Positions 1-64,000 of a stretch of DNA of 64,000 nt are shown here, in pieces (position 1 is the first letter of the stretch; each line of letters opens with the position of its first letter). The DNA is taken from contig CM037587.1 in assembly GCA_021018995.1 (NCBI GenBank), positions 4,094,866-4,158,865 of the forward strand, in the 5' to 3' direction. The position numbers and the translations under genes were made by a program. Source of the DNA: Chloranthus sessilifolius. Lineage: Eukaryota > Streptophyta > Magnoliopsida > Chloranthales > Chloranthaceae. The notes beneath the pieces are model-generated. The model worked only from the letters and a program-made list of their open reading frames with translations, searched no databases and was not told where the DNA came from.

Positions 1-1887
1 ATTTAGATCGATCACTGACTGGAGCGTCGAGATACCTCTCTAACTCTTGAACTTTAGCATAACACTCTTCTAAATCTTCAACAGGGTGAGAGATGAGTTC
101 TTTTCGTAACTCCGGACGTACGCCAGTGTGAAACCTAGATAAGGTTACATGTGGACTCTCATAAGCGTTAGCCCGAAGTAAATACTCCTTAAGCATATTG
201 ATATACTCTTCAACAAACATGTTTCCCTGTTTCAAGCCATGCCATTGATCAATGAGTCGTTGGTTGTAGGACATGGGAACATATTTATCATGAAATTTCT
301 CTTTCATGTTCGCCCATGTGGCGATGGATGGCGATGGGTTCACATTTGAGAGCTTCTTGATGTCGTTCTACACTTGTCCCATAAAGTTTGGCTTGCCCCA
401 CGAGTTTCATCTTGGCAAACTGACTTTTTGCTCATCCGACATTTCATACCATTCGAAATAATGGTCCATGGCGGCTGCCCAATCTATATAGATTTGGGGT
501 CCATCCTTCCTTCGAAAGTGGGAGCATCAACTTTAATCGACTTTGTGACTCTCTCATTGGGGTTGGGACGATTTTCACGCCTAGGAGGATCCCTCCTCTC
601 ATCAAAATAAACTCTATGATGTTCACCATGAGTCGATCTAGGCAACTCCTGGAGGTGTGCCGCTAAATCAACCTATTGGGCTTGTTGATTTTGCAATTGG
701 GCTTGTATGGTAGCCATCTGGGTGTTAAAACTTTTCATGAAAGCGACTAATTGTTCCGGATTCATTGTGACACCCTTGATAAAAGAAAACACTAACACAC
801 CTATATGCAATGGAAACCTAAAACTTAATACGGGTAATGGCAATCCTAAACTAGACCGTGCTTTGATACCAAATTTGATGCGGGACAAACGCTAATCCCT
901 AACTTCAGATTAAATTGAATAGTGAATATATTTGAAATCACCAAAACACATGAATTCAATTAAAAACAACTAGAATAATTCCATTTTAGCGTTTGCATGC
1001 ATGAAAAATTCCCGATCTAGAAAAACGGTTCCGATGAAGGAACTCGAGTTTCGATCTAGTTTAGGGCACCAAACGACAATTACGGGGTTGTCTCTTAACT
1101 CTTGAGTTTGAAAACAAAGGCTCGAAGGATTAATTAAATCAAAAGGGGTAGATCTAAATATATAAATTAATAAGAGTTTGGGTTTTGGATTTTTCAAAGC
1201 AAATAGGGAAGATATTACCTGACAATAATTAAAGAAAAAATAGAATAGAAAGATAGGTCTAAGGCTTCACACCAAGGGTTCCGAGGCTTCACACCAAGGC
1301 TGCATGTTGGCTTCGCACCAAGTCACACGAGAAATGAAGATTCACTCCTCATTTTTTGAAAGATTCACTCTTTCGATTGAAAACTCTTCACAAGGCTTTT
1401 AGGGTTTGCACAAAAGCAAACTCTCAATTTTCATTCATCAATAATCTTCTATTACAAAGTTTATAAGGACTTTATATAGTCGACCTCAAAAGAAGAAAAC
1501 CCTAAAACAAATAAACACTAAAAAGGTCAAGTTTGCCCAAAACTAAAAATTCCGTCTTTTGGCGAATCTCACTTACGCGACAAATCGATCGATTCTAAAA
1601 TCGACCGATCGGTTTATAAGTTTATAAATTGCTCAGGTCTCGGTTCACATTCGATCGATAAATTTTTTTGAATCGATTAATTGACTGAGAACAAAATTCG
1701 CCAAAAGCTCAGAGGCCTCTGCCCTCAATCGATTGATCGAGTATCTGGGATCGATCGATTGACCTAAACATGCCCAAATCTTCAGTTTCTTCAAGTTCTT
1801 CAATTCTGGCTCCCCTTTTGTTTCTTCCGACGTTGGAGAATCTTTTGCGGCTCAAATTTGACGCTCTTGATCTTATTGTCCCCACCA
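1..1887 (-). mobile_element. Ty3/gypsy chromovirus fossil G1, 5' LTR and gag part
   Basis: This is the 5' end of a - strand element that continues past the left edge. From right to left it shows an LTR (876-1887), a tRNA-iMet primer site just inside it (TTTGGTATCAAAGC on the - strand, about 860-873), a gag start near 764 (MNPEQLVAFMKSF) and gag sequence to position 1. The gag matches that of G4 in layout (the stretch around 60-120 pairs with 54120-54190). The element is broken, with several breaks in gag. It lies against the integrase part of copia A and probably inserted into it. Confidence 0.8.
876..1887 (-). repeat. LTR of chromovirus G1
   Basis: It begins on the + strand TGATGCGGGACAA and ends GTCCCCACCA, matching the ends of the other LTRs of this group in the window. 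Its TATA-like TTATATAG is near 1472-1479. Between it and the U3 start lies a tract of TCGATCGAT-type motifs (about 1580-1765). The partner LTR is outside the window, so the target duplication cannot be checked. Confidence 0.75.
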
Positions 1888-2665
1888 CTACTTGTCATAT
1901 CAGAGTTGCAAATGGGTCTCTTGTTCCTGTACAGGGGCAAGGAACTATTCAGCTGGGTAGTTTATCTCTCACCTTTACACTTCCTATCCCACAAATTTCT
2001 CTTAGTTTCCTTGTCAGTAAATTCACAGAAAATCTGATCTGCAACATAACCTTTTCCTTCCCACTGCGTGTTTCAGGAGTTGACCACGGGGAGGACCTTT
2101 GGCCACTAGCGTGAGGAGAGGGGTCTACATTTTTGATGATCTGCAATTACATGGAGTTGCTGCCACCTCTACTATAACTACTACATCATCGGAGAGTGCT
2201 CAACTATGGCATCGAAAACTTGGACATCTCCTCCCATAGTTGCATCTCCTATTTCCTCACTTGCTCAAATCCGTAGACTACAAATTTTTTTAGTGTGAAA
2301 CATGTCAACTGTCTAAACATTGTCGATAAATATATCCAATTTCCCAAGGTAGATGAAATACTCCTTTTAAAATTGTTCCCCAATAGTTTTTGTTCATGGA
2401 TATCATTATTTTGTGTCCTTTATTGGTGATTGTACATGCTATATCACCTTGGTTCTCATGCGAACCGAAGATGAGGTTTAGGCTATTTTTCCTGTTAATC
2501 ACAAGTGGATTGAAACTCAGTTCAATGTGAAGGTTAAATATGATATGACAAAAGGGGAGAATACTCTTCCCAAGGTCTCCAATCTTAACTTCGAATGCAT
2601 GAGATTGAGTGGTAATCCACTTGCCCTTACACTCCACAATGAAATGGAGCGGCTGAGAGGAAAAA

Positions 2666-3701
2666 TGACGGGGACGCCACATACATGGACATTGGATTCG
2701 GACCGCATCGTTTCTACCGGCGTAGAAATAAGCAGCGTAATGGAAGTCAAAGCTAAAGAAAGATGGAAATTCTGAAGAAAGAGGATGAGGAAGAATTAAA
2801 AGAATGGCGAAATTTCGATTTGAAATTTCGATCGATCGAATTGACATTTCGATTGATCGAAAGTTAATTTCGATTGATCAAATGTTGACAGCGATTTTCA
2901 TAGAACTATGAAATTTCGATCGATTGATTTTCAATTCGATTGATCGAAATTTCAATTTGATCGATCGAAATCGCGCAGGGTTATTTTAGTTGTTTTAGGA
3001 GTTGAGTTTCGAACTTTTGTTTCAAGGGTTTATTTGTCTTTATTTAATATTCGTTTTAGGGTTTTCTTTTATTGTAAGACCTCCTATATAAGGTCTTTAA
3101 ACAATGTAATTAGAGGAGTTGATTAATTATTGAATGCTTTTATGCTTGAGTAATCTTTGCCTGAGATGGGTTTGGTGTGAGACCAAGGGAGTGATTCTCC
3201 TATATTTTCCTTATTGTTGTTGATTTGCGTGGTTTGCTTGATTATATTTGCTGTCTAAATCTCTGCGTGCTTCTCTAGCCATAGCCTAAATCCTTCCTTG
3301 TGATCCCCGAAACCCTAAACCCGTTTTGAAGCCTAAATCACACAAGCCCATACCCGTTCCAAACCATAAACCGATCCGAAAACCATAAACTTATTACAAA
3401 CCGCAAATCCCTTTCACAACCCAACTTGGGAATCCGTGAATCTACATCAGACTGAAGACGAGCGCCTAAACCTGGGAAAAACTAGAGTCCTATTTCTAGG
3501 CTGATCTCGCCTCGACTCTAAAAATACTTGCGCATCGGACTTGACCTTATCTGGATCTCGTGTGACCTACCCATCTAAATTCTGCAAACCCTAAAGGTAT
3601 CAAAGATAATTTTGCGATTAAACTTGATTTAATTTCATTAATTTCGGCAAAATCTGCATAAAAAATCATATTATGCATTTTAGGGTTATTGTTCCGTGTC
3701 A
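2666..3701 (+). repeat. solo LTR of the chromovirus group, inserted in copia A
   Basis: It is 1,036 bp and in + orientation, opposite to G1-G4. It starts TGACGGGGACGCC and ends TTCCGTGTCA, and is flanked by the 5-bp duplication AAAAA (2661-2665 and 3702-3706). Its interior parallels the reverse complement of the G4 LTR: a TCGATCGA-rich tract at 2817-2975, TATATAAGG near 3088, and the R/U5-like region with CAAACCC. No internal domain is attached, as expected after LTR-LTR recombination. Confidence 0.85.
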
Positions 3702-4013
3702 AAAAATCACCTCCTCCTTGAGGTTGCTAGGTCGTTGGTTTTGTGTATGGGGGTACCCAAACATCTATGAGGTGGGGCTGTCCTCACTACTAGGTATCTC
3801 ATCAACCGAATGTCTACACCCATTCTTGAGGGGAAGTCTCCATACAAGGTTCTCTGTCCTAGTAGTCTATTATTTACAATGACCGCTCGAACCTTTAGTT
3901 GTCTTTGCTTTGCTCATATTCCTTCAAATCAACGTGATAAACTCTCCTTCAAATCCATCAAGTTCATGTTTGTTGGGTACCCACCTTCTTAGAAAGGGTA
4001 CAAATGTTATGAC

Positions 4014-6755
4014 CAAGGATCAAAATATCAGTTTCGGTAAACCTAAAATTTATAAGATTTCGGTCCTTCAATTTTTTATTTATTTATAAAAATTTTAATT
4101 TACAAAAAAAAAAAAGGTCGGGCCTTTAAAGAAAGGTTCGCACACTTATAAAAGCATTGTTAGTTTGTTATAACATAGGAGTCACAATGTCATATGGAAT
4201 ATGTTGACAAAATCACGAAACAAGGCGGAGTAGATGTCAAAGCTACAAAATTTCTCGTGGGCTCTTCAGCTTCATTATCTCGATCGTTGTGGCATTCACG
4301 CAGTCTATATTATGTAGACCCATCGTAAGGATATGGGTATGAGCCTCCAAACAATTGAGATACGAAGTCCGTCTAAGGTTCGTAAATTAGTAGAGGGACT
4401 GACATAGGGGTAATGAAGTACGCTTGGTCATTCTCGTGGAAACCAAATCAACCAAAGGAACCAAATCGACCAAAGGTAGTCGCAATTTGAGAAATGTAGT
4501 TGCTTTCATCTAGTGGAGTCACCCATGATTCCACTTATCCTCTTCCTTCCACCCCCGCCACGGAATGTAGGAGTATCGATGAGGATACCCATGTCATCAT
4601 CTATCCATTGACGGAGTCTTTCAAAAGTCTCGCAATATTGTCCCCCAGGTGGGGAGATTCTCGCTTCAACCATCAACATCACCATCATCATTACCACTAT
4701 CAGCATGACCACCCTCATCACCATCTCCTCCATGACCATTGTCATCTAAGAGTGAACCAAGTCGTTGTAGCCTTCTTTGCCTTTGAGGTTGTGATGGTTC
4801 CGATGAACCCTTCCTGGCTTCAGCCTGCCTCTCTAATCCCTTAAACCATTTTCTTCCTTGACTATTGAGCAGTACCTCTTTTCTCTCAATCCACTCTCTC
4901 AAAGGGTCAGATGCACTAAATATGTGGTATAATTCGATGGAATTGAATGTCTCATCACCTACATATGAATACGGAGAACGGTTTTCATTAGTTTGGATTT
5001 GTATTAATATATAAATCAAAATAAAAAATAAATATATTTTTTTAAAAATTCGCTTACCTCGCTTCGATAGATCAGGTCTCTTTCCTCAATCTCATGTTGT
5101 AATGGGAAAGATTAGGTCTTGTAGCCTTTCTATAGTGAGTCTATTGTACGACTTGGTGTGGACGAGAGAGAAAGTGCTCCAATTTCTCACGCAATTTGAA
5201 GGGGTGGTTTGGGCGAGAACACGCATGACAACCCTCCTCAACATAGGGAATTAGGGATGTCATCTACATCCCCATAATGCATCCACCAATCAACAACATA
5301 TAATTTCGGAAATGTTAGGTTAACCTAACAAAATGGGAGTGTATTATTCATAATTAAAAATAATAAATTTGAATTACCAGGTTTATCATTATAGATTTCC
5401 CTTAAGGTGAGTGGGGTCCCAAATTTCCCCTGCCTCTTCCTGAAAAAGTCGAGCCGTACATAATTTTAACGTCAGTTTGTTTCAGTGAAGTTTGACATAT
5501 TATAACAAAAATTGTACAAGGGTCTAAATAGGATTCTTACTTTCCTCCCTCATGGCCCTCCCGTGATCCGCCAAATTTGGCACATTCTCCTAATGACATT
5601 GCATGTACCAATGTAATTCTCAGATTTCGTGGTGAGCATTCTATTATACTGATAGATCGGATTGAGGAAGTGACCTATTCAAAGGATTAATGAGACCATT
5701 AACGAAGAAAGCAATATATTATTGGACCATTAATGTACTAAACAAATAAATATGTACCTGCTGCATGCAAGTCTTGGTGGAATTTTTTCTCCTACCTTTC
5801 ATTGATGATTTTCCAATATTTTTTGTAGCTTTTGGGGAATTTTTCTTGGATGACCAACTTAGCTTTCTTCATTGCTTCGTATAGATAGCCCATCGTAGGC
5901 TTGTCGTCTCCATCCACGAATCTCAAGACGTGGACCAACGGCTCAGAGACGCTCAACACATTCCCAACCTATTCCAAAAAGAGTTGTTATATATGGTGTC
6001 TGATACCTTTGCTGCCAATGGTCATTTCTTTTTTGGGAGTCTTTTCGTATTCGTTCCACGCTGATGACCCACACAAAGCTTTCAAACCATTTCTATGTTT
6101 CAACATGCTTTGCATACCGAGAAAGTTGGTTGCGAAGCTGGTGATTGCCGGTCTTACAAGATCGACATTATCGGTGAATGATTTCATCAGATTTACCAGA
6201 CTACTACTCTGGTTAATGAATCTGGTGGCCATCTTACTCTTCTCAATCACCTATTTGAAGGAAGTAAGAGCCGAAAGGTCTTCGAGCATAAGATCCAAGC
6301 AGGGTGCCGCACACGGTGTCCAGTAGAGATGTTCGCGTTTCATCATCAGTTTGATGTTGACCGCCTTATAGTTAGCGGCAAAACCCTCTCTTCCCTTCTT
6401 CTACAACCTGATCCCGAAATAAATATTTAGCATTTTTAACCTCTTTCGATGCTTTGCCGGACTTAAAAAATATGGTCCCTTCATCGAAGTAAACCAGAAT
6501 GCTTATTAGGGACTGCCTGGTTTTGGTCGTCCACCCATCACACTTGATGGTGCAACCTCTCTCGTCCCACATTGGATGGAAGAATGCTTCGACCTCCCCA
6601 ACTTCTTCTCTAAGAAGAGGCCCATAGACTTGATAGGCTGATGGTAGATTCACCTCTTTGCATATCAGTTTTCCCATCTTTCCCCCCCATGTCTTCAAAA
6701 GGGTACCAGTAATCTTCGACTGATATGCAAAGGGGCCGATCAACCCATATCCACC
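4014..6755 (-). mobile_element. hAT DNA transposon fossil with transposase remains
   Basis: It interrupts copia A right after the codons GYKCYD. The left terminus CAAGGATCAAAATATC matches the termini of the non-autonomous elements at 8735 and 44038. The right end is not resolved: copia sequence resumes near 6760 without a matching terminal repeat or 8-bp duplication, and the transposase N-terminus is missing, so a deletion has probably removed the right end. The left 490 bp up to about 4500 are non-coding (terminal plus 3' region). A simple CAT/CAC run at 4675-4745 lies inside the C-terminal coding region. Confidence 0.7.
4506..6743 (-). pseudogene. hAT transposase, DUF659-type, degraded
   Basis: Read on the - strand. 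The piece 6743-6372 contains GCTIKCDGWTTKTRQSLI and IFFKSGKASKEVKNAKYLF, the first part of the DUF659/RNase H-like catalytic core. The piece 6326-5901 continues with HxxAAPCLDLMLEDLxxL-like sequence, NLMKSFTDNVDLVRPAITSFATNFLG and a GDDKPTMGYLYEAMKKAK match. The region 5019-4666 holds an acidic Gln/Arg- then Gly/Asp-rich tail after SASDPLREWIER, the usual position of the hAT dimerisation end. It is spread over several frames with stops between, and the BED zinc finger end is absent. It therefore cannot encode an active enzyme as it stands. It may represent the source of the CATGGNTCAAAAT-ended MITEs nearby. Confidence 0.75.
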
Positions 6756-7777
6756 TGTACACCTGGGTTTCTACTTTAGGGGCCGAAAGTTTGTAGGTTG
6801 AGGAAGGTTATTTATGGCTTAAAATAGTCTCCAACAGCTTGGTTTAAGAAGTTTAGTGCTACTATGATGAAATTTTGGGTATCAGAGGAGCCACTATGAT
6901 CAGTCATTTTTTGTCAAGAGAGGTGAATATACGACTACTATCATTGTGTATGTGGATGGTATTATAGTCACTGAAGATGACAGTGAAAAAATCTTGAAGT
7001 TAAAATGCTATCTTGGCAAGGTCTTTGACATCATAGACCTAGGCCCCTTGCGGTATTTTTTGGGTATCGAGGTAGAAAGATCTCATGAAGGAATCATGGG
7101 TCAAAATATCATTCGATACCGATACGTATCGGTTTTGGACCCGGACAATATGATAAAATGACTTTATATTGTATACCACTGAAAACAATCAATTTATCGG
7201 ACGATACGGGCAAATTATCCCCCATATTGTCCGATAATTTCATCATTTTCCCATGCCCTTCTAAACAGTCAAATTATCGGACAGTGGGCCCAAGCACTTT
7301 CCAGCCGCGGGTTTGATGGATTTAAGACTTTTTTGTCCCTTTTTTCCCCATTTCCTCTTCTTTCTCAGCTTTTTTCACTTCCTCTTCACACCTTAGCAAC
7401 CGGGAGATGAAAGCTCGGCTACTGACCACCAAAAAAAGCTCGGGATCGTCATGTTTTCGCCGGAGATCATTGCATAGGTAAAATTTTCCATCAGACGGTC
7501 ATTTTTTGATTCCATGTGTCACAGATCCCAAAAACACGGATCTTCAATCATATGACACATCACGCTCAAAAGTGATTTTAGGGCCATGATTTCGGGATTT
7601 GTGAAACATGGAATCAAAATATGACCGTTTGATAGGTGCATCATGATCTCATGATCCATTTTGTGGAAGATCAGAGTAAAATATGATCTCCATCATCTGA
7701 TCCAAAGCAATCAACAATTTTCAAGGGGTCTGGGACATGGGCGCTTTTAGAGAACGCATGGGCGCGAACAGAGGTAC

Positions 7778-8137
7778 CCTTTAAGGAAGGGAGCAACTAC
7801 TTGCACACGAGATTGGTGTAGTTGCAGATTTAAAGGTCATGATGTAATGATCCTTAGTATCAAAGATTGGAATGAAAAATTGAACTCTATGATATGCTTT
7901 AGTAGAGTCAAAATTCATCATTTGATTCAATGGTTCACTCTCTTGAATTAGATGATACAGATCATGTTTCAAGCCAATCTTTGCCACCAAAGATCTTGAC
8001 ATCATTGCCTTCAAATTAGATAGCGTAGATAGTGTTCCGCATGATACAAGTCTCAAAAACACCAAGTCTTTATTTTAAACTGCTTGCAACCATACAAATC
8101 TTGTGTGCAAGGAGTAGCTCCCTTCAAAAAAGGGAGC
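7778..8137. repeat. inverted-repeat MITE inside the 7095-8735 element
   Basis: Arms of about 45 bp: GGAAGGGAGCAACTACTTGC at the left pairs with GCAAGGAGTAGCTCCCTTC at the right, continuing through CACACGAGAT/ATCTTGTGTG. No clean target duplication was seen. The interior is AT-rich and non-coding. Confidence 0.55.
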
Positions 8138-8584
8138 AGATAGATGCAATTCGAAAACAAGAACTTTGTATTTGTTGACATGTGCTAACCCAATCTAATT
8201 CAAACCTCTCTTTTCCTAGATTTTATATAGAAAATATCAAGTTGGGTTGGGTCGACCGACCAGATTTTTGCCCGATTTGACCAACTTTCGAGTTGACATG
8301 ACCCATAGGTCAGGTCAGATGCTTCATGCACGACCTGCCCAATCCATCAGAACAAATTCATGTGCCCGACCCGAGCCACTGACAGCCATAGACTAGCCGA
8401 GCAGTAGACAAACCTTTTAATTTTGATCATGAGTCATGTACAATGTAAGTTAGGTTCTGCGTTGATAAAATTCTGAAATATGCATCAAATAAGCCTTAAA
8501 TAAATTTAAAAAAAGTTAAAATAAATAGAAAACTATTACATATAATTTTTCTGATTTTTAGAGTATTTATGGGGATTTTTTTGA

Positions 8585-8589
<5 letters not shown>

Positions 8590-8639
<50 letters not shown>
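8590..8639. repeat. AT/GT microsatellite
   Basis: Short ATAT run followed by about 21 GT units, inside the hAT-type element at 7095-8735. Confidence 0.95.
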
Positions 8640-8640
<1 letters not shown>

Positions 8641-9060
8641 CAAACATATACATTCAATGTGTCGGACGATACCCGAAACGTATCGTCCTGGAGGATTGGA
8701 CGATACGTATCATTTTTCCGGTATTTTGATCCATGGAAGGAATAGTTTTGTCTTAAAGAAAGTATGCTTTTGATGTTCTAAAGCAAGCAAGGATGCTAGG
8801 TTGCAAGCCTATTGATACTCTAATAGACTTGACCCATAGGACTAACTCTGAAGATGGTCAATTTCTCAAAGATGTCACAAAGTATCAATGGTTGGTGGGG
8901 AAGCTTGTTTATTTCCCAATCACCAGGTGGTATTATATATGTAGTTAGTGTAGTTTGTCAGTATATGCACGCTCCTCGGTCCCCTCATCTAGATGCGATA
9001 TATCGGATATTGAGATGTGTGAAGTTTAGCCTTGGGAGAGGGCTACTCTATAGTAACCAT

Positions 9061-10277
9061 CATGGTTTTAAAACACGAAAACTCGACTCGACTCGAAAGT
9101 CAATTGAGTAGAGTTAACTGGGAAACTCGTTCCAACTCGACTCGATCCGACTCGAATTATTTAATAAATATTTTAAATATAATATAGGTATATATATAAA
9201 AAAATGTAAGCTTTACTGTTGTTGAAAGTTCCAGATTAGCTGGTAGTCGGGTACAAAGCATCCAATTTGTGGGTTATCATTTTAATATCAGCTATTAAAA
9301 AATAATGTCAATGGTTGACATTAAGAATGCACAGAATAAATTTTAAAAATAAATGATTTCTTGTCCCACTTCAGTTCACGGGCTGATGTGAATCAATTTA
9401 ATGGGTTGGATTCTTCAAATCTTACATATTTAATGGCCTAAGATCATTGAAACCATGATGCAAACAATCCAATTGGTGGACTTTAATATCAACCGTTGTT
9501 ATTCTTTAATATCAGCCATTAAATAACAACGGTTGATATTAAGTGCACAGATCAGATGATTTAAAACCCCCCAAATTAAATGACTTCTGGGCCCACTTCA
9601 ACCAAGAGATGATATAAATCACTTTATTGGGTGGATTATAATTTGATGGTATAAGATCAAATGCAACATACAACAATAGCTTGTGGGGGAACATCATATA
9701 AATATCTCATTTTTAAAATCTGAATCACAGTTCATAAGTAATCCTCATTCGTTCACTTAAACCAGGACGAGAGAGAGAGAGAGAGGACGTTGAACTTGAG
9801 AGCGAGACGACGTTCAACACTTCATTTTCTAATCTTATTTCTTCTTCTTCTCATCGAGGAGGGTTTCTCGTTGGATTCATAAAAAAGGGTTTCTGGTGGA
9901 GTTTCGTGGAGAAAGACGCGACTTCTTCTTTCTTCTTTCTTTATTTCTTCTTCTACTTCTTCTTTCTTCTTTCTTTTCTCGTCGGATTTCTGTCGAGACG
10001 ATGGGCTGAAGCCCTAAAAGCCTTAAATATATAAAAGGGCATACTTGCTAATTTACAAGTATGCCCTTAAAATTGATTTAAAACCCCCGCCAGCCAAGAC
10101 CTTAATCGCTTTAAGTCGACTTGCCGAGCCGACAAACTCGGCCGAGTTTTCGAGTCGACTCGGCGAGTCAATCGAGTCTCATCCCATTTCGAGTGTATAG
10201 CTGAGTCGACTCGAAACTGGGTCGAGTTGAGTCAACTCGTCCGAATTCCGAGTCGACTCGGCGAGTTTTAAACCATG
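9061..10277. mobile_element. non-autonomous hAT-type element with GACTCG arrays
   Basis: It is 1,217 bp and inserted in the RNase H start of copia A, flanked by the perfect 8-bp duplication GTAACCAT (9053-9060, 10278-10285). Termini: CATGGTTTTAAAAC at the left and CATGGTTTAAAAC as reverse complement at the right. GACTCGACTCG/GAGTCGACTCG motifs follow the left end (9084-9156) and precede the right end (10105-10265). A roughly 170-bp segment appears twice in degenerate form (about 9250-9410 and 9470-9640). The 9765-10000 stretch is CT/GA-rich like a captured 5' UTR. No coding frame. Confidence 0.82.
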
Positions 10278-10783
10278 GTAACCATGGATGCTTAAATGTG
10301 GAGGTTTACACTGATGCCAACTATGCTGGGCCAGTTAGTGATAGACGATCCACAACTGGGTATGTTACTTTCCTAGGGGGTAATCTGGTTACATAGAAGA
10401 GCAAGAAACAACTTCTTGTTGCCAATTCTAGTGTTGAGGCTGAATACAGAGCTATGTCCCAAGGCTCTAGAGAAGGGATTTGACTAAAGTTCATTTTAAT
10501 GACTTGGGTGTTCAAGTAAAGGTCCCAATGACCCTATATGGTGACAATGAAGCATCGAAGCATATAATATAAAATCCTGTGTTTCATGAAAGAACAAAGC
10601 ACATAGAAGTGGATTGTCACTTCATGAGGGAGAAAGTTGAATCCAAAGATTTTTTCATACCAGACATTGCTTTCGAAGACCAACTTGCTGACATTCTCAC
10701 TAAGGCGGTTGGAAGAGTTAGAATGAAAGACATATCGGCCAATTTGGGCATGATTGAAGTCTATGCGCCAACTTGAGGGGGAG

Positions 10784-11016
10784 TGTTAGAACATGTGGGT
10801 GTTACTGTTGGTGTGCAATTAGTGTTATATACTTAGGATGGTATACGGGCGTGTGTTATCTTTTATATGTAAGAGTAGGTGTGTATAGGAAAAATGGGTG
10901 TGTATATCAGCTTGTAAGTTTGGTATAAATAGTAATGATAAAGGAGTTTGAGATAACATAACTCAACTCTAATTTTGTCATCCTCCACTCTCTTCCTACA
11001 AACCCTAACCCTAACA
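10784..11016 (+). repeat. 3' LTR of copia A
   Basis: 233 bp, TGTTAGAACATGTGGG to CCCTAACCCTAACA, directly after the polypurine tract TTGAGGGGGAG. TATAAATA near 10925 is a plausible promoter box. Confidence 0.8.
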
Positions 11017-11815
11017 TAAATCTAATGGTATTAAGAGGTATTTTCATACATGTCTAGAAGTATGGTCTTGGGTTGAGCAGTGTCCAAGTGCCACCAAGGG
11101 TCGGCACGTATCCAAGTGTCACCAAGTGTCGGCACGGCAAAATCCCAGAAGTAGAAGTGCCTCGGTAACACTGAAAACCACCAATTTCTCTCTACATCCG
11201 TTTTGTTCTTTGAAAAAATGCTTTAAAAATATTTTTTCATTTTTCGACTTTTGAAGTAGCTTAGTTTTTTTCTTGAAGCCATTTAGTGTACATATATTTT
11301 TAGCACTCAAGTAAAATTCTTTGTTTTTATGCTACAGCATTTAATATTTGATCGACTCCATAAATAGAGGAGTTATTTATAAGTTCAATATGCATCTTTC
11401 TCTCTTTCTGTGTGTGTGTGTGTGTACAGTATCATTATACAAGTGATACGGAAAAATTCATATGTTCATACGTATAGACACACAGATATTCATACCTTAA
11501 TACGCACATAAACATTTTGGAATTTGTCTTTAACACGCTCATTTGTGAGGTTATGATAGAATTTGAAATATGCCATGGATATCATATGTTTTTCCTTAAG
11601 ATCCTGACCATAATTATATACTTAAGGCTGATCAATCAACAATATTATCACACATCCAACTCAATATACACATCTCAACAACATAAACTTTGTCTTCTAG
11701 TTGCTTCTTCATAGCTCAACACTCTACACCATGCAATAATGAAGGTCTTGTAAAAATGGTCCTACCATAGAAGTAGTACTTTTTGATCATATGACACACT
11801 ACTTGTGATGCGGGA
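11017..11815. other. unassigned stretch
   Basis: AT-rich. Contains a degenerate repeat of GTGCCACCAAGGGTCGGCACG (11088-11136, in pieces) and a short GT run near 11410-11424. No gene recognised. It ends with ACTTG (11811-11815), the left target duplication of G2. Confidence 0.6.
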
Positions 11816-12753
11816 CAAGGACCCTAAACTACGTGAATGCTTATGAAGTGATGATTTCCCAAAATTAAACTAAATTAATTAAGCAAAAATCAATACATAA
11901 TTGCAATACCTAAAGGCTCATAGCTTTCCCTATAGAAGATCGTATAGATTTGGGTAGGATCTAGTCCATGTGCTAGATTCGTTAGCCTCACGGAAGGAAG
12001 ATCTTAGAGATAGAACTCTAGCCGCTTCCAGATTAGGGCGCTCGTAGTTCAATAATGGGATTGCTGATTTTCTCTGAGATTTTGATGCGGAATGGTTAAG
12101 GTGATATTTAAGGTGTATTGGATCAATCGATTCAACGGTTTAGATGAAGGCTAGGGTTGATGGTTTTCGGGATATTTGAAAGGATGATGGCTGAATTTAG
12201 GATTTATGGGATCAAAAGAAAACAGAGAAAATATAAAAGGATAGATTGTGTGGGCTTCACACCCTTGACTTCACACCAAACCCTTCTCGGGGAATAGATT
12301 TTGGGCTTCGCACCCTTGGCTTCACACCAAACCTTTCTCGGGAAGCGAAGATTCACTCTTCAAAGAAAACTCATCTCAAGTTCCAAAGCAAAAGCTCTTT
12401 TTCATTAATCAAAAACTAATTACAATGTTTATTTAGAGACCTTATATAGGTGGCCTCACAAAAGAAAATAAAATCCTAAAACAAATACTAAAAAAAAGAC
12501 AAGCATGCCCTTAAAAACCTAAATTTCGTCCAAATTCGTACTGTAGCTCGATCAATCGAGGTACTGTAGCAACTTTCAGTTTTCTCCAATTTTGAACTGC
12601 TCCCATTGTCCACAATCGATCGATCGATTGAATGGTCGATCAATCAACTGGGCATTGCTCCAACACACTAATTCTGCTCCTTTAAGCCTTTCTGAAGCTG
12701 AAAAATCTGTTGTGGCCCAATTCCAATGCTCTCGATCTTGACGTCTCCCGTTA
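11816..12753 (-). repeat. LTR of G2, left (3' LTR)
   Basis: 938 bp. Starts TGATGCGGGACAAGG on the + strand and ends at GTCTCCCGTTA. TATATAGG near 12455; TCGATCGA-type motifs at about 12548-12645. Confidence 0.85.
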
Positions 12754-13031
12754 TTCTCCTCGACTCAAAATATTTCATCACCGATGAAGCACGCATATAG
12801 TACTGATCAAGTGTATTGGGACTCGAGCGGTGGAACTCCTCGCAACGAACCTAAACAATCTCGACATCTGGTAACGTGTGAATATCATCTCGGTCGACTG
12901 TATCGAAGCGCACATTGTAAACCTCTCCTAGACGAACCAAATAACCCGGTTCGCCAACCCACTCTACCAAATATTTTTGAAGCTTCTCATCAACTCTCCC
13001 GGACCCGAAAGTCTTCATCACCGATGAAAGG

Positions 13032-13968
13032 TGACGTGGGACAACGACCCTAAAGTGCGTGAATATGATTTTGCTGCGGATTTGGCCGAAATTAAATAAA
13101 TTAATTCAAGTTTAATCGCAAAATTATCTTAAAATACCTTAGAGTTTGCAGAATTTTGATGAGTAGATCACGCGAGATCCAGTTAGGGTCCAGTTCGATT
13201 CGCAAGTACTATTAGACTTGAGGCGAGATCGGCCTAAAGATAAAACTCTAGCTTTTTCCAGGTTTGGGCGTTCGTCTTTGATCCGACGTAGATTCGCAGG
13301 CTCTAACTAGAGTTGTGAAATGGATTTATGGTTTTGTAATAGGCTTATGGTTTGGTTTAAGGTTATGGTTTCGAAAAGGGCTTTGGCTCTGATTGATTCA
13401 GGGTTCAGAAAAGGTTTAGGGTTTAGGGATCGAAATCAATAGATTGAGATTTAGAAAACAAGCAGGGATCAATAAGGTAAAAGATTCAAAGAAGACAGTA
13501 ATAGATAATAAAAAAGATAACAATAGCTTTTGGGAATCACTCCCTTGGCCTCACACCAAGCCCATCTCAGGCAAAGAATATTCAAGTATAAAAGCATTCA
13601 AAATATTCAATCAACTAATTAAAAAGTCTTTACAAGCCTCAATATATAGGTCACCAATAATTAAATTCGAAATAAAGAGTCCTAATATTAATAAAACACT
13701 AAAAAGGAAAGTTTTCGCAACAAAACTCAAAAAAATAGAAATCTCGTCTCGACGTCTACAAACGTCCGTAGTGCCCCACAGACGTCTGTGACCTACGGAC
13801 AGTGAGGGGGCAAAATCACGGACATCCGTCACTGTTTCACGGACGCCCGGTACTGTTCATCACGGACGTCCGTCACTATTCACTGTGAACAATAACTTTT
13901 TTTTTTCCTGAAGTTGAAATTCTGTTGCGGTTCTACTCTAATGCTCTCGATCTTGATGTTCCCCGTCA
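13032..13968 (-). repeat. LTR of G3, left (3' LTR)
   Basis: 937 bp, TGACGTGGGACAACG to TTCCCCGTCA. TATATAGG near 13643. The upstream array here is built of ACGGACGTCCGT-type palindromes (about 13750-13880) in place of TCGATCGA. Confidence 0.88.
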
Positions 13969-14177
13969 TTCTCCTCCACTCAAAATATTTCATCACTGAT
14001 GAAACACGCACATGGTACTGATCAAGTGTATTAGAACTTGCACGGTGGAACTCCTTGCAACTAGCCTAAACAATCTTGGCTCTTGGTGACGTATGATCAT
14101 CATCTCGGTTGATTGTAGCGGGACACACCAGTAAACCTCTCCTTGATGAACTTGATAACCCAGCTCGCCAACCCACT

Positions 14178-14981
14178 CTACCAAGTATTTTGAAGCTTCT
14201 CATCAACTCTCTCGGACCCGAAGGAATTCATCCTCGATGAAGTGTGATTGCAACATCGATCGAAAATACGGGAACTCAAGCGGTGAACTCTTTCATGACT
14301 GACCCATGTACTCTCGGTAGTCGAAGTACCAACAGATAATTTGTAGTGATTGTTGCTTGAATTAATCTTGTGTTTAATTTCGGCATGCAATGCAGAATGA
14401 GACTCAAAAGTTGACTCACAATACGACTCGAAATGTGAAGCAGTATGCAACTCGAGATTATGATGTGCATGTGTATCTATGGACTTGATACTCTTATGTG
14501 CATGCGATACTAACGACTCATATGTAGTGGGCTTTATCGACACTAGTGACTCATGTGTGATCGAATCAAGTGACTCATTGGTAGGTGCATTGATTGGCTC
14601 GTGTGTACTTGGTTCGACCAACTTCAAAGACTCCAGTGCACCCGACTCGATGAACTCGTGTGTACTTGCGTCAACCAAAACCAAAGACTCTGAGGTACTT
14701 GATTCAATTGACACTAATGGTTCTTGCGTACCCAGTTCGATGGACTCACGTGTATTCGACCCAACATCACTATCCACAAGGGAGATAGAAGTCTCTTTAA
14801 CACAAACGAGACTTTCGTCAGCTTCTTCCATCTCCTCTTCACTCATCACGGTTCTAGGGTCATACACTTCCTCTTCTACTTTCATATTTTTCAGCTCCTT
14901 ATAACTTTCGCTTTCAGTCAATAAATTCAGAGTGGGAAGTTTAATGGAGCACGGGTAAGCAAAGTGCAGAACCCTTGACAC
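14178..14981 (-). pseudogene. G3 Ser/Glu/His-rich repeat tract after the gag end
   Basis: Open for about 267 codons. It begins with the knuckle-side sequence (HFAYPCSIKLPTLNLL), then VYDPRTVMSEEEMEEADESL as in G2. About 150 residues follow with recurring STHE(P/S/F), ESLVSI and ESLKLVEP units, then HAEIKHKINSSNNHYKL (integrase C-terminal region) and a chromodomain start. It shares the order and much of the wording of the G2 tract, so the layout was inherited before the two copies separated. Confidence 0.68.
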
Positions 14982-15649
14982 TTAAAACAATTAGGGCACT
15001 TATTTGTCTTCTCAAACTATGTAGTAGGTGACGGTGTGTCAAAGGAACATACTTTTCAATAAGTGTCACTTTCATATCCTCCCATGTGGAGATGGGTTTA
15101 ATCCGACGAAACTCAACACGGAGTTTTATATGAAACGGCATTGCCCTTAAACTTTATTGTCACTAGTCTAATTTTGTACTCATCTGGTACATCATACCAA
15201 TCAAAATACTCCTCTACACTAGACAACCACTCTATGAAGATTTTAAGGTTCGCCGTACCCTCTAAATTTGGAACCTAATCTCTAATAGATTTTAGAAACT
15301 TCTAGGAAGGGTCGTACTCAGGTTCACGATGATGAGGGTATCCCCCTAACTCTAGTTTCATCACGACTTTGGGGACTTTGCCAAAAATTTGGGGTGTAGT
15401 GGTTCCCTCGTTCGGCTAGCACCCTTTCATGACGGGTAAGGAATTCATGGTGGTGTGTAAGTGACTCATACATGATACTCGACACAAACACAACTGAGAC
15501 ACAATTCTATGGACCACACAACAGTTGAGGAATTTTAACAAACACTAGACGTGCATACTTTTGAACACAAATGAGATAAAATGCAATAAAAATTAAAATG
15601 ACACACAATATGCCCTAACCTAGAAAACTTAGGGCTTTGATACCAAAAC

Positions 15650-17393
15650 TGACGCGGGACAACGATCCCAAAATGCGTGAATATGATTTTGATGCGGATT
15701 TGGCCGAAATTAAATAAATTAATTCAAGTTTAATCGCAAAATTATCTTAAAATACCTTAGGGTTTGCAGAATTTTGATGAGTAGATCACGCGAGATCTAG
15801 TTAGGGTTCAGTCTGATGCGCAAGTACTATTAGACTTGAGGCGAGATCGGCCTAAAGATAAAACTCTGGCTTTTTCCAGGCTTGGGCGTTCGTCTTCGAT
15901 CCGACGTAGATTCGTAGGCTCTAACTAGAGTTGTGAAATGGATTTATTATTTTGTAATAGGCTTATGGTTTGGTTTAAGGTTATGGTTTCGAAAAACGCT
16001 TTGGCTCTGATTGATTTAGGGTTCAGAAAAGGTTTAGGGTTTAGGGATCGAAATCAATAGCTTGAGATTTAGAAAACAAGCAGGGATCAATAAGGTAAAA
16101 GATTCAAAGAAGATAGTGATAGATAATAGAAAAGATAACAATAGCTTTTGGGAATCACTCCCTTGGCCTCACACCAAACCCATCTCAGGCAAAGAATATT
16201 CAAGCATAAAAGCATTCAAAATATTCAATCAACTAATTAAAAAGTCTTTACAAGCCTCAATATATAGGCCACCAATAATTAAATTCGAAATAAAGAGTCC
16301 TAATACTAATAAAACACTAAAAAGGAAAGTTTTCGCAACAAATAGCAATGGTAATTTTACGGTGAAAAGCCTATACAATTTGGAGACTCGTCGCCCGCTG
16401 GTGCTTTTCGAAGGGAGATGGCTGTGGAAAGCTCTGATTCCCTACAAGATCAGATTTTTCGTGTGGACCCTCTGCAAGGAGAGAATTCTCACGCGGGATC
16501 AACTGTTACGTAGGGGGAAAGATGTGGCGACTAGCTGTGTTATGTGCAGTACGGGGGAGGAGACTACGACGCACCTCTTCCTCCACTGTAGTATGGCCCG
16601 TATGATTTGGAACGCGGTACTCAGATCCTTGGGCCTGAGCTGGGTAATGGCGGAGACCCCTTACCAGCACCTCCTTAGCTGGGCCCCGCGATTGGAGTAT
16701 GCGGAGCCACAGGTGCATACTAGATGTGCTGTCTTCTCGGTCTTTTTGTGCATCTGGCTGGAGCACAACGCCAGAATTTTTGAGGATACTAGCAGACCTA
16801 TGGGTCTCATTGTCAAATCCATCAAGGACCTAGTGGGCTTTTGGGGAGGAGCAGCTGCGAGGGGGAGTGGGCAAACCTCTACCCTGTGGGATCCAGGCTG
16901 AGTGGATGTCAGGTGTTTATCGCGGTCTTGCGCGGTTTTTCCTTTTCCTTTTCCTCTTTCTTTTGTATTTCGACACCCTTTCCGGGTCCCCTTTATCAGT
17001 TTTCTCTTGTATTGGGTTCTCAGCGCCTTGCTGTGTTTCAATATAATATTTTTTATTGATAAAAAAATAAATAAATATAGGCCACCAATAATTTAATTCG
17101 AAATAAAGAGTCTTAATACTAATAAAATACTAAAAAGGAAAGTTTCGCAATAAAACTCAAAAAAATAGAAATCCCATCAAGACGTCCGTGACCTACGGAC
17201 AGTAAGGGGGCAAAATCACGGACATCCGTCATTGTTTCACGGACGTCCGGTATTGTTCATAACGGATGCCCGTCACTATTCATGGACGTTCGTCATTGTT
17301 CACTGTGAACAGTAACTTTTTTTTTTTTTTTCCTAAAGTTGAAATTCTGTTGCGGTTCAACTTCAATGCTCTCGATCTTGACGTTCCCCGTCA
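15650..17393 (-). repeat. LTR of G3, right (5' LTR), carrying a LINE insertion
   Basis: TGACGCGGGACAACG to GTTCCCCGTCA. The LTR proper is interrupted by the L1 fragment at 16343-17074 and one copy of its long target duplication. ACGGACGTCCGT-type motifs at about 17178-17295. Confidence 0.88.
16343..17074 (+). mobile_element. 5'-truncated L1-type LINE in the G3 LTR
   Basis: The coding part (to the stop at 16899-16901) is the C-terminal zf-RVT region of ORF2. It shows WLWKALIPYKIRFFVWTLC, ILTRDQLLRR, the Cys/His knuckle CVMCSTGEETTTHLFLHC and WLEHNARIFED. A T-rich 3' UTR follows, ending TTTATTGATAAAAAAATAAA. The flanking LTR sequence is duplicated over about 80 bp: 16262-16342 before and 17075-17154 after the element, beginning ATATAGGCCACCAATAATT. 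Everything 5' of the last third of ORF2 is missing. An open frame from 16062 runs from LTR sequence straight into it; that is chance, not a gene. Confidence 0.85.
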
Positions 17394-17881
17394 AAAGGTA
17401 ATCGCGATATCTATCGGAAATACAGGAACTCAAACGACGAATTCTCTTATGATTGACCCATGCACTTTCGGTAGTCGACTCACCAACTCTCAGCATTTCA
17501 TAAACTAGAAACTCTCTGCCGCAGGTGAATGCCACAAGATCATCCTAAATTTTCTCAATTTCTTCTTTCCTCTGCCTGCTTGGGTAGGAAAGGGGTATCG
17601 ACTGCAAAGTTGGGACAGGATCGTGAATAAGGGGCGTTTGAAAAAGATTGCAGGGTCGTAGGGTTGAGCTTAGAGAGGGAACTAGGTCCTCCACATTGAA
17701 CGTTGAACTAATCCTTGTATCTGGAGGAAGCTCAAGAATGCACACGCTAGGACCACTCATTGCGACAAGTCCAAAAGGTCTAGTGCCGTGGGCTTGGAGC
17801 TTCCTTGCGACTCCCGATGGGAATCGTTCATATCTAATCCGGACCATTGCATGATCATTTAATTGGAATTCCATAAAAGCC

Positions 17882-18829
17882 TTAGGTAATTGCATCGATA
17901 TTTTGAGTTTCATTGTATAAATTAATTTTAAGCTTAATTTCGGTATGCAATGCAAAATGACACTCAAAAGTTGACTCACAATAAGACTTAGAATGTATAG
18001 CAGTATGCAACTTGAGACTATGATGTGCATGCGTGTCTATGGACTCGATACTCTCATGTGCATGCGACGCTAATGACTCGCATGTAATCGACTGGAGTAC
18101 TCTTGACTCTAATAACATCAACGACTTAGGCACAACCAACTCTGTGGGCACTGTCAGCTCATGTGAATCAAAGGACACTAATGGCTCATGTACGCTCGGT
18201 TCGACCAACTTCAAAGATTTAAGTGCACACGACTCTCCCGCCAACAAGGACTCGTGCACAAATGGCTCTATGGGCACTAACAAATCGTGCGTGCGTGACT
18301 CAGTTGACTCATGTGTGGGCAACCAAACATCATTACTCACAAGGGAAATATGGGTCTCTTTAACGCAAACTAGACTCTCATCAGCTTCTTCCATCTCCTC
18401 TTCACTCATCACGGTACGAGGGTCATACACTTCTTTCTCTTTCCTATTCTCCGACTTTATAAAACTCTTTCTTTTAGCCAATAAATTTGGAGTAGGAAGT
18501 TTTATGGAGCATTGGTAAGCAAAGTGTCCAAATCCGTAACACTTGGAGCAATCAGGACATTTGTCTGTCTTAGTTTTAAAAAATCGTAAAAGGTGACGGT
18601 GTGTAAGAGGAACATAATTCTCGATAAGTCGCTCCCTCATGTCCTCCCTTAGTGTGATGGGTTTCCAATTAGCTAACTCGCATATAAACTCAACATTAGT
18701 CCAATAGATTTTGGCGTTGCCCTCCAACTTTGTTTTTACTAGCCTAACTGTGTACTCATTCGGTACGTCATACCAATCAAAATAGTCCTCTACACTAGAC
18801 AACCATTCCATGAAGGTCTTAGGATTCAT
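17882..18829 (-). pseudogene. G2 gag with zinc knuckle and Ser/Glu/His repeat tract
   Basis: Open for about 315 codons on the - strand. The first part is Ty3/gypsy gag (FMEWLSSVEDYFDWYDV, YWTNVEFICELANWKPIT). A zinc knuckle follows (CPDCSKCYGFGHFAYQC region), then a basic linker, an acidic stretch (SEEEMEEADESL), and about 140 residues of loose repeats around HESxE, HEPLV and SLxLVEP. It ends with sequence like the integrase C-terminal helix of related elements. The same arrangement is seen in G3. The repeat tract has no function I can name. Confidence 0.7.
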
Positions 18830-19295
18830 CCATCCCTCAAAATATGGAACTTCATTCCAAATAGATTTTAGAAATCTCCCTCAAAATATGGAACTTCATT
18901 CCAAATAGATTTTAGAAATCTCTTGACAGGGTCGTACTCAGGTGCACGATAGTTAAGATATCCCCTAACACACAAGTCAACTTTGATGTCCCTAAGGGCA
19001 TTGACAAGCTTGCTCATGTTCATGGTGATCATGGCTTACTAACACGGGTTCTAACTGACATGCAATTATAAACCAACAAAGAGTGAGGAATTTTATCAAA
19101 TGCTAGATGTGCACACTGGTGAACACAAATGAAATAAAATTTCATTAAATTAAAATGACATGCACATATGAACCAACAATGGATGAGGACTTTTGTCAAA
19201 CACAAGACGTGCACAAACAAGGCCGAAATAAAATGCAATAAATCAAAATGTCACACAATATGCCCTAACCTAGAACTTGGCTTTGATACCAAAAC

Positions 19296-20229
19296 TGATG
19301 TGGGACAAGGACCCTAAACTACGTGAATTCTCATGAAGTGATGATTTGCCAAAATTAAACTAAATTAATTAAGCAAAAATCAGTGCATAATCGCAATACC
19401 TTAAGGTTCATGGCTTTCCTCATAGAAAATCGTGTAGATTTGGGTAGGGTCCAGTCCATGCGCTAGATCCGTTAGTCTCGCGTAAGAAAGATCCTAGAGA
19501 TAGAACTCTAGCCTCTTCCAGATTATGGCGCTCGTAGTTCAATAATGGGATTGCTGATTTTCTCCGAGATTTTGATGCGGAATGGTTAAGGTGAGATTTA
19601 AGGTGTATTGGATCAATCGGTTCAACGGTTTAGATGAAGGCTGGGGTTGATGGTTTTCGGGATATTTAAAAGGATGATGGCTGAATTTAGGATTTATGGG
19701 ATCAAAAGAAAACAAAGAAAATATAAAAGGATAGATTGTGTGGGCTTCACACCAAACCCTTATCGGGAAATAGATTTTGGGCTTCACACCCTTGGCCTCA
19801 CACCAAACCCTTCTCGGGAAGCGAAGATTCACTCTTCGAAGAAAACTCATCTTAAGTTCCAAAGCAAAAGCTCTTTTTCATTAATCAAAAACTAATTACA
19901 ATATTTATTTAGAGACCTTATATAGGAGGCCTTACAAAAGAAAATAAAACCCTAAAACAAATACTAAAAAAAAGACAAGTATGCCCATAAAAACCTAAAT
20001 TTCGTCCAAATTCGCACTGTAGCTCGATCGATCGAGTTACTGTAGTAACTTTCAGTTTTCTCCGATTTTGAATTGCTCCCACTGGCCATAATCGATCGAT
20101 CGATTGAATGGTCGATCAATCGACTGGGCATTGCTCCAATACACTAATTCTGCTCCTTTAAGCCTTTCTGAAGCTGAAAAATCTGTTGCGGCCCGATTCC
20201 AATGCTCTCGATCTTGACATCCCCCGTCA
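19296..20229 (-). repeat. LTR of G2, right (5' LTR)
   Basis: 934 bp, TGATGTGGGACAAGG to CCCCCGTCA. TATATAGG near 19920; TCGATCGA-type motifs at about 20025-20115. The primer site lies immediately left of it. Confidence 0.88.
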
Positions 20230-20399
20230 ACTTGGCTATCTTTACTTCACCCACTTGTATATCTGGGAAAAAAAATTACTTCGCCCACCCTATTCGAGAT
20301 GTCCTCCTTAAACTCACCATCAGACAGTATTGTAGAGTCCAAATACCGAAATCTATTGCGCTATGAAACTAATTATTTTCTATTTTGACCAAATATCCT

Positions 20400-22145
20400 C
20401 TACGGTCCCTCATTTGCTAAATTTCACTCCATATATTTAGTCTTTGTTTTGCTAATTTTTAAGCCTCCTGATTCTAGAGCCATTTTTCAAAGTTCCAACT
20501 TATCATTTAATTATTTCCTTGTTTTTTCCATTAGTATCACATCATCCATAAACAACATATACCATGGGACCGTATTATCTTTCTACTATCAATACAACAA
20601 TAGCCAATGCAAATACTTAAAGACTAGAAGAAGGCCAATTGCAATGTGGAATTCAATTGCATCTCCACACATAGTTCATATGCTAGTTATTTCCCCTTTA
20701 TACATGTCTAGAATAATTTTAATATATTTATTTGGAATGCATTTTCTCTTTTCGTGTTCATTAGATGATCTTTCTTGGCTCCCTATCATAAGCCTTCTCC
20801 AATTGGTAAAAACCATATGTAATCTTTTCCTCCTAAGTCCTAACACTCAACTTTTCCATATGTTGCTTCAACAAGAAAATGACTTTAATTTTTATTTTCC
20901 TGATATAAATCCAAACTGTTCTAAAAAATATTTGATTCCTGTCTTAGACGTTGTTCTACTACTCTCTCCTAGCGCGGGACGATAACCCTAAAATGCGTGA
21001 TTAATAATTTAATGCAATTTGGCCGAAATTAAATAAAATTAATTCAAGCTTAATCTCAAAATTAACTCGATACCTTCGGGTTCAGAGAATTCGGATAAGT
21101 AGATCACGCGAGATCAGGGTAGGGTCCAGTCCGATGCGCAAGTACCGTTAGATTTAAGACGGGATCGGGCCTAGAGATAGAACTCTAACTTTTCCCAGGC
21201 TTGGGCATTCGTCTTCGATCCGATGTAGATTCACGGGTTCGAACTAGGGTTGCGGAATTGGTTTTATAATAGGCCTATGGCTTGGTTTAGGTTTATGGTT
21301 TAGAAAAGGGTTTGGCTCTGACTGATTTAGGGTTCCAAAAAAAAGGTTTAGGGTTTGGGATCAAGAAATCAATAGAATGGGATTTAGGAAAGCAAGCAGA
21401 GATCGATAAATAGCAAATATAATGAAAGATCAAGAAAATAGATGACAAAAGATAAACAAGAAGATATATGAGAATCACTCCCTTGGCCTCACACCAAACC
21501 CATCTCAGGAAGAGAATATTCAAGCAATAATGCATTCAAAATATTCAAAAACTAATTAAATTGTTTTTACAAGCCTCCTTATATAGGCCACCAAGTATTA
21601 ATTCGAAATAAAAGAGTCCTAATAACAATAAAAAATTAAAAAGGCAATTTCCGTAAAAATTAAAATTCCCGTCGCGACGCCCGTGACCTACAGACAATGG
21701 GGGGTCAAAATCACGGACGTCCGTCACTGTTCATCACGGATGTCCGTCATTGTTCATCAATTTTTATTTTTTGTTTTTTTTCATTGAAGCTGAAAATTCT
21801 GTTGCCGATCTTGACGTCCCCCGTCAGTTTCATAACTCTTAAGTTTAATATCTTGGTAGTTAGCAAATTTTTGAATATCCCTTCATTCTTATAGAAAAGG
21901 AGAACAGTGCTCTTTCTCAATTCTTTGGATATATTTCTTGTTGTTGCTGTGTTAAATAATTTGGTCAACCAAAAAAGCCACCTCTCTCCTGTCACAATCC
22001 AAATCTTTGTAGGGATTCCATGTGGTCGCAATGCTTTCATTTTATTCGTCTTTGCTAAGGCTAATTTTACTTTTGTTTCAACTTTCAAGTAATTTGTTAA
22101 CATTCCTTGATTTGGTCTCCTTTTTGCTCGACTTTCTTCACGCAT
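20400..22145 (-). mobile_element. RTE-like LINE fragment, split by a solo LTR
   Basis: The - strand piece 22145-21827 reads KVKLALAKTNKMKALRPHGI, LFNTATTRNISKELRKSTVL and YKNEGIFKN, the thumb-side start of RTE-type reverse transcriptase (family form MKNGKAxGPDGIPxExWK ... WRxSxLVPIYKNKGD). Across the LTR it resumes at about 20970 with ERVVEQRLRQ, and the active-site motif FMDD appears near 20550 (catalytic YADD/FVDD position). Several frameshifts and stops. The 5' endonuclease part and the 3' tail were not found, and boundaries are approximate. Confidence 0.7.
20970..21826 (-). repeat. solo LTR of the G3-type group, in the RTE-like LINE
   Basis: 857 bp, TAGCGCGGGACGATAACCC to GACGTCCCCCGTCA on the + strand. 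It has GGACGTCCGT palindromes near 21715-21750 and TATATAGG near 21580, as in G3. No internal region is attached. The flanking 5 bp do not match, so the insertion is old or its ends have drifted. Confidence 0.78.
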
Positions 22146-22188
22146 TCCATTTTTAAGAACTTACAAAAAATCCTTTCCATGTGTTATT

Positions 22189-22480
22189 TGTTGAAGTTTA
22201 GTCCCACATCATGTAAATTATAGCCTTGTCTCTCCCCTTATAATATGTTGGGCCCCTCCACTCATTGCCAATTGGTATTGAGATGGATACCCAAAAGTTA
22301 TCATGGTATCAGAGTAGGCCTTTCTCCACTCCACATCACCCAGTTCAATTAGCCAATTGGTTTTGAGTTGGATGCACAAATTTATCATACTATCAGAGCA
22401 TGCCCTTTTCCACTCCACGTCACCCAGTTCAATTGTCCACGTGATTTGGCTCAGTCCCGATATGGGACTAAACTTCAGCA
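22189..22480. mobile_element. TRIM-like element with inverted terminal LTR sequence
   Basis: A short LTR of 115 bp (22189-22303, TGTTGAAGTTTAGTCCCACA to AAGTTATCA) is followed at once by the primer site TGGTATCAGAGTAGG. A degenerate second copy of the LTR end plus primer site (TACTATCAGAGC) follows at about 22335-22395. The right end is the LTR start in reverse orientation (TATGGGACTAAACTTCAGCA, ends 22480). Flanks TTATT and TTCTT match at 4 of 5. No coding sequence. Identified by size and structure, not by a named family. Confidence 0.65.
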
Positions 22481-22609
22481 TTCTTTATGTCATTCTCTTT
22501 CATCTTCATCCTTAATTTACCTTACCTAGTTGGAGCCTTAAGTTTCCTTTCTCTTGTCTTGGCAAGCTTATAGATCTCTCTCATTCATCTCCAACTTGGC
22601 ATACTTAAC

Positions 22610-22832
22610 TTTGGTAATAAGGGTTTATAGTTTTATAATTATGGTTAGGAGAAGAAGAAGGAAGATGTGAGAAGAATTAGGATTGTGTGAGTTATATTTG
22701 CTGACACCCTTCCGTACTATTATATATAACTATATACCACTTAAAAAACAGCATCACATGTAAACCACTAACACTCACATATCAACATAATACAGCTATA
22801 CTCGCCGTACTAACTCTGTAGACACACCAACA
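22610..22832 (-). repeat. probable 3' LTR of copia D
   Basis: It ends on the + strand at ACACACCAACA, next to TTCCCTTCAAATTGG (polypurine tract complement). The left border is uncertain; TTTATAGT near 22626 may mark it. About 220 bp. Confidence 0.5.
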
Positions 22833-23551
22833 TTCCCTTCAAATTGGAGAGTAGATATCTATCATGCCCAACTTGGAGGTGATGCCATACAATCAATTTC
22901 TTCCACAACCTTAATAATTATATCAACCAGCTGATCTTCTGAACATAGTTGAGGTACAAAAATTCTTTTAACTAAACCTTTTCCCCTATAAAATGACATT
23001 CTATGTTAATATATGCTTGGTCCTTTCGTGTTATCCTGGATATTCTGTTATATGAAGTGCTGTTTAATTATCTCATTCTAGTATCATAGGAAGCTTCACA
23101 TTAATTCCGAGATTGGGCAAGATGAATCTAAACCCCATCTCTTCACAGGCACCTTGGGACATGACCCTGTATTCTCTTTGTACACTTGAATTTGAAACAA
23201 TATGTTGTCTTACTTTTTCATGTGACTAAGTTCCCACCAAGGAATGTGCAATAGCCCGAAGTAGATCATCTATTACTTAGAGATCCTGCCTAATCGATAT
23301 CAATAAGCATGTCAATATCAAACTGTCAGGATTACTGTCGAGTAAGCCTCTCCTTGGACTACCCTTTGAGTATCTTAAAATTCTATATATAGCATCTAAG
23401 TGAGTGGTCCTGGGTGCATGCATAAACTGGCTCACCATACTTGCGGCATGAACAATATCAAGGCAAGTCACGGAAAGATAGATAAGCTTTCTCACAGGCC
23501 GTTGATACATTCTGGCATCATTGCGGAGTTCACCATCCTCTCCATTAATTC

Positions 23552-23870
23552 GATGATTTTACTCCATGGGAGTCACGACCGGCTTACACCGTAACCTACC
23601 AGTTTTCTTTAAAACATCAAGAGTATACTTTCATTCGGACAAACTATTGATTTTCTTGATCTGACCACTTCAATCTAAAAAAATACTTGAGTGGGCCCAG
23701 CTATTTAATGTCAAATTGACTTTGATGATTTTATTCCATGGGAGTCACGACAGGCTTACACCCTAACCTACCAGTTTGCTTTAAAACATCAAGTGTATAC
23801 TTTCATTCGGACAAACTATCCCTTTTCTTGACCTGGTCACTTCAATCCCAAAAAAAATCCTTGAGTGGTC
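23552..23870. repeat. tandem duplication at the edge of copia D
   Basis: Two copies with offset of about 171 bp: TGATTTTACTCCATGGGAGT at 23553 and TGATTTTATTCCATGGGAGT at 23724, each followed by the same roughly 140 bp with scattered differences. Confidence 0.8.
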
Positions 23871-25469
23871 CTGGCGGCACGGACGGTCTTGGGATGAAAT
23901 TGATTGCGTCCACTCAATGCCTTTAACAAGCACTTTTGAGACCTTCCGACGCTCTAGATGTAAACCCTAGATATGGTGGTATAAAGGGAAATCAAACATC
24001 CCTACTTACCATCCACTCGAATGCTAAGAAGAGGACGACGACCACGTAATTTATCCTAGGCCAAATGCCAGGAAGTACAGGTAAAATAATCCCTTTTTAA
24101 GCACCTTCTTACTATTCTGTCGAAGCTAAGGATGCAATAGTTTAGTGATCTTCCAAATGCATCTGGCGGACGATGGAGTCACCACCCTGGTTTTATGGTC
24201 AAAATCTGAGAAAAGCCGTTTCTTTTTCTTCCCCTTCTCTCAAAAAATCTGATCTGAACCAGATCCATGTAAGGTGTTGAGGTGTGCTTCGATTTGGCTG
24301 AGGCGAATCGGCGCACTCGGTTTAGAACCGGTCTCTACTTGGGATAGAAGGATGGACTTAGTATACTGATTTCCAGGGGTTACCTTCTCTATCGGAGATC
24401 TCCAATTTGCATGCATATCTTGACTTTTTAACTTCTCTGTCGTCCTTGATCTTTGCACTTCTAGATCAATTCCGGAACCCTACACTACAATTTGTCTTCC
24501 TTTGAGCCCTTTTTTTTTTTTTTTTTTTGACAATGACTATTACAGATCATGCATTAACATTAAATGGAGCAAATAGAGAATATTTTGGTTTTAGTTAGCG
24601 AGTTGCACCACATCCACTAAGGGTTCACAAGTCCCTTGGGGTTTAAATTTTTTTGGGACCTTTTTGCCTTCATTTCACGGGTCAAAGATATGGGATTTCC
24701 ACCTAATAATTTCGCCATTAAAAATTTTCACCTTTGACCACAATATCAATGGTATAAAAACAGTTTAATTTGTTTTTTTTGCACGGTCATTGATCTACCT
24801 TGAGCATGTGCACGTCAACTTGCTCAAATGCATGACCTACCCGTGCTTTCTAATTCATATCCCCACGCCTCTATATATAAAATTTAAATTCCAGTGATTT
24901 TTGATAAAATATTTACATCTTGACTTGGTGGTAAGAGACATGCTTTATGGAGATTTGTGGGTAAAGAAAATGCCAAAATCTGGAATGCCAGTTGAACCAA
25001 CTGGTTTTAGTAATAACTGGCTGATCCGTGGTTCAGCCCGCATAGACCAAATAGATAGTTTCTAGTGTCAGATTGAGCCACGAGACCTCCCTGGTCTGGT
25101 TGGACTTGATGGCCCTATCCCTTTTTTAAAACCGAGCTTTTGATGTGAATCTAATATTTGACTCACACATTAAGAATTTGTGAAGTCCAGGTAAGTCTAT
25201 GTTGAGTAACCAAATTTAACAATTTAGGTACGATTTTAAAAGCAGTAGCTTTTGTATGTTTTGTTGGTTTCTGATTATTCATTGTTTAGATGGCAATTCT
25301 AAACCGATCCCCTTGCTTTCTCAATGCCAAGTGTCTTAAATTTAGCATAGTTTCTCTCAGAGTTCCTCTATTACCGTTTCCCTTGTCATATAAACTCCTT
25401 TTATTTTTTGGTTTCTCTTTAAATTTTCATACTCCTTGATGAGCAACATCTCCATTTATGCACTTGCAG
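23871..25469. other. unassigned intron stretch
   Basis: No gene recognised. Contains a run of about 22 T (24510-24530) and a loosely palindromic segment at 25003-25137 (CTGGTTTTAGTAA ... TTTTTTAAAACCGAG) that may be a decayed MITE. Confidence 0.5.
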
Positions 25470-25547
25470 TATTTACTCGGGGACGGTAGGAGGTGCTCGA
25501 GAGGCATTCTTATATGGCGTACCATCTTTAGCTTTATCATACAATTG
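25470..25547 (+). CDS. SURE-like: SurE-like gene, internal exon (YSGTV segment)
   Basis: This 78-bp exon is preceded by a pyrimidine-rich acceptor ending TGCAG and followed by the donor GTATGT. It starts with the last base of a codon and encodes 25 residues plus the first two bases of a Trp codon. The peptide contains [13 protein letters not shown] and [12 protein letters not shown], which match the conserved YSGTVxGAREAxxxGVPSxxxS block of SurE proteins. In bacterial SurE this block directly follows the GxNxGxN metal-binding loop, so the preceding exon should end just before it. The upstream intron is at least 25 kb if the first exon lies outside the window. This is far shorter than standalone ORF cut-offs and was found from its conserved motif. 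Confidence 0.88.
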
Positions 25548-25745
25548 GTATGTAAAATTACTTTTGCACTTGCTTGGTTAGAATTCATGCTAATGCCGAT
25601 ATATAATCTCAAACTCATATACAAGCAAGAAAAGAGCAAAAGGAAAGGGAAAAGAGAAAAGTTAGCTTCTTCGAGGAGATTGGAGTGGCTATTGCTTGTT
25701 GACCATAGTCCCTTCCCCCGAACATAAGGGGCAGCTCCTTATAAA

Positions 25746-26059
25746 CATAGTTACCAAGTCGAATTCGCGAAAAGATCGCCGAGGCAAAAAAACGATATAG
25801 CTGTGAAAAATCGGCAAAATTCAGGAAAAAATTGAAAGCATTTGGGAAAAAGTAATACAATATTTAAAAATAATTTTTTATTTTTTATTTTGACAAAAAT
25901 GAGAAAAATTCTTTAGGAAACAAGTTTAAAACATAAAAATCGTGATTCTAAATACGAGTATGGAAAAAAAAAACTGTTTTAAACGTGTTTCCGATGTTTT
26001 ACGAAGAAAATGCGTTTTAAACGAGTTTTTTTTCAATAAAACACATTTTGGTAACTATG
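25746..26059. mobile_element. hAT-type MITE, CATAGTTACCAA group
   Basis: Termini CATAGTTACCAAGTCG at the left and CATAGTTACCAAAATG as reverse complement at the right. Flanking 8-mers CTTATAAA and CTTGTACA match at 6 of 8. The right half has AAAATGCGTTTTAAACGAGT-type repeats. Non-coding. It lies about 200 bp past the first visible SurE-like exon. Confidence 0.75.
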
Positions 26060-26329
26060 CTTGTACACTCAACTTCTTGTCTTGTGACTTAGTGAGCATT
26101 CTACACCTATTCTTTCTTTATGTACAAAGGGGGTGACGTCGGTTACAGGCCATATCGTTGCTTCACCTGCCAATCCATCTTATCTTTGCTAGCCTTTCCC
26201 ATACTTATTTTCAAGTTTTTTGGCTTGGTCTTCCACTCTAGCATTTTTTCAAAAATCTATATTACAAGGGAACGACTCTCCTAACCGTCATTTAAACACC
26301 AAAATGGAGTTTAAATGATCTTCCAACAT

Positions 26330-26477
26330 CAATGGTTTAAGATGTGGCTGATCCGAACCGTCAAACTGATAGATCATAAGTTGAAGTGCAACAGTCCCAA
26401 AAATGATGTTTTGGAGAGATTTAAACCATCCGATCTGTGGACTATAATGGCAGATGATGAAACATCTTAAACCATTG
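26330..26477. repeat. small inverted-repeat element
   Basis: A perfect 16-bp inverted repeat, CAATGGTTTAAGATGT at 26330-26345 and its complement at 26462-26477, encloses about 116 bp of non-coding DNA. Probably a MITE; no clear target duplication. Confidence 0.6.
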
Positions 26478-26878
26478 CTGAATTGATTATGTTCTGGTGA
26501 TTGGTCACATAGATCTCAGGAAGAGGAACAATAATCCAATGTGTAGCACAAATTACTGCAAATGACATTGGCGATTTATATATGACAAGTGGCAAAATGG
26601 TTAGGATATTTGAAAACGAAATTATTCTAACTTTCTATGCAGTCAATTGCAAAATGTGTACCCAAAAACCTCGTCATGGGTACAAAAATCGGATAGAATA
26701 GCTGACTTGCGTAACTGGCACATTTGAAATTTCATTGCTGTGGTGGTAAATATTATTTCTTTCATCTTCATCATTTGCAAAGTGAGTTTTTTCTTTCCAC
26801 CCTAGAACATGTAATTTTCTAATACCTCCCACTTCTCCATTTTGACAGTTTGAAATAACTTGTATTTTTTTTTGGGGG

Positions 26879-27264
26879 GTACCTTTAGATCCCACTGAGT
26901 CTTTGAGTTCACCCACTTTGAAAACCCATTGGCTGCTTTGAATCAGACGATGGAGATCATTTTCATCCCAATCTTTCACACGATGGATCTTGAGATCATG
27001 GGCGTACAATCAGGTGGTCAGTTTTTGATTTCACGTGGCACACATCCTAGAAAAGTGCCCTTAGCATCACGTAGAACTCATCACGCTCAAACCTGAATGT
27101 AAAATCTCTTTTTTGGGATGTGTGCCACATGAAATAAAAAAATTGAACCCCTGATGGTACGCCCATGATCTCAAGATCCAAATGTGAAAGATTGGGATGA
27201 AAAATGATCTCCATCATTGGATTTAAAGCAGTCAATGGGTTTCAGTGGGTGAATTTAAAGGTAC
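26879..27264. repeat. foldback element (long inverted repeat)
   Basis: Arms of about 165 bp with a short loop. The left arm GGTACCTTTA...GATGGAGATCATTTTCATCC pairs with the right arm GGATGAAAAATGATCTCCATC...TTTAAAGGTAC. A GATCTTGAGATCATGGGCGTA-type core is shared. Related sequence occurs at about 7500-7775. Non-coding; would form a long hairpin if transcribed with the gene. Confidence 0.75.
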
Positions 27265-27479
27265 TTTTTTTTCTTTGCTCATGTTAGTTGCCTCTGTTTG
27301 ATGATGTTATATTAAATTACTAGCCTTGGGTATAAAATAGGTTAGTCTATTTTATACTTGTATGCCGATATTTTGCTTATTTTCTCATTCTTCATCTATC
27401 ATTTTTATTGTGGTATCATACCATCTTCAATCATCAAGTAACTTATGTCAACTCATTAACAAGATTGTAGTAGGGGTAG

Positions 27480-27572
27480 ACTAACATGATCAAATCTGCA
27501 TGGAGAAATAAGATTCACAAAGCCAACCCAAATAGATAGGACAAGGTGATGATGATTGTGATGATGTTCTTG
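27480..27572 (+). mobile_element. 3' end of an RTE-type LINE
   Basis: Reads SAWRNKIHKANPNR then a stop, the conserved C-terminus of plant RTE ORF2 (xEWRxRIHxADPK), followed by the GATGATGATTGTGATGAT tail typical of RTE 3' ends. Only about 90 bp. Confidence 0.7.
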
Positions 27573-27753
27573 TCACTTCACTGCCCATAGCATCATACTA
27601 TTATGTTAGATGATATATAATATAATTTCCATTTTAAAACAAATATAAATATGTTTTTGTTGGTTTTTAAACTTAAGGAGGTTTGATCCTAAATTTTTTT
27701 CCATGATGTGCTTTGACTGGAAATCAAAGCTTATATATAGCCTCACCCTTCAT

Positions 27754-28182
27754 CCTGGTTCAAAAATTTCAGTAAACCTATACACATATTGGTAACCCAC
27801 CAATCCGATCTGTATCGGTATATGAGCCAATACATATCCAGTTATCGGTCAATACATGATTAATGTATCAGTCAAATTAACGACTGATATGTTCAATGTA
27901 TCAGTTGTATCGGCCTATACTTCCAAATTATCGAAATCATCAATTGATAATTTCAATAATTTGAAAATAAGTGTATCTGTCACAGGATCCACTTATTTTA
28001 AAATTATTGAAATTATCAGCCGATAATTTCAATAAATTTGGAAAGTATCGGCTCCTACGACTGATACATTGAACATATCGGCTGATAATTTAGCTGATAC
28101 ATAGGGGCTCAATACATTTGAATGTATCAACCCGATGACTTCCGAAATCGATGTATCGGTTTTGGTAAGATTTTGAACCATA
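27754..28182. mobile_element. non-autonomous hAT-type element, GATACGTATC group
   Basis: Termini CCTGGTTCAAAAATTTC at the left and TATGGTTCAAAATCTTACC as reverse complement at the right. Flanking 8-mers CCCTTCAT and CCATTCAT match at 7 of 8. The interior is filled with palindromic AAATTATCGAAAT/GATAATTTC and ATGTATCGG motifs. Non-coding. Confidence 0.75.
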
Positions 28183-28190
28183 CCATTCAT

Positions 28191-28206
28191 GTGGGGGGGG
28201 GGGGGG
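28191..28206. repeat. poly-G run
   Basis: A run of about 14 G directly right of the MITE at 27754-28182. Confidence 0.9.
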
Positions 28207-28209
28207 TTG

Positions 28210-29952
28210 ATACATTTTGAACCATATGTGCAACTCGCACCTAGATGTCCAAGAACAATAAAAATGTGGTGCAAACACTTGCACTCACTAATCAAGTGGT
28301 CATGGTACACACCATGATCCAAAAAACTGAAAAACTGACTAAACACTAAGCCTACAAAGTGTTCTTGGCACCAACATGGCCACACGGCCTAAATAATGAC
28401 CATACCATCATGAAAGAGGGCATGACATTACACAATAAATTTATAAGCCCATACATCATCTCCACCATCCATTCCCGCATCACCCATCATTGAAAAACTA
28501 GAAGCGGCCATCATTCACACAACCATCAAAGAGAACCATAGCTACATCATTTATCACATCAACATAACAACCACTCGGATATGATCAACAAACAAATCTT
28601 GCATTGGCAAAGAAGCCCAACGATAGCATCCATTATTCCTTACGAACGTCTTATCGAACACCTTGCGAGCAAGCATACCAACAGCCATATGCATTGAAAT
28701 ATAACACCATTACAAGCCACCAAAAGCACCACCATGAGCAACACATCAGTGAGCAACATCAGTAGTAGTGAAGGCAACAGCACCAAAATATTTTTCATTT
28801 CCATCAAGTTCAACCACTGATATTGCAAGCTACTTCAAACCACCTCAAACAATAATGTATGCATCACTTTTATCCACACCAAAACTATTAGCCCCAACAA
28901 CAAGCACAAATACCACCACATCAAGAAAAAATATCCCCGAAATTGCCCCTTGATATGTATCACAGACATTTCCACAAACCACTACAATGCAGTCTTTACT
29001 ACCTGCGTCGAATCTCAAACTACATCACCAATCACCAACCTATCAGTTGCCATAAGCTTCAGGACAAGACACCGTTCCTTTTTTTTTTTGTTCTACCATG
29101 GCTACAACAGTAGCTCTGTCCATTTTTTCCTTCACATTTTTCTTCAATGGCTGCTGCTGCCACAGCTTCCACAACAATTTTTTTCTTCTTCCATGGCTGC
29201 CATAGTTACCAAGTCTAGGTACAGGAATAAAATGGCTCTGAAATATATGGAAAAAATGGTAAATTTCGGCAATTTTGGATAAAAAAGGGGAAAATTTCAG
29301 CAATTAAAAATATTAATAATTATGAAAAACTAGAAAATGTATATTTTGACCAAACACGGGTTTTAAACGGGGAAAAAACTGGAAAAATCATTTTTTCGTA
29401 AAAAACAGGTTGAAAATGCGTTTTTCTGGAAAAAAGGGGTACTTTTCGAAAAAAAATGTTTTTTTTTTGGTCCACTTTTTTTCTCAAGAAAATGCATTTT
29501 AAATGCACTTTTTCCCCGAAAAGACGCGTTTTTGGTCACTATGATGGCTGCTACAGCAGCAACATCTATAACTACTTTTTTTTTCTTCTTCCATGGCCGC
29601 TACAACAGTACCATCTACAGCACCACACCAACCCCGTCTAGAACTTTTTTCTTCCATGGCCTGCTATGACAGCACCATCTACAAAACATTTTTTCTACAA
29701 CACCACCATCTACATCATCTTTCTTTTCTACAAGAGCACCGTCTACATCCGAGAGCTCTCATGGTCTCGAGATTCTCTCTCCAAAGGCTGCAGAAGTCAG
29801 TTTATTTTTCTACATTGTGCAAACTTTCATTTTATAATTTCTCTTTCTTAAGAACATCCTTCGAATCGTCCAATTCTCGGACAGGACTTTCATCCTTGAA
29901 TCATAAATTCTTGAGTAATAATAGGGTGCCTACACAAGGTCGCAGGTCCGAG
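28210..29952 (-). mobile_element. relic of the coding-poor LTR family seen as F
   Basis: 28235-28420 parallels 46603-46830 of element F (GTGGTGCAA...CACTTGCACTCAC, CTAAACACTAAGCCTACA, CGGCCTAAATAATGACC). 28640-28700 parallels 47425-47475 (CAGCCATAT). The CCATGGCTGC-rich part at 29095-29680 parallels the reverse complement of 45935-46050. No long coding frame and no LTR pair recognised here. Contains the MITE 29211-29543. Boundaries approximate. Confidence 0.55.
29211..29543. mobile_element. hAT-type MITE, CATAGTTACCAA group, perfect 8-bp duplication
   Basis: Termini CATAGTTACCAAGTC and, as reverse complement, CATAGTGACCAAAAACG. Flanked by ATGGCTGC on both sides (29203-29210, 29544-29551). 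The interior has AAATGCGTTTTT / AAATGCATTTTAAATGC repeats. Non-coding. Confidence 0.82.
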
Positions 29953-30348
29953 CATAGTCACAAAGTCGGAAGTTGGCAATAAATTGACAAGGGTCTAAGT
30001 TGGGAGAAATCGGCAAAAATCGATCGAAGTCGAAAAAAATCATGGAAACTAAAAACAAATATCGTATTATAATTTAAGTTAAAAATAATGATTTTAAAGA
30101 AAATAGGCAAAAACAAGAAGAGCAGCGAGCTCTGAGAGGGGCAGGCATCACAGAGGGTGATAGCCCTAAAGGTTTTTTTTCACTTTAAGTATAAGTAAAA
30201 AAAGGAAAAAAAATCAGACATCACAAACATCGCCAATTAATCGGCCGAGTTGCCAACTAGGCCGATTAATACGCGATGTAGTCTGAATGACTGCAAGTCG
30301 CTGAATTTTTCCGATTTTTGAAAAATTTCGGAGACTTTTGTGACTATG
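29953..30348. mobile_element. hAT-type MITE, CATAGTCACAAAGTC subgroup
   Basis: Termini CATAGTCACAAAGTC and its reverse complement GACTTTTGTGACTATG. Flanking 8-mers GGTCCGAG and GGCCTGAG match at 6 of 8. Contains GGCCGA/TCGGCC motifs near 30240-30270. Non-coding. Confidence 0.75.
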
Positions 30349-30852
30349 GGCCTGAGTCCGGCTCACCTATCAAAAAAAAAAAAAACTATAGGGTGTCTAC
30401 AAGTTAACAATTCATTGTTCAGAACAATCATAAAAACTAGGAGCTCACATATGGAATCTAATTTACTAGATTTTGGAAGTAATATTCTTTTATGCTCAAT
30501 AAATAAATGCATAAAGTCCATTTTTACTTTTATTAGTTTTTTCTTGGATTATTGAGTTGGATTTAAGATGACTGCAGCCTGTGCTTGTCCTTTGTAGCCT
30601 CACTGGCACAGTTTTCTTACGAGTACACTATTAAGCGCATATAACTTTCCTGCAGTTTGTTTTTTTGATTGGTAACAAATCAGAAAATATATTAAAAGAA
30701 CTAAACCCAAAAAGGCGAAATACAGGTAGTGAGCAACTACCCAGAAAACCAAAAAACAAAGATAAGAGATACCTCACTCAGCTACCCTGGAGATGTAAGC
30801 AATCTGAAAGAGGAAATCATCGAAACACCCATGCGAGGAGGAAGCGATCACA

Positions 30853-33800
30853 TTAAGGCTGTAGTAAACTATCCCAGTGACAACATAGCTCCTCTAAATT
30901 ACCCCCATCGCTACTTTCGCGGGCAAGCAACCATTGTAGCACCAAATCCTTAACCAAATTAACCACCAATTGAACAGGCCTAGCCTTTCTTTTGTACACC
31001 CTGTTGTTTCTTTCAAGCCACAGAGCCCACAAAATAGCGTGTCCCACGATCTGCCACAGATCACTCCTAAACTCCGAAAAAGACTGCTCTTCCCATTTCT
31101 CCAACAAGTCAGCCACATTCTCCGGGAACACCCAATGCATACCAAACAGAGATAGGACGCCCCCCAAACCTTGAAGGAGAAGGGACAATGTAACAAGATG
31201 TGACCAACCGACTTAGTAACTGACATGCACAGTAGGCAATTGTTCTTGACCATAATACCCTTCTAAGCAATTGATCTCTAGTTAGGATCCTCCCCCAGAC
31301 CACAGACCAACTAAAGAAACAGATTTTGGGTGAAATTTTGAGTTTCCAAAAGCGTAGTCACCCCGATCGACTACTTGTAGCTTCCACACCGGCCAAAAGG
31401 TGATGATAGAACTCCCCACGTAACGCCCTACCACCCACCCATGGATCTTTCCAAAACAACACCCTCTTTCCATCTCCCTAGCTGAATTTAATAGAAGACT
31501 TAAAGGATTCCGACAACCTTCTAACATCTTTCCACCACACCGAGGCATTTGAATTAAAGCTATCGAAGGCCCAACCATTGGGGTTAAGGTTGTACTAAGC
31601 CGTTACCACCTGTCACCATAATTTACCCCGTTGCGTTGGGCATCTGATTTTCCACAACCATTTCCCAAGTAACGCCTTGTTGAATACCCCTATATTCCAG
31701 ATACCAAGACCACCTTTAGAAATAGGCCAGCAACAAGTCTCCCAGTTAATAAGGTGAAGTTTACTCCCAGCCTGGTCTGCCTCCCACAGGAAGTTACAAA
31801 TACGAACTCCCTGATAACACTCATTGGCGTCGCATAGATAGACATATAGATAACCGGCAACGAAGCAAGGGTGGATTTAATGAGCGCCAATCTACCTCTG
31901 GAACTTAAAAGTTTCCCTTTCCATGTCGCAAGTCTTTTTTTGAAGTGAGGCGTAACACCTTCCCAATCAGTCACCTTTAATTTCCTGACCCTGAGAGGCA
32001 AACCTAGATACAAGAAAGCCAAGGTTTCCTGACGACAATCAAACCTATCAATTAGATGGGCAATCGGCTCATTACCGATGTTAATTCCCGCCATCTTGGA
32101 TTTGTGGAGGTTTACCGTTTGACCCGAGACTTCCGTGTAAATAGTAAGGATATTAATGACATTTTGATCCTTTTCATCATTCGACTCACAGAAAACCACC
32201 GTGTCATCCGCATATTGTAGATGCGAGATAGAGAGCCCATTATCCGCAACCATAAAACCATTGAAGCTATTTAACAAGGACCCCTTAGAGAGGAGTCGAT
32301 GCAGAGCCTCCCCTATAATGTTGAACAACAAAGGAGACAAGGGATCCCCTTGACGCAGCCTTTGAGAGCTCCGAAAGAAGCCCCTGGGACACCCATTAAC
32401 AAGAATAAAAAATCTCGCCAATCCATAGCATCCCTTAAGACAATGTCTCCATCTCTCCCCAAATCCCATTCGACCCAAAACATAATGGAGGAAACTCCAA
32501 TCAACCCTGTCATAGGCTTTTTCCATGTCTAACTTGAAGACAACCCCCTTATCCTTTCTCCTGAAGGCCGAATGAATAATTTCGTGGGCAGTAAGCGCAA
32601 TATCCAGCAACTCCCTCCCTGGAATAAAAGCCCCTTGAACATTAGAAATAATCGATCCTATAACCAATCTGAGATGATTAGCAAGCACCTTGTAGGTGCA
32701 CCCAAGAAGACTAATAGGTCTAAAATCCCCCACAAACAAGGCTCCGTCCACCTTAGGAATCAACGAGATGAAAGCCAAGTTAGTGATCTTCGCAATGGTC
32801 CCCGTGAAAAAAATTCCTTGAAGAAATTGAAGAAATCTGCCTTCACCGTATCCCAAAATTTCTGAATGAACTCCATGGACAGCCCGTCCGGTCCCGGAGC
32901 TTTGTTCTTCCCTATGCTGAAGACAGCTGACCTAATCTCCTCTTCCGAAAAGGGGGCCTCAAGAGTAGTTCTCTGAACCTCTGAAACCATGTCAAACTGA
33001 AGACCATCTAGCTTTGGCCGATTCACCCCATCACTGGAATAGAGCTGCTTGTAGAGATTAACCAGCTGTAGTCCAATCTCTTCCTCCAAAGTAAACGAGG
33101 GTTCCCCAATTTGAAGTTTTGAAATTCTATTCCGAGCCCTTCTGCCATTCGCAAAATTGTGAAAGAGCTTGGTATTCCCATCTCCTTCCCGAAGCCAATG
33201 AATCTTCGATTTCTGCCTCCAAATGGTCTCCTCTTGGAGACATTTCAGATTATAGCCGATGCGGAGCGCCTTAGGAATATCCCTCTCCTCCTCATTCAAA
33301 CCCCCTTTCTTCAAACCCATCAAAAGTTTTGTTCTCGCGCAAGAGATGCTCCTTAACCAAGGACACATCATGGAAGACATTTTTGTTCCACTTCTTAATC
33401 TGCTCGTTAATTCTTTTAATCTTCGAAGAGAGGATATACGTAGCCAAGCCGACAATCCCCTCATCCCACCACTTAGGCACGAGATTGCAAAAGGCTTCAC
33501 TCCCTCGCCACACATTCTCGAATCTGAAGGGAGAAGGCCCCAAACGAGAACACATGGAGGAAAGAATGATGGGTTTATGATCAGAAACCGTGGAGGGCCA
33601 GCAAAGCACCTCAGCAGTCAGCGAGAGATCAAGCCATCCCGTTGAGCAAAGAAAATGGTCCAATTTGCAGAAGTGGGGAACTCTTGCCCATTCGTCCACA
33701 TGTATTGGCTCCCCGACATTGCCAAATCAATTGAGCACATTCCGCAATAAAGTCTTCAAAGGAGGCCATCGCTCTTTTATCAACTCTCCCCCCAATTTTT

Positions 33801-34233
33801 TCTTCCAGCCTTCGGATAATATTAAAATCTCCCCCAAAGCACCACGACTCGATCCATCTGTTACATGACGCACTGAGCTCTTCAAAGAAATGATCCCTTC
33901 GTTCGTCCAAATTACTCCCATAAACCCCGATAAAACATGAAGATTTTTATTATCCCTATCTCTAAGAAAAGCAGAGACCGAGAACTCTCCCACATTGAGT
34001 TCCATCAGCTCCCAGTGAGCTTTGTGCCATGCAAGGAGTACTCCCCCTTTGGTCCCCATCGCGTTAAGAGCTTCACACTCCCAATCTCCTCGACCAAGCA
34101 CCATCGCAACCAAGCTATGCGACGTATCGTCCCACGTGGTTTCTTGCAAAGAAACCACCATAGGTTTCATCATCTTGATCATCGATTTAACAATAGCCCT
34201 CTTATGAGGGCCCCCAACTCTCGGACGGTCCAC
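30853..34233 (-). pseudogene. L1 LINE ORF2: endonuclease, reverse transcriptase, zf-RVT
   Basis: The apurinic endonuclease lies in three frames between 34233 and 33292, with VVSLQETTW, GVLLAWH, FGGDFNIIRR and SDHKPIIL (the catalytic Glu, GGDFN and SDH motifs). A linker frame at 33515-32760 ends GKNKAPGPDGLSMEF. The reverse transcriptase is open from 32856 to 31690: FRPISLLGCTYKVLA, FKLDMEKAYDRVDW, RQGDPLSPLLF and YADDTVVF, with the two active-site Asp residues kept. The zf-RVT end (31303-30853) has ILTRDQLLRR, CLLCMSVTKSVGHILLHC and WALWLERNNRVYKRK. At least five frame changes, so no intact ORF2. Genomic context: intron of the SurE-like gene, antisense. Confidence 0.85.
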
Positions 34234-35504
34234 GAAACAAATTTAATCATTGAGAACACAAAAACCATTCACCCAGGAAGCCGACCAAAACCCTGACAAC
34301 CTACGGGCCGGGCGCCCCTCATTCTTTCTCCTCTCCTCGATTTTTAGCCATCCTCTTCGACTTGGTATAGAACATGCCCCATTTTAATCGTTGGAGATCT
34401 CTTCTTCCCTTCGTTCTAATCTCGTACCTTTGTTTCTTCCTCTGTTTCTTTATCCCTTTGAAAATCTCACTGAGCTGTTCATGAGAGCCCATGAACGACA
34501 TTTCGAGATCCTTACCCAACTCAATAATCTGCTCAGTCTGATCACGATTTGTCTTAGCCTCTCCCAAATCCCCCATTTGAGGAATAGAGGAATCCGCAAC
34601 TTCGGCGGAAGAAACCTCACCCGAGCCTTCCAGACGAACTATCGATCCCAAGGGTGATTCAGTGATTACCTCTTCTCCGTGGTTCCCCCCATCTGCCATA
34701 CAAGAGTTCACACAACCCCTGGAAGCAAAAAAAGCATTAGAAAGAACATTAAACTCCAAAGGGAAAGACGGAGAAAAACCGAAAACGAAATAGAGGGAAA
34801 AGCAACAGGGCCCGAGTTGGTTTGGCCCAGAGGACCCAAAGGTGGTTTGGTCCGATCTGACCCCATTAGCTTCAAATGTGATGGGTCCACTTTCACTGAA
34901 GAGGCCTTAAAGTAGGTAGAGGTCCGGTCCACAGAGGAGGCATGCGAGCCCATACACAAACCAGCGTGATGGATACTCCTAACTTGATGTGAGGGATCCT
35001 CGAGGATCTGATATGTACCACTCCTTCGTACCACCCGCTGAATCGGACGATATTCCAATCTGGTTAGGAGGTAACGAGTTCGCCACCCAAGAAAAAGTAG
35101 ATTCATAACTAAACTCCATCTTGTGCCTATGTCTCGATGGTGCCACGTGAACTAAACTCCACACAAGCCTCATTCTCGCCCCCATACACAGAAAGTATAA
35201 AGTTAGGTGTGGAAGTAAAGGCAGCACTCCCAAAAAAATCTCATTAGAAAGGTAGCCTTTGTCTCCATAAATGTCGTCGTATCCCTTTCCATTCTTCACC
35301 TCTTCCTCCCTCCATTCCCTTCAACAGACTCTCTCGATGTCAGGCGCAATAAATTCGGACTTCCCACCTGCCCCAAGCACAAAATTAAAACTGTCTGTCC
35401 TTCTACCCCACCCGCTGTCATTAATGAATTTAATTTCATTAATGCACCCCTTTCCTATAATAGGGACACCCGAAGATTCGGCAGGACGACCATCCAAAGC
35501 AGCT

Positions 35505-35735
35505 CTCCCCCCATCCTTGTTGGCAACACATTCTTCCACCTTAGCAACCACCGAAAAATCATCATGTCTCAACACCCACCTCCCCCCCCCCCCATCCTTG
35601 TTGGCAACACATTCTTCCGCCTCAGCAACCACCGAAAAATCATCATGTCTCAACCATCCCCCATCCTTGTTGGCAACACATTCTTCCGCCTCAGCAACCA
35701 CCGAAAAATCATCATGTGTCAGCCATCCCCCGGTG
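35505..35735 (-). repeat. tandem repeat in LINE ORF1, HDDFSVVA unit
   Basis: Three copies of a unit of about 66 bp encoding W-L-x-HDDFSVVAEAEECVANKDGG; the most 5'-placed protein copy is (L)THDDFSVVA and the last follows a short Gly-rich insertion. On the DNA the copies are nearly identical, so the expansion is recent compared with the element's other damage. Confidence 0.85.
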
Positions 35736-36384
35736 TCTACCACACCATTCTTAAGCCATTGCACAATGAGGCCCTCTGTAGCGACCTAAAATCTCACAAC
35801 CTCTTATTGTAAGATCTTAGGTTGTACTTTCGTATTGTGAAACACAAAAAAAAAACATAAAACAATAAAAGTGCCTTAAACAATGGAAGATAAAAATTTT
35901 AAATGCATCCATGCATTGTAAATAAAACCCATGTCCATTTTCTTATTCTAATAACAAAGTCCAACATAATTAAAGCTTAAATAGTCTTAATAAAATACTA
36001 ACTGATCATTGTCTTATATATTTAAAAACCAATAATAACTAAGGAAAAATAGATAACTAGGCCACGAAGCCTTCATCGCCATTCATTTCAGGTTCCTAAG
36101 CAGCACATGCAGTCTCATCACCATAGACCCATACGTTGTCCTCAGCTGCACTTGTCTCATCTAGCCACCCACATCAATAAGGGGTGTAAGTTTATAATTG
36201 TATGAACCAAACATGCAATCGATTGAAGCATAAGATATTAATCATTGCAATATGAACATTTATATATTTCATGTGTGTACTTGTGGCAGACATAATCTCG
36301 ATAAACTGAAATGAACTAAACATAACATGATAACATCGTGGCATGAGTCTATTCTTTCTTTTCATTTCATCTTGTTTTTTCACT

Positions 36385-36735
36385 TAATGCATGTTCACTC
36401 CGTCATATTCAAGACGTTGGGCCTAATCATGCTTATCACTTGCTTAGTTAGACTCTGTCCTCGAGACGATTGGTCTAATCAATCATATCATTTATGACAC
36501 GTTAAACTCTGTCCTGCTTATGACGTTGGGTTTAATCATGCTCATCATATTCTTGTTTAGTTAGACTCCATCATGCACAAGACGTTGAGTCTAATACTTT
36601 CTTAGACTCCATCATATACAAGATGTTATGTCTAATGCTTCTTATTCCTGTTTAGTTAGACTCCATCATGCACAAGATATTGGGTCTAATATATTCTTAG
36701 ACTCCATCATGCACAAGATGTTGGGTCTAATGCTC
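36385..36735. repeat. minisatellite, TTAGACTCCATCATGCACAAGA unit
   Basis: About eight degenerate copies of a unit of 36-55 bp: TTAGACTCCATCATGCACAA, GACGTTGGGTCTAAT and a spacer. Each copy contains TTAGACT...GTCTAA, an imperfect palindrome. Confidence 0.8.
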
Positions 36736-36827
36736 ATTAATCATTACTTGATATTTCATCATATTTTATGTGTCTTGATTGTGCATTGTATAAATCATCA
36801 TGGAACATGTAAAATGCATATGAGTAT

Positions 36828-36990
36828 GATCATAGTACATAAGCATTCAAGTGCATTTAATCATGGTACATAAGCATTGAAGTGTACACAATCACGGTGC
36901 ATAAACATTGAAGTGTATATAATCATGGTGCATAAACATTGAAGTGTATATAATATGTTCATGGTACATAAACATTGACATTTAATCACA
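36828..36990. repeat. minisatellite, CATGGTACATAAACATTGAAG unit
   Basis: Five copies of a unit of about 31 bp (ATCATGGTGCATAAACATTG, AAGTGTATATA), the right-hand ones most alike. Confidence 0.82.
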
Positions 36991-37024
36991 CTTATTATGA
37001 AAATAACTGAATATAGAACATGAC

Positions 37025-37230
37025 TGCCCAAAATCGATCGATCAATTCACTTGCTCGATCGATCGATCTCGACCCGTGAGTATTCAAAACATTTATCTGT
37101 TTAGACTTGATCGATCGATTTCCTAAAATCAATCGATCGATTCTAACCCGTGAGCATATCATATAATATAAATATCGTTCAAAATCGATCAATCGATTTC
37201 CTAGAATCGATCGATTTCGATCCATGGGCA
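37025..37230. repeat. TCGATCGATT array in the 2.2-kb solo LTR
   Basis: Three units of about 65 bp: AATCGATCGATCAATT or similar, a second TCGATCGAT block, then CCCGTGAG or CCATGGG and an AT-rich spacer. Confidence 0.8.
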
Positions 37231-38762
37231 CGCACCAACAGTGCTTCAAATCTCATGGTGGGGTTTCAGTCCGACTTCTTTTTAGCCAAAACATCAATAT
37301 TGAATCCATTAATCATAACATGCATCCTATTCAATTATCCATTCATTTATCATGAAATAAAAGCACTAATTTACATAAAAAATTCATTTTTAAAATCAAT
37401 ATTTTAAGTTCAATGGAAAGCATGATTTCTTCATACCTAGATCGATCGTATCACCGTGATTAGATCGAGATTTCTATAACGACGATGACTCTTGAAGGAG
37501 GTGAAGGCTGCTTGAGAATATACACCAATGTCTCGCCGATTTTCTAAAAGAAAAGTTCTAAAAAGGTAGATCTAGAATTTCTTCTCTGACGTCTCTAGGG
37601 TTTTCTGACGGCTTTATTCTTAAGAACTCTTGAAGAGATTGGGATTTAGGGTTCTCCTTAAGACACCTTTCTATAATTTTTTGGGGATTATCCGGTGTTA
37701 AGCTAACACACCAAGGAAGGGTGTATAGGCTTTTATTTCAAGGTCAAAATAAAGGTTTAAAACCCACATAGCAAGGGCCTATCCTTAGACCTCTTGTCTC
37801 AAACTAAAGCCTTTAACCAGTAGGCTATCACATAACTTGTGTCAATTAATGACAGAAATAAATATAAGAATTTTGAAAATCAAAACATATATTTTTAGTT
37901 AAAACGCTTTAAAAATTAAAATATGTGGTGTATACGTTATTAGACACATAATTTTAGGTGTATTAAAGATATGAAATTCAGATCACAACACCCTCCCCAG
38001 TCTCCTTGAGGTCTAGGAGCTCCGATGCCTTTCCAAACCTCCATTCCCCATCAACCTTCCTCGCGTTGCGGAGCAATATTCTGTCACCGAGCACCGAGTT
38101 CTTTACATCAGCGGCCCCGATCCCAGTGGCTGGTATTTTACTATGATCTCGAACGATTATCCTTTCCATCCGTCCTGTCTCAGTAATCGACCTATGTCGC
38201 TGCCAACCAATGAAGACCTCTCCCCTCCTCAATACTTCCCAACCCGGCTCCAACGCTACGTGGATATAAGCACATCTTGTATCGGAGAGGTCCGCCGTCC
38301 GCCTGTCAAGTCCGAGGAAGTTTCCACACCGCATGCCAATCTGCCGGAGAACCTTTGAGGTCCAAGTGTGCTGTGGGAGGCCGTAGACTGAGCCAAGCTT
38401 CGTTAGCTTCAGATTTTGAGAAAGTCGAGATCTCTATGTCCTCCCACCGAAAAATAAATAGGGTGCAATGATCCCACTGGAAGCTCCCCTTTTTGGCCAA
38501 GAAATCCACCCTCTGCTCCTCTCCCTCACTGAAACGAAGTAGTTTTTTTGAAAGTTTGGAAATATGTACTTTTTGTCATTTAATTGTATCCTCTTCATCA
38601 ACTGAATGTAGAAACTGTTGAATGTTAAGAAATGGTAGATTTCCATTAAAGATTGCACTAACCATCTAAGATTACAATCTCTAGCATTCTGATCATAAAG
38701 ATGACCGTCGAATTCAATGGTAAAATTATCTGTATGTGCTGGTGAAACAACATCACCACGGA

Positions 38763-39197
38763 TTAAACGACTCTCAGCCCTGCTCGGTTTGCGCTGGCAT
38801 ATTTGCCGGTTAAGCTCGTGACCCCCCTCTGCCCCTTACCGGAACTCATGCGCTCTGAAACCTCCCGCACCACCAAACACACCCGGATCTGACTCCTCCC
38901 CATCCCTTTAAACCTCTTTCCCGCTAGAGTCCAACCATTACTGAGATCGTTAGCCTGTTGTTTAGAGATAACTGCCTGACTTCTCGATCGAGGAAGGTCT
39001 CTAAGCAAGAGGTTAAGACTGTTCTTGATAGTAAAACCTGATTTCCAGTGTGCTCCGCAGTCCCTTCTGTGGCAGACCATTCTTCTGCTGAAGTTAAGGT
39101 TTCCACACCCATTGCACACCCAGTCCCCATTCCTGATGGTCACCGGAGAAGGTAATGCACCGTTCCTTCTCCGTTCTTCAGTATCACGCACTGCCAT
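38763..39197 (-). pseudogene. L1 LINE ORF1 N-terminus with RanBP2-type zinc finger
   Basis: The frame begins at ATG 39197 (MAVRDTEERRRNG) and stays open for 144 codons. Residues about 20-45 read GDWVCNGCGNLNFSRRMVC then HRRDCGAHW. This fits the RanBP2/RBZ pattern W-x-C-x2-C-x3-N-x6-C with a final Cys four residues on (canonical spacing two; I recall plant RBZ proteins with four). RBZ fingers bind single-stranded RNA in other proteins. The rest is basic (RSQAVISKQQ, WTLAGKRFKGMGRSQIR). It sits in the ORF1 position, directly at the LINE 5' end and inside the target duplication, so it belongs to the element and not to a neighbouring gene. Confidence 0.72.
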
Positions 39198-39228
39198 CCG
39201 AATCACCCCCAGCTTTCCTGCAGTTTGT

Positions 39229-39460
39229 GGTCTAAAGAATGCTTCCTGATTGAATAAAAGCGTACTTAGGCTCGTTTATGTTGTAGGATTGCTAACTTTA
39301 ATTATATGGGTGCAGATTTTAGTAATACACCACACAAATATTTCAGTTTTTTTATTGTTTTTTTGTTAATGATTGTGCGGTCTTTTCTACTTTATGAAAG
39401 ATCATGATCGTTGGTTGGGACATGTTTATCCTATTTTATCGCTAAATGATAAAATTTCAG
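39229..39460. other. intron remainder between LINE and exon
   Basis: AT-rich intron DNA ending in the acceptor of the second visible SurE-like exon. No further feature seen. Confidence 0.6.
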
Positions 39461-39614
39461 GGTGGAAGGGAAGAGCAATCTTGATGACTACAAAATAGGT
39501 GCAGACGCTTGCTTGCCCCTCATAAACGGAATATTGACCGAGATAAAAAATAAAACATATTCTCAAGGATCCTTTCTAAACGTAGAGCTGCCAACTGATG
39601 TTTCAAATCATAAG
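39461..39614 (+). CDS. SURE-like: SurE-like gene, internal exon (ACLPLING segment)
   Basis: This exon of 154 bp has acceptor TTTCAG and donor AAG|GTGATT. It completes the Trp codon split by the previous intron and encodes 51 further residues. They include [18 protein letters not shown] and [14 protein letters not shown], the standard SurE run (xxACLPxINxxLxxIxN ... FLNIDLPTDxxNHK). It lies 232 bp past the right-hand target duplication of the big L1 LINE and about 0.6 kb before an RTE LINE tail, so insertions crowd both sides but spare the exon. Splice sites are inferred from consensus and phase. Confidence 0.9.
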
Positions 39615-40224
39615 GTGATTTTCAAAACTATGATTCATATATATTATGGTGCTAGACGCATTATCCTTTATTCTTGTTTTGTAGATATTAATGTCCCTAG
39701 ATTTTATTATCTTTGATAGAATGATACGACCGCTAGAGTTAACAGAACTTGTAACAATTATATGCTTTATGAACCAATCTTTTGCCAAAGCAGTTTTAGA
39801 AGTATGCAGAAGTGTACATGAGTTCTCTTTTGAGCTATTACCACTATCAGAATTATTCACACTTTTTTCTTGTATTGAAGCACAAGTCAGAAAAATTAAT
39901 AAGTAGCCATTGGTTGTTGTACAGTTACGAAAACATAGATGTTTAGCAATCGATCCTGGCGAGCACAATTTATTTTCTCATTCTCTCTCCTTTGCTTTAA
40001 TCGATAGCGTGATTGTCCTCATCCTTTATTAAAATAAACAGAGAATTTACAATGGATATAAAATTGCCCTTCTTGGTCATTACTAATTTTTACAAGTTTA
40101 ATAGGTCAACTATTATCATCAAATTGTTAAACTAAATAACTTCATCTCTGCCCATTCCAGCCAAAGTGTCCGCTACACAATTTACTTCAAGCCGAGAATG
40201 ATTAACTTCTGAACCTTGGACATG

Positions 40225-40440
40225 TTTGTTGGAAGCACGAAGTAGACTCTGTACGTAGAGTTGAGACGCTACAGGCACACGGAAGTAGAAGGGGAAGATC
40301 AGTGACGACCTGGAGGGAAGCCGTAAGAAGGGATATGAAGGATTGTGAAGTTACAGAGAGATTAGTACTGATAAGAAACGAGTGGAGAAATAGGACTCAC
40401 AAAGTCGATCCCAAATAGATGGGATAAGGCTGTGATGATG
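40225..40440 (+). mobile_element. 3' end of an RTE-type LINE
   Basis: Reads GRSVTTWREAVRRDMKDCEV, LVLIRNEWRNRTHKVDPK then a stop, followed by GGATAAGGCTGTGATGATGATGA. This is the C-terminus of plant RTE ORF2 and its TGATGA tail. The left end is approximate. It abuts the copia C reverse transcriptase fragment. Confidence 0.75.
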
Positions 40441-41061
40441 ATGACATTACTCTTACAAGGGAAGATCGGAATTTTATCAGCCATGTGAAACCTGAGTTGG
40501 GCAGTGTTTTTGAAGTTAAGGACTTAGGGAATCTCAAGTACTTTGCCGGACTCAAAATTGCCAAGTCTAAGAAAGGTATTTACCTCTCTCAGAGGAAGTA
40601 TGCAATGGATCTACTCAGCAATAAGGAATGCTAGGTTGTAAGCCAGCCTTTTCTCAAATGGATCAGAAATGCTCTCTAGATGAGCTTGATGGTGACTTAC
40701 TTTCGAATCATCAAATGTATCAAAGACTTGTTGTGGCTTATATATCTCTCCTTGACTACACCTAACATTACTTTCGTTGTTAGTCCGTGAGCCAGTTCAT
40801 GCATGCTCCTCGCACAACTCACCTTGTAGCCGTTCATCGTATCTTTTGGTACCTCAAATCTAGTCCAGAGTTTGGTCTGGTTTATTGCCCACATAGTGAT
40901 ATGAGCATCTCCGTTTATACTGATGCGGATTGGGCTGGTTTCGTTACGTATTGACGATCTACATCTGGATATTGTGTATTCCTTGGAAGTTAGCGTCCTG
41001 GAAAAGCAAGAAGCAGATTGTGGTTTTGAAGTGTAGTGCTGAAGTTGAATATATAGCCATT

Positions 41062-42027
41062 TGTGACGGCGTCATTAATCTGGGTACTAGCAAGAAGTCA
41101 TGGTGGCCTTGGAGCTGGGCGTTTGGCTAGCAGGAAGCGGGCGGGCCTTGGAGCTAGCTGTGTGGTGCGTGAGCGCGGAGGCATGTGGCCTTGTGACGCG
41201 TGCGTGCTCCTCGTAGGTATGGCGTGGATGGCTACTCGAGCTAGGTGATGATCTAGTGTGGTTACTAGACGCGCGTGGGGTGCGGAAGCTGGTCTTGGAG
41301 GCGTTGTTGGTGCATGGGTTTCGTGTGCCACGGAACAAGTTTGTGTGCCACGATGGTATGCCAAATTAATACCTTTGAGGTTCTCCTGCTGTTTGGCTTG
41401 AGGTGGTGTTTAAACCATACTTGGGGAAGGGAGCTGTGGAGCTATTCTCCTACACATGGGGCCTCGTGGCGCTAGAGGGTGCACGATGGTCTCCTAGGTC
41501 TGAAAGGGTGGGCCTAGGACGTCGCTGCGGCGATGCTATGTGTCACCCAAGGTGAGGTTGCCATATGGCCCCAGATTACGCGTCGCAGTGCATATGGGTC
41601 GACTATGAGAGAGGCACTCGTAGGCTATGTGGGACACTGTGGTGCACATTAGCTGAGGGCCAGATGTTGATGTGTGCTGGTCGCGTGGGCCACACACGAT
41701 GGTGGGCTTGGTTTAGTATGTCGGTAATGCATATATGGAATGGGACAACATGAGGAGCTGCATGCTATTGTCGCGGGCGAGGGACTAGTGCAGGGCATAA
41801 GGTGAAGCTGGGCAGGCCAAGCGAGGCACTGAGGTGCTGGCATGTGTGTCGCGAGGAGACACAATGCATTGATATGGTTGTCCTCGGGAGAAGGCAATCG
41901 TGAACGGGAGTTCCCGTCCTCTAGGTGGGTGGTATCAGAGTGATCGTTGGGTAGGCTGGCCTCACTGTAAGCGGCAACGAGGCACCGCATGAGTGTGATA
42001 GCCGGTGTCGGGCTGTGCCCCGTGACA
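41062..42027 (+). repeat. LTR, left arm of the palindrome
   Basis: 966 bp, TGTGACGGCGTCATTAATCT to GCCCCGTGACA, followed by the primer-site-like TTGGTATTAGAGCC at 42029-42042. GC-rich (ACGCGCGTGGGG, GGCCTTGGAGCTAG), unlike its surroundings. Confidence 0.72.
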
Positions 42028-42086
42028 GTTGGTATTAGAGCCAAGTTTGATCTGGAAGGGGCGATGAGAGACGCTCTGATACCAAC

Positions 42087-43003
42087 TGTCACGGGGGCAC
42101 ATCCCGACACCGGCTATCACACCCATGTGGCGCCTCGTTGTCGCTTACAGCGAGACCAACCTACCCAACCATCACTTTGATACCACTCGCCTAGAGGATG
42201 GGAACTCCCGTTCACGGTTGCCCTCCCGAGGACAACCATATCAACGCATCGTGTCTCCTTGTGACACGCATGCCAACACCTCAATGCCTCGCTTAGCTTG
42301 CCCAACATCACCCCTGTGCCCTGCACTAGTCCCTTGCCCGCGACAGTAGCATGCAGCTCCTCATGTCCCATTCCATATATGCATCGCTGACATACTAAAC
42401 CAAGCCCACCATCGTATGTGGCCCACGCGACCAACACATATCAGCATCTGGCCCTCAGCTAACGTCTCACCATAGTGCCCCTCTCATAGCCAACCCATAT
42501 GCACCGTGACGCATAGTCCGGGGCCATATGGTAATCTCACCTTGGGTGACACATGGCATCGTCGCAGCGACGTCCTAGGCCCACCCTTTCAGACCTAGGA
42601 GACCATCGTCCACCCTCTAGTGCCACGAGGCCCCATGTGTAGGAGAATAGTTCCACAGCTCCCTTCCCGCAAGTATGGTTTAAACACCACCTAAAGCCAA
42701 ACAACAGGAGAACCTCAAAGGTATTGGTTTGACATACCATCGTGGCACACGAACTCATTCCGTGGCACACGAATCCCATGCTACACCAACAACGCCTCTG
42801 AGACTAGCTTTCGTGCCCCACGCGCGTCTAGTAGCCACACTAGATCCTCACCTAGCTCGAGTAGAGCCATCCACGCCATACCTACGGGGAGCGCCGCAAG
42901 GCCTCATGCTTCCACACCACACAACTAGCCGTACATGCCACACAACTAGCTCCAAGGCCCGCCATGCCTTCTTGCTACTTCCCAGATTAATGACGCCGTC
43001 ACA
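42087..43003 (-). repeat. LTR, right arm of the palindrome
   Basis: 917 bp and inverted copy of 41062-42027. The primer site GCTCTGATACCAAC sits just left of it (42073-42086). On its other side the - strand shows GTGAGGGAGGA, a polypurine tract, next to TGTGACGG. So this LTR has a primer site at one end and a polypurine tract at the other. Confidence 0.72.
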
Positions 43004-43456
43004 TCCTCCCTCACTCCATAAGGTCAACGTCCTCGTTGACGTAATATCTCAAGGGAATGGCCACACCACCTCCTCCAATCTGGCGTGCCAACGGCCATGT
43101 TGACACCAAGACCCGCATAAGTTCCTCAACCTCCGTCTTCACCCCATGCAAAGTCTCCACAAATATCTAGCCCCGAGGTTTGGCACCTCCTCACTAGTTC
43201 AACTTGGTCTCATCCACGCCTACGGACGAGAAACACATTGATTCTTCGCGCGGCTCTGCACCAACGCTATCCATCACTATGCCATGCACCAAGCATTTGT
43301 GACCTCGGCTCGCTCTAGTATCTCGACATCATGTGTCTTCACCCAAGAGTTCGCCCACCAAATTCTGCCTTTGAAACACCTTAGTACATTGGCCACATCT
43401 TCATAACTCTGTTTCTCAAGCTCGCCTTCGGCTCAACCTATCTACAAGGTCCTCCC
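43004..43456 (-). other. internal 3' region next to the inverted LTR
   Basis: GC-rich compared with the rest of the window. Starts with the complement of a polypurine tract. No protein domain recognised on either strand. Confidence 0.45.
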
Positions 43457-44038
43457 ACGACGTAAATGCGACACGACGTTTTGGACTTGAGCGGTACGAT
43501 ATAAAGGCATTGTATCGTACCTCCTTAAAAACAATGTACTTATCATCTGATACAGGTGATACATTGCCAGTATCGGACGATACGGACAATACATTGAAAT
43601 TATCGGACGATAATTTCAATGTCTTGTCCAATAATGTGTATATATATATATATATTTTTTTTTCCGATTGTCTACACAATCAATGGCGACTGTGTAGACA
43701 ATCGCCATCGATTGTTCGACAATTGTGTAGACAATTGGAAAAAAAAAAAAAAAAAATTCGATTGTCTACACAATCGATGGCGACTATGTAGACAATCGCC
43801 ATCGATTGTGTAGACAATCGGAAATTTTTTATTTTTTTTTCTGATTGTTTACACAATCAATGGCGACAGTGTAGACAATCGGAAAAGAAAAAAAATTTCT
43901 CACATAAATAAAATTCAATGTATCAAACCGATACATTCAATGTATTGCCGATACATTGAATATATCGGCCAATACCCGATATGTATTGTCCTGGAGGTCA
44001 GGACGATACGTATCGGTTTACCGATATTTTGATCCTTG
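43457..44038. mobile_element. non-autonomous hAT-type element, GATACGTATC group
   Basis: The right terminus is CAAGGATCAAAATATCGG as reverse complement, the same as the left end of the hAT transposon at 4014. The left end is not clear; flanks CTCCCACG (43449-43456) and CTCCCACC (44039-44046) match at 7 of 8 and set the proposed border. The interior has ATCGGACGATAC motifs at both sides and a palindromic ATTGTCTACACAATCG array in the middle. Confidence 0.6.
43664..43884. repeat. array of palindromic ATTGTCTACACAATCG units
   Basis: Three units of about 65-85 bp, each built as ATTGTCTACACAATCGATGG, CGACTATGTAGACAATCG and partial copies in reverse. A and T runs separate them. Each unit can fold back on itself. 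Confidence 0.85.
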
Positions 44039-44434
44039 CTCCCACCTTCCTGCTAGCTGAATAAATGCGCATCTCTATGCATCAAGGTCGTGACCACGTC
44101 ACACATTGCTCATGGCACATGCAAAGTTTTCTGCTGCGCTCTGTTCTTTCTGAGCTCGGATTTCATATTAGCCATCCTATACTGCCTCATTGTGATAATA
44201 AAGCTGCAAAAAAGATAACATCGGACGATGTTCTACATGAAAGAACAAAGCACATTGAAGTTGATATTCATTTTGTTCAAGACAAAGGCAGAGATGGAAC
44301 TTTTGAGGTTATTGATGTGACCTCTTTCGAGCAATTTGCAAACATTTTCTCCAAAGCTGTTGGGCCTAATGTCCTTCAAGAAGTTGTGTCAAGCTGGGCA
44401 TGTTAGGATGTACATGCTCCAGCTTGAGGGGGAG

Positions 44435-44560
44435 TGTTGTTAGATATACACGCTCCAACTTAATATAAATGCTAGTGAGGAAACCATAACTCACTAAGCC
44501 TTCTCATTAATTCTATCTCTCCATTGTTTCTTCTCCTCTAACCCTAAATCTAATATCATC
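44435..44560 (+). repeat. 3' LTR of copia C
   Basis: Follows the polypurine tract; starts TGTTGTTAGATATACACG and ends near CTAATATCA. The right border is uncertain. Confidence 0.55.
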
Positions 44561-44634
44561 ACTCTAATCCTAATATCACTTGCATATACCACCATATACT
44601 AACCTAACTTTGCACCTAACTCAAAGTAGGGTTC

Positions 44635-44840
44635 AATGGGTTCAAACTAGGATAGGGTTAGGTTCATATGGTTCAGACATTACTCCATGAAGGGTTTGGC
44701 TGGTTTGGACCTTGTTTAGGGTTTGGTTCTTATGGTTCAGACTTTTGTTCATATGGCATTAACTTGGTTCAAACCATGGTCTATTTGGGGTTTGGTGGGT
44801 TAGAATCGTGGTTAGGGCTAGGTTCATGTGGTTTGGACCC
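44635..44840. repeat. degenerate GGTTTAGGG-rich tandem repeat
   Basis: Roughly three copies of a unit of about 75-80 bp with AGGGTTAGGTTCATATGGTT and GGTTTGG blocks. It resembles decayed telomere-like sequence but has no regular TTTAGGG run. Confidence 0.55.
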
Positions 44841-45600
44841 CTTAGGATTAGCCATAGTCTTTCTTTCCGAGCCATTTCGTTTCAGTTATATTTGATGGGT
44901 CCAACCCTTTCTAAATCATGGTTGGGCTGGCCCCTATGGATCGACTCATGGATAAACATATATAGGTTAAGCGTTGGTTACACATTTCGACGAACTCCAC
45001 TCCCTATATCCGTGGGTCAATGGTCTGAACCACGGGGAGCTCCTTTGTAGGAAGAGGCTAACCATTGGTGACATCTCCTTGCTATCCAAAACAGGTGACT
45101 TCCGTGTTCGTCACAATATTGCAACCTGCACACTAAATCAAAGTAGTGCTTTGACTTCCTAGTCAAACTCCCAAACCCCGAGTCCTAAGGTAGTAATCCC
45201 TTGCATAGAACTGGTCTAGATTGCATGCACAAAACAAGTGCACAAGTGCGACAAGTATGTAATAAAGTGATAAACGAAATGCATGAGGGTAGAAATCAAA
45301 AACTTACAATTGATGAAGGATAAGGGATAAGCGAATTTTTTCTTATATTTTATTAATAAAATAGAGGTCAAATACATCAAGATAACCATGAAAGGTCTTT
45401 TGAAGACCACAAAATCTAACAAAGTTCCAAACCTTGCAACTTCTTGAATCTTGTGACTGTTGGCTTCAAAGGTCCATCATACAGCGAGAATTCAAATTGT
45501 CCCTTTTTGTTTTTTCTCTTTGTATTCATCAACCTCTTGTTTGAAATCTCCTTGTTGGAAGAGACCGAAGTGAGAAGTATCATACTCGACAAAAAAAAAA
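44841..45600. other. unassigned intron stretch
   Basis: No gene or element recognised. AT-rich from about 45230. Confidence 0.55.
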
Positions 45601-45790
45601 CTTTTCCATTCCTGTAGACACGTAGTTCTTTTGATTCTTACTCTCTCTCCTCTCTCCCTCTTCTTGTCTATCTTTCTTTTCTAATAAACCCTAATGAGGG
45701 TATTCTATTTTTAGTTATTTCCCTTATTATATTAGCTGATTATTAGTTTTATCCTGGTATCAAAGCGGGTTGGTTCCTCGCATTTTGTTT
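45600..45790 (+). mobile_element. LTR end and primer site of a copia-like relic
   Basis: TGGTATCAAAGCGGGTTGG at 45755-45773 is a tRNA-iMet primer site as found just inside a 5' LTR. The preceding CT-rich region with AAACCCTAATGAGGG looks like an LTR 3' half. No coding part follows in order. A CCATGGAAG-rich stretch up to 46180 resembles the relic at 29095-29680. Confidence 0.4.
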
Positions 45791-46186
45791 AGAGTTTCTC
45801 CAACATGTGTGTCTTTTCACCTCCATTTAGCATTCAAGTCTTGCAGTCATGATTGGTCTTGTGTAGCAGCCATCCACATTATTTGATTTTTTTATAGGGG
45901 GAGAATAGGGGAAGTGATGAAGAAGAATAAGAAAAGAAAGGAGCAAAGGCTGTTTTAGCAGCCATGGAAGAAGAAAGAAAAGAGTGTAGGAGTTGTTGCT
46001 TGATGCTCTTTAGTTGTTGTAAACCTCTTAGCAGCCATGGAAGGAGATAAAGATATTTTGAAGAGCTTGTTCTTTTGTTATTTTTTACTATGATTATGGG
46101 TTGTAACAAGGGGCTGCATCTCTTTTTGACTGTGAAGGTGGATTGTGAAGCTGTTTTATAATAAAGAATCATTTTATAAAATCTAT

Positions 46187-46464
46187 AAAACTAAACTAGC
46201 TATGGACTCTTTTAGAGCTTATTATTATTAGAGGAGGGAGAGAGATGAGAGAGAGAGAGAAATGCCCAAAAGACTACATTGTTTCATTCATTCATAGTGT
46301 AATTATGTGGAATGTGTCCTTTATATAAGGAGCAACCCTAGTTACTAATGACACACCACACTTAACACTAATACTACCAACACACCACACACAAGCTATT
46401 AACACACTACGCTTTACTACTAATACACCATGACACATTGACACTAATTTTAACATCTCCAACA
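46187..46464 (-). repeat. LTR of F, left (3' LTR)
   Basis: 278 bp ending ACATCTCCAACA. TTTATATAAGG near 46320; GA microsatellite at about 46228-46262. Confidence 0.85.
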
Positions 46465-47770
46465 CTCCCCTCAAGTTGGATCATCCATGACGTAGATATC
46501 CAACTTTCCCACATATACATAACAAAAGATGCTTGTTCACATCATCATCTCCCCCTTACTTGATACGGTCAACAATATATAAAATATCGAACAATCAAGC
46601 ATCAATGTGGTGCAACTACTTGCACTCACATAGCCATGTGGTGCTCATCATGATCCCTTAACAACTTGGTGCACTCAAGTGGCCATGTAATACACATCAT
46701 GGTCCCTTAACAACTTGGTGCACTCAAGCGGTCATGTGGTACACACTATGGTCCAAAAAGTGGCTAAACACTTAGCCTACAACAAAGTTGATCTTGTTAC
46801 CATTCCATTGGCTCTACGGCCTACATAATGACCCACATACAAATACAAAGGGGAAAACACAATAAAACAACACCACTTAGCCCCATACATCTTGAATTTC
46901 ACGGGAAGAGGAGGAATCACCAAAAACATACCATATTTTTCTTCTTGTCTTCATGGCATATATTTTTCATTTTTTTTTTCATTAGCCCTTCTTTCTCTTT
47001 TTCTTTCTTTTCTTTGTTTATATCTTCTCTTATTCCCCCCCTAAAAAAAGGTCTAAATGGCATAGGTAGAGGGAGGAGACGCGGTAGCAACATGGGAAGG
47101 CAACACCGAACAACTTCTTTCAGGAAAAATACGCACATGACATAACTCAAACACCTTCTATGCAACCCCAAGTAGGCAGCACCAACAGCAATAAAAACAT
47201 AAACATGGCCCTTTTGTTTCTTCTTCACATCTCCTATTCTCCCCCTCAAGTTGAGTGTCGATGACAATGATGCTTCAACTTTCCAAGGGTAGGAAGCACA
47301 AAAAACAATCTTCAATTCAAGATCGTCATCATCTGCAGCCATATCATTCCATGATCAAACAAACGAGTCGTGCACCAAGCAACCCAGCATCAATAGAAAG
47401 AGGTAGCTTCAACTCTTCCTTATGAGCATTTTATCAAACATCTCGTGACCAAAAATATCAGCAGCCATATAGCACAACTGTACCAGTACACATTCTCTCA
47501 GTAGCACAAATGAAGACATAAACAGGTCGACAACTGACCCCAATGATGAACATAATGTAACACAGCACCATGCCACCATCATCATTGCAATGTGTAGCAG
47601 CTATCATACTCATCATATCTGCACAAAGCATCAAATTCAACAATTTCACCAACTTGTAGTAAGATCAATGAGGTAGCAGCTCCCAATTTGCTAAAAAATG
47701 AGAGCTCTTGATTTGCTCTAAATCTGCAGTAATAAAATAATTGCATTCGCTGCATCTCCATCCTTATGAA

Positions 47771-48000
47771 AGTCAAAGCTGTAATTTAGAGAGGAGGAAG
47801 AAGAAGAAGAAGAAAGATATTAGGGTTGAGTCTCAAGTGACTCAAATCCAATGCAAAATATTATATATATCATCTTAGCATATTCACTTATTACATGGTT
47901 CCTGAGTTAAGTGAATTGTACAACTTAAAATTCACTTAACTACACACACACCCAAAGTTACTTACTACACACTCATACAACGGAAATATCATCTTCAACA
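47771..48000 (-). repeat. LTR of copia E, left (3' LTR)
   Basis: 230 bp, AGTCAAAGCTGTAATTTAG to ATCTTCAACA, with a GAA microsatellite at 47795-47815 and TATATATA near 47868. Confidence 0.88.
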
Positions 48001-49160
48001 CTCCCCCTCAAGTTGGAATATAGATGTCAATCATACCCAACTTGAAGGAGATATCATAAAGTCTCTTGCCACCAACACCTTTAGTCAAGATGCCGGCAAG
48101 TTGATCCTCAATTCTAACTTGAGGAATACTGATTTCTTTGGACTCGACCTTCTCGCAAATATAGTGACAGTCCACTTCAATGTGTTTTGTTCTTTCATGA
48201 AAGACAGGATTCTCTGCAATATGATGGGTGGCCTCATTGTCACCATACAAAGTAATTGGAGAGGATAGAGCGACTCCCAAATCTGACAAGATGAATTTAA
48301 GCCACAAGTCTTCTCTTGCACCCTGAGACATGGCGCGATACTCCCCCTCTGGACTGGAGTTTGATACTACATGTTGTTTTTTAGATTTTCATGTGACCAA
48401 ATTACCTCCCAAGAAGGTGCAATATCCGGTAGTTGATCTCCTATCATCCAGAGACCCGGCCCAATCGGCATCAGTAAATATCTCTACATCCAAATGATCA
48501 CGATTTTTATAGAGAAGCCCTTTGCCAGGACTTCCTTTCAGATACCTCAAGATCCTGTGAACAACCTCCAAATGTACAGTCCTTGGTGAGTGCATATATT
48601 GACTCACCACGCTTACTGCATAAGCAATGTCTGGACGAGTCATGGTTCGATAAATCAATTTTCCAACTAATCTCTGATAGGTACGTGGATCCTTGAGCAA
48701 GTCACCTTCTTCACAATTTAATCGGTGATTTTGTTCAATAGGAGTCACAGCAGCCCTACACCCCAAAAACTCATTTCATGAAGGATGTCTATGGTATACT
48801 TCTGCTGGGATAACGAGATGCCCTTTTTAGATCTCGCCACTTCAATGCTAAGGAAATATTTCAAACTTCCCAAGTCTTTAATTTCAAACACTCTGCTCAA
48901 ATACTCCTTCAGCTTCAGAATCTCATGACCATCATCACCAGTAATGATGATATCATCAACATAGACTGATATGATCGTCATCTTGATCCCCCTTTTTACA
49001 AATAGATTATGATCATAGTGACTTCTTCGGTACCCAATTCTCATAATAGCATCACTGAATTTTTGAAACCAGGCCCTTTGGGATTGCTTTAATCCATAGA
49101 TAGATTTCTTCAATCTACACACTTTTCCCTTCTCTCCTTTTACAAACCCAGGAGGAAGGT
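48001..49160 (-). pseudogene. copia E reverse transcriptase end and RNase H
   Basis: From the G4 site leftwards: RT (CRLKKSIYGLKQSQRAWFQ, the YVDD active site in VYVDDIIITGDD, LGSLKYFLSIEVARSK), then RNase H (TDADWAGSLDDRRSTTGY, FHERTKHIEVDCHYI) and the polypurine tract. Confidence 0.85.
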
Positions 49161-50264
49161 TGACGCAGGGCGGTTCCCTAATCTACGTGAATGATATGAT
49201 TGATTTGCCGAAATTAAATTGGAATTAAGTTAAGCAATAAAATCCACAAAATATAATGAATACCTCCGGTCTTCTTAGTATTCCATGGGAGATTCACGTA
49301 TGCTTCAGGCAGGGTTCAATCCGAGCGCTAGATTCGTTAGGTTGCAGCGCAGATCGATCCTAGAGATAGAACTCTAGGTTTTTCCAAGATTAGGGCGCTC
49401 ACGATTCAATGATGGGATCACTGATTTTCTCTGAATATCAGGTGCGGAAGGTTTAATAACTCTGCTGAGCTCTACGGTTGTTGAATCGGATCGATTCAAG
49501 GATTTAGAGAAATTTCGGGTTTAGGATTTCACAAGAAGATGGTCGATTTAGGATTGTAGAATCACGCAATCAAAGATAAAGAGATAGATAGATAGAATTG
49601 TAGGCTTCACACCCTTGGCTTCGCACCAAACCCTTCTCGGGAAGAAGATTCACTCTTCATAGAGGCTCATCTCAAGCACACATAAGCAAAAACTCTTTTC
49701 ATTCATAATTAGTAATCAATCCTAATTACATTGTTTAAGGACCTTATATAGGAGGTCTTACAATAAAAGAAAACCCTAAAACGAATATTAATTAAAAGAC
49801 AATTAAACCCTTAACACAAAAGTTCGAAATTAGACTTCTAAAACGACTAAGACTACTCGGCTCGATTTCAATCGAACAAAATTGAAAATCGTTCGATCGA
49901 AATTGAATTTCGTTCGATCGCAATTTCGATCACAATTTCGTTCGATCAAAATTTTCGATCGCAATTTCGATCACACTTTCATTCGATCGAAATTGAAAAT
50001 CGTTCGATCAAAATTTTCGTTCGATCGAAATTAAAATTCGTTCAATCGAAATTCTCAATTACATAAAATATCGAAATATCGCCGTTGTCATTTCAATCGA
50101 TCGAATTTTAATTTCGATCAATCGATTTTTCTGTGCTCCTTCAATTTCAAGAATTTCATCTTTTTGCCTCTTTCGCCTAGTTTTGGTTTCCATTCCACTT
50201 TTTCTGACGTTGATACACGCGAAAAGGTCCATATCCGATGTCTACGATGTTGGTGTCTCAGTCA
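49161..50264 (-). repeat. LTR of G4, left (3' LTR)
   Basis: 1,104 bp, TGACGCAGGGCGGTTCCC to GTGTCTCAGTCA. TATATAGG near 49745; TCGATCGA/AATTTCGAT array at 49860-50130. Confidence 0.9.
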
Positions 50265-51815
50265 ATTCTCCCGGGCCAAAAAGGCTTCATCACCGATGAA
50301 GCGGCGTCGTGATAGCGCTCGAGTATGTCGGGGTCCAAACGTCGCACTTCGTCTTCGGCTAACCATGAGTTCTCGGAGTCTGGCTTTCCCAACCACTTGA
50401 CCAAGTACTTTTGAATTCCACCGTCATGGGTGGATATCGCCATATCATCTACTATCCCTTCGATCTCATCTCTGCGTTGTTTGTGTGGGGAAGGGAAGGG
50501 TAGGGGTTGCATGGTGGGGCTGGAATTTGGGCTCGGGGCTGCTTGGAAGGGGTTGTGAGGGGGTGGGGCTGGGGCTAAAGAAGGAACCAGATCCTCCACA
50601 TTGAATGTAGAGCTGACCCTACATCTGGTGGAAGTTCGAGAAGATATGCATTAGGGCCGCTCCTTGCCACAATTCTAAAAGGCCCAGAGCCACGAGCTTG
50701 AAGTTTCTTCGCGACTCCCAATGGGAACCGCTCAGGCCTAATCCGAACCATGACGTAATCTCCAACCTGGAATTCCTTGAAGCGCCTGTGCGCATCCGCA
50801 GATATTTGTATTGTTCATTGCTAGCATTAATTCTTTTTCTAATTTCGGCATGCAATTCATGTATCTGCTGTGCAAATGAATCGGCTGACTCGGAGACTCG
50901 ATGAGATGTAGACATGGGAATAAGATCAATTGCTGTTCTAGGCCTATGACCAAGGACGACCTCAAAAGGACTCATACCTAGGGACCTATTAACTGAATTG
51001 TTATATGCAAACTCGGCTAAAGGCAAAATAGAGTCCCAAGTCCTAGGGTTATCACCAACAAGACAATGGAGAAGATTACCTAAGCTCCTATTGGTGGACT
51101 CCGTTTGGTCATCTGTTTGAGGATGATAGGCCGACGAAAACTGGAGCATGGTACCCATAATGTGCCATAGAGTTTTCCATAAGTAACTGGTAAATCTCAC
51201 ATCTCGATCTGACACAATCGTCTGGGGTAAACCATGTAGACGCACAACCTCCCCGAAAAATAATTTAGCTATGTGAGCCGCATCAGAGGTTTTAAAAGAG
51301 GGTATGAAGTGAGCCATCTTAGAAAAGCGGTCCACTACCACAAAAATGGAATCGTGCTTCCGTTGAGTCTTCGAAAGTCCTAGCACGAAATCTATGGAGA
51401 CGTCTTGCCATGGGGTGTGCGGCATGGGTAAAGGGGTGTACAAGCCAGTATTTTGTTTTATATGTTTTGCAATTTGGCATGTACGACATTGTTTTATGAC
51501 CCTAGAGACATCTCTTACAAGGCTAGGCCAATAGAACCTATCCGCTACAAGCGCATTGGTCTTATCGCGCGCAAAATGTCCGGCAATCCCTCCGGCATGT
51601 AACTCCCAAATGAGGAAGTCACGCAATGAAGTGCGAGGGATGCATAAACGATTCCCTTTGAACAAATACCCATCCAGTAGGGTATACTCGGAGTTAATGT
51701 TGTTCGGATTTTCAAGAAAAGCAGTGTATTCTGCCCCGAAGTCTGGGCAATCAGGATAATCTTGCTTTAACTGCTCAAATCCAATGACCTCGGTGCTCAT
51801 AGACTGCAAAGTCAT
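50258..51815 (-). pseudogene. G4 integrase and chromodomain-like end
   Basis: Integrase zinc site (HAGGIAGHFARDKT ... CRTCQIAK), catalytic core (WQDVSIDFVLGLSKTQ, IFVVVDRFSKMAHFIP, TIVSDRDVRFTSYLW, FSSAYHPQTDDQTEST), then a C-terminal RFKLVAxGP-like segment. A Pro-rich linker follows (50600-50480), then IQKYLVKWLGKPDSENSWLA, a chromodomain. The end overlaps the LTR start. Confidence 0.87.
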
Positions 51816-51818
51816 AAC

Positions 51819-53542
51819 TCAACGACTAAGCGCATTAGCAGCTTTGTTCTCAGCACCAGCCTTATGCTTTAAAACAAATGTGAACCCTTGAAGGTACTCG
51901 ATCCACTTCGCGTGCCTCGGGTTCAACTTTTTCTGGGAAACAAGGAAACGTAAGGCTTCGTGGTAAAAAAACAACACAAATTCTTGCAGTCTCAGGACAT
52001 GTTTCCAATACCACAGAGATCGGACGACCGCATAAAACTCCTTGTCATAGGTGGAGTATTTCTGCCTTGCCTCATTGAGTTTCTCACTAAAATAGGCTAC
52101 AAGATGGCCTTCTTGGCTCAGCACTCCGCCTATGCCTACACCCGATGCATCACATGCTACTTCGAATACTTTAGAAAAGTCCGGTAGGCGCATGACGGGT
52201 GCAGTAACCATTCTCTTTTATCTCGGCAAAGGTCCTCGTCGCGGCTTTGCTCCCCAAGAACTCCCCTTTTCTCATGCAATCGGTAATGGGAGCCATGATG
52301 GTGCTAAAATTCCGGATGAAGCGACGATAAAACATGACCAAACCGTGGAAGCTACGGACTTCATGAATATTCCGAGGTTCGGGCCACTCCACAATGGCCT
52401 TAACCTTCGTAGGGTCCGCAACCATCCCGTCTACCGAGACAATAAATCCCAAGAATACAACAGTGTTGCATGAAGGTGCACTTCTTGAGATTCGCATATA
52501 GCCTTTCTCCCCTCAAGGTTTCGTAAACCAACCTCAGGTGGATAATGTGTTGTTCCTTGTCTGGACTGTAAATCAGAATGTCATCAAAGTATACGACAAA
52601 GAACTTGCCAAGGAATGACCTCAACACTTGGGTCATGAGCCTCATAAATGTGCTCGGGGCATTGGAAAGCCCAAAAGGCATGACCATCCACTCATAAAGA
52701 CCGTCTTTGGTCTTGAAGGCGGTTTTCCATTCATCGCCAGGGCGAATACGAACCTGATGGTAGCCACTTTTAAGGTCTATCTTTGAAAAGATAGTGGCTC
52801 CAACCATCATGTCAAGCATGTCATCAAGCCGCGGTATGGGAAACCGATATTTAACAGTGATCTTATTAATCGCACGGCTATCCACACACATGCGCCATGT
52901 ACCATCTTTCTTAGGTGTGAGGAAAGCTGGTACGGCACACGGGCTCAGACTCTCTTGTATGAAACCCTTTTGTAGGAGCTCACTGACTTGCCGGGTCAAC
53001 TCGGCATGCTCAACCGGGTTCAACCTGTAGTGGGGCAGGTTCGGTAATGTCGATCCGGGAACTAAGTCAATTGCGTGTTGAATGTCACGCATGGGAAGGA
53101 GCTCATTAGGTAAGTCCTCAGGGAAGACATCCGCAAATTCATTCAAAATGGGCTCTACCTCCTTGGGGTACTCGCAGACTGACTTAGAAGTACTCTCAAC
53201 AGTAACAACGACATACACAACACTCTCATCTTTCGATGCTCTCTCAAATTCTAAAGGGGTCACAATATTGATGACCTTGGATTGACCTCCCTTCTTCTCA
53301 ACTCTATTGACTGATGGTGCTTTGGGAGCCAAAGGGTTAAGAGTGATTTTCTTGCCCTTATAATTGAACGTACAAACGTTAGATCGCCCAAAAATAGTCA
53401 CGTTCAAATCATAGAGCCATTGCCTCCCTAAGATAATGTGGCACATCCATCGGCACCACATCGCACCATAAGCTGTCGGAGTATGAACCCAACTGTATGG
53501 GTACACGACACCTCTGAGATACGGGAATGGATGAGGAGTCAA
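51819..53542 (-). pseudogene. G4 reverse transcriptase and RNase H region
   Basis: RT motifs: [52 protein letters not shown], and the active site [12 protein letters not shown] near 52560. The connection has [16 protein letters not shown]. RNase H: FEVACDASGVGIGGVLSQ, YSTYDKEFYAVVRSLWYWKH, ending near KAGAENKAANALSR at 51819. Confidence 0.88.
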
Positions 53543-54914
53543 CCCATGCGACTTTGCAATGTCTCAGGTGGGCTTTAGGTGTAAGCCCTAAGCGGGTGAC
53601 GGTATGTTCTGACACCACATTGGTGCAGCTTCCGCTATCCACGATTACCCTACAACTCTTTGTCCCACATGTGGCAAAGGTGTGGAAGATGTTCTCCCTT
53701 CGCCAATCCTCCTTTTCATCCCGTTGAGGTTGTGCAAAGGCACACCTCACAACTAAAGTGCGACCCATGCTATCACCTTCATCGTCACTAGGTGTGGCAT
53801 TTGGCTCAAAGACCTCTTCCTCGTAAACTCCTTCACTTTCTTCTCCTTCTCCGTCAATAAAGAGATTCCTTTGTGGGTCTCTCGTAGGACACTGGGCGGC
53901 AAAGTGTCCCAACCCTTGACATTTATAGCATTTGACATGAGATCCACTCTTCGAGGATTCTCCAACTACACCCTTACCTTTGTCAAACCTCACATTGGTA
54001 GATGTGGGTTGCGTGGGTTTGGCAAAAGGGTTTCAAAGATTAGATTTCACTTCACGGCATTTTAATTGACCGGTGTGAAAATCAGATCGCCTAGTCACCG
54101 CCATTTTCAAATATCGTTCAAGGTCTTGAACGACAGTGTAACACTCGGCAAGAGTCTCAACAGGGTGGGAGACTAACTCTTTTTGTAAGTCATACCTCAA
54201 CCCAGTACGAAATCTGGATAGAGTGACTTGAGGGTCTTCGGATACCTTGGCTCTCATCATGAACTCTTCAAATTTGCCATTGTAATCCGATACGGGCATA
54301 CTACCTTGGCGCAAATTTTGCCATTGGTCAAGGAGACGGTGGTAGTATGAAGAAAGGACGTACTTCTTTGTAAGTCGTTTATTCATGTCCTCCCAATGGG
54401 TAATGGGAGTACAACCCGCATTCATTCTGATGCGTTCAACGTTGACCCAAAAGAGTCGGGCTTGGCCTATGAGCTTCATCTTAGCAAGTCTAACACATCT
54501 TTCATCGCTCATGCCAAACCACTCAAAGTGCTGGTCCATATCGGATAACCAATCGAGGAAAACCTGAGGGTCTAGTCTTCCATCGAAAGTCGGGAACTCA
54601 ACTCGGACATTTTTGAGGAGTCTCCCTTCCGGGTCGTAGTCATCTCCATGATGATCTAACCTATAGTTCCGGTTCCGATTATGTTGGTAGCCGTTTCGTT
54701 CAAATCGGGGACCATTACGCTCACGGTGTGGTTCAAAGTACTCATCACCCTCGTCTAACCGATTGGCTCGGTCTAATAACCTCTCATTGGATGTTTCGAG
54801 AGTCCTTTGGGCTGCCTCTAAGGTAGTCATTCGATCATTGATCAATTTTAGGTCAGCCCTCAGGCTGTTAAGAGCTTCGGTAATCCCACTCATGTCCATG
54901 GTGATACGGGTCAC
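53409..54914 (-). pseudogene. G4 gag and protease region
   Basis: Gag from 54914 (MTRITMDMSGITEALNSLRA): coiled-coil-like start, an Arg/Asn/His-rich stretch (RNGYQHNRNRNYRLDHH), then the gag core (FPTFDGRLDPQVFLDWLSDM, LSDMDQHFEWF). Zinc knuckle CYKCQGLGHFAAQC near 53920, an acidic linker, and the aspartic protease motif VIVDSGSCTNVVS near 53640. Confidence 0.85.
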
Positions 54915-55053
54915 TACTGACGGGTTCTAGAATGGAATGCAAGATGAATATTTTGGCCAAAACAAAAATAATATGTGATGAAAATTAAAACGCAATGATT
55001 GCAATGTCACACGATATGCCCTAACCTGGAACCTAGGTCTCTGATACCAAAAC

Positions 55054-56123
55054 TGACGCAGGGTGGTTCCCTAATCTACGTGAATGATATGATTGATTTG
55101 CCGAAATTAAATTGGAATTAAGTTAAGCACTAAAATTCACAAAATATAATGAATACCTTCGGTCTTCTTAGTATTCCATGGGAGATTCACGTATGCTTCA
55201 GGCAGGGTTCAGTCCAAGCGCTAGATCCGTTAGGTTGCAGCGCAGATCGATCCTAGAGATAGAACTCTAGGTTTTTCCAGATTAGGGCGCTCACGATTCA
55301 ATGATGGGATCACTGATTTTCTCTGCAGATCAGGTGCGGAAGGTTTAATAACTCTGCTGGGCTCTACGGTTGTTGAATCGGATCGATTCAAGGATTTAGA
55401 GAAATTTCGGGTTTAGGATTTCACAAGAAGATGGTCGATTTAGGGTTGTAGAATCACGCAATCAAAGATAAAGAGATAGATAGATAGAATTGTAGGGTTC
55501 ACACCCTTGGCTTCGCACCAAACCCTTCTCGGGAAGAAGATTCACTCTTCGTAGAGGCTCATCTCAAGCACATATAAGCAAAAGCTCTTTTCATTCATAA
55601 TCAATAATCAATCCTAATTACATTGTTTAAGGACCTTATATAGGAGGTCTTACAATAAAAGAAAACCCTAAAACGAATATTAATTAAAAGACAATTAAAC
55701 CCTTAACACAAAAGTTCGAAATTAGACTTCTAAAACGACTAAGACTACTTGACTCGATTTCGATTGAACGAAATTGAAAATCGTTCGATCGCAATTTCGA
55801 TCACAATTTCGTTCGATCAAAATTTTCGATCACACTTTCGTTCGATCGAAATTGAAAATCATTCGATCGAAATTTTCGTTCGATCGAAATTAAAATTCGT
55901 TCAATCGAAATTCTCAATTACATAAAATATCGAAATATCGCCGTTGTCATTTCGATCGATCGAATTTTAATTTCGATCAATCGATTTTTCTGTGCTCCTT
56001 CAATTTCCAGAATTTCATCTTTTTGCCTCTTTCGCCTAGTTTTGATTTCCATTTCACTTCTTCCGACGTCGGTACACGCGAAAAGGTTCATATCCGATGT
56101 CTACAATGTCGGCGTCCCCATCA
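55054..56123 (-). repeat. LTR of G4, right (5' LTR)
   Basis: 1,070 bp, TGACGCAGGGTGGTTCCC to GGCGTCCCCATCA. TATATAGG near 55636; array at 55755-55990, shorter than in its partner. Confidence 0.9.
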
Positions 56124-57356
56124 AAGGTCCATGTAGATTTCTTCCTTGAGATCACCATGAAGAAATGCATTCTTCACATCAAGCTGAGATAGTGGCCAGT
56201 CTTTGTGGACAGCCAGAGATAACAATGCCCTGATTGTGTTGGACTTGGCTACAGGTGCAAAAGTGTCCTGATAGTCCACTCCTTGTGTTTAAGTGTACCC
56301 CTTCGCTATAAGCCTTGCTTTGTATCTTTCGATAATGCCATCAGGTTTATACTTAACTGTATACACCCATTTGCAACCAACAACTCTCTTTCCTTCTGGG
56401 AGTTCAACAATTTTCCATGTTTGATTCTGTTCCAGAGCATTCATCTCCTGAATCATAGCATTCTTCCATTTTGGCTGCAACAAAGCATCATAAACAGTAG
56501 AGGGAAGGGTGACAGAATCAAGAGAACAAATAAAACTATAATGGGATGATGAGAGATTGTGATATGACACATACTTACTGATAGGATGACAAGTGCACGA
56601 TCTAGGAAGTTTTCTGTGAGCAATGGGTAGATGAAGATCAGAACCAAGAGGACCCTCTTCGGGTAAGGGATCCTGGTTGGTAGTCTGAGAAGGTGACTCA
56701 TCCACATTCTTATACGTAGTGGCTTTAGCAATACTTTTGTTGTTCCTTCGCACATACATCTTTCCCTTTCCATATTTATCAAAGATGGGTTGTTCGCTTT
56801 TCTGTGGTTCAACAGTTTCGTCATCCACTTCACAAATTTCACCCTCTCCCATAGGTAAGGCTCTACACATCTCAGAGTGCTCTTCATTGTTACGTTGGTT
56901 CTCCTCCTGAAGAGGACTCGGAGGACAAGAAAAAGGAGTGCCCTCAAAGAATGTGACATCCATGGTGACTATCACACGACGAGTGAGAGGATCAAAGCAC
57001 TTGTATCCTTTCTGAGAAGAGGGATACCCAATAAATATACACTTGATAACCTTAGGATCAAGTTTACTTCTCTGAATTTTGGGGATATGAGTAAAACATA
57101 AGGACCCAAAGATACGGGGTGGCACTATGAACAGAGGTCGACGAGGAAACACAAGGTTGAAGGGAGAATGTCCGTCCAGAATAGGTGTAGGTATTCGATT
57201 GATGAGGTAGGCAGCAGTGAGAACAACTTCACCCCAGAGATATTTGGGAACCTTCATTTCAAACAATAGAGATCGCGCAACCTTGAGAAGATGCCTATTT
57301 TTCCTTTCAGCAATCCCATTCTGTTGGGGGGTATAAGGACAAGTTGTTTGCCACAC
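56124..57356 (-). pseudogene. copia E integrase end and reverse transcriptase start
   Basis: Integrase C-terminal part (PYTPQQNGIAERKNRHLL, GEVVLTAAYLINRIPT, IFIGYPSSQKGYKCFDP), a variable linker, and the start of the reverse transcriptase (MNALEQNQTWKIVELPEGK, GCKWVYTVKYKPDG). It continues to the G4 insertion site at 56123/56124. Confidence 0.85.
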
Positions 57357-59311
57357 AATTCCATGAGAGTTAAGGTAAGATTGAAGGTGTGAGAGGAATA
57401 TTCCTCACCATTATCAGATCTAAGGACCTTAACATGCCCATGAAATTGTGTGCGAACTAGTTTGTGAAATAGAGGAAAGATAGAGACAACTTCATCTTTG
57501 GTGCGCATAAGAAAGAGCATAGTGAGTCTAGTACAGTCATCAATAAAGCTAACAAAATAACGATAACCATGCAGAGCAGTAACAGGGGAAGTCCCCCACA
57601 CATCAGAGTGAATAACTTCAAAAGGAATAGCACATTTACTACCATTGAAGGCATAAGAAGTGTGAACATGTTTAGAGAACTGACAAGTCTCACAATTAAA
57701 CAAACTACTATTAAATCCATGAAATTTTTTCGAAAATAAAAGTTTCAAACGACTAATATGAGGGTGGCCACAGCAGGAGTGCCACAATTTAGCTTCATTA
57801 ACAGAAACCACCATAGCTGCAGGAGGAGATGCACCATGTAAATCTTGAAGGAGGTAGAGTCCCTTCTCTTCAGTACCATGACCAAGGATCTTCCCCGATT
57901 TCAAGTCTTGGAAAACACAGTGTGATGGAAAGAATGTCACATTACAATGTAAGGAATTGGTAATTTTACTGACAGATAATAGATTCATAGGCATATTGGG
58001 AACTAAAAGAGTAGAGTCAAGGGACAAGGTGCCTAGTGGAACATTCCCTTTACCCCTTACGGGAACAAGGGATCCATCAGCAATGCGAATATGCATAGAA
58101 TTAGAAAGACTAGATACGGATGAAAATAAATATGTCATACCAGACATGTGATCCGTAGCCCCAGAATTGATGATCCATGGGGACTGAGAGGTTGAGGTCA
58201 CATGGGCAAACCCATAGGTACCTGACTCAGCTATGTGGGAGGAAGATGTCTGTCCTTGTGTCACCGTCATGCGCTGAAGGCGGCCCTGGAGATCGTGAAG
58301 CTCTCTCTGTAAGCTCTGGAAATCAGCTGGAGGTGGAACGGAAGGAGGGGTGCTCTGACTAACAACTGAACTAGAAGTGTCCTCAGTGAAAGACTGAAAT
58401 GCGGGACCCGGAAGAAATTTAGGTTTCCCATGCAAGTCCCAACATCTTTCTCTGGTATGACCCTTCTTGCTACAATGAGAACACAACAATTTCTCTCTTT
58501 CTTCACGGGAGAGGCTCCCATGACCACCACCTCTACCACTCAACTTGCCTCCCCCACGGCCAAAAGAAGTAAAGGATGGTAGGGCAGATATCTCAGATAT
58601 ATCACCATCAGGAATCTGCATAAACTGTTGCATGCTCTCCTCATGCTGAAGGAGGGCATACACTGTATCCAGTGGGGGACACTTCTCTCTGCCGATAATG
58701 TTAGATTTAACATTCTCATATTCAGGTTTAACCCCTTTTAGGAAGTTGAACACTCTCCTTCTCTCAGTATTTTTATAAACCTTGCTGGTACACGAGCTGC
58801 ACAGTTCTTCTTGATATTGGGCTAATTCATCCCACAAACTTCTCATTTGAGTGTAATACTCTCCAATAGTCTCATCGCCTTGCTTCATAGCGTTAATTTT
58901 GTCACTAACTTAAAACATTTTTGTGAGATTTTGTTTCTGCAAGAACGCATCTCTCACAGCCTCCCATAATTGTTTAGCATCACTGGCATACATAAAGGAA
59001 TCACTAATGTCTAGTTGCATGGAGTGCAACAGCCATGCCATGACAGTTAGATTGTCACTTTTTCAATCAATATACTTAGGGTCATCTTCTTTGGGTTTCT
59101 AGATAGTCCCATAAATGTAACCCAATTTTTTCTTCATCCCTAAGTACATAGCAGCAGACCGTGACCACGAGAGATAATTGGCTCCATTCAGCTTCTTGGT
59201 AGTAATTTGTAAGTTATGAGAGACATCTCCCCCGCCAACGATCCCGGATTTATTCTCGTCCATGATCAAAAGATACCGAGGTTCCAAATGCCTACACAGG
59301 CTTTTCAACAA
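57254..59311 (-). pseudogene. copia E gag, protease and integrase region
   Basis: Gag N-terminus around 59250-59100 (KLNGANYLSWSRSAAMYLG) and gag body from 58888 (MKQGDETIGEYYTQMRSLWD). Zinc knuckle LLCSHCSKKGHTRERCWDLH near 58470. Protease WIINSGATDHMSG near 58160. Integrase HHCC zinc site (LWHSCCGHPH ... CETCQFSKH) and core start (FIDDCTRLTMLF, VLRSDNGEEYSS) to 57400. Domain order is that of Ty1/copia. Part of an LTR fossil; a few breaks. Confidence 0.85.
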
Positions 59312-60208
59312 ACTGGTAGAAGACCCACAGCTTTCAAATGCCTACACAGGCTTTTCAACAAACATAATTTGTGTCCCAACCAAATCAGCACCACGGGTTG
59401 ATTCAGACATTAAATCGAACATGTCTAATGGCTGATTTTCAGGCAACAATTCTGACAACTAAAAGATGCTTACAATACACCAACAATACAAATCAATTAA
59501 CTTCACCGGAGAATAATACTCTTCTCTTCACAGCTATACAGCATCACACACCTCACAAAATAAGCTCTAATGGCTGTAGTCAATGTAGCTACCATGTTCA
59601 TAACCATGGAGAACAAACAATTTTATCGGAAAGCACCAATCTGAGTTGCAACTGTCTATACAGCAGTTGACCATGGAAAATATCACAAAAAAACAGTTAG
59701 AAGACTTACCAGCAATCGGTAGTTACAGAGGATCAATCTGATATTGATTCGAAGGTTTCCGGCGAGAAATAACACCTCCGGCGATGTGGAGTTCAGTTTC
59801 CGGCAGTTCTTCACATCCAGGCAGCTCTGTAACCTTCAAAAAATACTGCATCACTTCAGAAGAGGCATCGAAATGAGGTTCTGGGAAGATTTCGATGCCT
59901 CACATCAGATCTAGGAGGAACCTGGTTCTATGGAGTTACTGTGACGTAGGTGAACCGAGGTTGAAGACGAAGTGGGTTCTCCCTCTTCCAGTGCTCGGAT
60001 GAAGATGATGTAGAAGGGAAAGTTGCTCAGAACAAAAAACTGAGCAAGTTCCCGGCAGTTTCGATGGTTCCGGTAGGGTTCAAGCGACAACTGATGTCAG
60101 CATGACGTCATCGCTGACATCAGCAGTTTTCTGGTGACGCCAGCAACAACAAGAGAAAAGGAAAAAAAAAAAATTGGCAGAGATGATCGGTTCAAGGCTC
60201 TGATACTA
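59312..60208 (-). other. copia E 5' leader
   Basis: Non-coding leader between primer site and gag. It holds a direct repeat AATGCCTACACAGGCTTTTC at 59287 and 59337, 50 bp apart, spanning the gag start. Confidence 0.6.
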
Positions 60209-60458
60209 AGTCAAAACTGTAATTTAGAGTTAGGGTTTAGAGAGGAGGAAGAAGAAGAAGAAGAAGAAGAAAGATATTTGAGTTGAGTCTCAAGTGACTC
60301 AAATCCCAATGCAAAATACTATATATATCATCTTAGCATATTCACGTATTACATGGTTCCCGAGTTAAGTGAATTGTACAACTTAAAATTCACTTAACTA
60401 CACACACACCCAAAGTTGCTTACTATACACCCATACAATGGAAATATCATCTCCAACA
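60209..60458 (-). repeat. LTR of copia E, right (5' LTR)
   Basis: 250 bp, AGTCAAAACTGTAATTTAG to ATCTCCAACA, with a GAA microsatellite at 60246-60273. Confidence 0.88.
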
Positions 60459-61019
60459 ATGAAGACCCAGTTATCATTGCATTCTAAGAATCAATTTTTT
60501 TATTTTTAAATGACATTTCGTCGAACACTTGGTAACAGAAATAAAACGATCACAAAATGAATAATCTGAACATTTGGCAGGAACAATAAACAAAATAATT
60601 TGAACACTTTCTAAATGGCATTTCGTCGAATACACAGTAGAAACTTTATATGGCCATGAATAGTCACACGATAAAGCATCAGCAGCTCTAGATACACACT
60701 ATAACTCAACCAAACTGCAACAAAAATCAAATGAACAAGCAAATCTGATCCACCAACAACCAACTCTGAGGAGAAATACCTGCAACTACTTAAGAAACCC
60801 TAAAAATCATGAATACCTTCTTTCACAGGCAGAGCATCATTTTAAAAAACAGCATCACTTGGAGCTCATCAAAGACTGATAGAACATGAAGAGAACTGTC
60901 GAGAAAGGCCTTTCTCACAGCAAAACCCCCGAGGCTTTTATTGGGCTGCTAATGTAAACATGAACAGAGCTAATAACAACACCAAAAGGATCAAGCTCAC
61001 TCTGATACCAAGATAAACC

Positions 61020-61258
61020 AAAGAGGCATTAGCCCAGTTGGTACGCTCCCTCCAATGTGAGGGAGTAGGTCATGGGTTCGATTGTCGTCCTCCACGCTGT
61101 TTCCAACCCTTGTCTTTACAAGCTGTGGGTTGGGTTCTGTTAGTTAATCCTCACCACTATAGTTGGTGCTCCCCTCACGCCGCTTCGCCACTGTCACACG
61201 TGTATGCATGTCTGCTCCTCAGTTCTTGGGGCTGTCTCGTTCGCCATATCTCAAAAAA
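61020..61258 (+). mobile_element. tRNA-headed SINE at the LTR/PBS junction of F
   Basis: About 240 bp. The head has an A box TAGCCCAGTTGG (61030-61041) and B box GGTTCGATT (61075-61083) at RNA polymerase III spacing, like a tRNA gene but with no cloverleaf 3' half. The body is GC-richer than its surroundings, and it ends in a short A run (61253-61258). AGATA occurs on both sides (61011-61015, 61258-61262). It separates F's primer site from its 5' LTR. Could also be a tRNA-derived gene fragment; SINE is far more likely. Confidence 0.72.
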
Positions 61259-61265
61259 GATATAT

Positions 61266-61580
61266 AAAACTAAACTACCTATGGACCCTTTTAGGGTTTA
61301 TTATTCTTAGAGGAGGGAGAGAGATGAGAGAGAAATGCACAAAAGACTACATTGTTTCATTCATTCGTAGTGTAATTATATGGAATGTACCCTTTATATA
61401 AGGAGCAACCCTAGTTACTAATGACATTCCATACATTACTTCTGACCCCACTTACTAACATGACACACCACACTTAACACTAATACTACCAACACACCAC
61501 ACACCACACAAACTACTAACACACTACACTTTACTACTAATACACCATGACACATTGACACTAATTTTAACATCTCCAAC
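61266..61580 (-). repeat. LTR of F, right (5' LTR)
   Basis: 315 bp, starts AAAACTAAACTACC and ends ACATCTCCAAC. TTTATATAAGG near 61391. Longer than its partner by a CA-rich segment. Confidence 0.82.
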
Positions 61581-61765
61581 TCTATTGACTTATTCGGTTG
61601 TGGGTGAGTTGGTTTCTATAGGTCAATTACAAATTTTTTCTTTATTTTATTGAAAATTTACTGATTTTATATTTCTCTTTGTGCAACTTGCATTTGTGAT
61701 AATAATTGAACATTTTAATGGATACTTAATGTTATGATGGTTCTTCTTGTGGCTCCAACCAATAG

Positions 61766-61945
61766 GGGTATAAGGTGACTAAACAGGGGAAAGCAATGAT
61801 CAGAATTGGGTGGAAGCAAGTCATACCTAGCGATCTAGGAGGAAAGAACTCAGAAACGACAACTTTGGGAAATAAACCTGTAGCAGGGGCAGAATTGAAT
61901 TCCTCGGCAGTTCCATTACAAGAAGATATTTTGTTCAAGAGAGAG
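61766..61945 (+). CDS. SURE-like: SurE-like gene, internal exon (GYKVTKQGK segment)
   Basis: This 180-bp exon follows the acceptor CCAATAG and encodes exactly 60 residues in phase 0 after the previous exon. It begins GYKVTKQGKAMIRIGWKQV and ends LQEDILFKRE, as in plant SurE-like proteins (GYKLTxQGKSxxKMGWxQV ... LFKRE). The donor is GAG|GTGTGG, a weak but valid GT site. Without splicing the frame ends at a stop 18 codons on, at about 61991, and the added residues do not resemble the family. The family C-terminus (xxxLxEGFITVTPLGAL) is not seen in the remaining 2 kb. The intron before it is about 22.2 kb and holds the F/E/G4 nest. Confidence 0.88.
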
Positions 61946-62052
61946 GTGTGGTCCCTTTTCTATGGATGCTTGTTATTGGCAAAAGTTTGCTAGTTTACGT
62001 ATGATCTTGACCCTCAATTTTTGCTTAATTTTTTTAACCATAGTGATATAAT

Positions 62053-62279
62053 CATGGGTCAGCATCTCGGACAGTACTGGTACGTATCGGACTATATGTA
62101 CCGGTATCGCTGGTCAGCGGTACACGATACATTGGGTATGTATCGGCGATACATACCCAATATATGTCATTTTTTTAATTGTATCACCGATAGATTGAAT
62201 GTATCGGCGATACTGATACGTATCGTCTCGGTATTGATGGTGGACGATACGTATCGGAAAACCAAGATTTTGACCCATG
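62053..62279. mobile_element. hAT-type MITE, GATACGTATC group, near-perfect 8-bp duplication
   Basis: 227 bp. Termini CATGGGTCAGC and, as reverse complement, CATGGGTCAAAATC. Flanks GATATAAT (62045-62052) and GATATAAC (62280-62287) match at 7 of 8. The interior is mostly TACGTATCG, GTATCGGCGATAC and similar palindromes. Lies about 110 bp after the third SurE-like exon. Confidence 0.82.
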
Positions 62280-62383
62280 GATATAACCACCAGTTGTTGA
62301 TTTATATTTCTATACCTTATATCCTGTCTTCCTATAATAGTAAAGTCATGCCTGAATTTGTTTCAATTTAGAGTTATCCCAAG

Positions 62384-62747
62384 CATTGTGACAAAATACG
62401 GCATTTTTTTTAAATACATGTATAATACACTTTTTTTGCCACTAACACATATAATACTTGTTTTTTTGAATAAAATGCATATTTTCGTATAATGCGTATA
62501 TTAAACGCGTTTTTCACATATTAAATGTTTTTTTCCCGTATGTTAAAAAACTGTTTTAAAATTATTTTTTTTCAAAATTTAATATTATCTAGTTTTTTCC
62601 CTATTTTTCCATTTTTTTTCGTCTTCTGTATTTTGCAGTTTTGTTGCCTTTTGATTTCCCCCCCCTTATCTCTCATAATTTACTTTTTTTTTTTTTTCTG
62701 ACCTTCTCGTTCACCGTATTAAACCCGTACCCGCATTTTGTCACTTG
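62384..62747. mobile_element. hAT-type MITE, CATTGTGACAAAAT subgroup
   Basis: Termini CATTGTGACAAAATACGG and, as reverse complement, CAAGTGACAAAATGCGGG. The interior has TTAAACGCGTTTTT and ATATTAAATG repeats like the 25746 group. A clear 8-bp duplication was not found. Flanked by similar segments: GTAAAGTCATG...TTTAGAGTTATC at 62340-62378 and GTTAAGTCATG...TTTAGAGTTATC at 62785-62822. Confidence 0.6.
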
Positions 62748-64000
62748 ATTCCTTTGGCTCTTTTTTATTAATGTTTGTGTGATAGTTAAGTCATGTATGG
62801 TTGGTTCCATTTTAGAGTTATCTGAAGGCTATTCTTTCGTAACTTTTGTGGCTACTCTATCTTCTCCAATGTTAAAATGATTTCTCGCAAATGGAAGATG
62901 TTAATATTGGGCTAACAAGCTTTTATTATTACTAACGTCCAAGATTTGCTAGTTGTACACCTATCGAAGCTCTTGGGTGTCATGATATCAGATCAACAGA
63001 ACTCTATATTTCTCAACACATTGAATGACCTACATCCATAAAATCATTTTCTACAAGGGCATACATTGTTATTAATATTCATTAATTGGTAGTAGACCAG
63101 GTCCGTTCACCAGCTGCAGTGCATGGGTCACCAACGTTGTGCTAATGGATGCATCTTCACAAACCCGAGTGGTCCAAATGGCTGGCCATCTTCTGGACAG
63201 GAATCAGTCCAAACATCATCATCATTGAAAGATTCAAATAGCGTGATCAGAGTATAATCTTCATTTAATCTGAGCCATTGTCCATAACAATGAATTCATC
63301 TAGACCTTTTTTTTTCTGATTGGTGATGTGGAAATTTTATTTATTCAATCTAGACTATGACCTAATATACCACTTGGCCATTATCGATGAAATACCAACT
63401 CAGTTCCAAATAGTAATATACCTCATTTTAATTAACAATGACATGCCAAAATATCAAAGACAAGGGCTATTACCTGATTACATAAAACCAGCCTAAAAGG
63501 TTGAGATAGGAAGTTAAAGGTCAAATTGGAATAGAAACCAATTTGTGGTTAAATGTGACTTTTTTACATAAAGGTAGCAATAAATTTTAATTGAAAGGAA
63601 ATGAATATGATCAATGAAAACTATATGATAATATATACTTGTTTTCTATTGAGTGAATAATGTTTGGGAGTAATGGAATATATTAGACCGGAGCCTTTCA
63701 AGGGAGTCTTCTTATTGGTCAATTTTCATGGACATTGGATTGAGAATTTACAGCTTAATTTCATATAAATCGATGGCCTTGAATTCTGGGAAACTAGCTG
63801 GACGATTATGTTTTGTTAATATATGCTGTCTACCGTTTGAGGGGTGGCCAAAATGGTTTTATTGAAGGGGACATGATTGCAATGCCCATCGATCATCCTA
63901 GACGATCGGTAATTGATTATTTGGTCTTTCACATAAACAAATATCACACAATCTATAAGTTTTTATTAAAGGAGACATGATTTCAATGCCCATGCATTGT
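62748..64000. other. intron or 3' flank after the third SurE-like exon
   Basis: No SurE-like C-terminal exon (VTPLGAL motif) found on the + strand. A T run with GATTGGTGATG near 63307-63330 resembles a LINE tail complement. Otherwise AT-rich, unassigned DNA. Confidence 0.5.
63857..63993. repeat. direct repeat, possibly part of a tandem array leaving the window
   Basis: TTTTATTGAAGGGGACATGA at 63857 and TTTTATTAAAGGAGACATGA at 63961 begin two 33-bp copies with 30 matches, 104 bp apart. Confidence 0.75.

What the first reader, a model, noticed from the sequence alone, without database searches (positions are those of the whole stretch)
25470..61945. One SurE-like gene stretched over more than 36 kb by TE-filled introns
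Three short + strand exons (78, 154 and 180 bp) join in phase into a continuous SurE-like peptide, but lie 13.9 and 22.2 kb apart. Nearly all intervening DNA is nested transposable elements. The exons are intact while the introns hold more than 20 insertions, so splicing must bridge very long introns if the gene works.
Basis: partly seen in the sequence, partly recalled or inferred. Interest (0 to 1): 0.78.

Follow-up and report, generated by a model that had tools for sequence, protein, structure and literature searches.

The report
Ninety-kilobase plant SurE phosphatase gene
The three exons are real parts of one small plant enzyme gene whose ten exons are spread over about 90 kb by introns that contain many transposons; an old mRNA-derived copy elsewhere in the genome backs the exon joins, and long introns are common in this genome, so the case is clear but largely ordinary.

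Summary
They are exons 5-7 of a ten-exon gene at C4:4075553-4165318, 89.8 kb long with 88.6 kb of introns. It encodes a complete 300-residue SurE protein (Pfam E 9.4e-52). The missing TNDDG and VTPLGAL exons lie 19 kb before the window and 2.4 kb after it.

An intronless, broken copy on C2 is colinear with all ten exons. It preserves the 25547/39461 join exactly; the 39614/61766 join falls inside a deletion, with no intron sequence left. So the mRNA was once spliced this way.

The C4 gene kept family residues that the retrocopy lost: 10 of 10 sites polarised by a C9 paralog, 20 of 24 by bacterial SurE. Three intact LTR elements in the introns (22.3 kb) are less diverged than the retrocopy is from the gene, so the introns probably grew while the protein stayed conserved.

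Long introns are common here: 13 of 32 gene pieces sampled span 20 kb or more. Chloranthales and magnoliids are reported to be alike. The finding is correct, larger than stated, and a new example of a known kind. No RNA data were available.

The parts
25470..25547 (+). Exon 5 of the SurE gene ([25 protein letters not shown], plus split codons at both ends)
   Evidence: joins to exons 4 and 6 preserved without gap in the C2 retrocopy
39461..39614 (+). Exon 6 of the SurE gene ([13 protein letters not shown]...PTDVSNHK)
   Evidence: E 3.1e-25
61766..61945 (+). Exon 7 of the SurE gene (GYKVTKQGKAMIRIGWKQ...FKRE). Exons 8-10 lie beyond the window at C4:4160545-4160610, 4161248-4161347 and 4165062-about 4165318; exons 1-4 lie before it at C4:4075553-4075674, 4086997-4087091, 4090100-4090167 and 4090632-4090675
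   Evidence: E 2.5e-32
1..25469 (+). Part of intron 4 (29,659 bp in all) that lies in the window
25548..39460 (+). Intron 5, 13,913 bp, GT-AG
   Evidence: splice join preserved in the retrocopy
39615..61765 (+). Intron 6, 22,151 bp, GT-AG
61946..64000 (+). Part of intron 7 (3,734 bp in all) that lies in the window
11806..20229 (.). LTR retrotransposon with intact ends in intron 4: TG..CA, 5-bp target duplication ACTTG, LTR divergence K 0.067
49161..56123 (-). Gypsy-type LTR retrotransposon with intact ends in intron 6: target duplication AAGGT, K 0.039; gag, zinc knuckle, RVT_1 and integrase zinc-binding domains
47785..60458 (-). Probable copia-type element (short LTR pair, K 0.048) into which the gypsy element is inserted; Pol_BBD, gag_pre-integrs, rve, SH3 and RVT_2 domains at 56292-58909
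   Evidence: no pair of TG..CA ends with target duplication found
31693..32931 (-). Reverse-transcriptase frame (RVT_1, E 4.2e-30) in intron 5, no flanking LTR pair found; LINE-like by inference
16038..16898 (+). zf-RVT frame (E 8.5e-23) in intron 4, remnant of a retroelement

Best explanation
This is most likely a working plant gene for a SurE-type phosphatase (5'/3'-nucleotidase family), the only intact copy of its type found in the genome. Its ten exons sit in 89.8 kb because retrotransposons and other repeats kept inserting into its introns. Shown by sequence: the complete 300-residue frame, GT-AG at all nine introns, conserved SurE residues, a broken retrocopy that records spliced mRNA, and better conservation of the gene than of that retrocopy. 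Inferred: the whole locus is still transcribed as one pre-mRNA, Pol II reads through the silenced transposons, and the spliceosome removes introns up to about 30 kb, with readthrough possibly helped by the IBM2/EDM2-type system known from Arabidopsis, which suppresses early polyadenylation in heterochromatic intragenic transposons.
For: Ten exons, 903-nt CDS, all nine introns GT-AG. SurE Pfam E 9.4e-52 over residues 6-198; PDB SurE chains match at E down to 3.5e-31. D11, D12, S44, N101, N105 and G114 are kept, each the same in 80 of 80 bacterial SurE compared. C2 retrocopy colinear with exons 1-10: joins 2/3, 3/4, 4/5, 5/6, 8/9 and 9/10 align without a gap; 1/2 is blurred by small deletions nearby; 7/8 is present but followed after three bases by an insert of about 350 bp; 6/7 is lost in a 42-nt deletion. 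Gene versus retrocopy Ka 0.097, Ks 0.206, ratio 0.47, bootstrap 0.31-0.74 (267 of 300 codons: 26 had gaps, 7 more dropped as badly aligned). At the differing residues the C9 paralog agrees with the gene at 10 sites and with the retrocopy at 0; bacterial SurE 20 to 4, two of the 20 being near ties; an Arabidopsis SurE sequence recalled from memory 26 to 1. Three LTR elements with intact ends in the introns have K 0.039-0.067, below the gene-retrocopy distance (Ks 0.206; 3'UTR 35 of 233 sites differ).
Against: The retrocopy seems older than the three intact LTR insertions, so it proves the exon joins but not splicing over today's intron lengths. The 39614/61766 join itself is deleted in the retrocopy. 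The retrocopy, though broken, keeps one open frame over residues 54-248 of the protein, with two internal deletions that are multiples of three (12 and 42 nt), so it may not have been wholly free of constraint. The pairwise Ka/Ks cannot by itself say which copy is constrained. At 4 sites bacteria agree with the retrocopy. Donors of introns 6 and 7 (GTGATT, GTGTGG) are far from the usual consensus. Very recent loss of expression would leave no trace in the frame. The start codon and 3' end are inferred. LTR and genic sites may mutate at different rates.
Confidence: 0.88

Rival explanations
1. The C4 locus is a recently silenced pseudogene: transposons have cut off transcription and the intact frame is only young decay.
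For: No transcript data; introns of 11, 30, 14 and 22 kb; in Chloranthus spicatus expression declines when introns exceed 40 kb (passage of PMC8626473).
Against: The three intact LTR elements have had time to diverge to K 0.039-0.067, yet no stop, frameshift or broken splice site is seen in the gene. Where residue changes since the retrocopy can be polarised, most fall on the retrocopy. None of the gene's introns reaches 40 kb.
Confidence: 0.08
2. The exons belong to two or more separate transcripts or to fragments scattered by transposons and do not form one gene.
For: The genome does carry dispersed fragments of both SurE genes.
Against: All ten exons lie in order on one strand, with compatible phases and GT-AG sites, and the retrocopy holds them joined. 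The C9 paralog has its first five introns at the same places.
Confidence: 0.03
3. The long distances are assembly artefacts.
For: Transposon nests are hard to assemble (general knowledge).
Against: Three elements inside the gene have intact ends and target duplications; many other genes of the genome show the same pattern.
Confidence: 0.01

Closest known systems
Long, LTR-filled introns of Chloranthus spicatus and magnoliids (PMC8626473, passages read)
   Same: Genes over 20 kb are common (876 of 2,184 orthologs in C. spicatus); LTR elements are named as the main contributor to long introns.
   Different: The organism here is not named; its genome is 2.17 Gb, against 2.96 Gb in 15 pseudochromosomes for C. 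spicatus. Whether they are related was not tested.
Long introns of conifers such as Picea glauca (PMC4108047, passages read)
   Same: A few very long introns per gene and repeats in introns.
   Different: In P. glauca the repeats found were mostly short fragments; here three LTR elements with intact ends lie inside one gene.
Arabidopsis SurE-like genes At4g14930 and At1g72880 (sequences and family recalled; both loci are listed together under nicotinate and nicotinamide metabolism in a passage of PMC8371554)
   Same: C4 agrees with my recalled At4g14930 protein at 166 of 296 aligned residues; C9 matches my recalled At1g72880, including the NGDG motif.
   Different: The Arabidopsis genes are compact (recalled); the C4 gene is 89.8 kb.
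Bacterial SurE 5'/3'-nucleotidases (PDB 5ksq, 4gad and others)
   Same: Same domain and the same motif residues.
   Different: The main alignments shown stop near residue 196, with a second short match at about 253-277; the part between has no match there.

Membership tests
SurE family (PF01975) | Match to the Pfam SurE profile above its cut-off | tested here: met
   176 bits against a cut-off of 22.1, profile positions 1-186 of 189
SurE family (PF01975) | Conserved motif residues: the two Asp of NDDG, Ser of the SGAS motif, Asn of the SGIN motif (roles recalled) | tested here: met
   D11, D12, S44, N101 present; 80 of 80 bacterial sequences agree
SurE family (PF01975) | Metal-dependent phosphatase activity | not testable with these tools
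   needs an enzyme assay
Plant gene with transposon-filled long introns | Intact exons with canonical GT-AG sites separated by many kb that hold transposons | tested here: met
Plant gene with transposon-filled long introns | Transcribed and spliced across the long introns | not testable with these tools
   spliced in the past according to the C2 retrocopy; no RNA data here
Processed retrocopy (C2 locus) | Intronless copy of a multi-exon mRNA, including UTR parts | tested here: met
   colinear with exons 1-10, including the 3'UTR exon and about 20 nt of 5'UTR
Processed retrocopy (C2 locus) | Poly(A) tail and flanking target duplication | tested here: inconclusive
   no clear A-tail in the printed sequence; the longest repeat shared by the flanks searched is 7 bp. 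At Ks 0.2 both may have decayed, so the label rests on the exon joins

The most novel reading that the evidence does not exclude
The locus is a natural time series of intron growth under selection. A retrocopy fixes the exon joins before the datable LTR insertions; mobile copies of the exon 2-3 stretch carried to C3, C14 and C1 seem to keep an older, shorter state of intron 2; and a C9 paralog with the same intron positions stayed compact. Together they suggest that at least 22 kb entered one working gene without loss of the protein, and that intron growth is locus-specific rather than uniform.
Probability: 0.5. Interest if true: 0.45.

Novelty: new member of a known kind. Interest (0 to 1): 0.3.

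Why it matters
It shows with internal evidence, without RNA, that a small conserved enzyme gene of 0.9 kb coding length can be spread over about 90 kb and stay conserved. Such genes can be missed or split by gene finders that limit intron length, and the gene, its retrocopy and its compact paralog make a good test case for how plants transcribe and splice through transposon nests.

Tried and rejected
Decayed-copy reading: rejected because the broken copy is the C2 one, while the C4 frame, splice sites and conserved residues are intact. C9 as the 'real' compact copy of this gene: rejected; it is a different paralog (NGDG motif, different N-terminus). Its first six exons lie within about 1.8 kb, and no C-terminal exon was found in the 11 kb read, 8.7 kb of them beyond exon 6. 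I first took its D11G and N105S for decay, but the recalled At1g72880 sequence has the same NGDG and GSS, so they look like features of that branch. Host genes nested in the window's introns: 20 of the 32 frames of 140 aa or more were sent to Pfam. Eight had hits above the cut-off, all to retroelement-type domains (one is the general zinc knuckle zf-CCHC); two had only hits below the cut-off (Zn_ribbon_RanBP, DUF4283); ten had none. Twelve frames were not scanned. Dating the retrocopy against the LTRs suggests that it is older than the three intact insertions, so it cannot prove splicing at today's lengths; I had hoped it would. Species: not determined. Literature: searches (one search listed 20 of 1,768 papers, one search listed 8 of 11, the others all they found). 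No listed title concerned a plant SurE gene with long introns or a SurE retrocopy; these are listings only, apart from passages read. Searches (failed assertion; file not found) gave no result.
Full report
WHAT WAS CLAIMED AND WHAT IS THERE. The window is C4:4094866-4158865 of a 2.17-Gb genome in 32 contigs. The three exons are at the stated places, each with AG before and GT after. The frame does not start at the first base of exons 5 and 6, so a plain translation of those two gives nonsense; read in the correct phase they give [25 protein letters not shown], then W on the split codon, then [13 protein letters not shown]...NHK.

THE WHOLE GENE. A genome search with Pfam SurE found the TNDDG exon 19 kb upstream of the window. 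Comparison with a C2 copy and a motif query found the rest, including the VTPLGAL exon 2.4 kb beyond the window end. The gene has ten exons: 4075553-4075674, 4086997-4087091, 4090100-4090167, 4090632-4090675, 4120335-4120412, 4134326-4134479, 4156631-4156810, 4160545-4160610, 4161248-4161347 and a 3'UTR exon 4165062-about 4165318. Introns are 11,322, 3,008, 464, 29,659, 13,913, 22,151, 3,734, 637 and 3,714 bp, 88,602 bp together; all begin GT and end AG. The CDS is 903 nt, 300 residues. Pfam gives SurE at 9.4e-52 and the best PDB match is at 3.5e-31.

A FOSSIL cDNA. C2:24295033-24296481 (minus strand) is an intronless copy colinear with exons 1 to 10, with part of both UTRs. Six of nine joins align without a gap (2/3, 3/4, 4/5, 5/6, 8/9, 9/10), including 25547/39461 (5/6). 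Join 1/2 is blurred by small deletions. Join 7/8 is there, followed after three bases by an insert of about 350 bp. Join 6/7 (39614/61766) is inside a 42-nt deletion. The copy has a stop at codon 20, a net frame change in the first part of exon 2, and lost conserved residues, so I call it a pseudogene. Against that, it keeps an open frame over residues 54-248, and its 12-nt and 42-nt deletions are multiples of three. No clear poly(A) tail or target duplication was found. The clean absence of nine introns is still best explained by a spliced mRNA.

CONSTRAINT. Over 267 codons (274 aligned of 300, 7 badly aligned ones dropped) Ka is 0.097 and Ks 0.206; ratio 0.47, bootstrap 0.31-0.74. A ratio near one half is what one conserved and one free lineage would give. 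Of 47 residue differences (one a stop), the C9 paralog, which covers residues 2-187, decides 10, all in favour of the C4 gene. Bacterial SurE (80 sequences, mostly Bacteroidota and so not independent; a residue had to be commoner and seen in at least 8) decides 24, 20 for C4 and 4 for the retrocopy; two of the 20 are near ties. An Arabidopsis sequence recalled from memory decides 27, 26 for C4; this is a lead only. At the six differing sites where all 80 bacterial sequences agree (12, 101, 112, 114, 176, 282) the C4 gene keeps the residue and the retrocopy has changed it.

THE INTRONS. One search lists 22 direct repeat pairs in the gene region; nine were tested as candidate LTR pairs, with K from 0.039 to 0.117. 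Three of the nine have TG..CA ends and perfect 5-bp target duplications: in intron 1 (window -16061 to -9118, GTTCT, K 0.056), intron 4 (11806-20229, ACTTG, K 0.067) and intron 6 (49161-56123, AAGGT, K 0.039). They make up 22.3 kb, a quarter of the intron length. The gypsy element in intron 6 sits inside a probable copia element (47785-60458), whose domains are at 56292-58909. Intron 5 has an RVT_1 frame without an LTR pair. Lower bounds for repeat cover are 69, 61, 5, 39, 5, 38, 7, 49 and 20% for introns 1-9, measured against only 0.3 Mb of the genome; the figure for intron 2 includes the captured fragments described under 'noticed'. A 3-kb piece of intron 5 had 8,615 first-look candidates in the genome, and about 45% of it matched other places among the 40 scored.

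ORDER IN TIME. The nine candidate LTR pairs are less diverged than gene and retrocopy at neutral sites (Ks 0.206; 3'UTR 35 of 233). Silenced transposons usually mutate at least as fast as genes (established knowledge), so the three intact insertions are probably younger than the retrocopy: introns grew after it was made, while the protein stayed conserved. The same point limits the proof, because the retrocopy does not record splicing over today's lengths. Other repeats in the introns are more diverged (K up to 0.43), so part of the repeat load may be older than the retrocopy.

IS IT UNUSUAL HERE? Five unrelated families were used as a yardstick. Chaining neighbouring hits gave 29 gene pieces; with three pairs without a real intron that I had left out, 32. 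Of these 13 span 20 kb or more and 7 span 36 kb or more, although only one domain of each gene is measured. Some long chains rest on two hits with a large profile gap between them (one pair 64 kb apart, 293 positions) and could be chance. Better-filled examples are a phosphorylase domain of ten hits over 94.9 kb and a tRNA-synthetase domain of five hits over 76.5 kb. Of 52 gaps between hits adjacent in the profile (one of them an overlap, not an intron), 10 are 5 kb or longer, 5 are 10 kb or longer, and the median is about 400 bp. The SurE gene, with 4 of 9 introns over 10 kb, is at the high end but not alone. Chloranthus spicatus and magnoliids are reported to have long genes and long introns, with LTR elements the main contributor in C. 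spicatus (PMC8626473, passages), and conifers have long repeat-bearing introns (PMC4108047, passages).

THE PARALOG. C9:18760053-18761847 holds the first six exons of another SurE gene with introns at the same positions but only some tens to hundreds of bases long. It has NGDG in place of NDDG. Its C-terminal exons were not found in the 11 kb read. Exons 1-6 of the C4 gene cover 58.9 kb.

HOW IT MOST LIKELY WORKS. Shown: an intact gene, spliced in the past, better conserved than its retrocopy since. Inferred: one long primary transcript is still made and spliced. In Arabidopsis, IBM2 and EDM2 are thought to suppress early polyadenylation inside heterochromatic intragenic transposons (PMC10241880, passages); a similar system may be needed here, but this was not tested.

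VERDICT. The finding is right and bigger than stated, but belongs to a known kind.

Noticed in passing
C3:173293380 (L116, L123, L125), C14:60854212 (L117, L124, L126), C1:149028380 (L118): The end of exon 2, intron 2 and exon 3 of the C4 SurE gene occur in a repeated DNA unit of about 7.4 kb shared by C3 and C14 (96% alike), with a third copy on C1 (97% over 717 bp, the only part compared). On C3 no frame is longer than 141 aa, and one end of the unit reads GTAGTG; the other end was not resolved: probably a mobile element that captured a gene fragment. C4 intron 2 has 1.17 kb more than these copies, an insertion in C4 or a deletion in them.
   Followed up: partly
C1:138967103, C3:96428889, C11:112943419, C3:155485671 (L119-L122): Exon 5 of the C9 paralog with intron sequence (three of the four also with exon 6) is dispersed in four places, 93-97% alike among themselves and 88-94% like C9 in the matching pieces: another captured and multiplied gene fragment.
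   Followed up: partly
C2:24295435-24295790: Insert of about 350 bp in the retrocopy just after the exon 7/8 join; its ends look like short inverted repeats (TTATGGCCCCTAA / TTTAGGGGCATAA), so perhaps a small DNA transposon.
   Followed up: no
window 46178-46466 / 61257-61583: A gappy repeat pair encloses the copia/gypsy nest of intron 6, perhaps a third, outer layer of insertion; no perfect target duplication with TG..CA ends.
   Followed up: partly
C9:18760224-18761847 (L114): The compact SurE paralog has G for the first Asp of the NDDG motif and S for an Asn, both invariant in 80 of 80 bacterial sequences, as does my recalled Arabidopsis At1g72880, so this plant branch may have lost or changed its metal chemistry.
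   Followed up: partly
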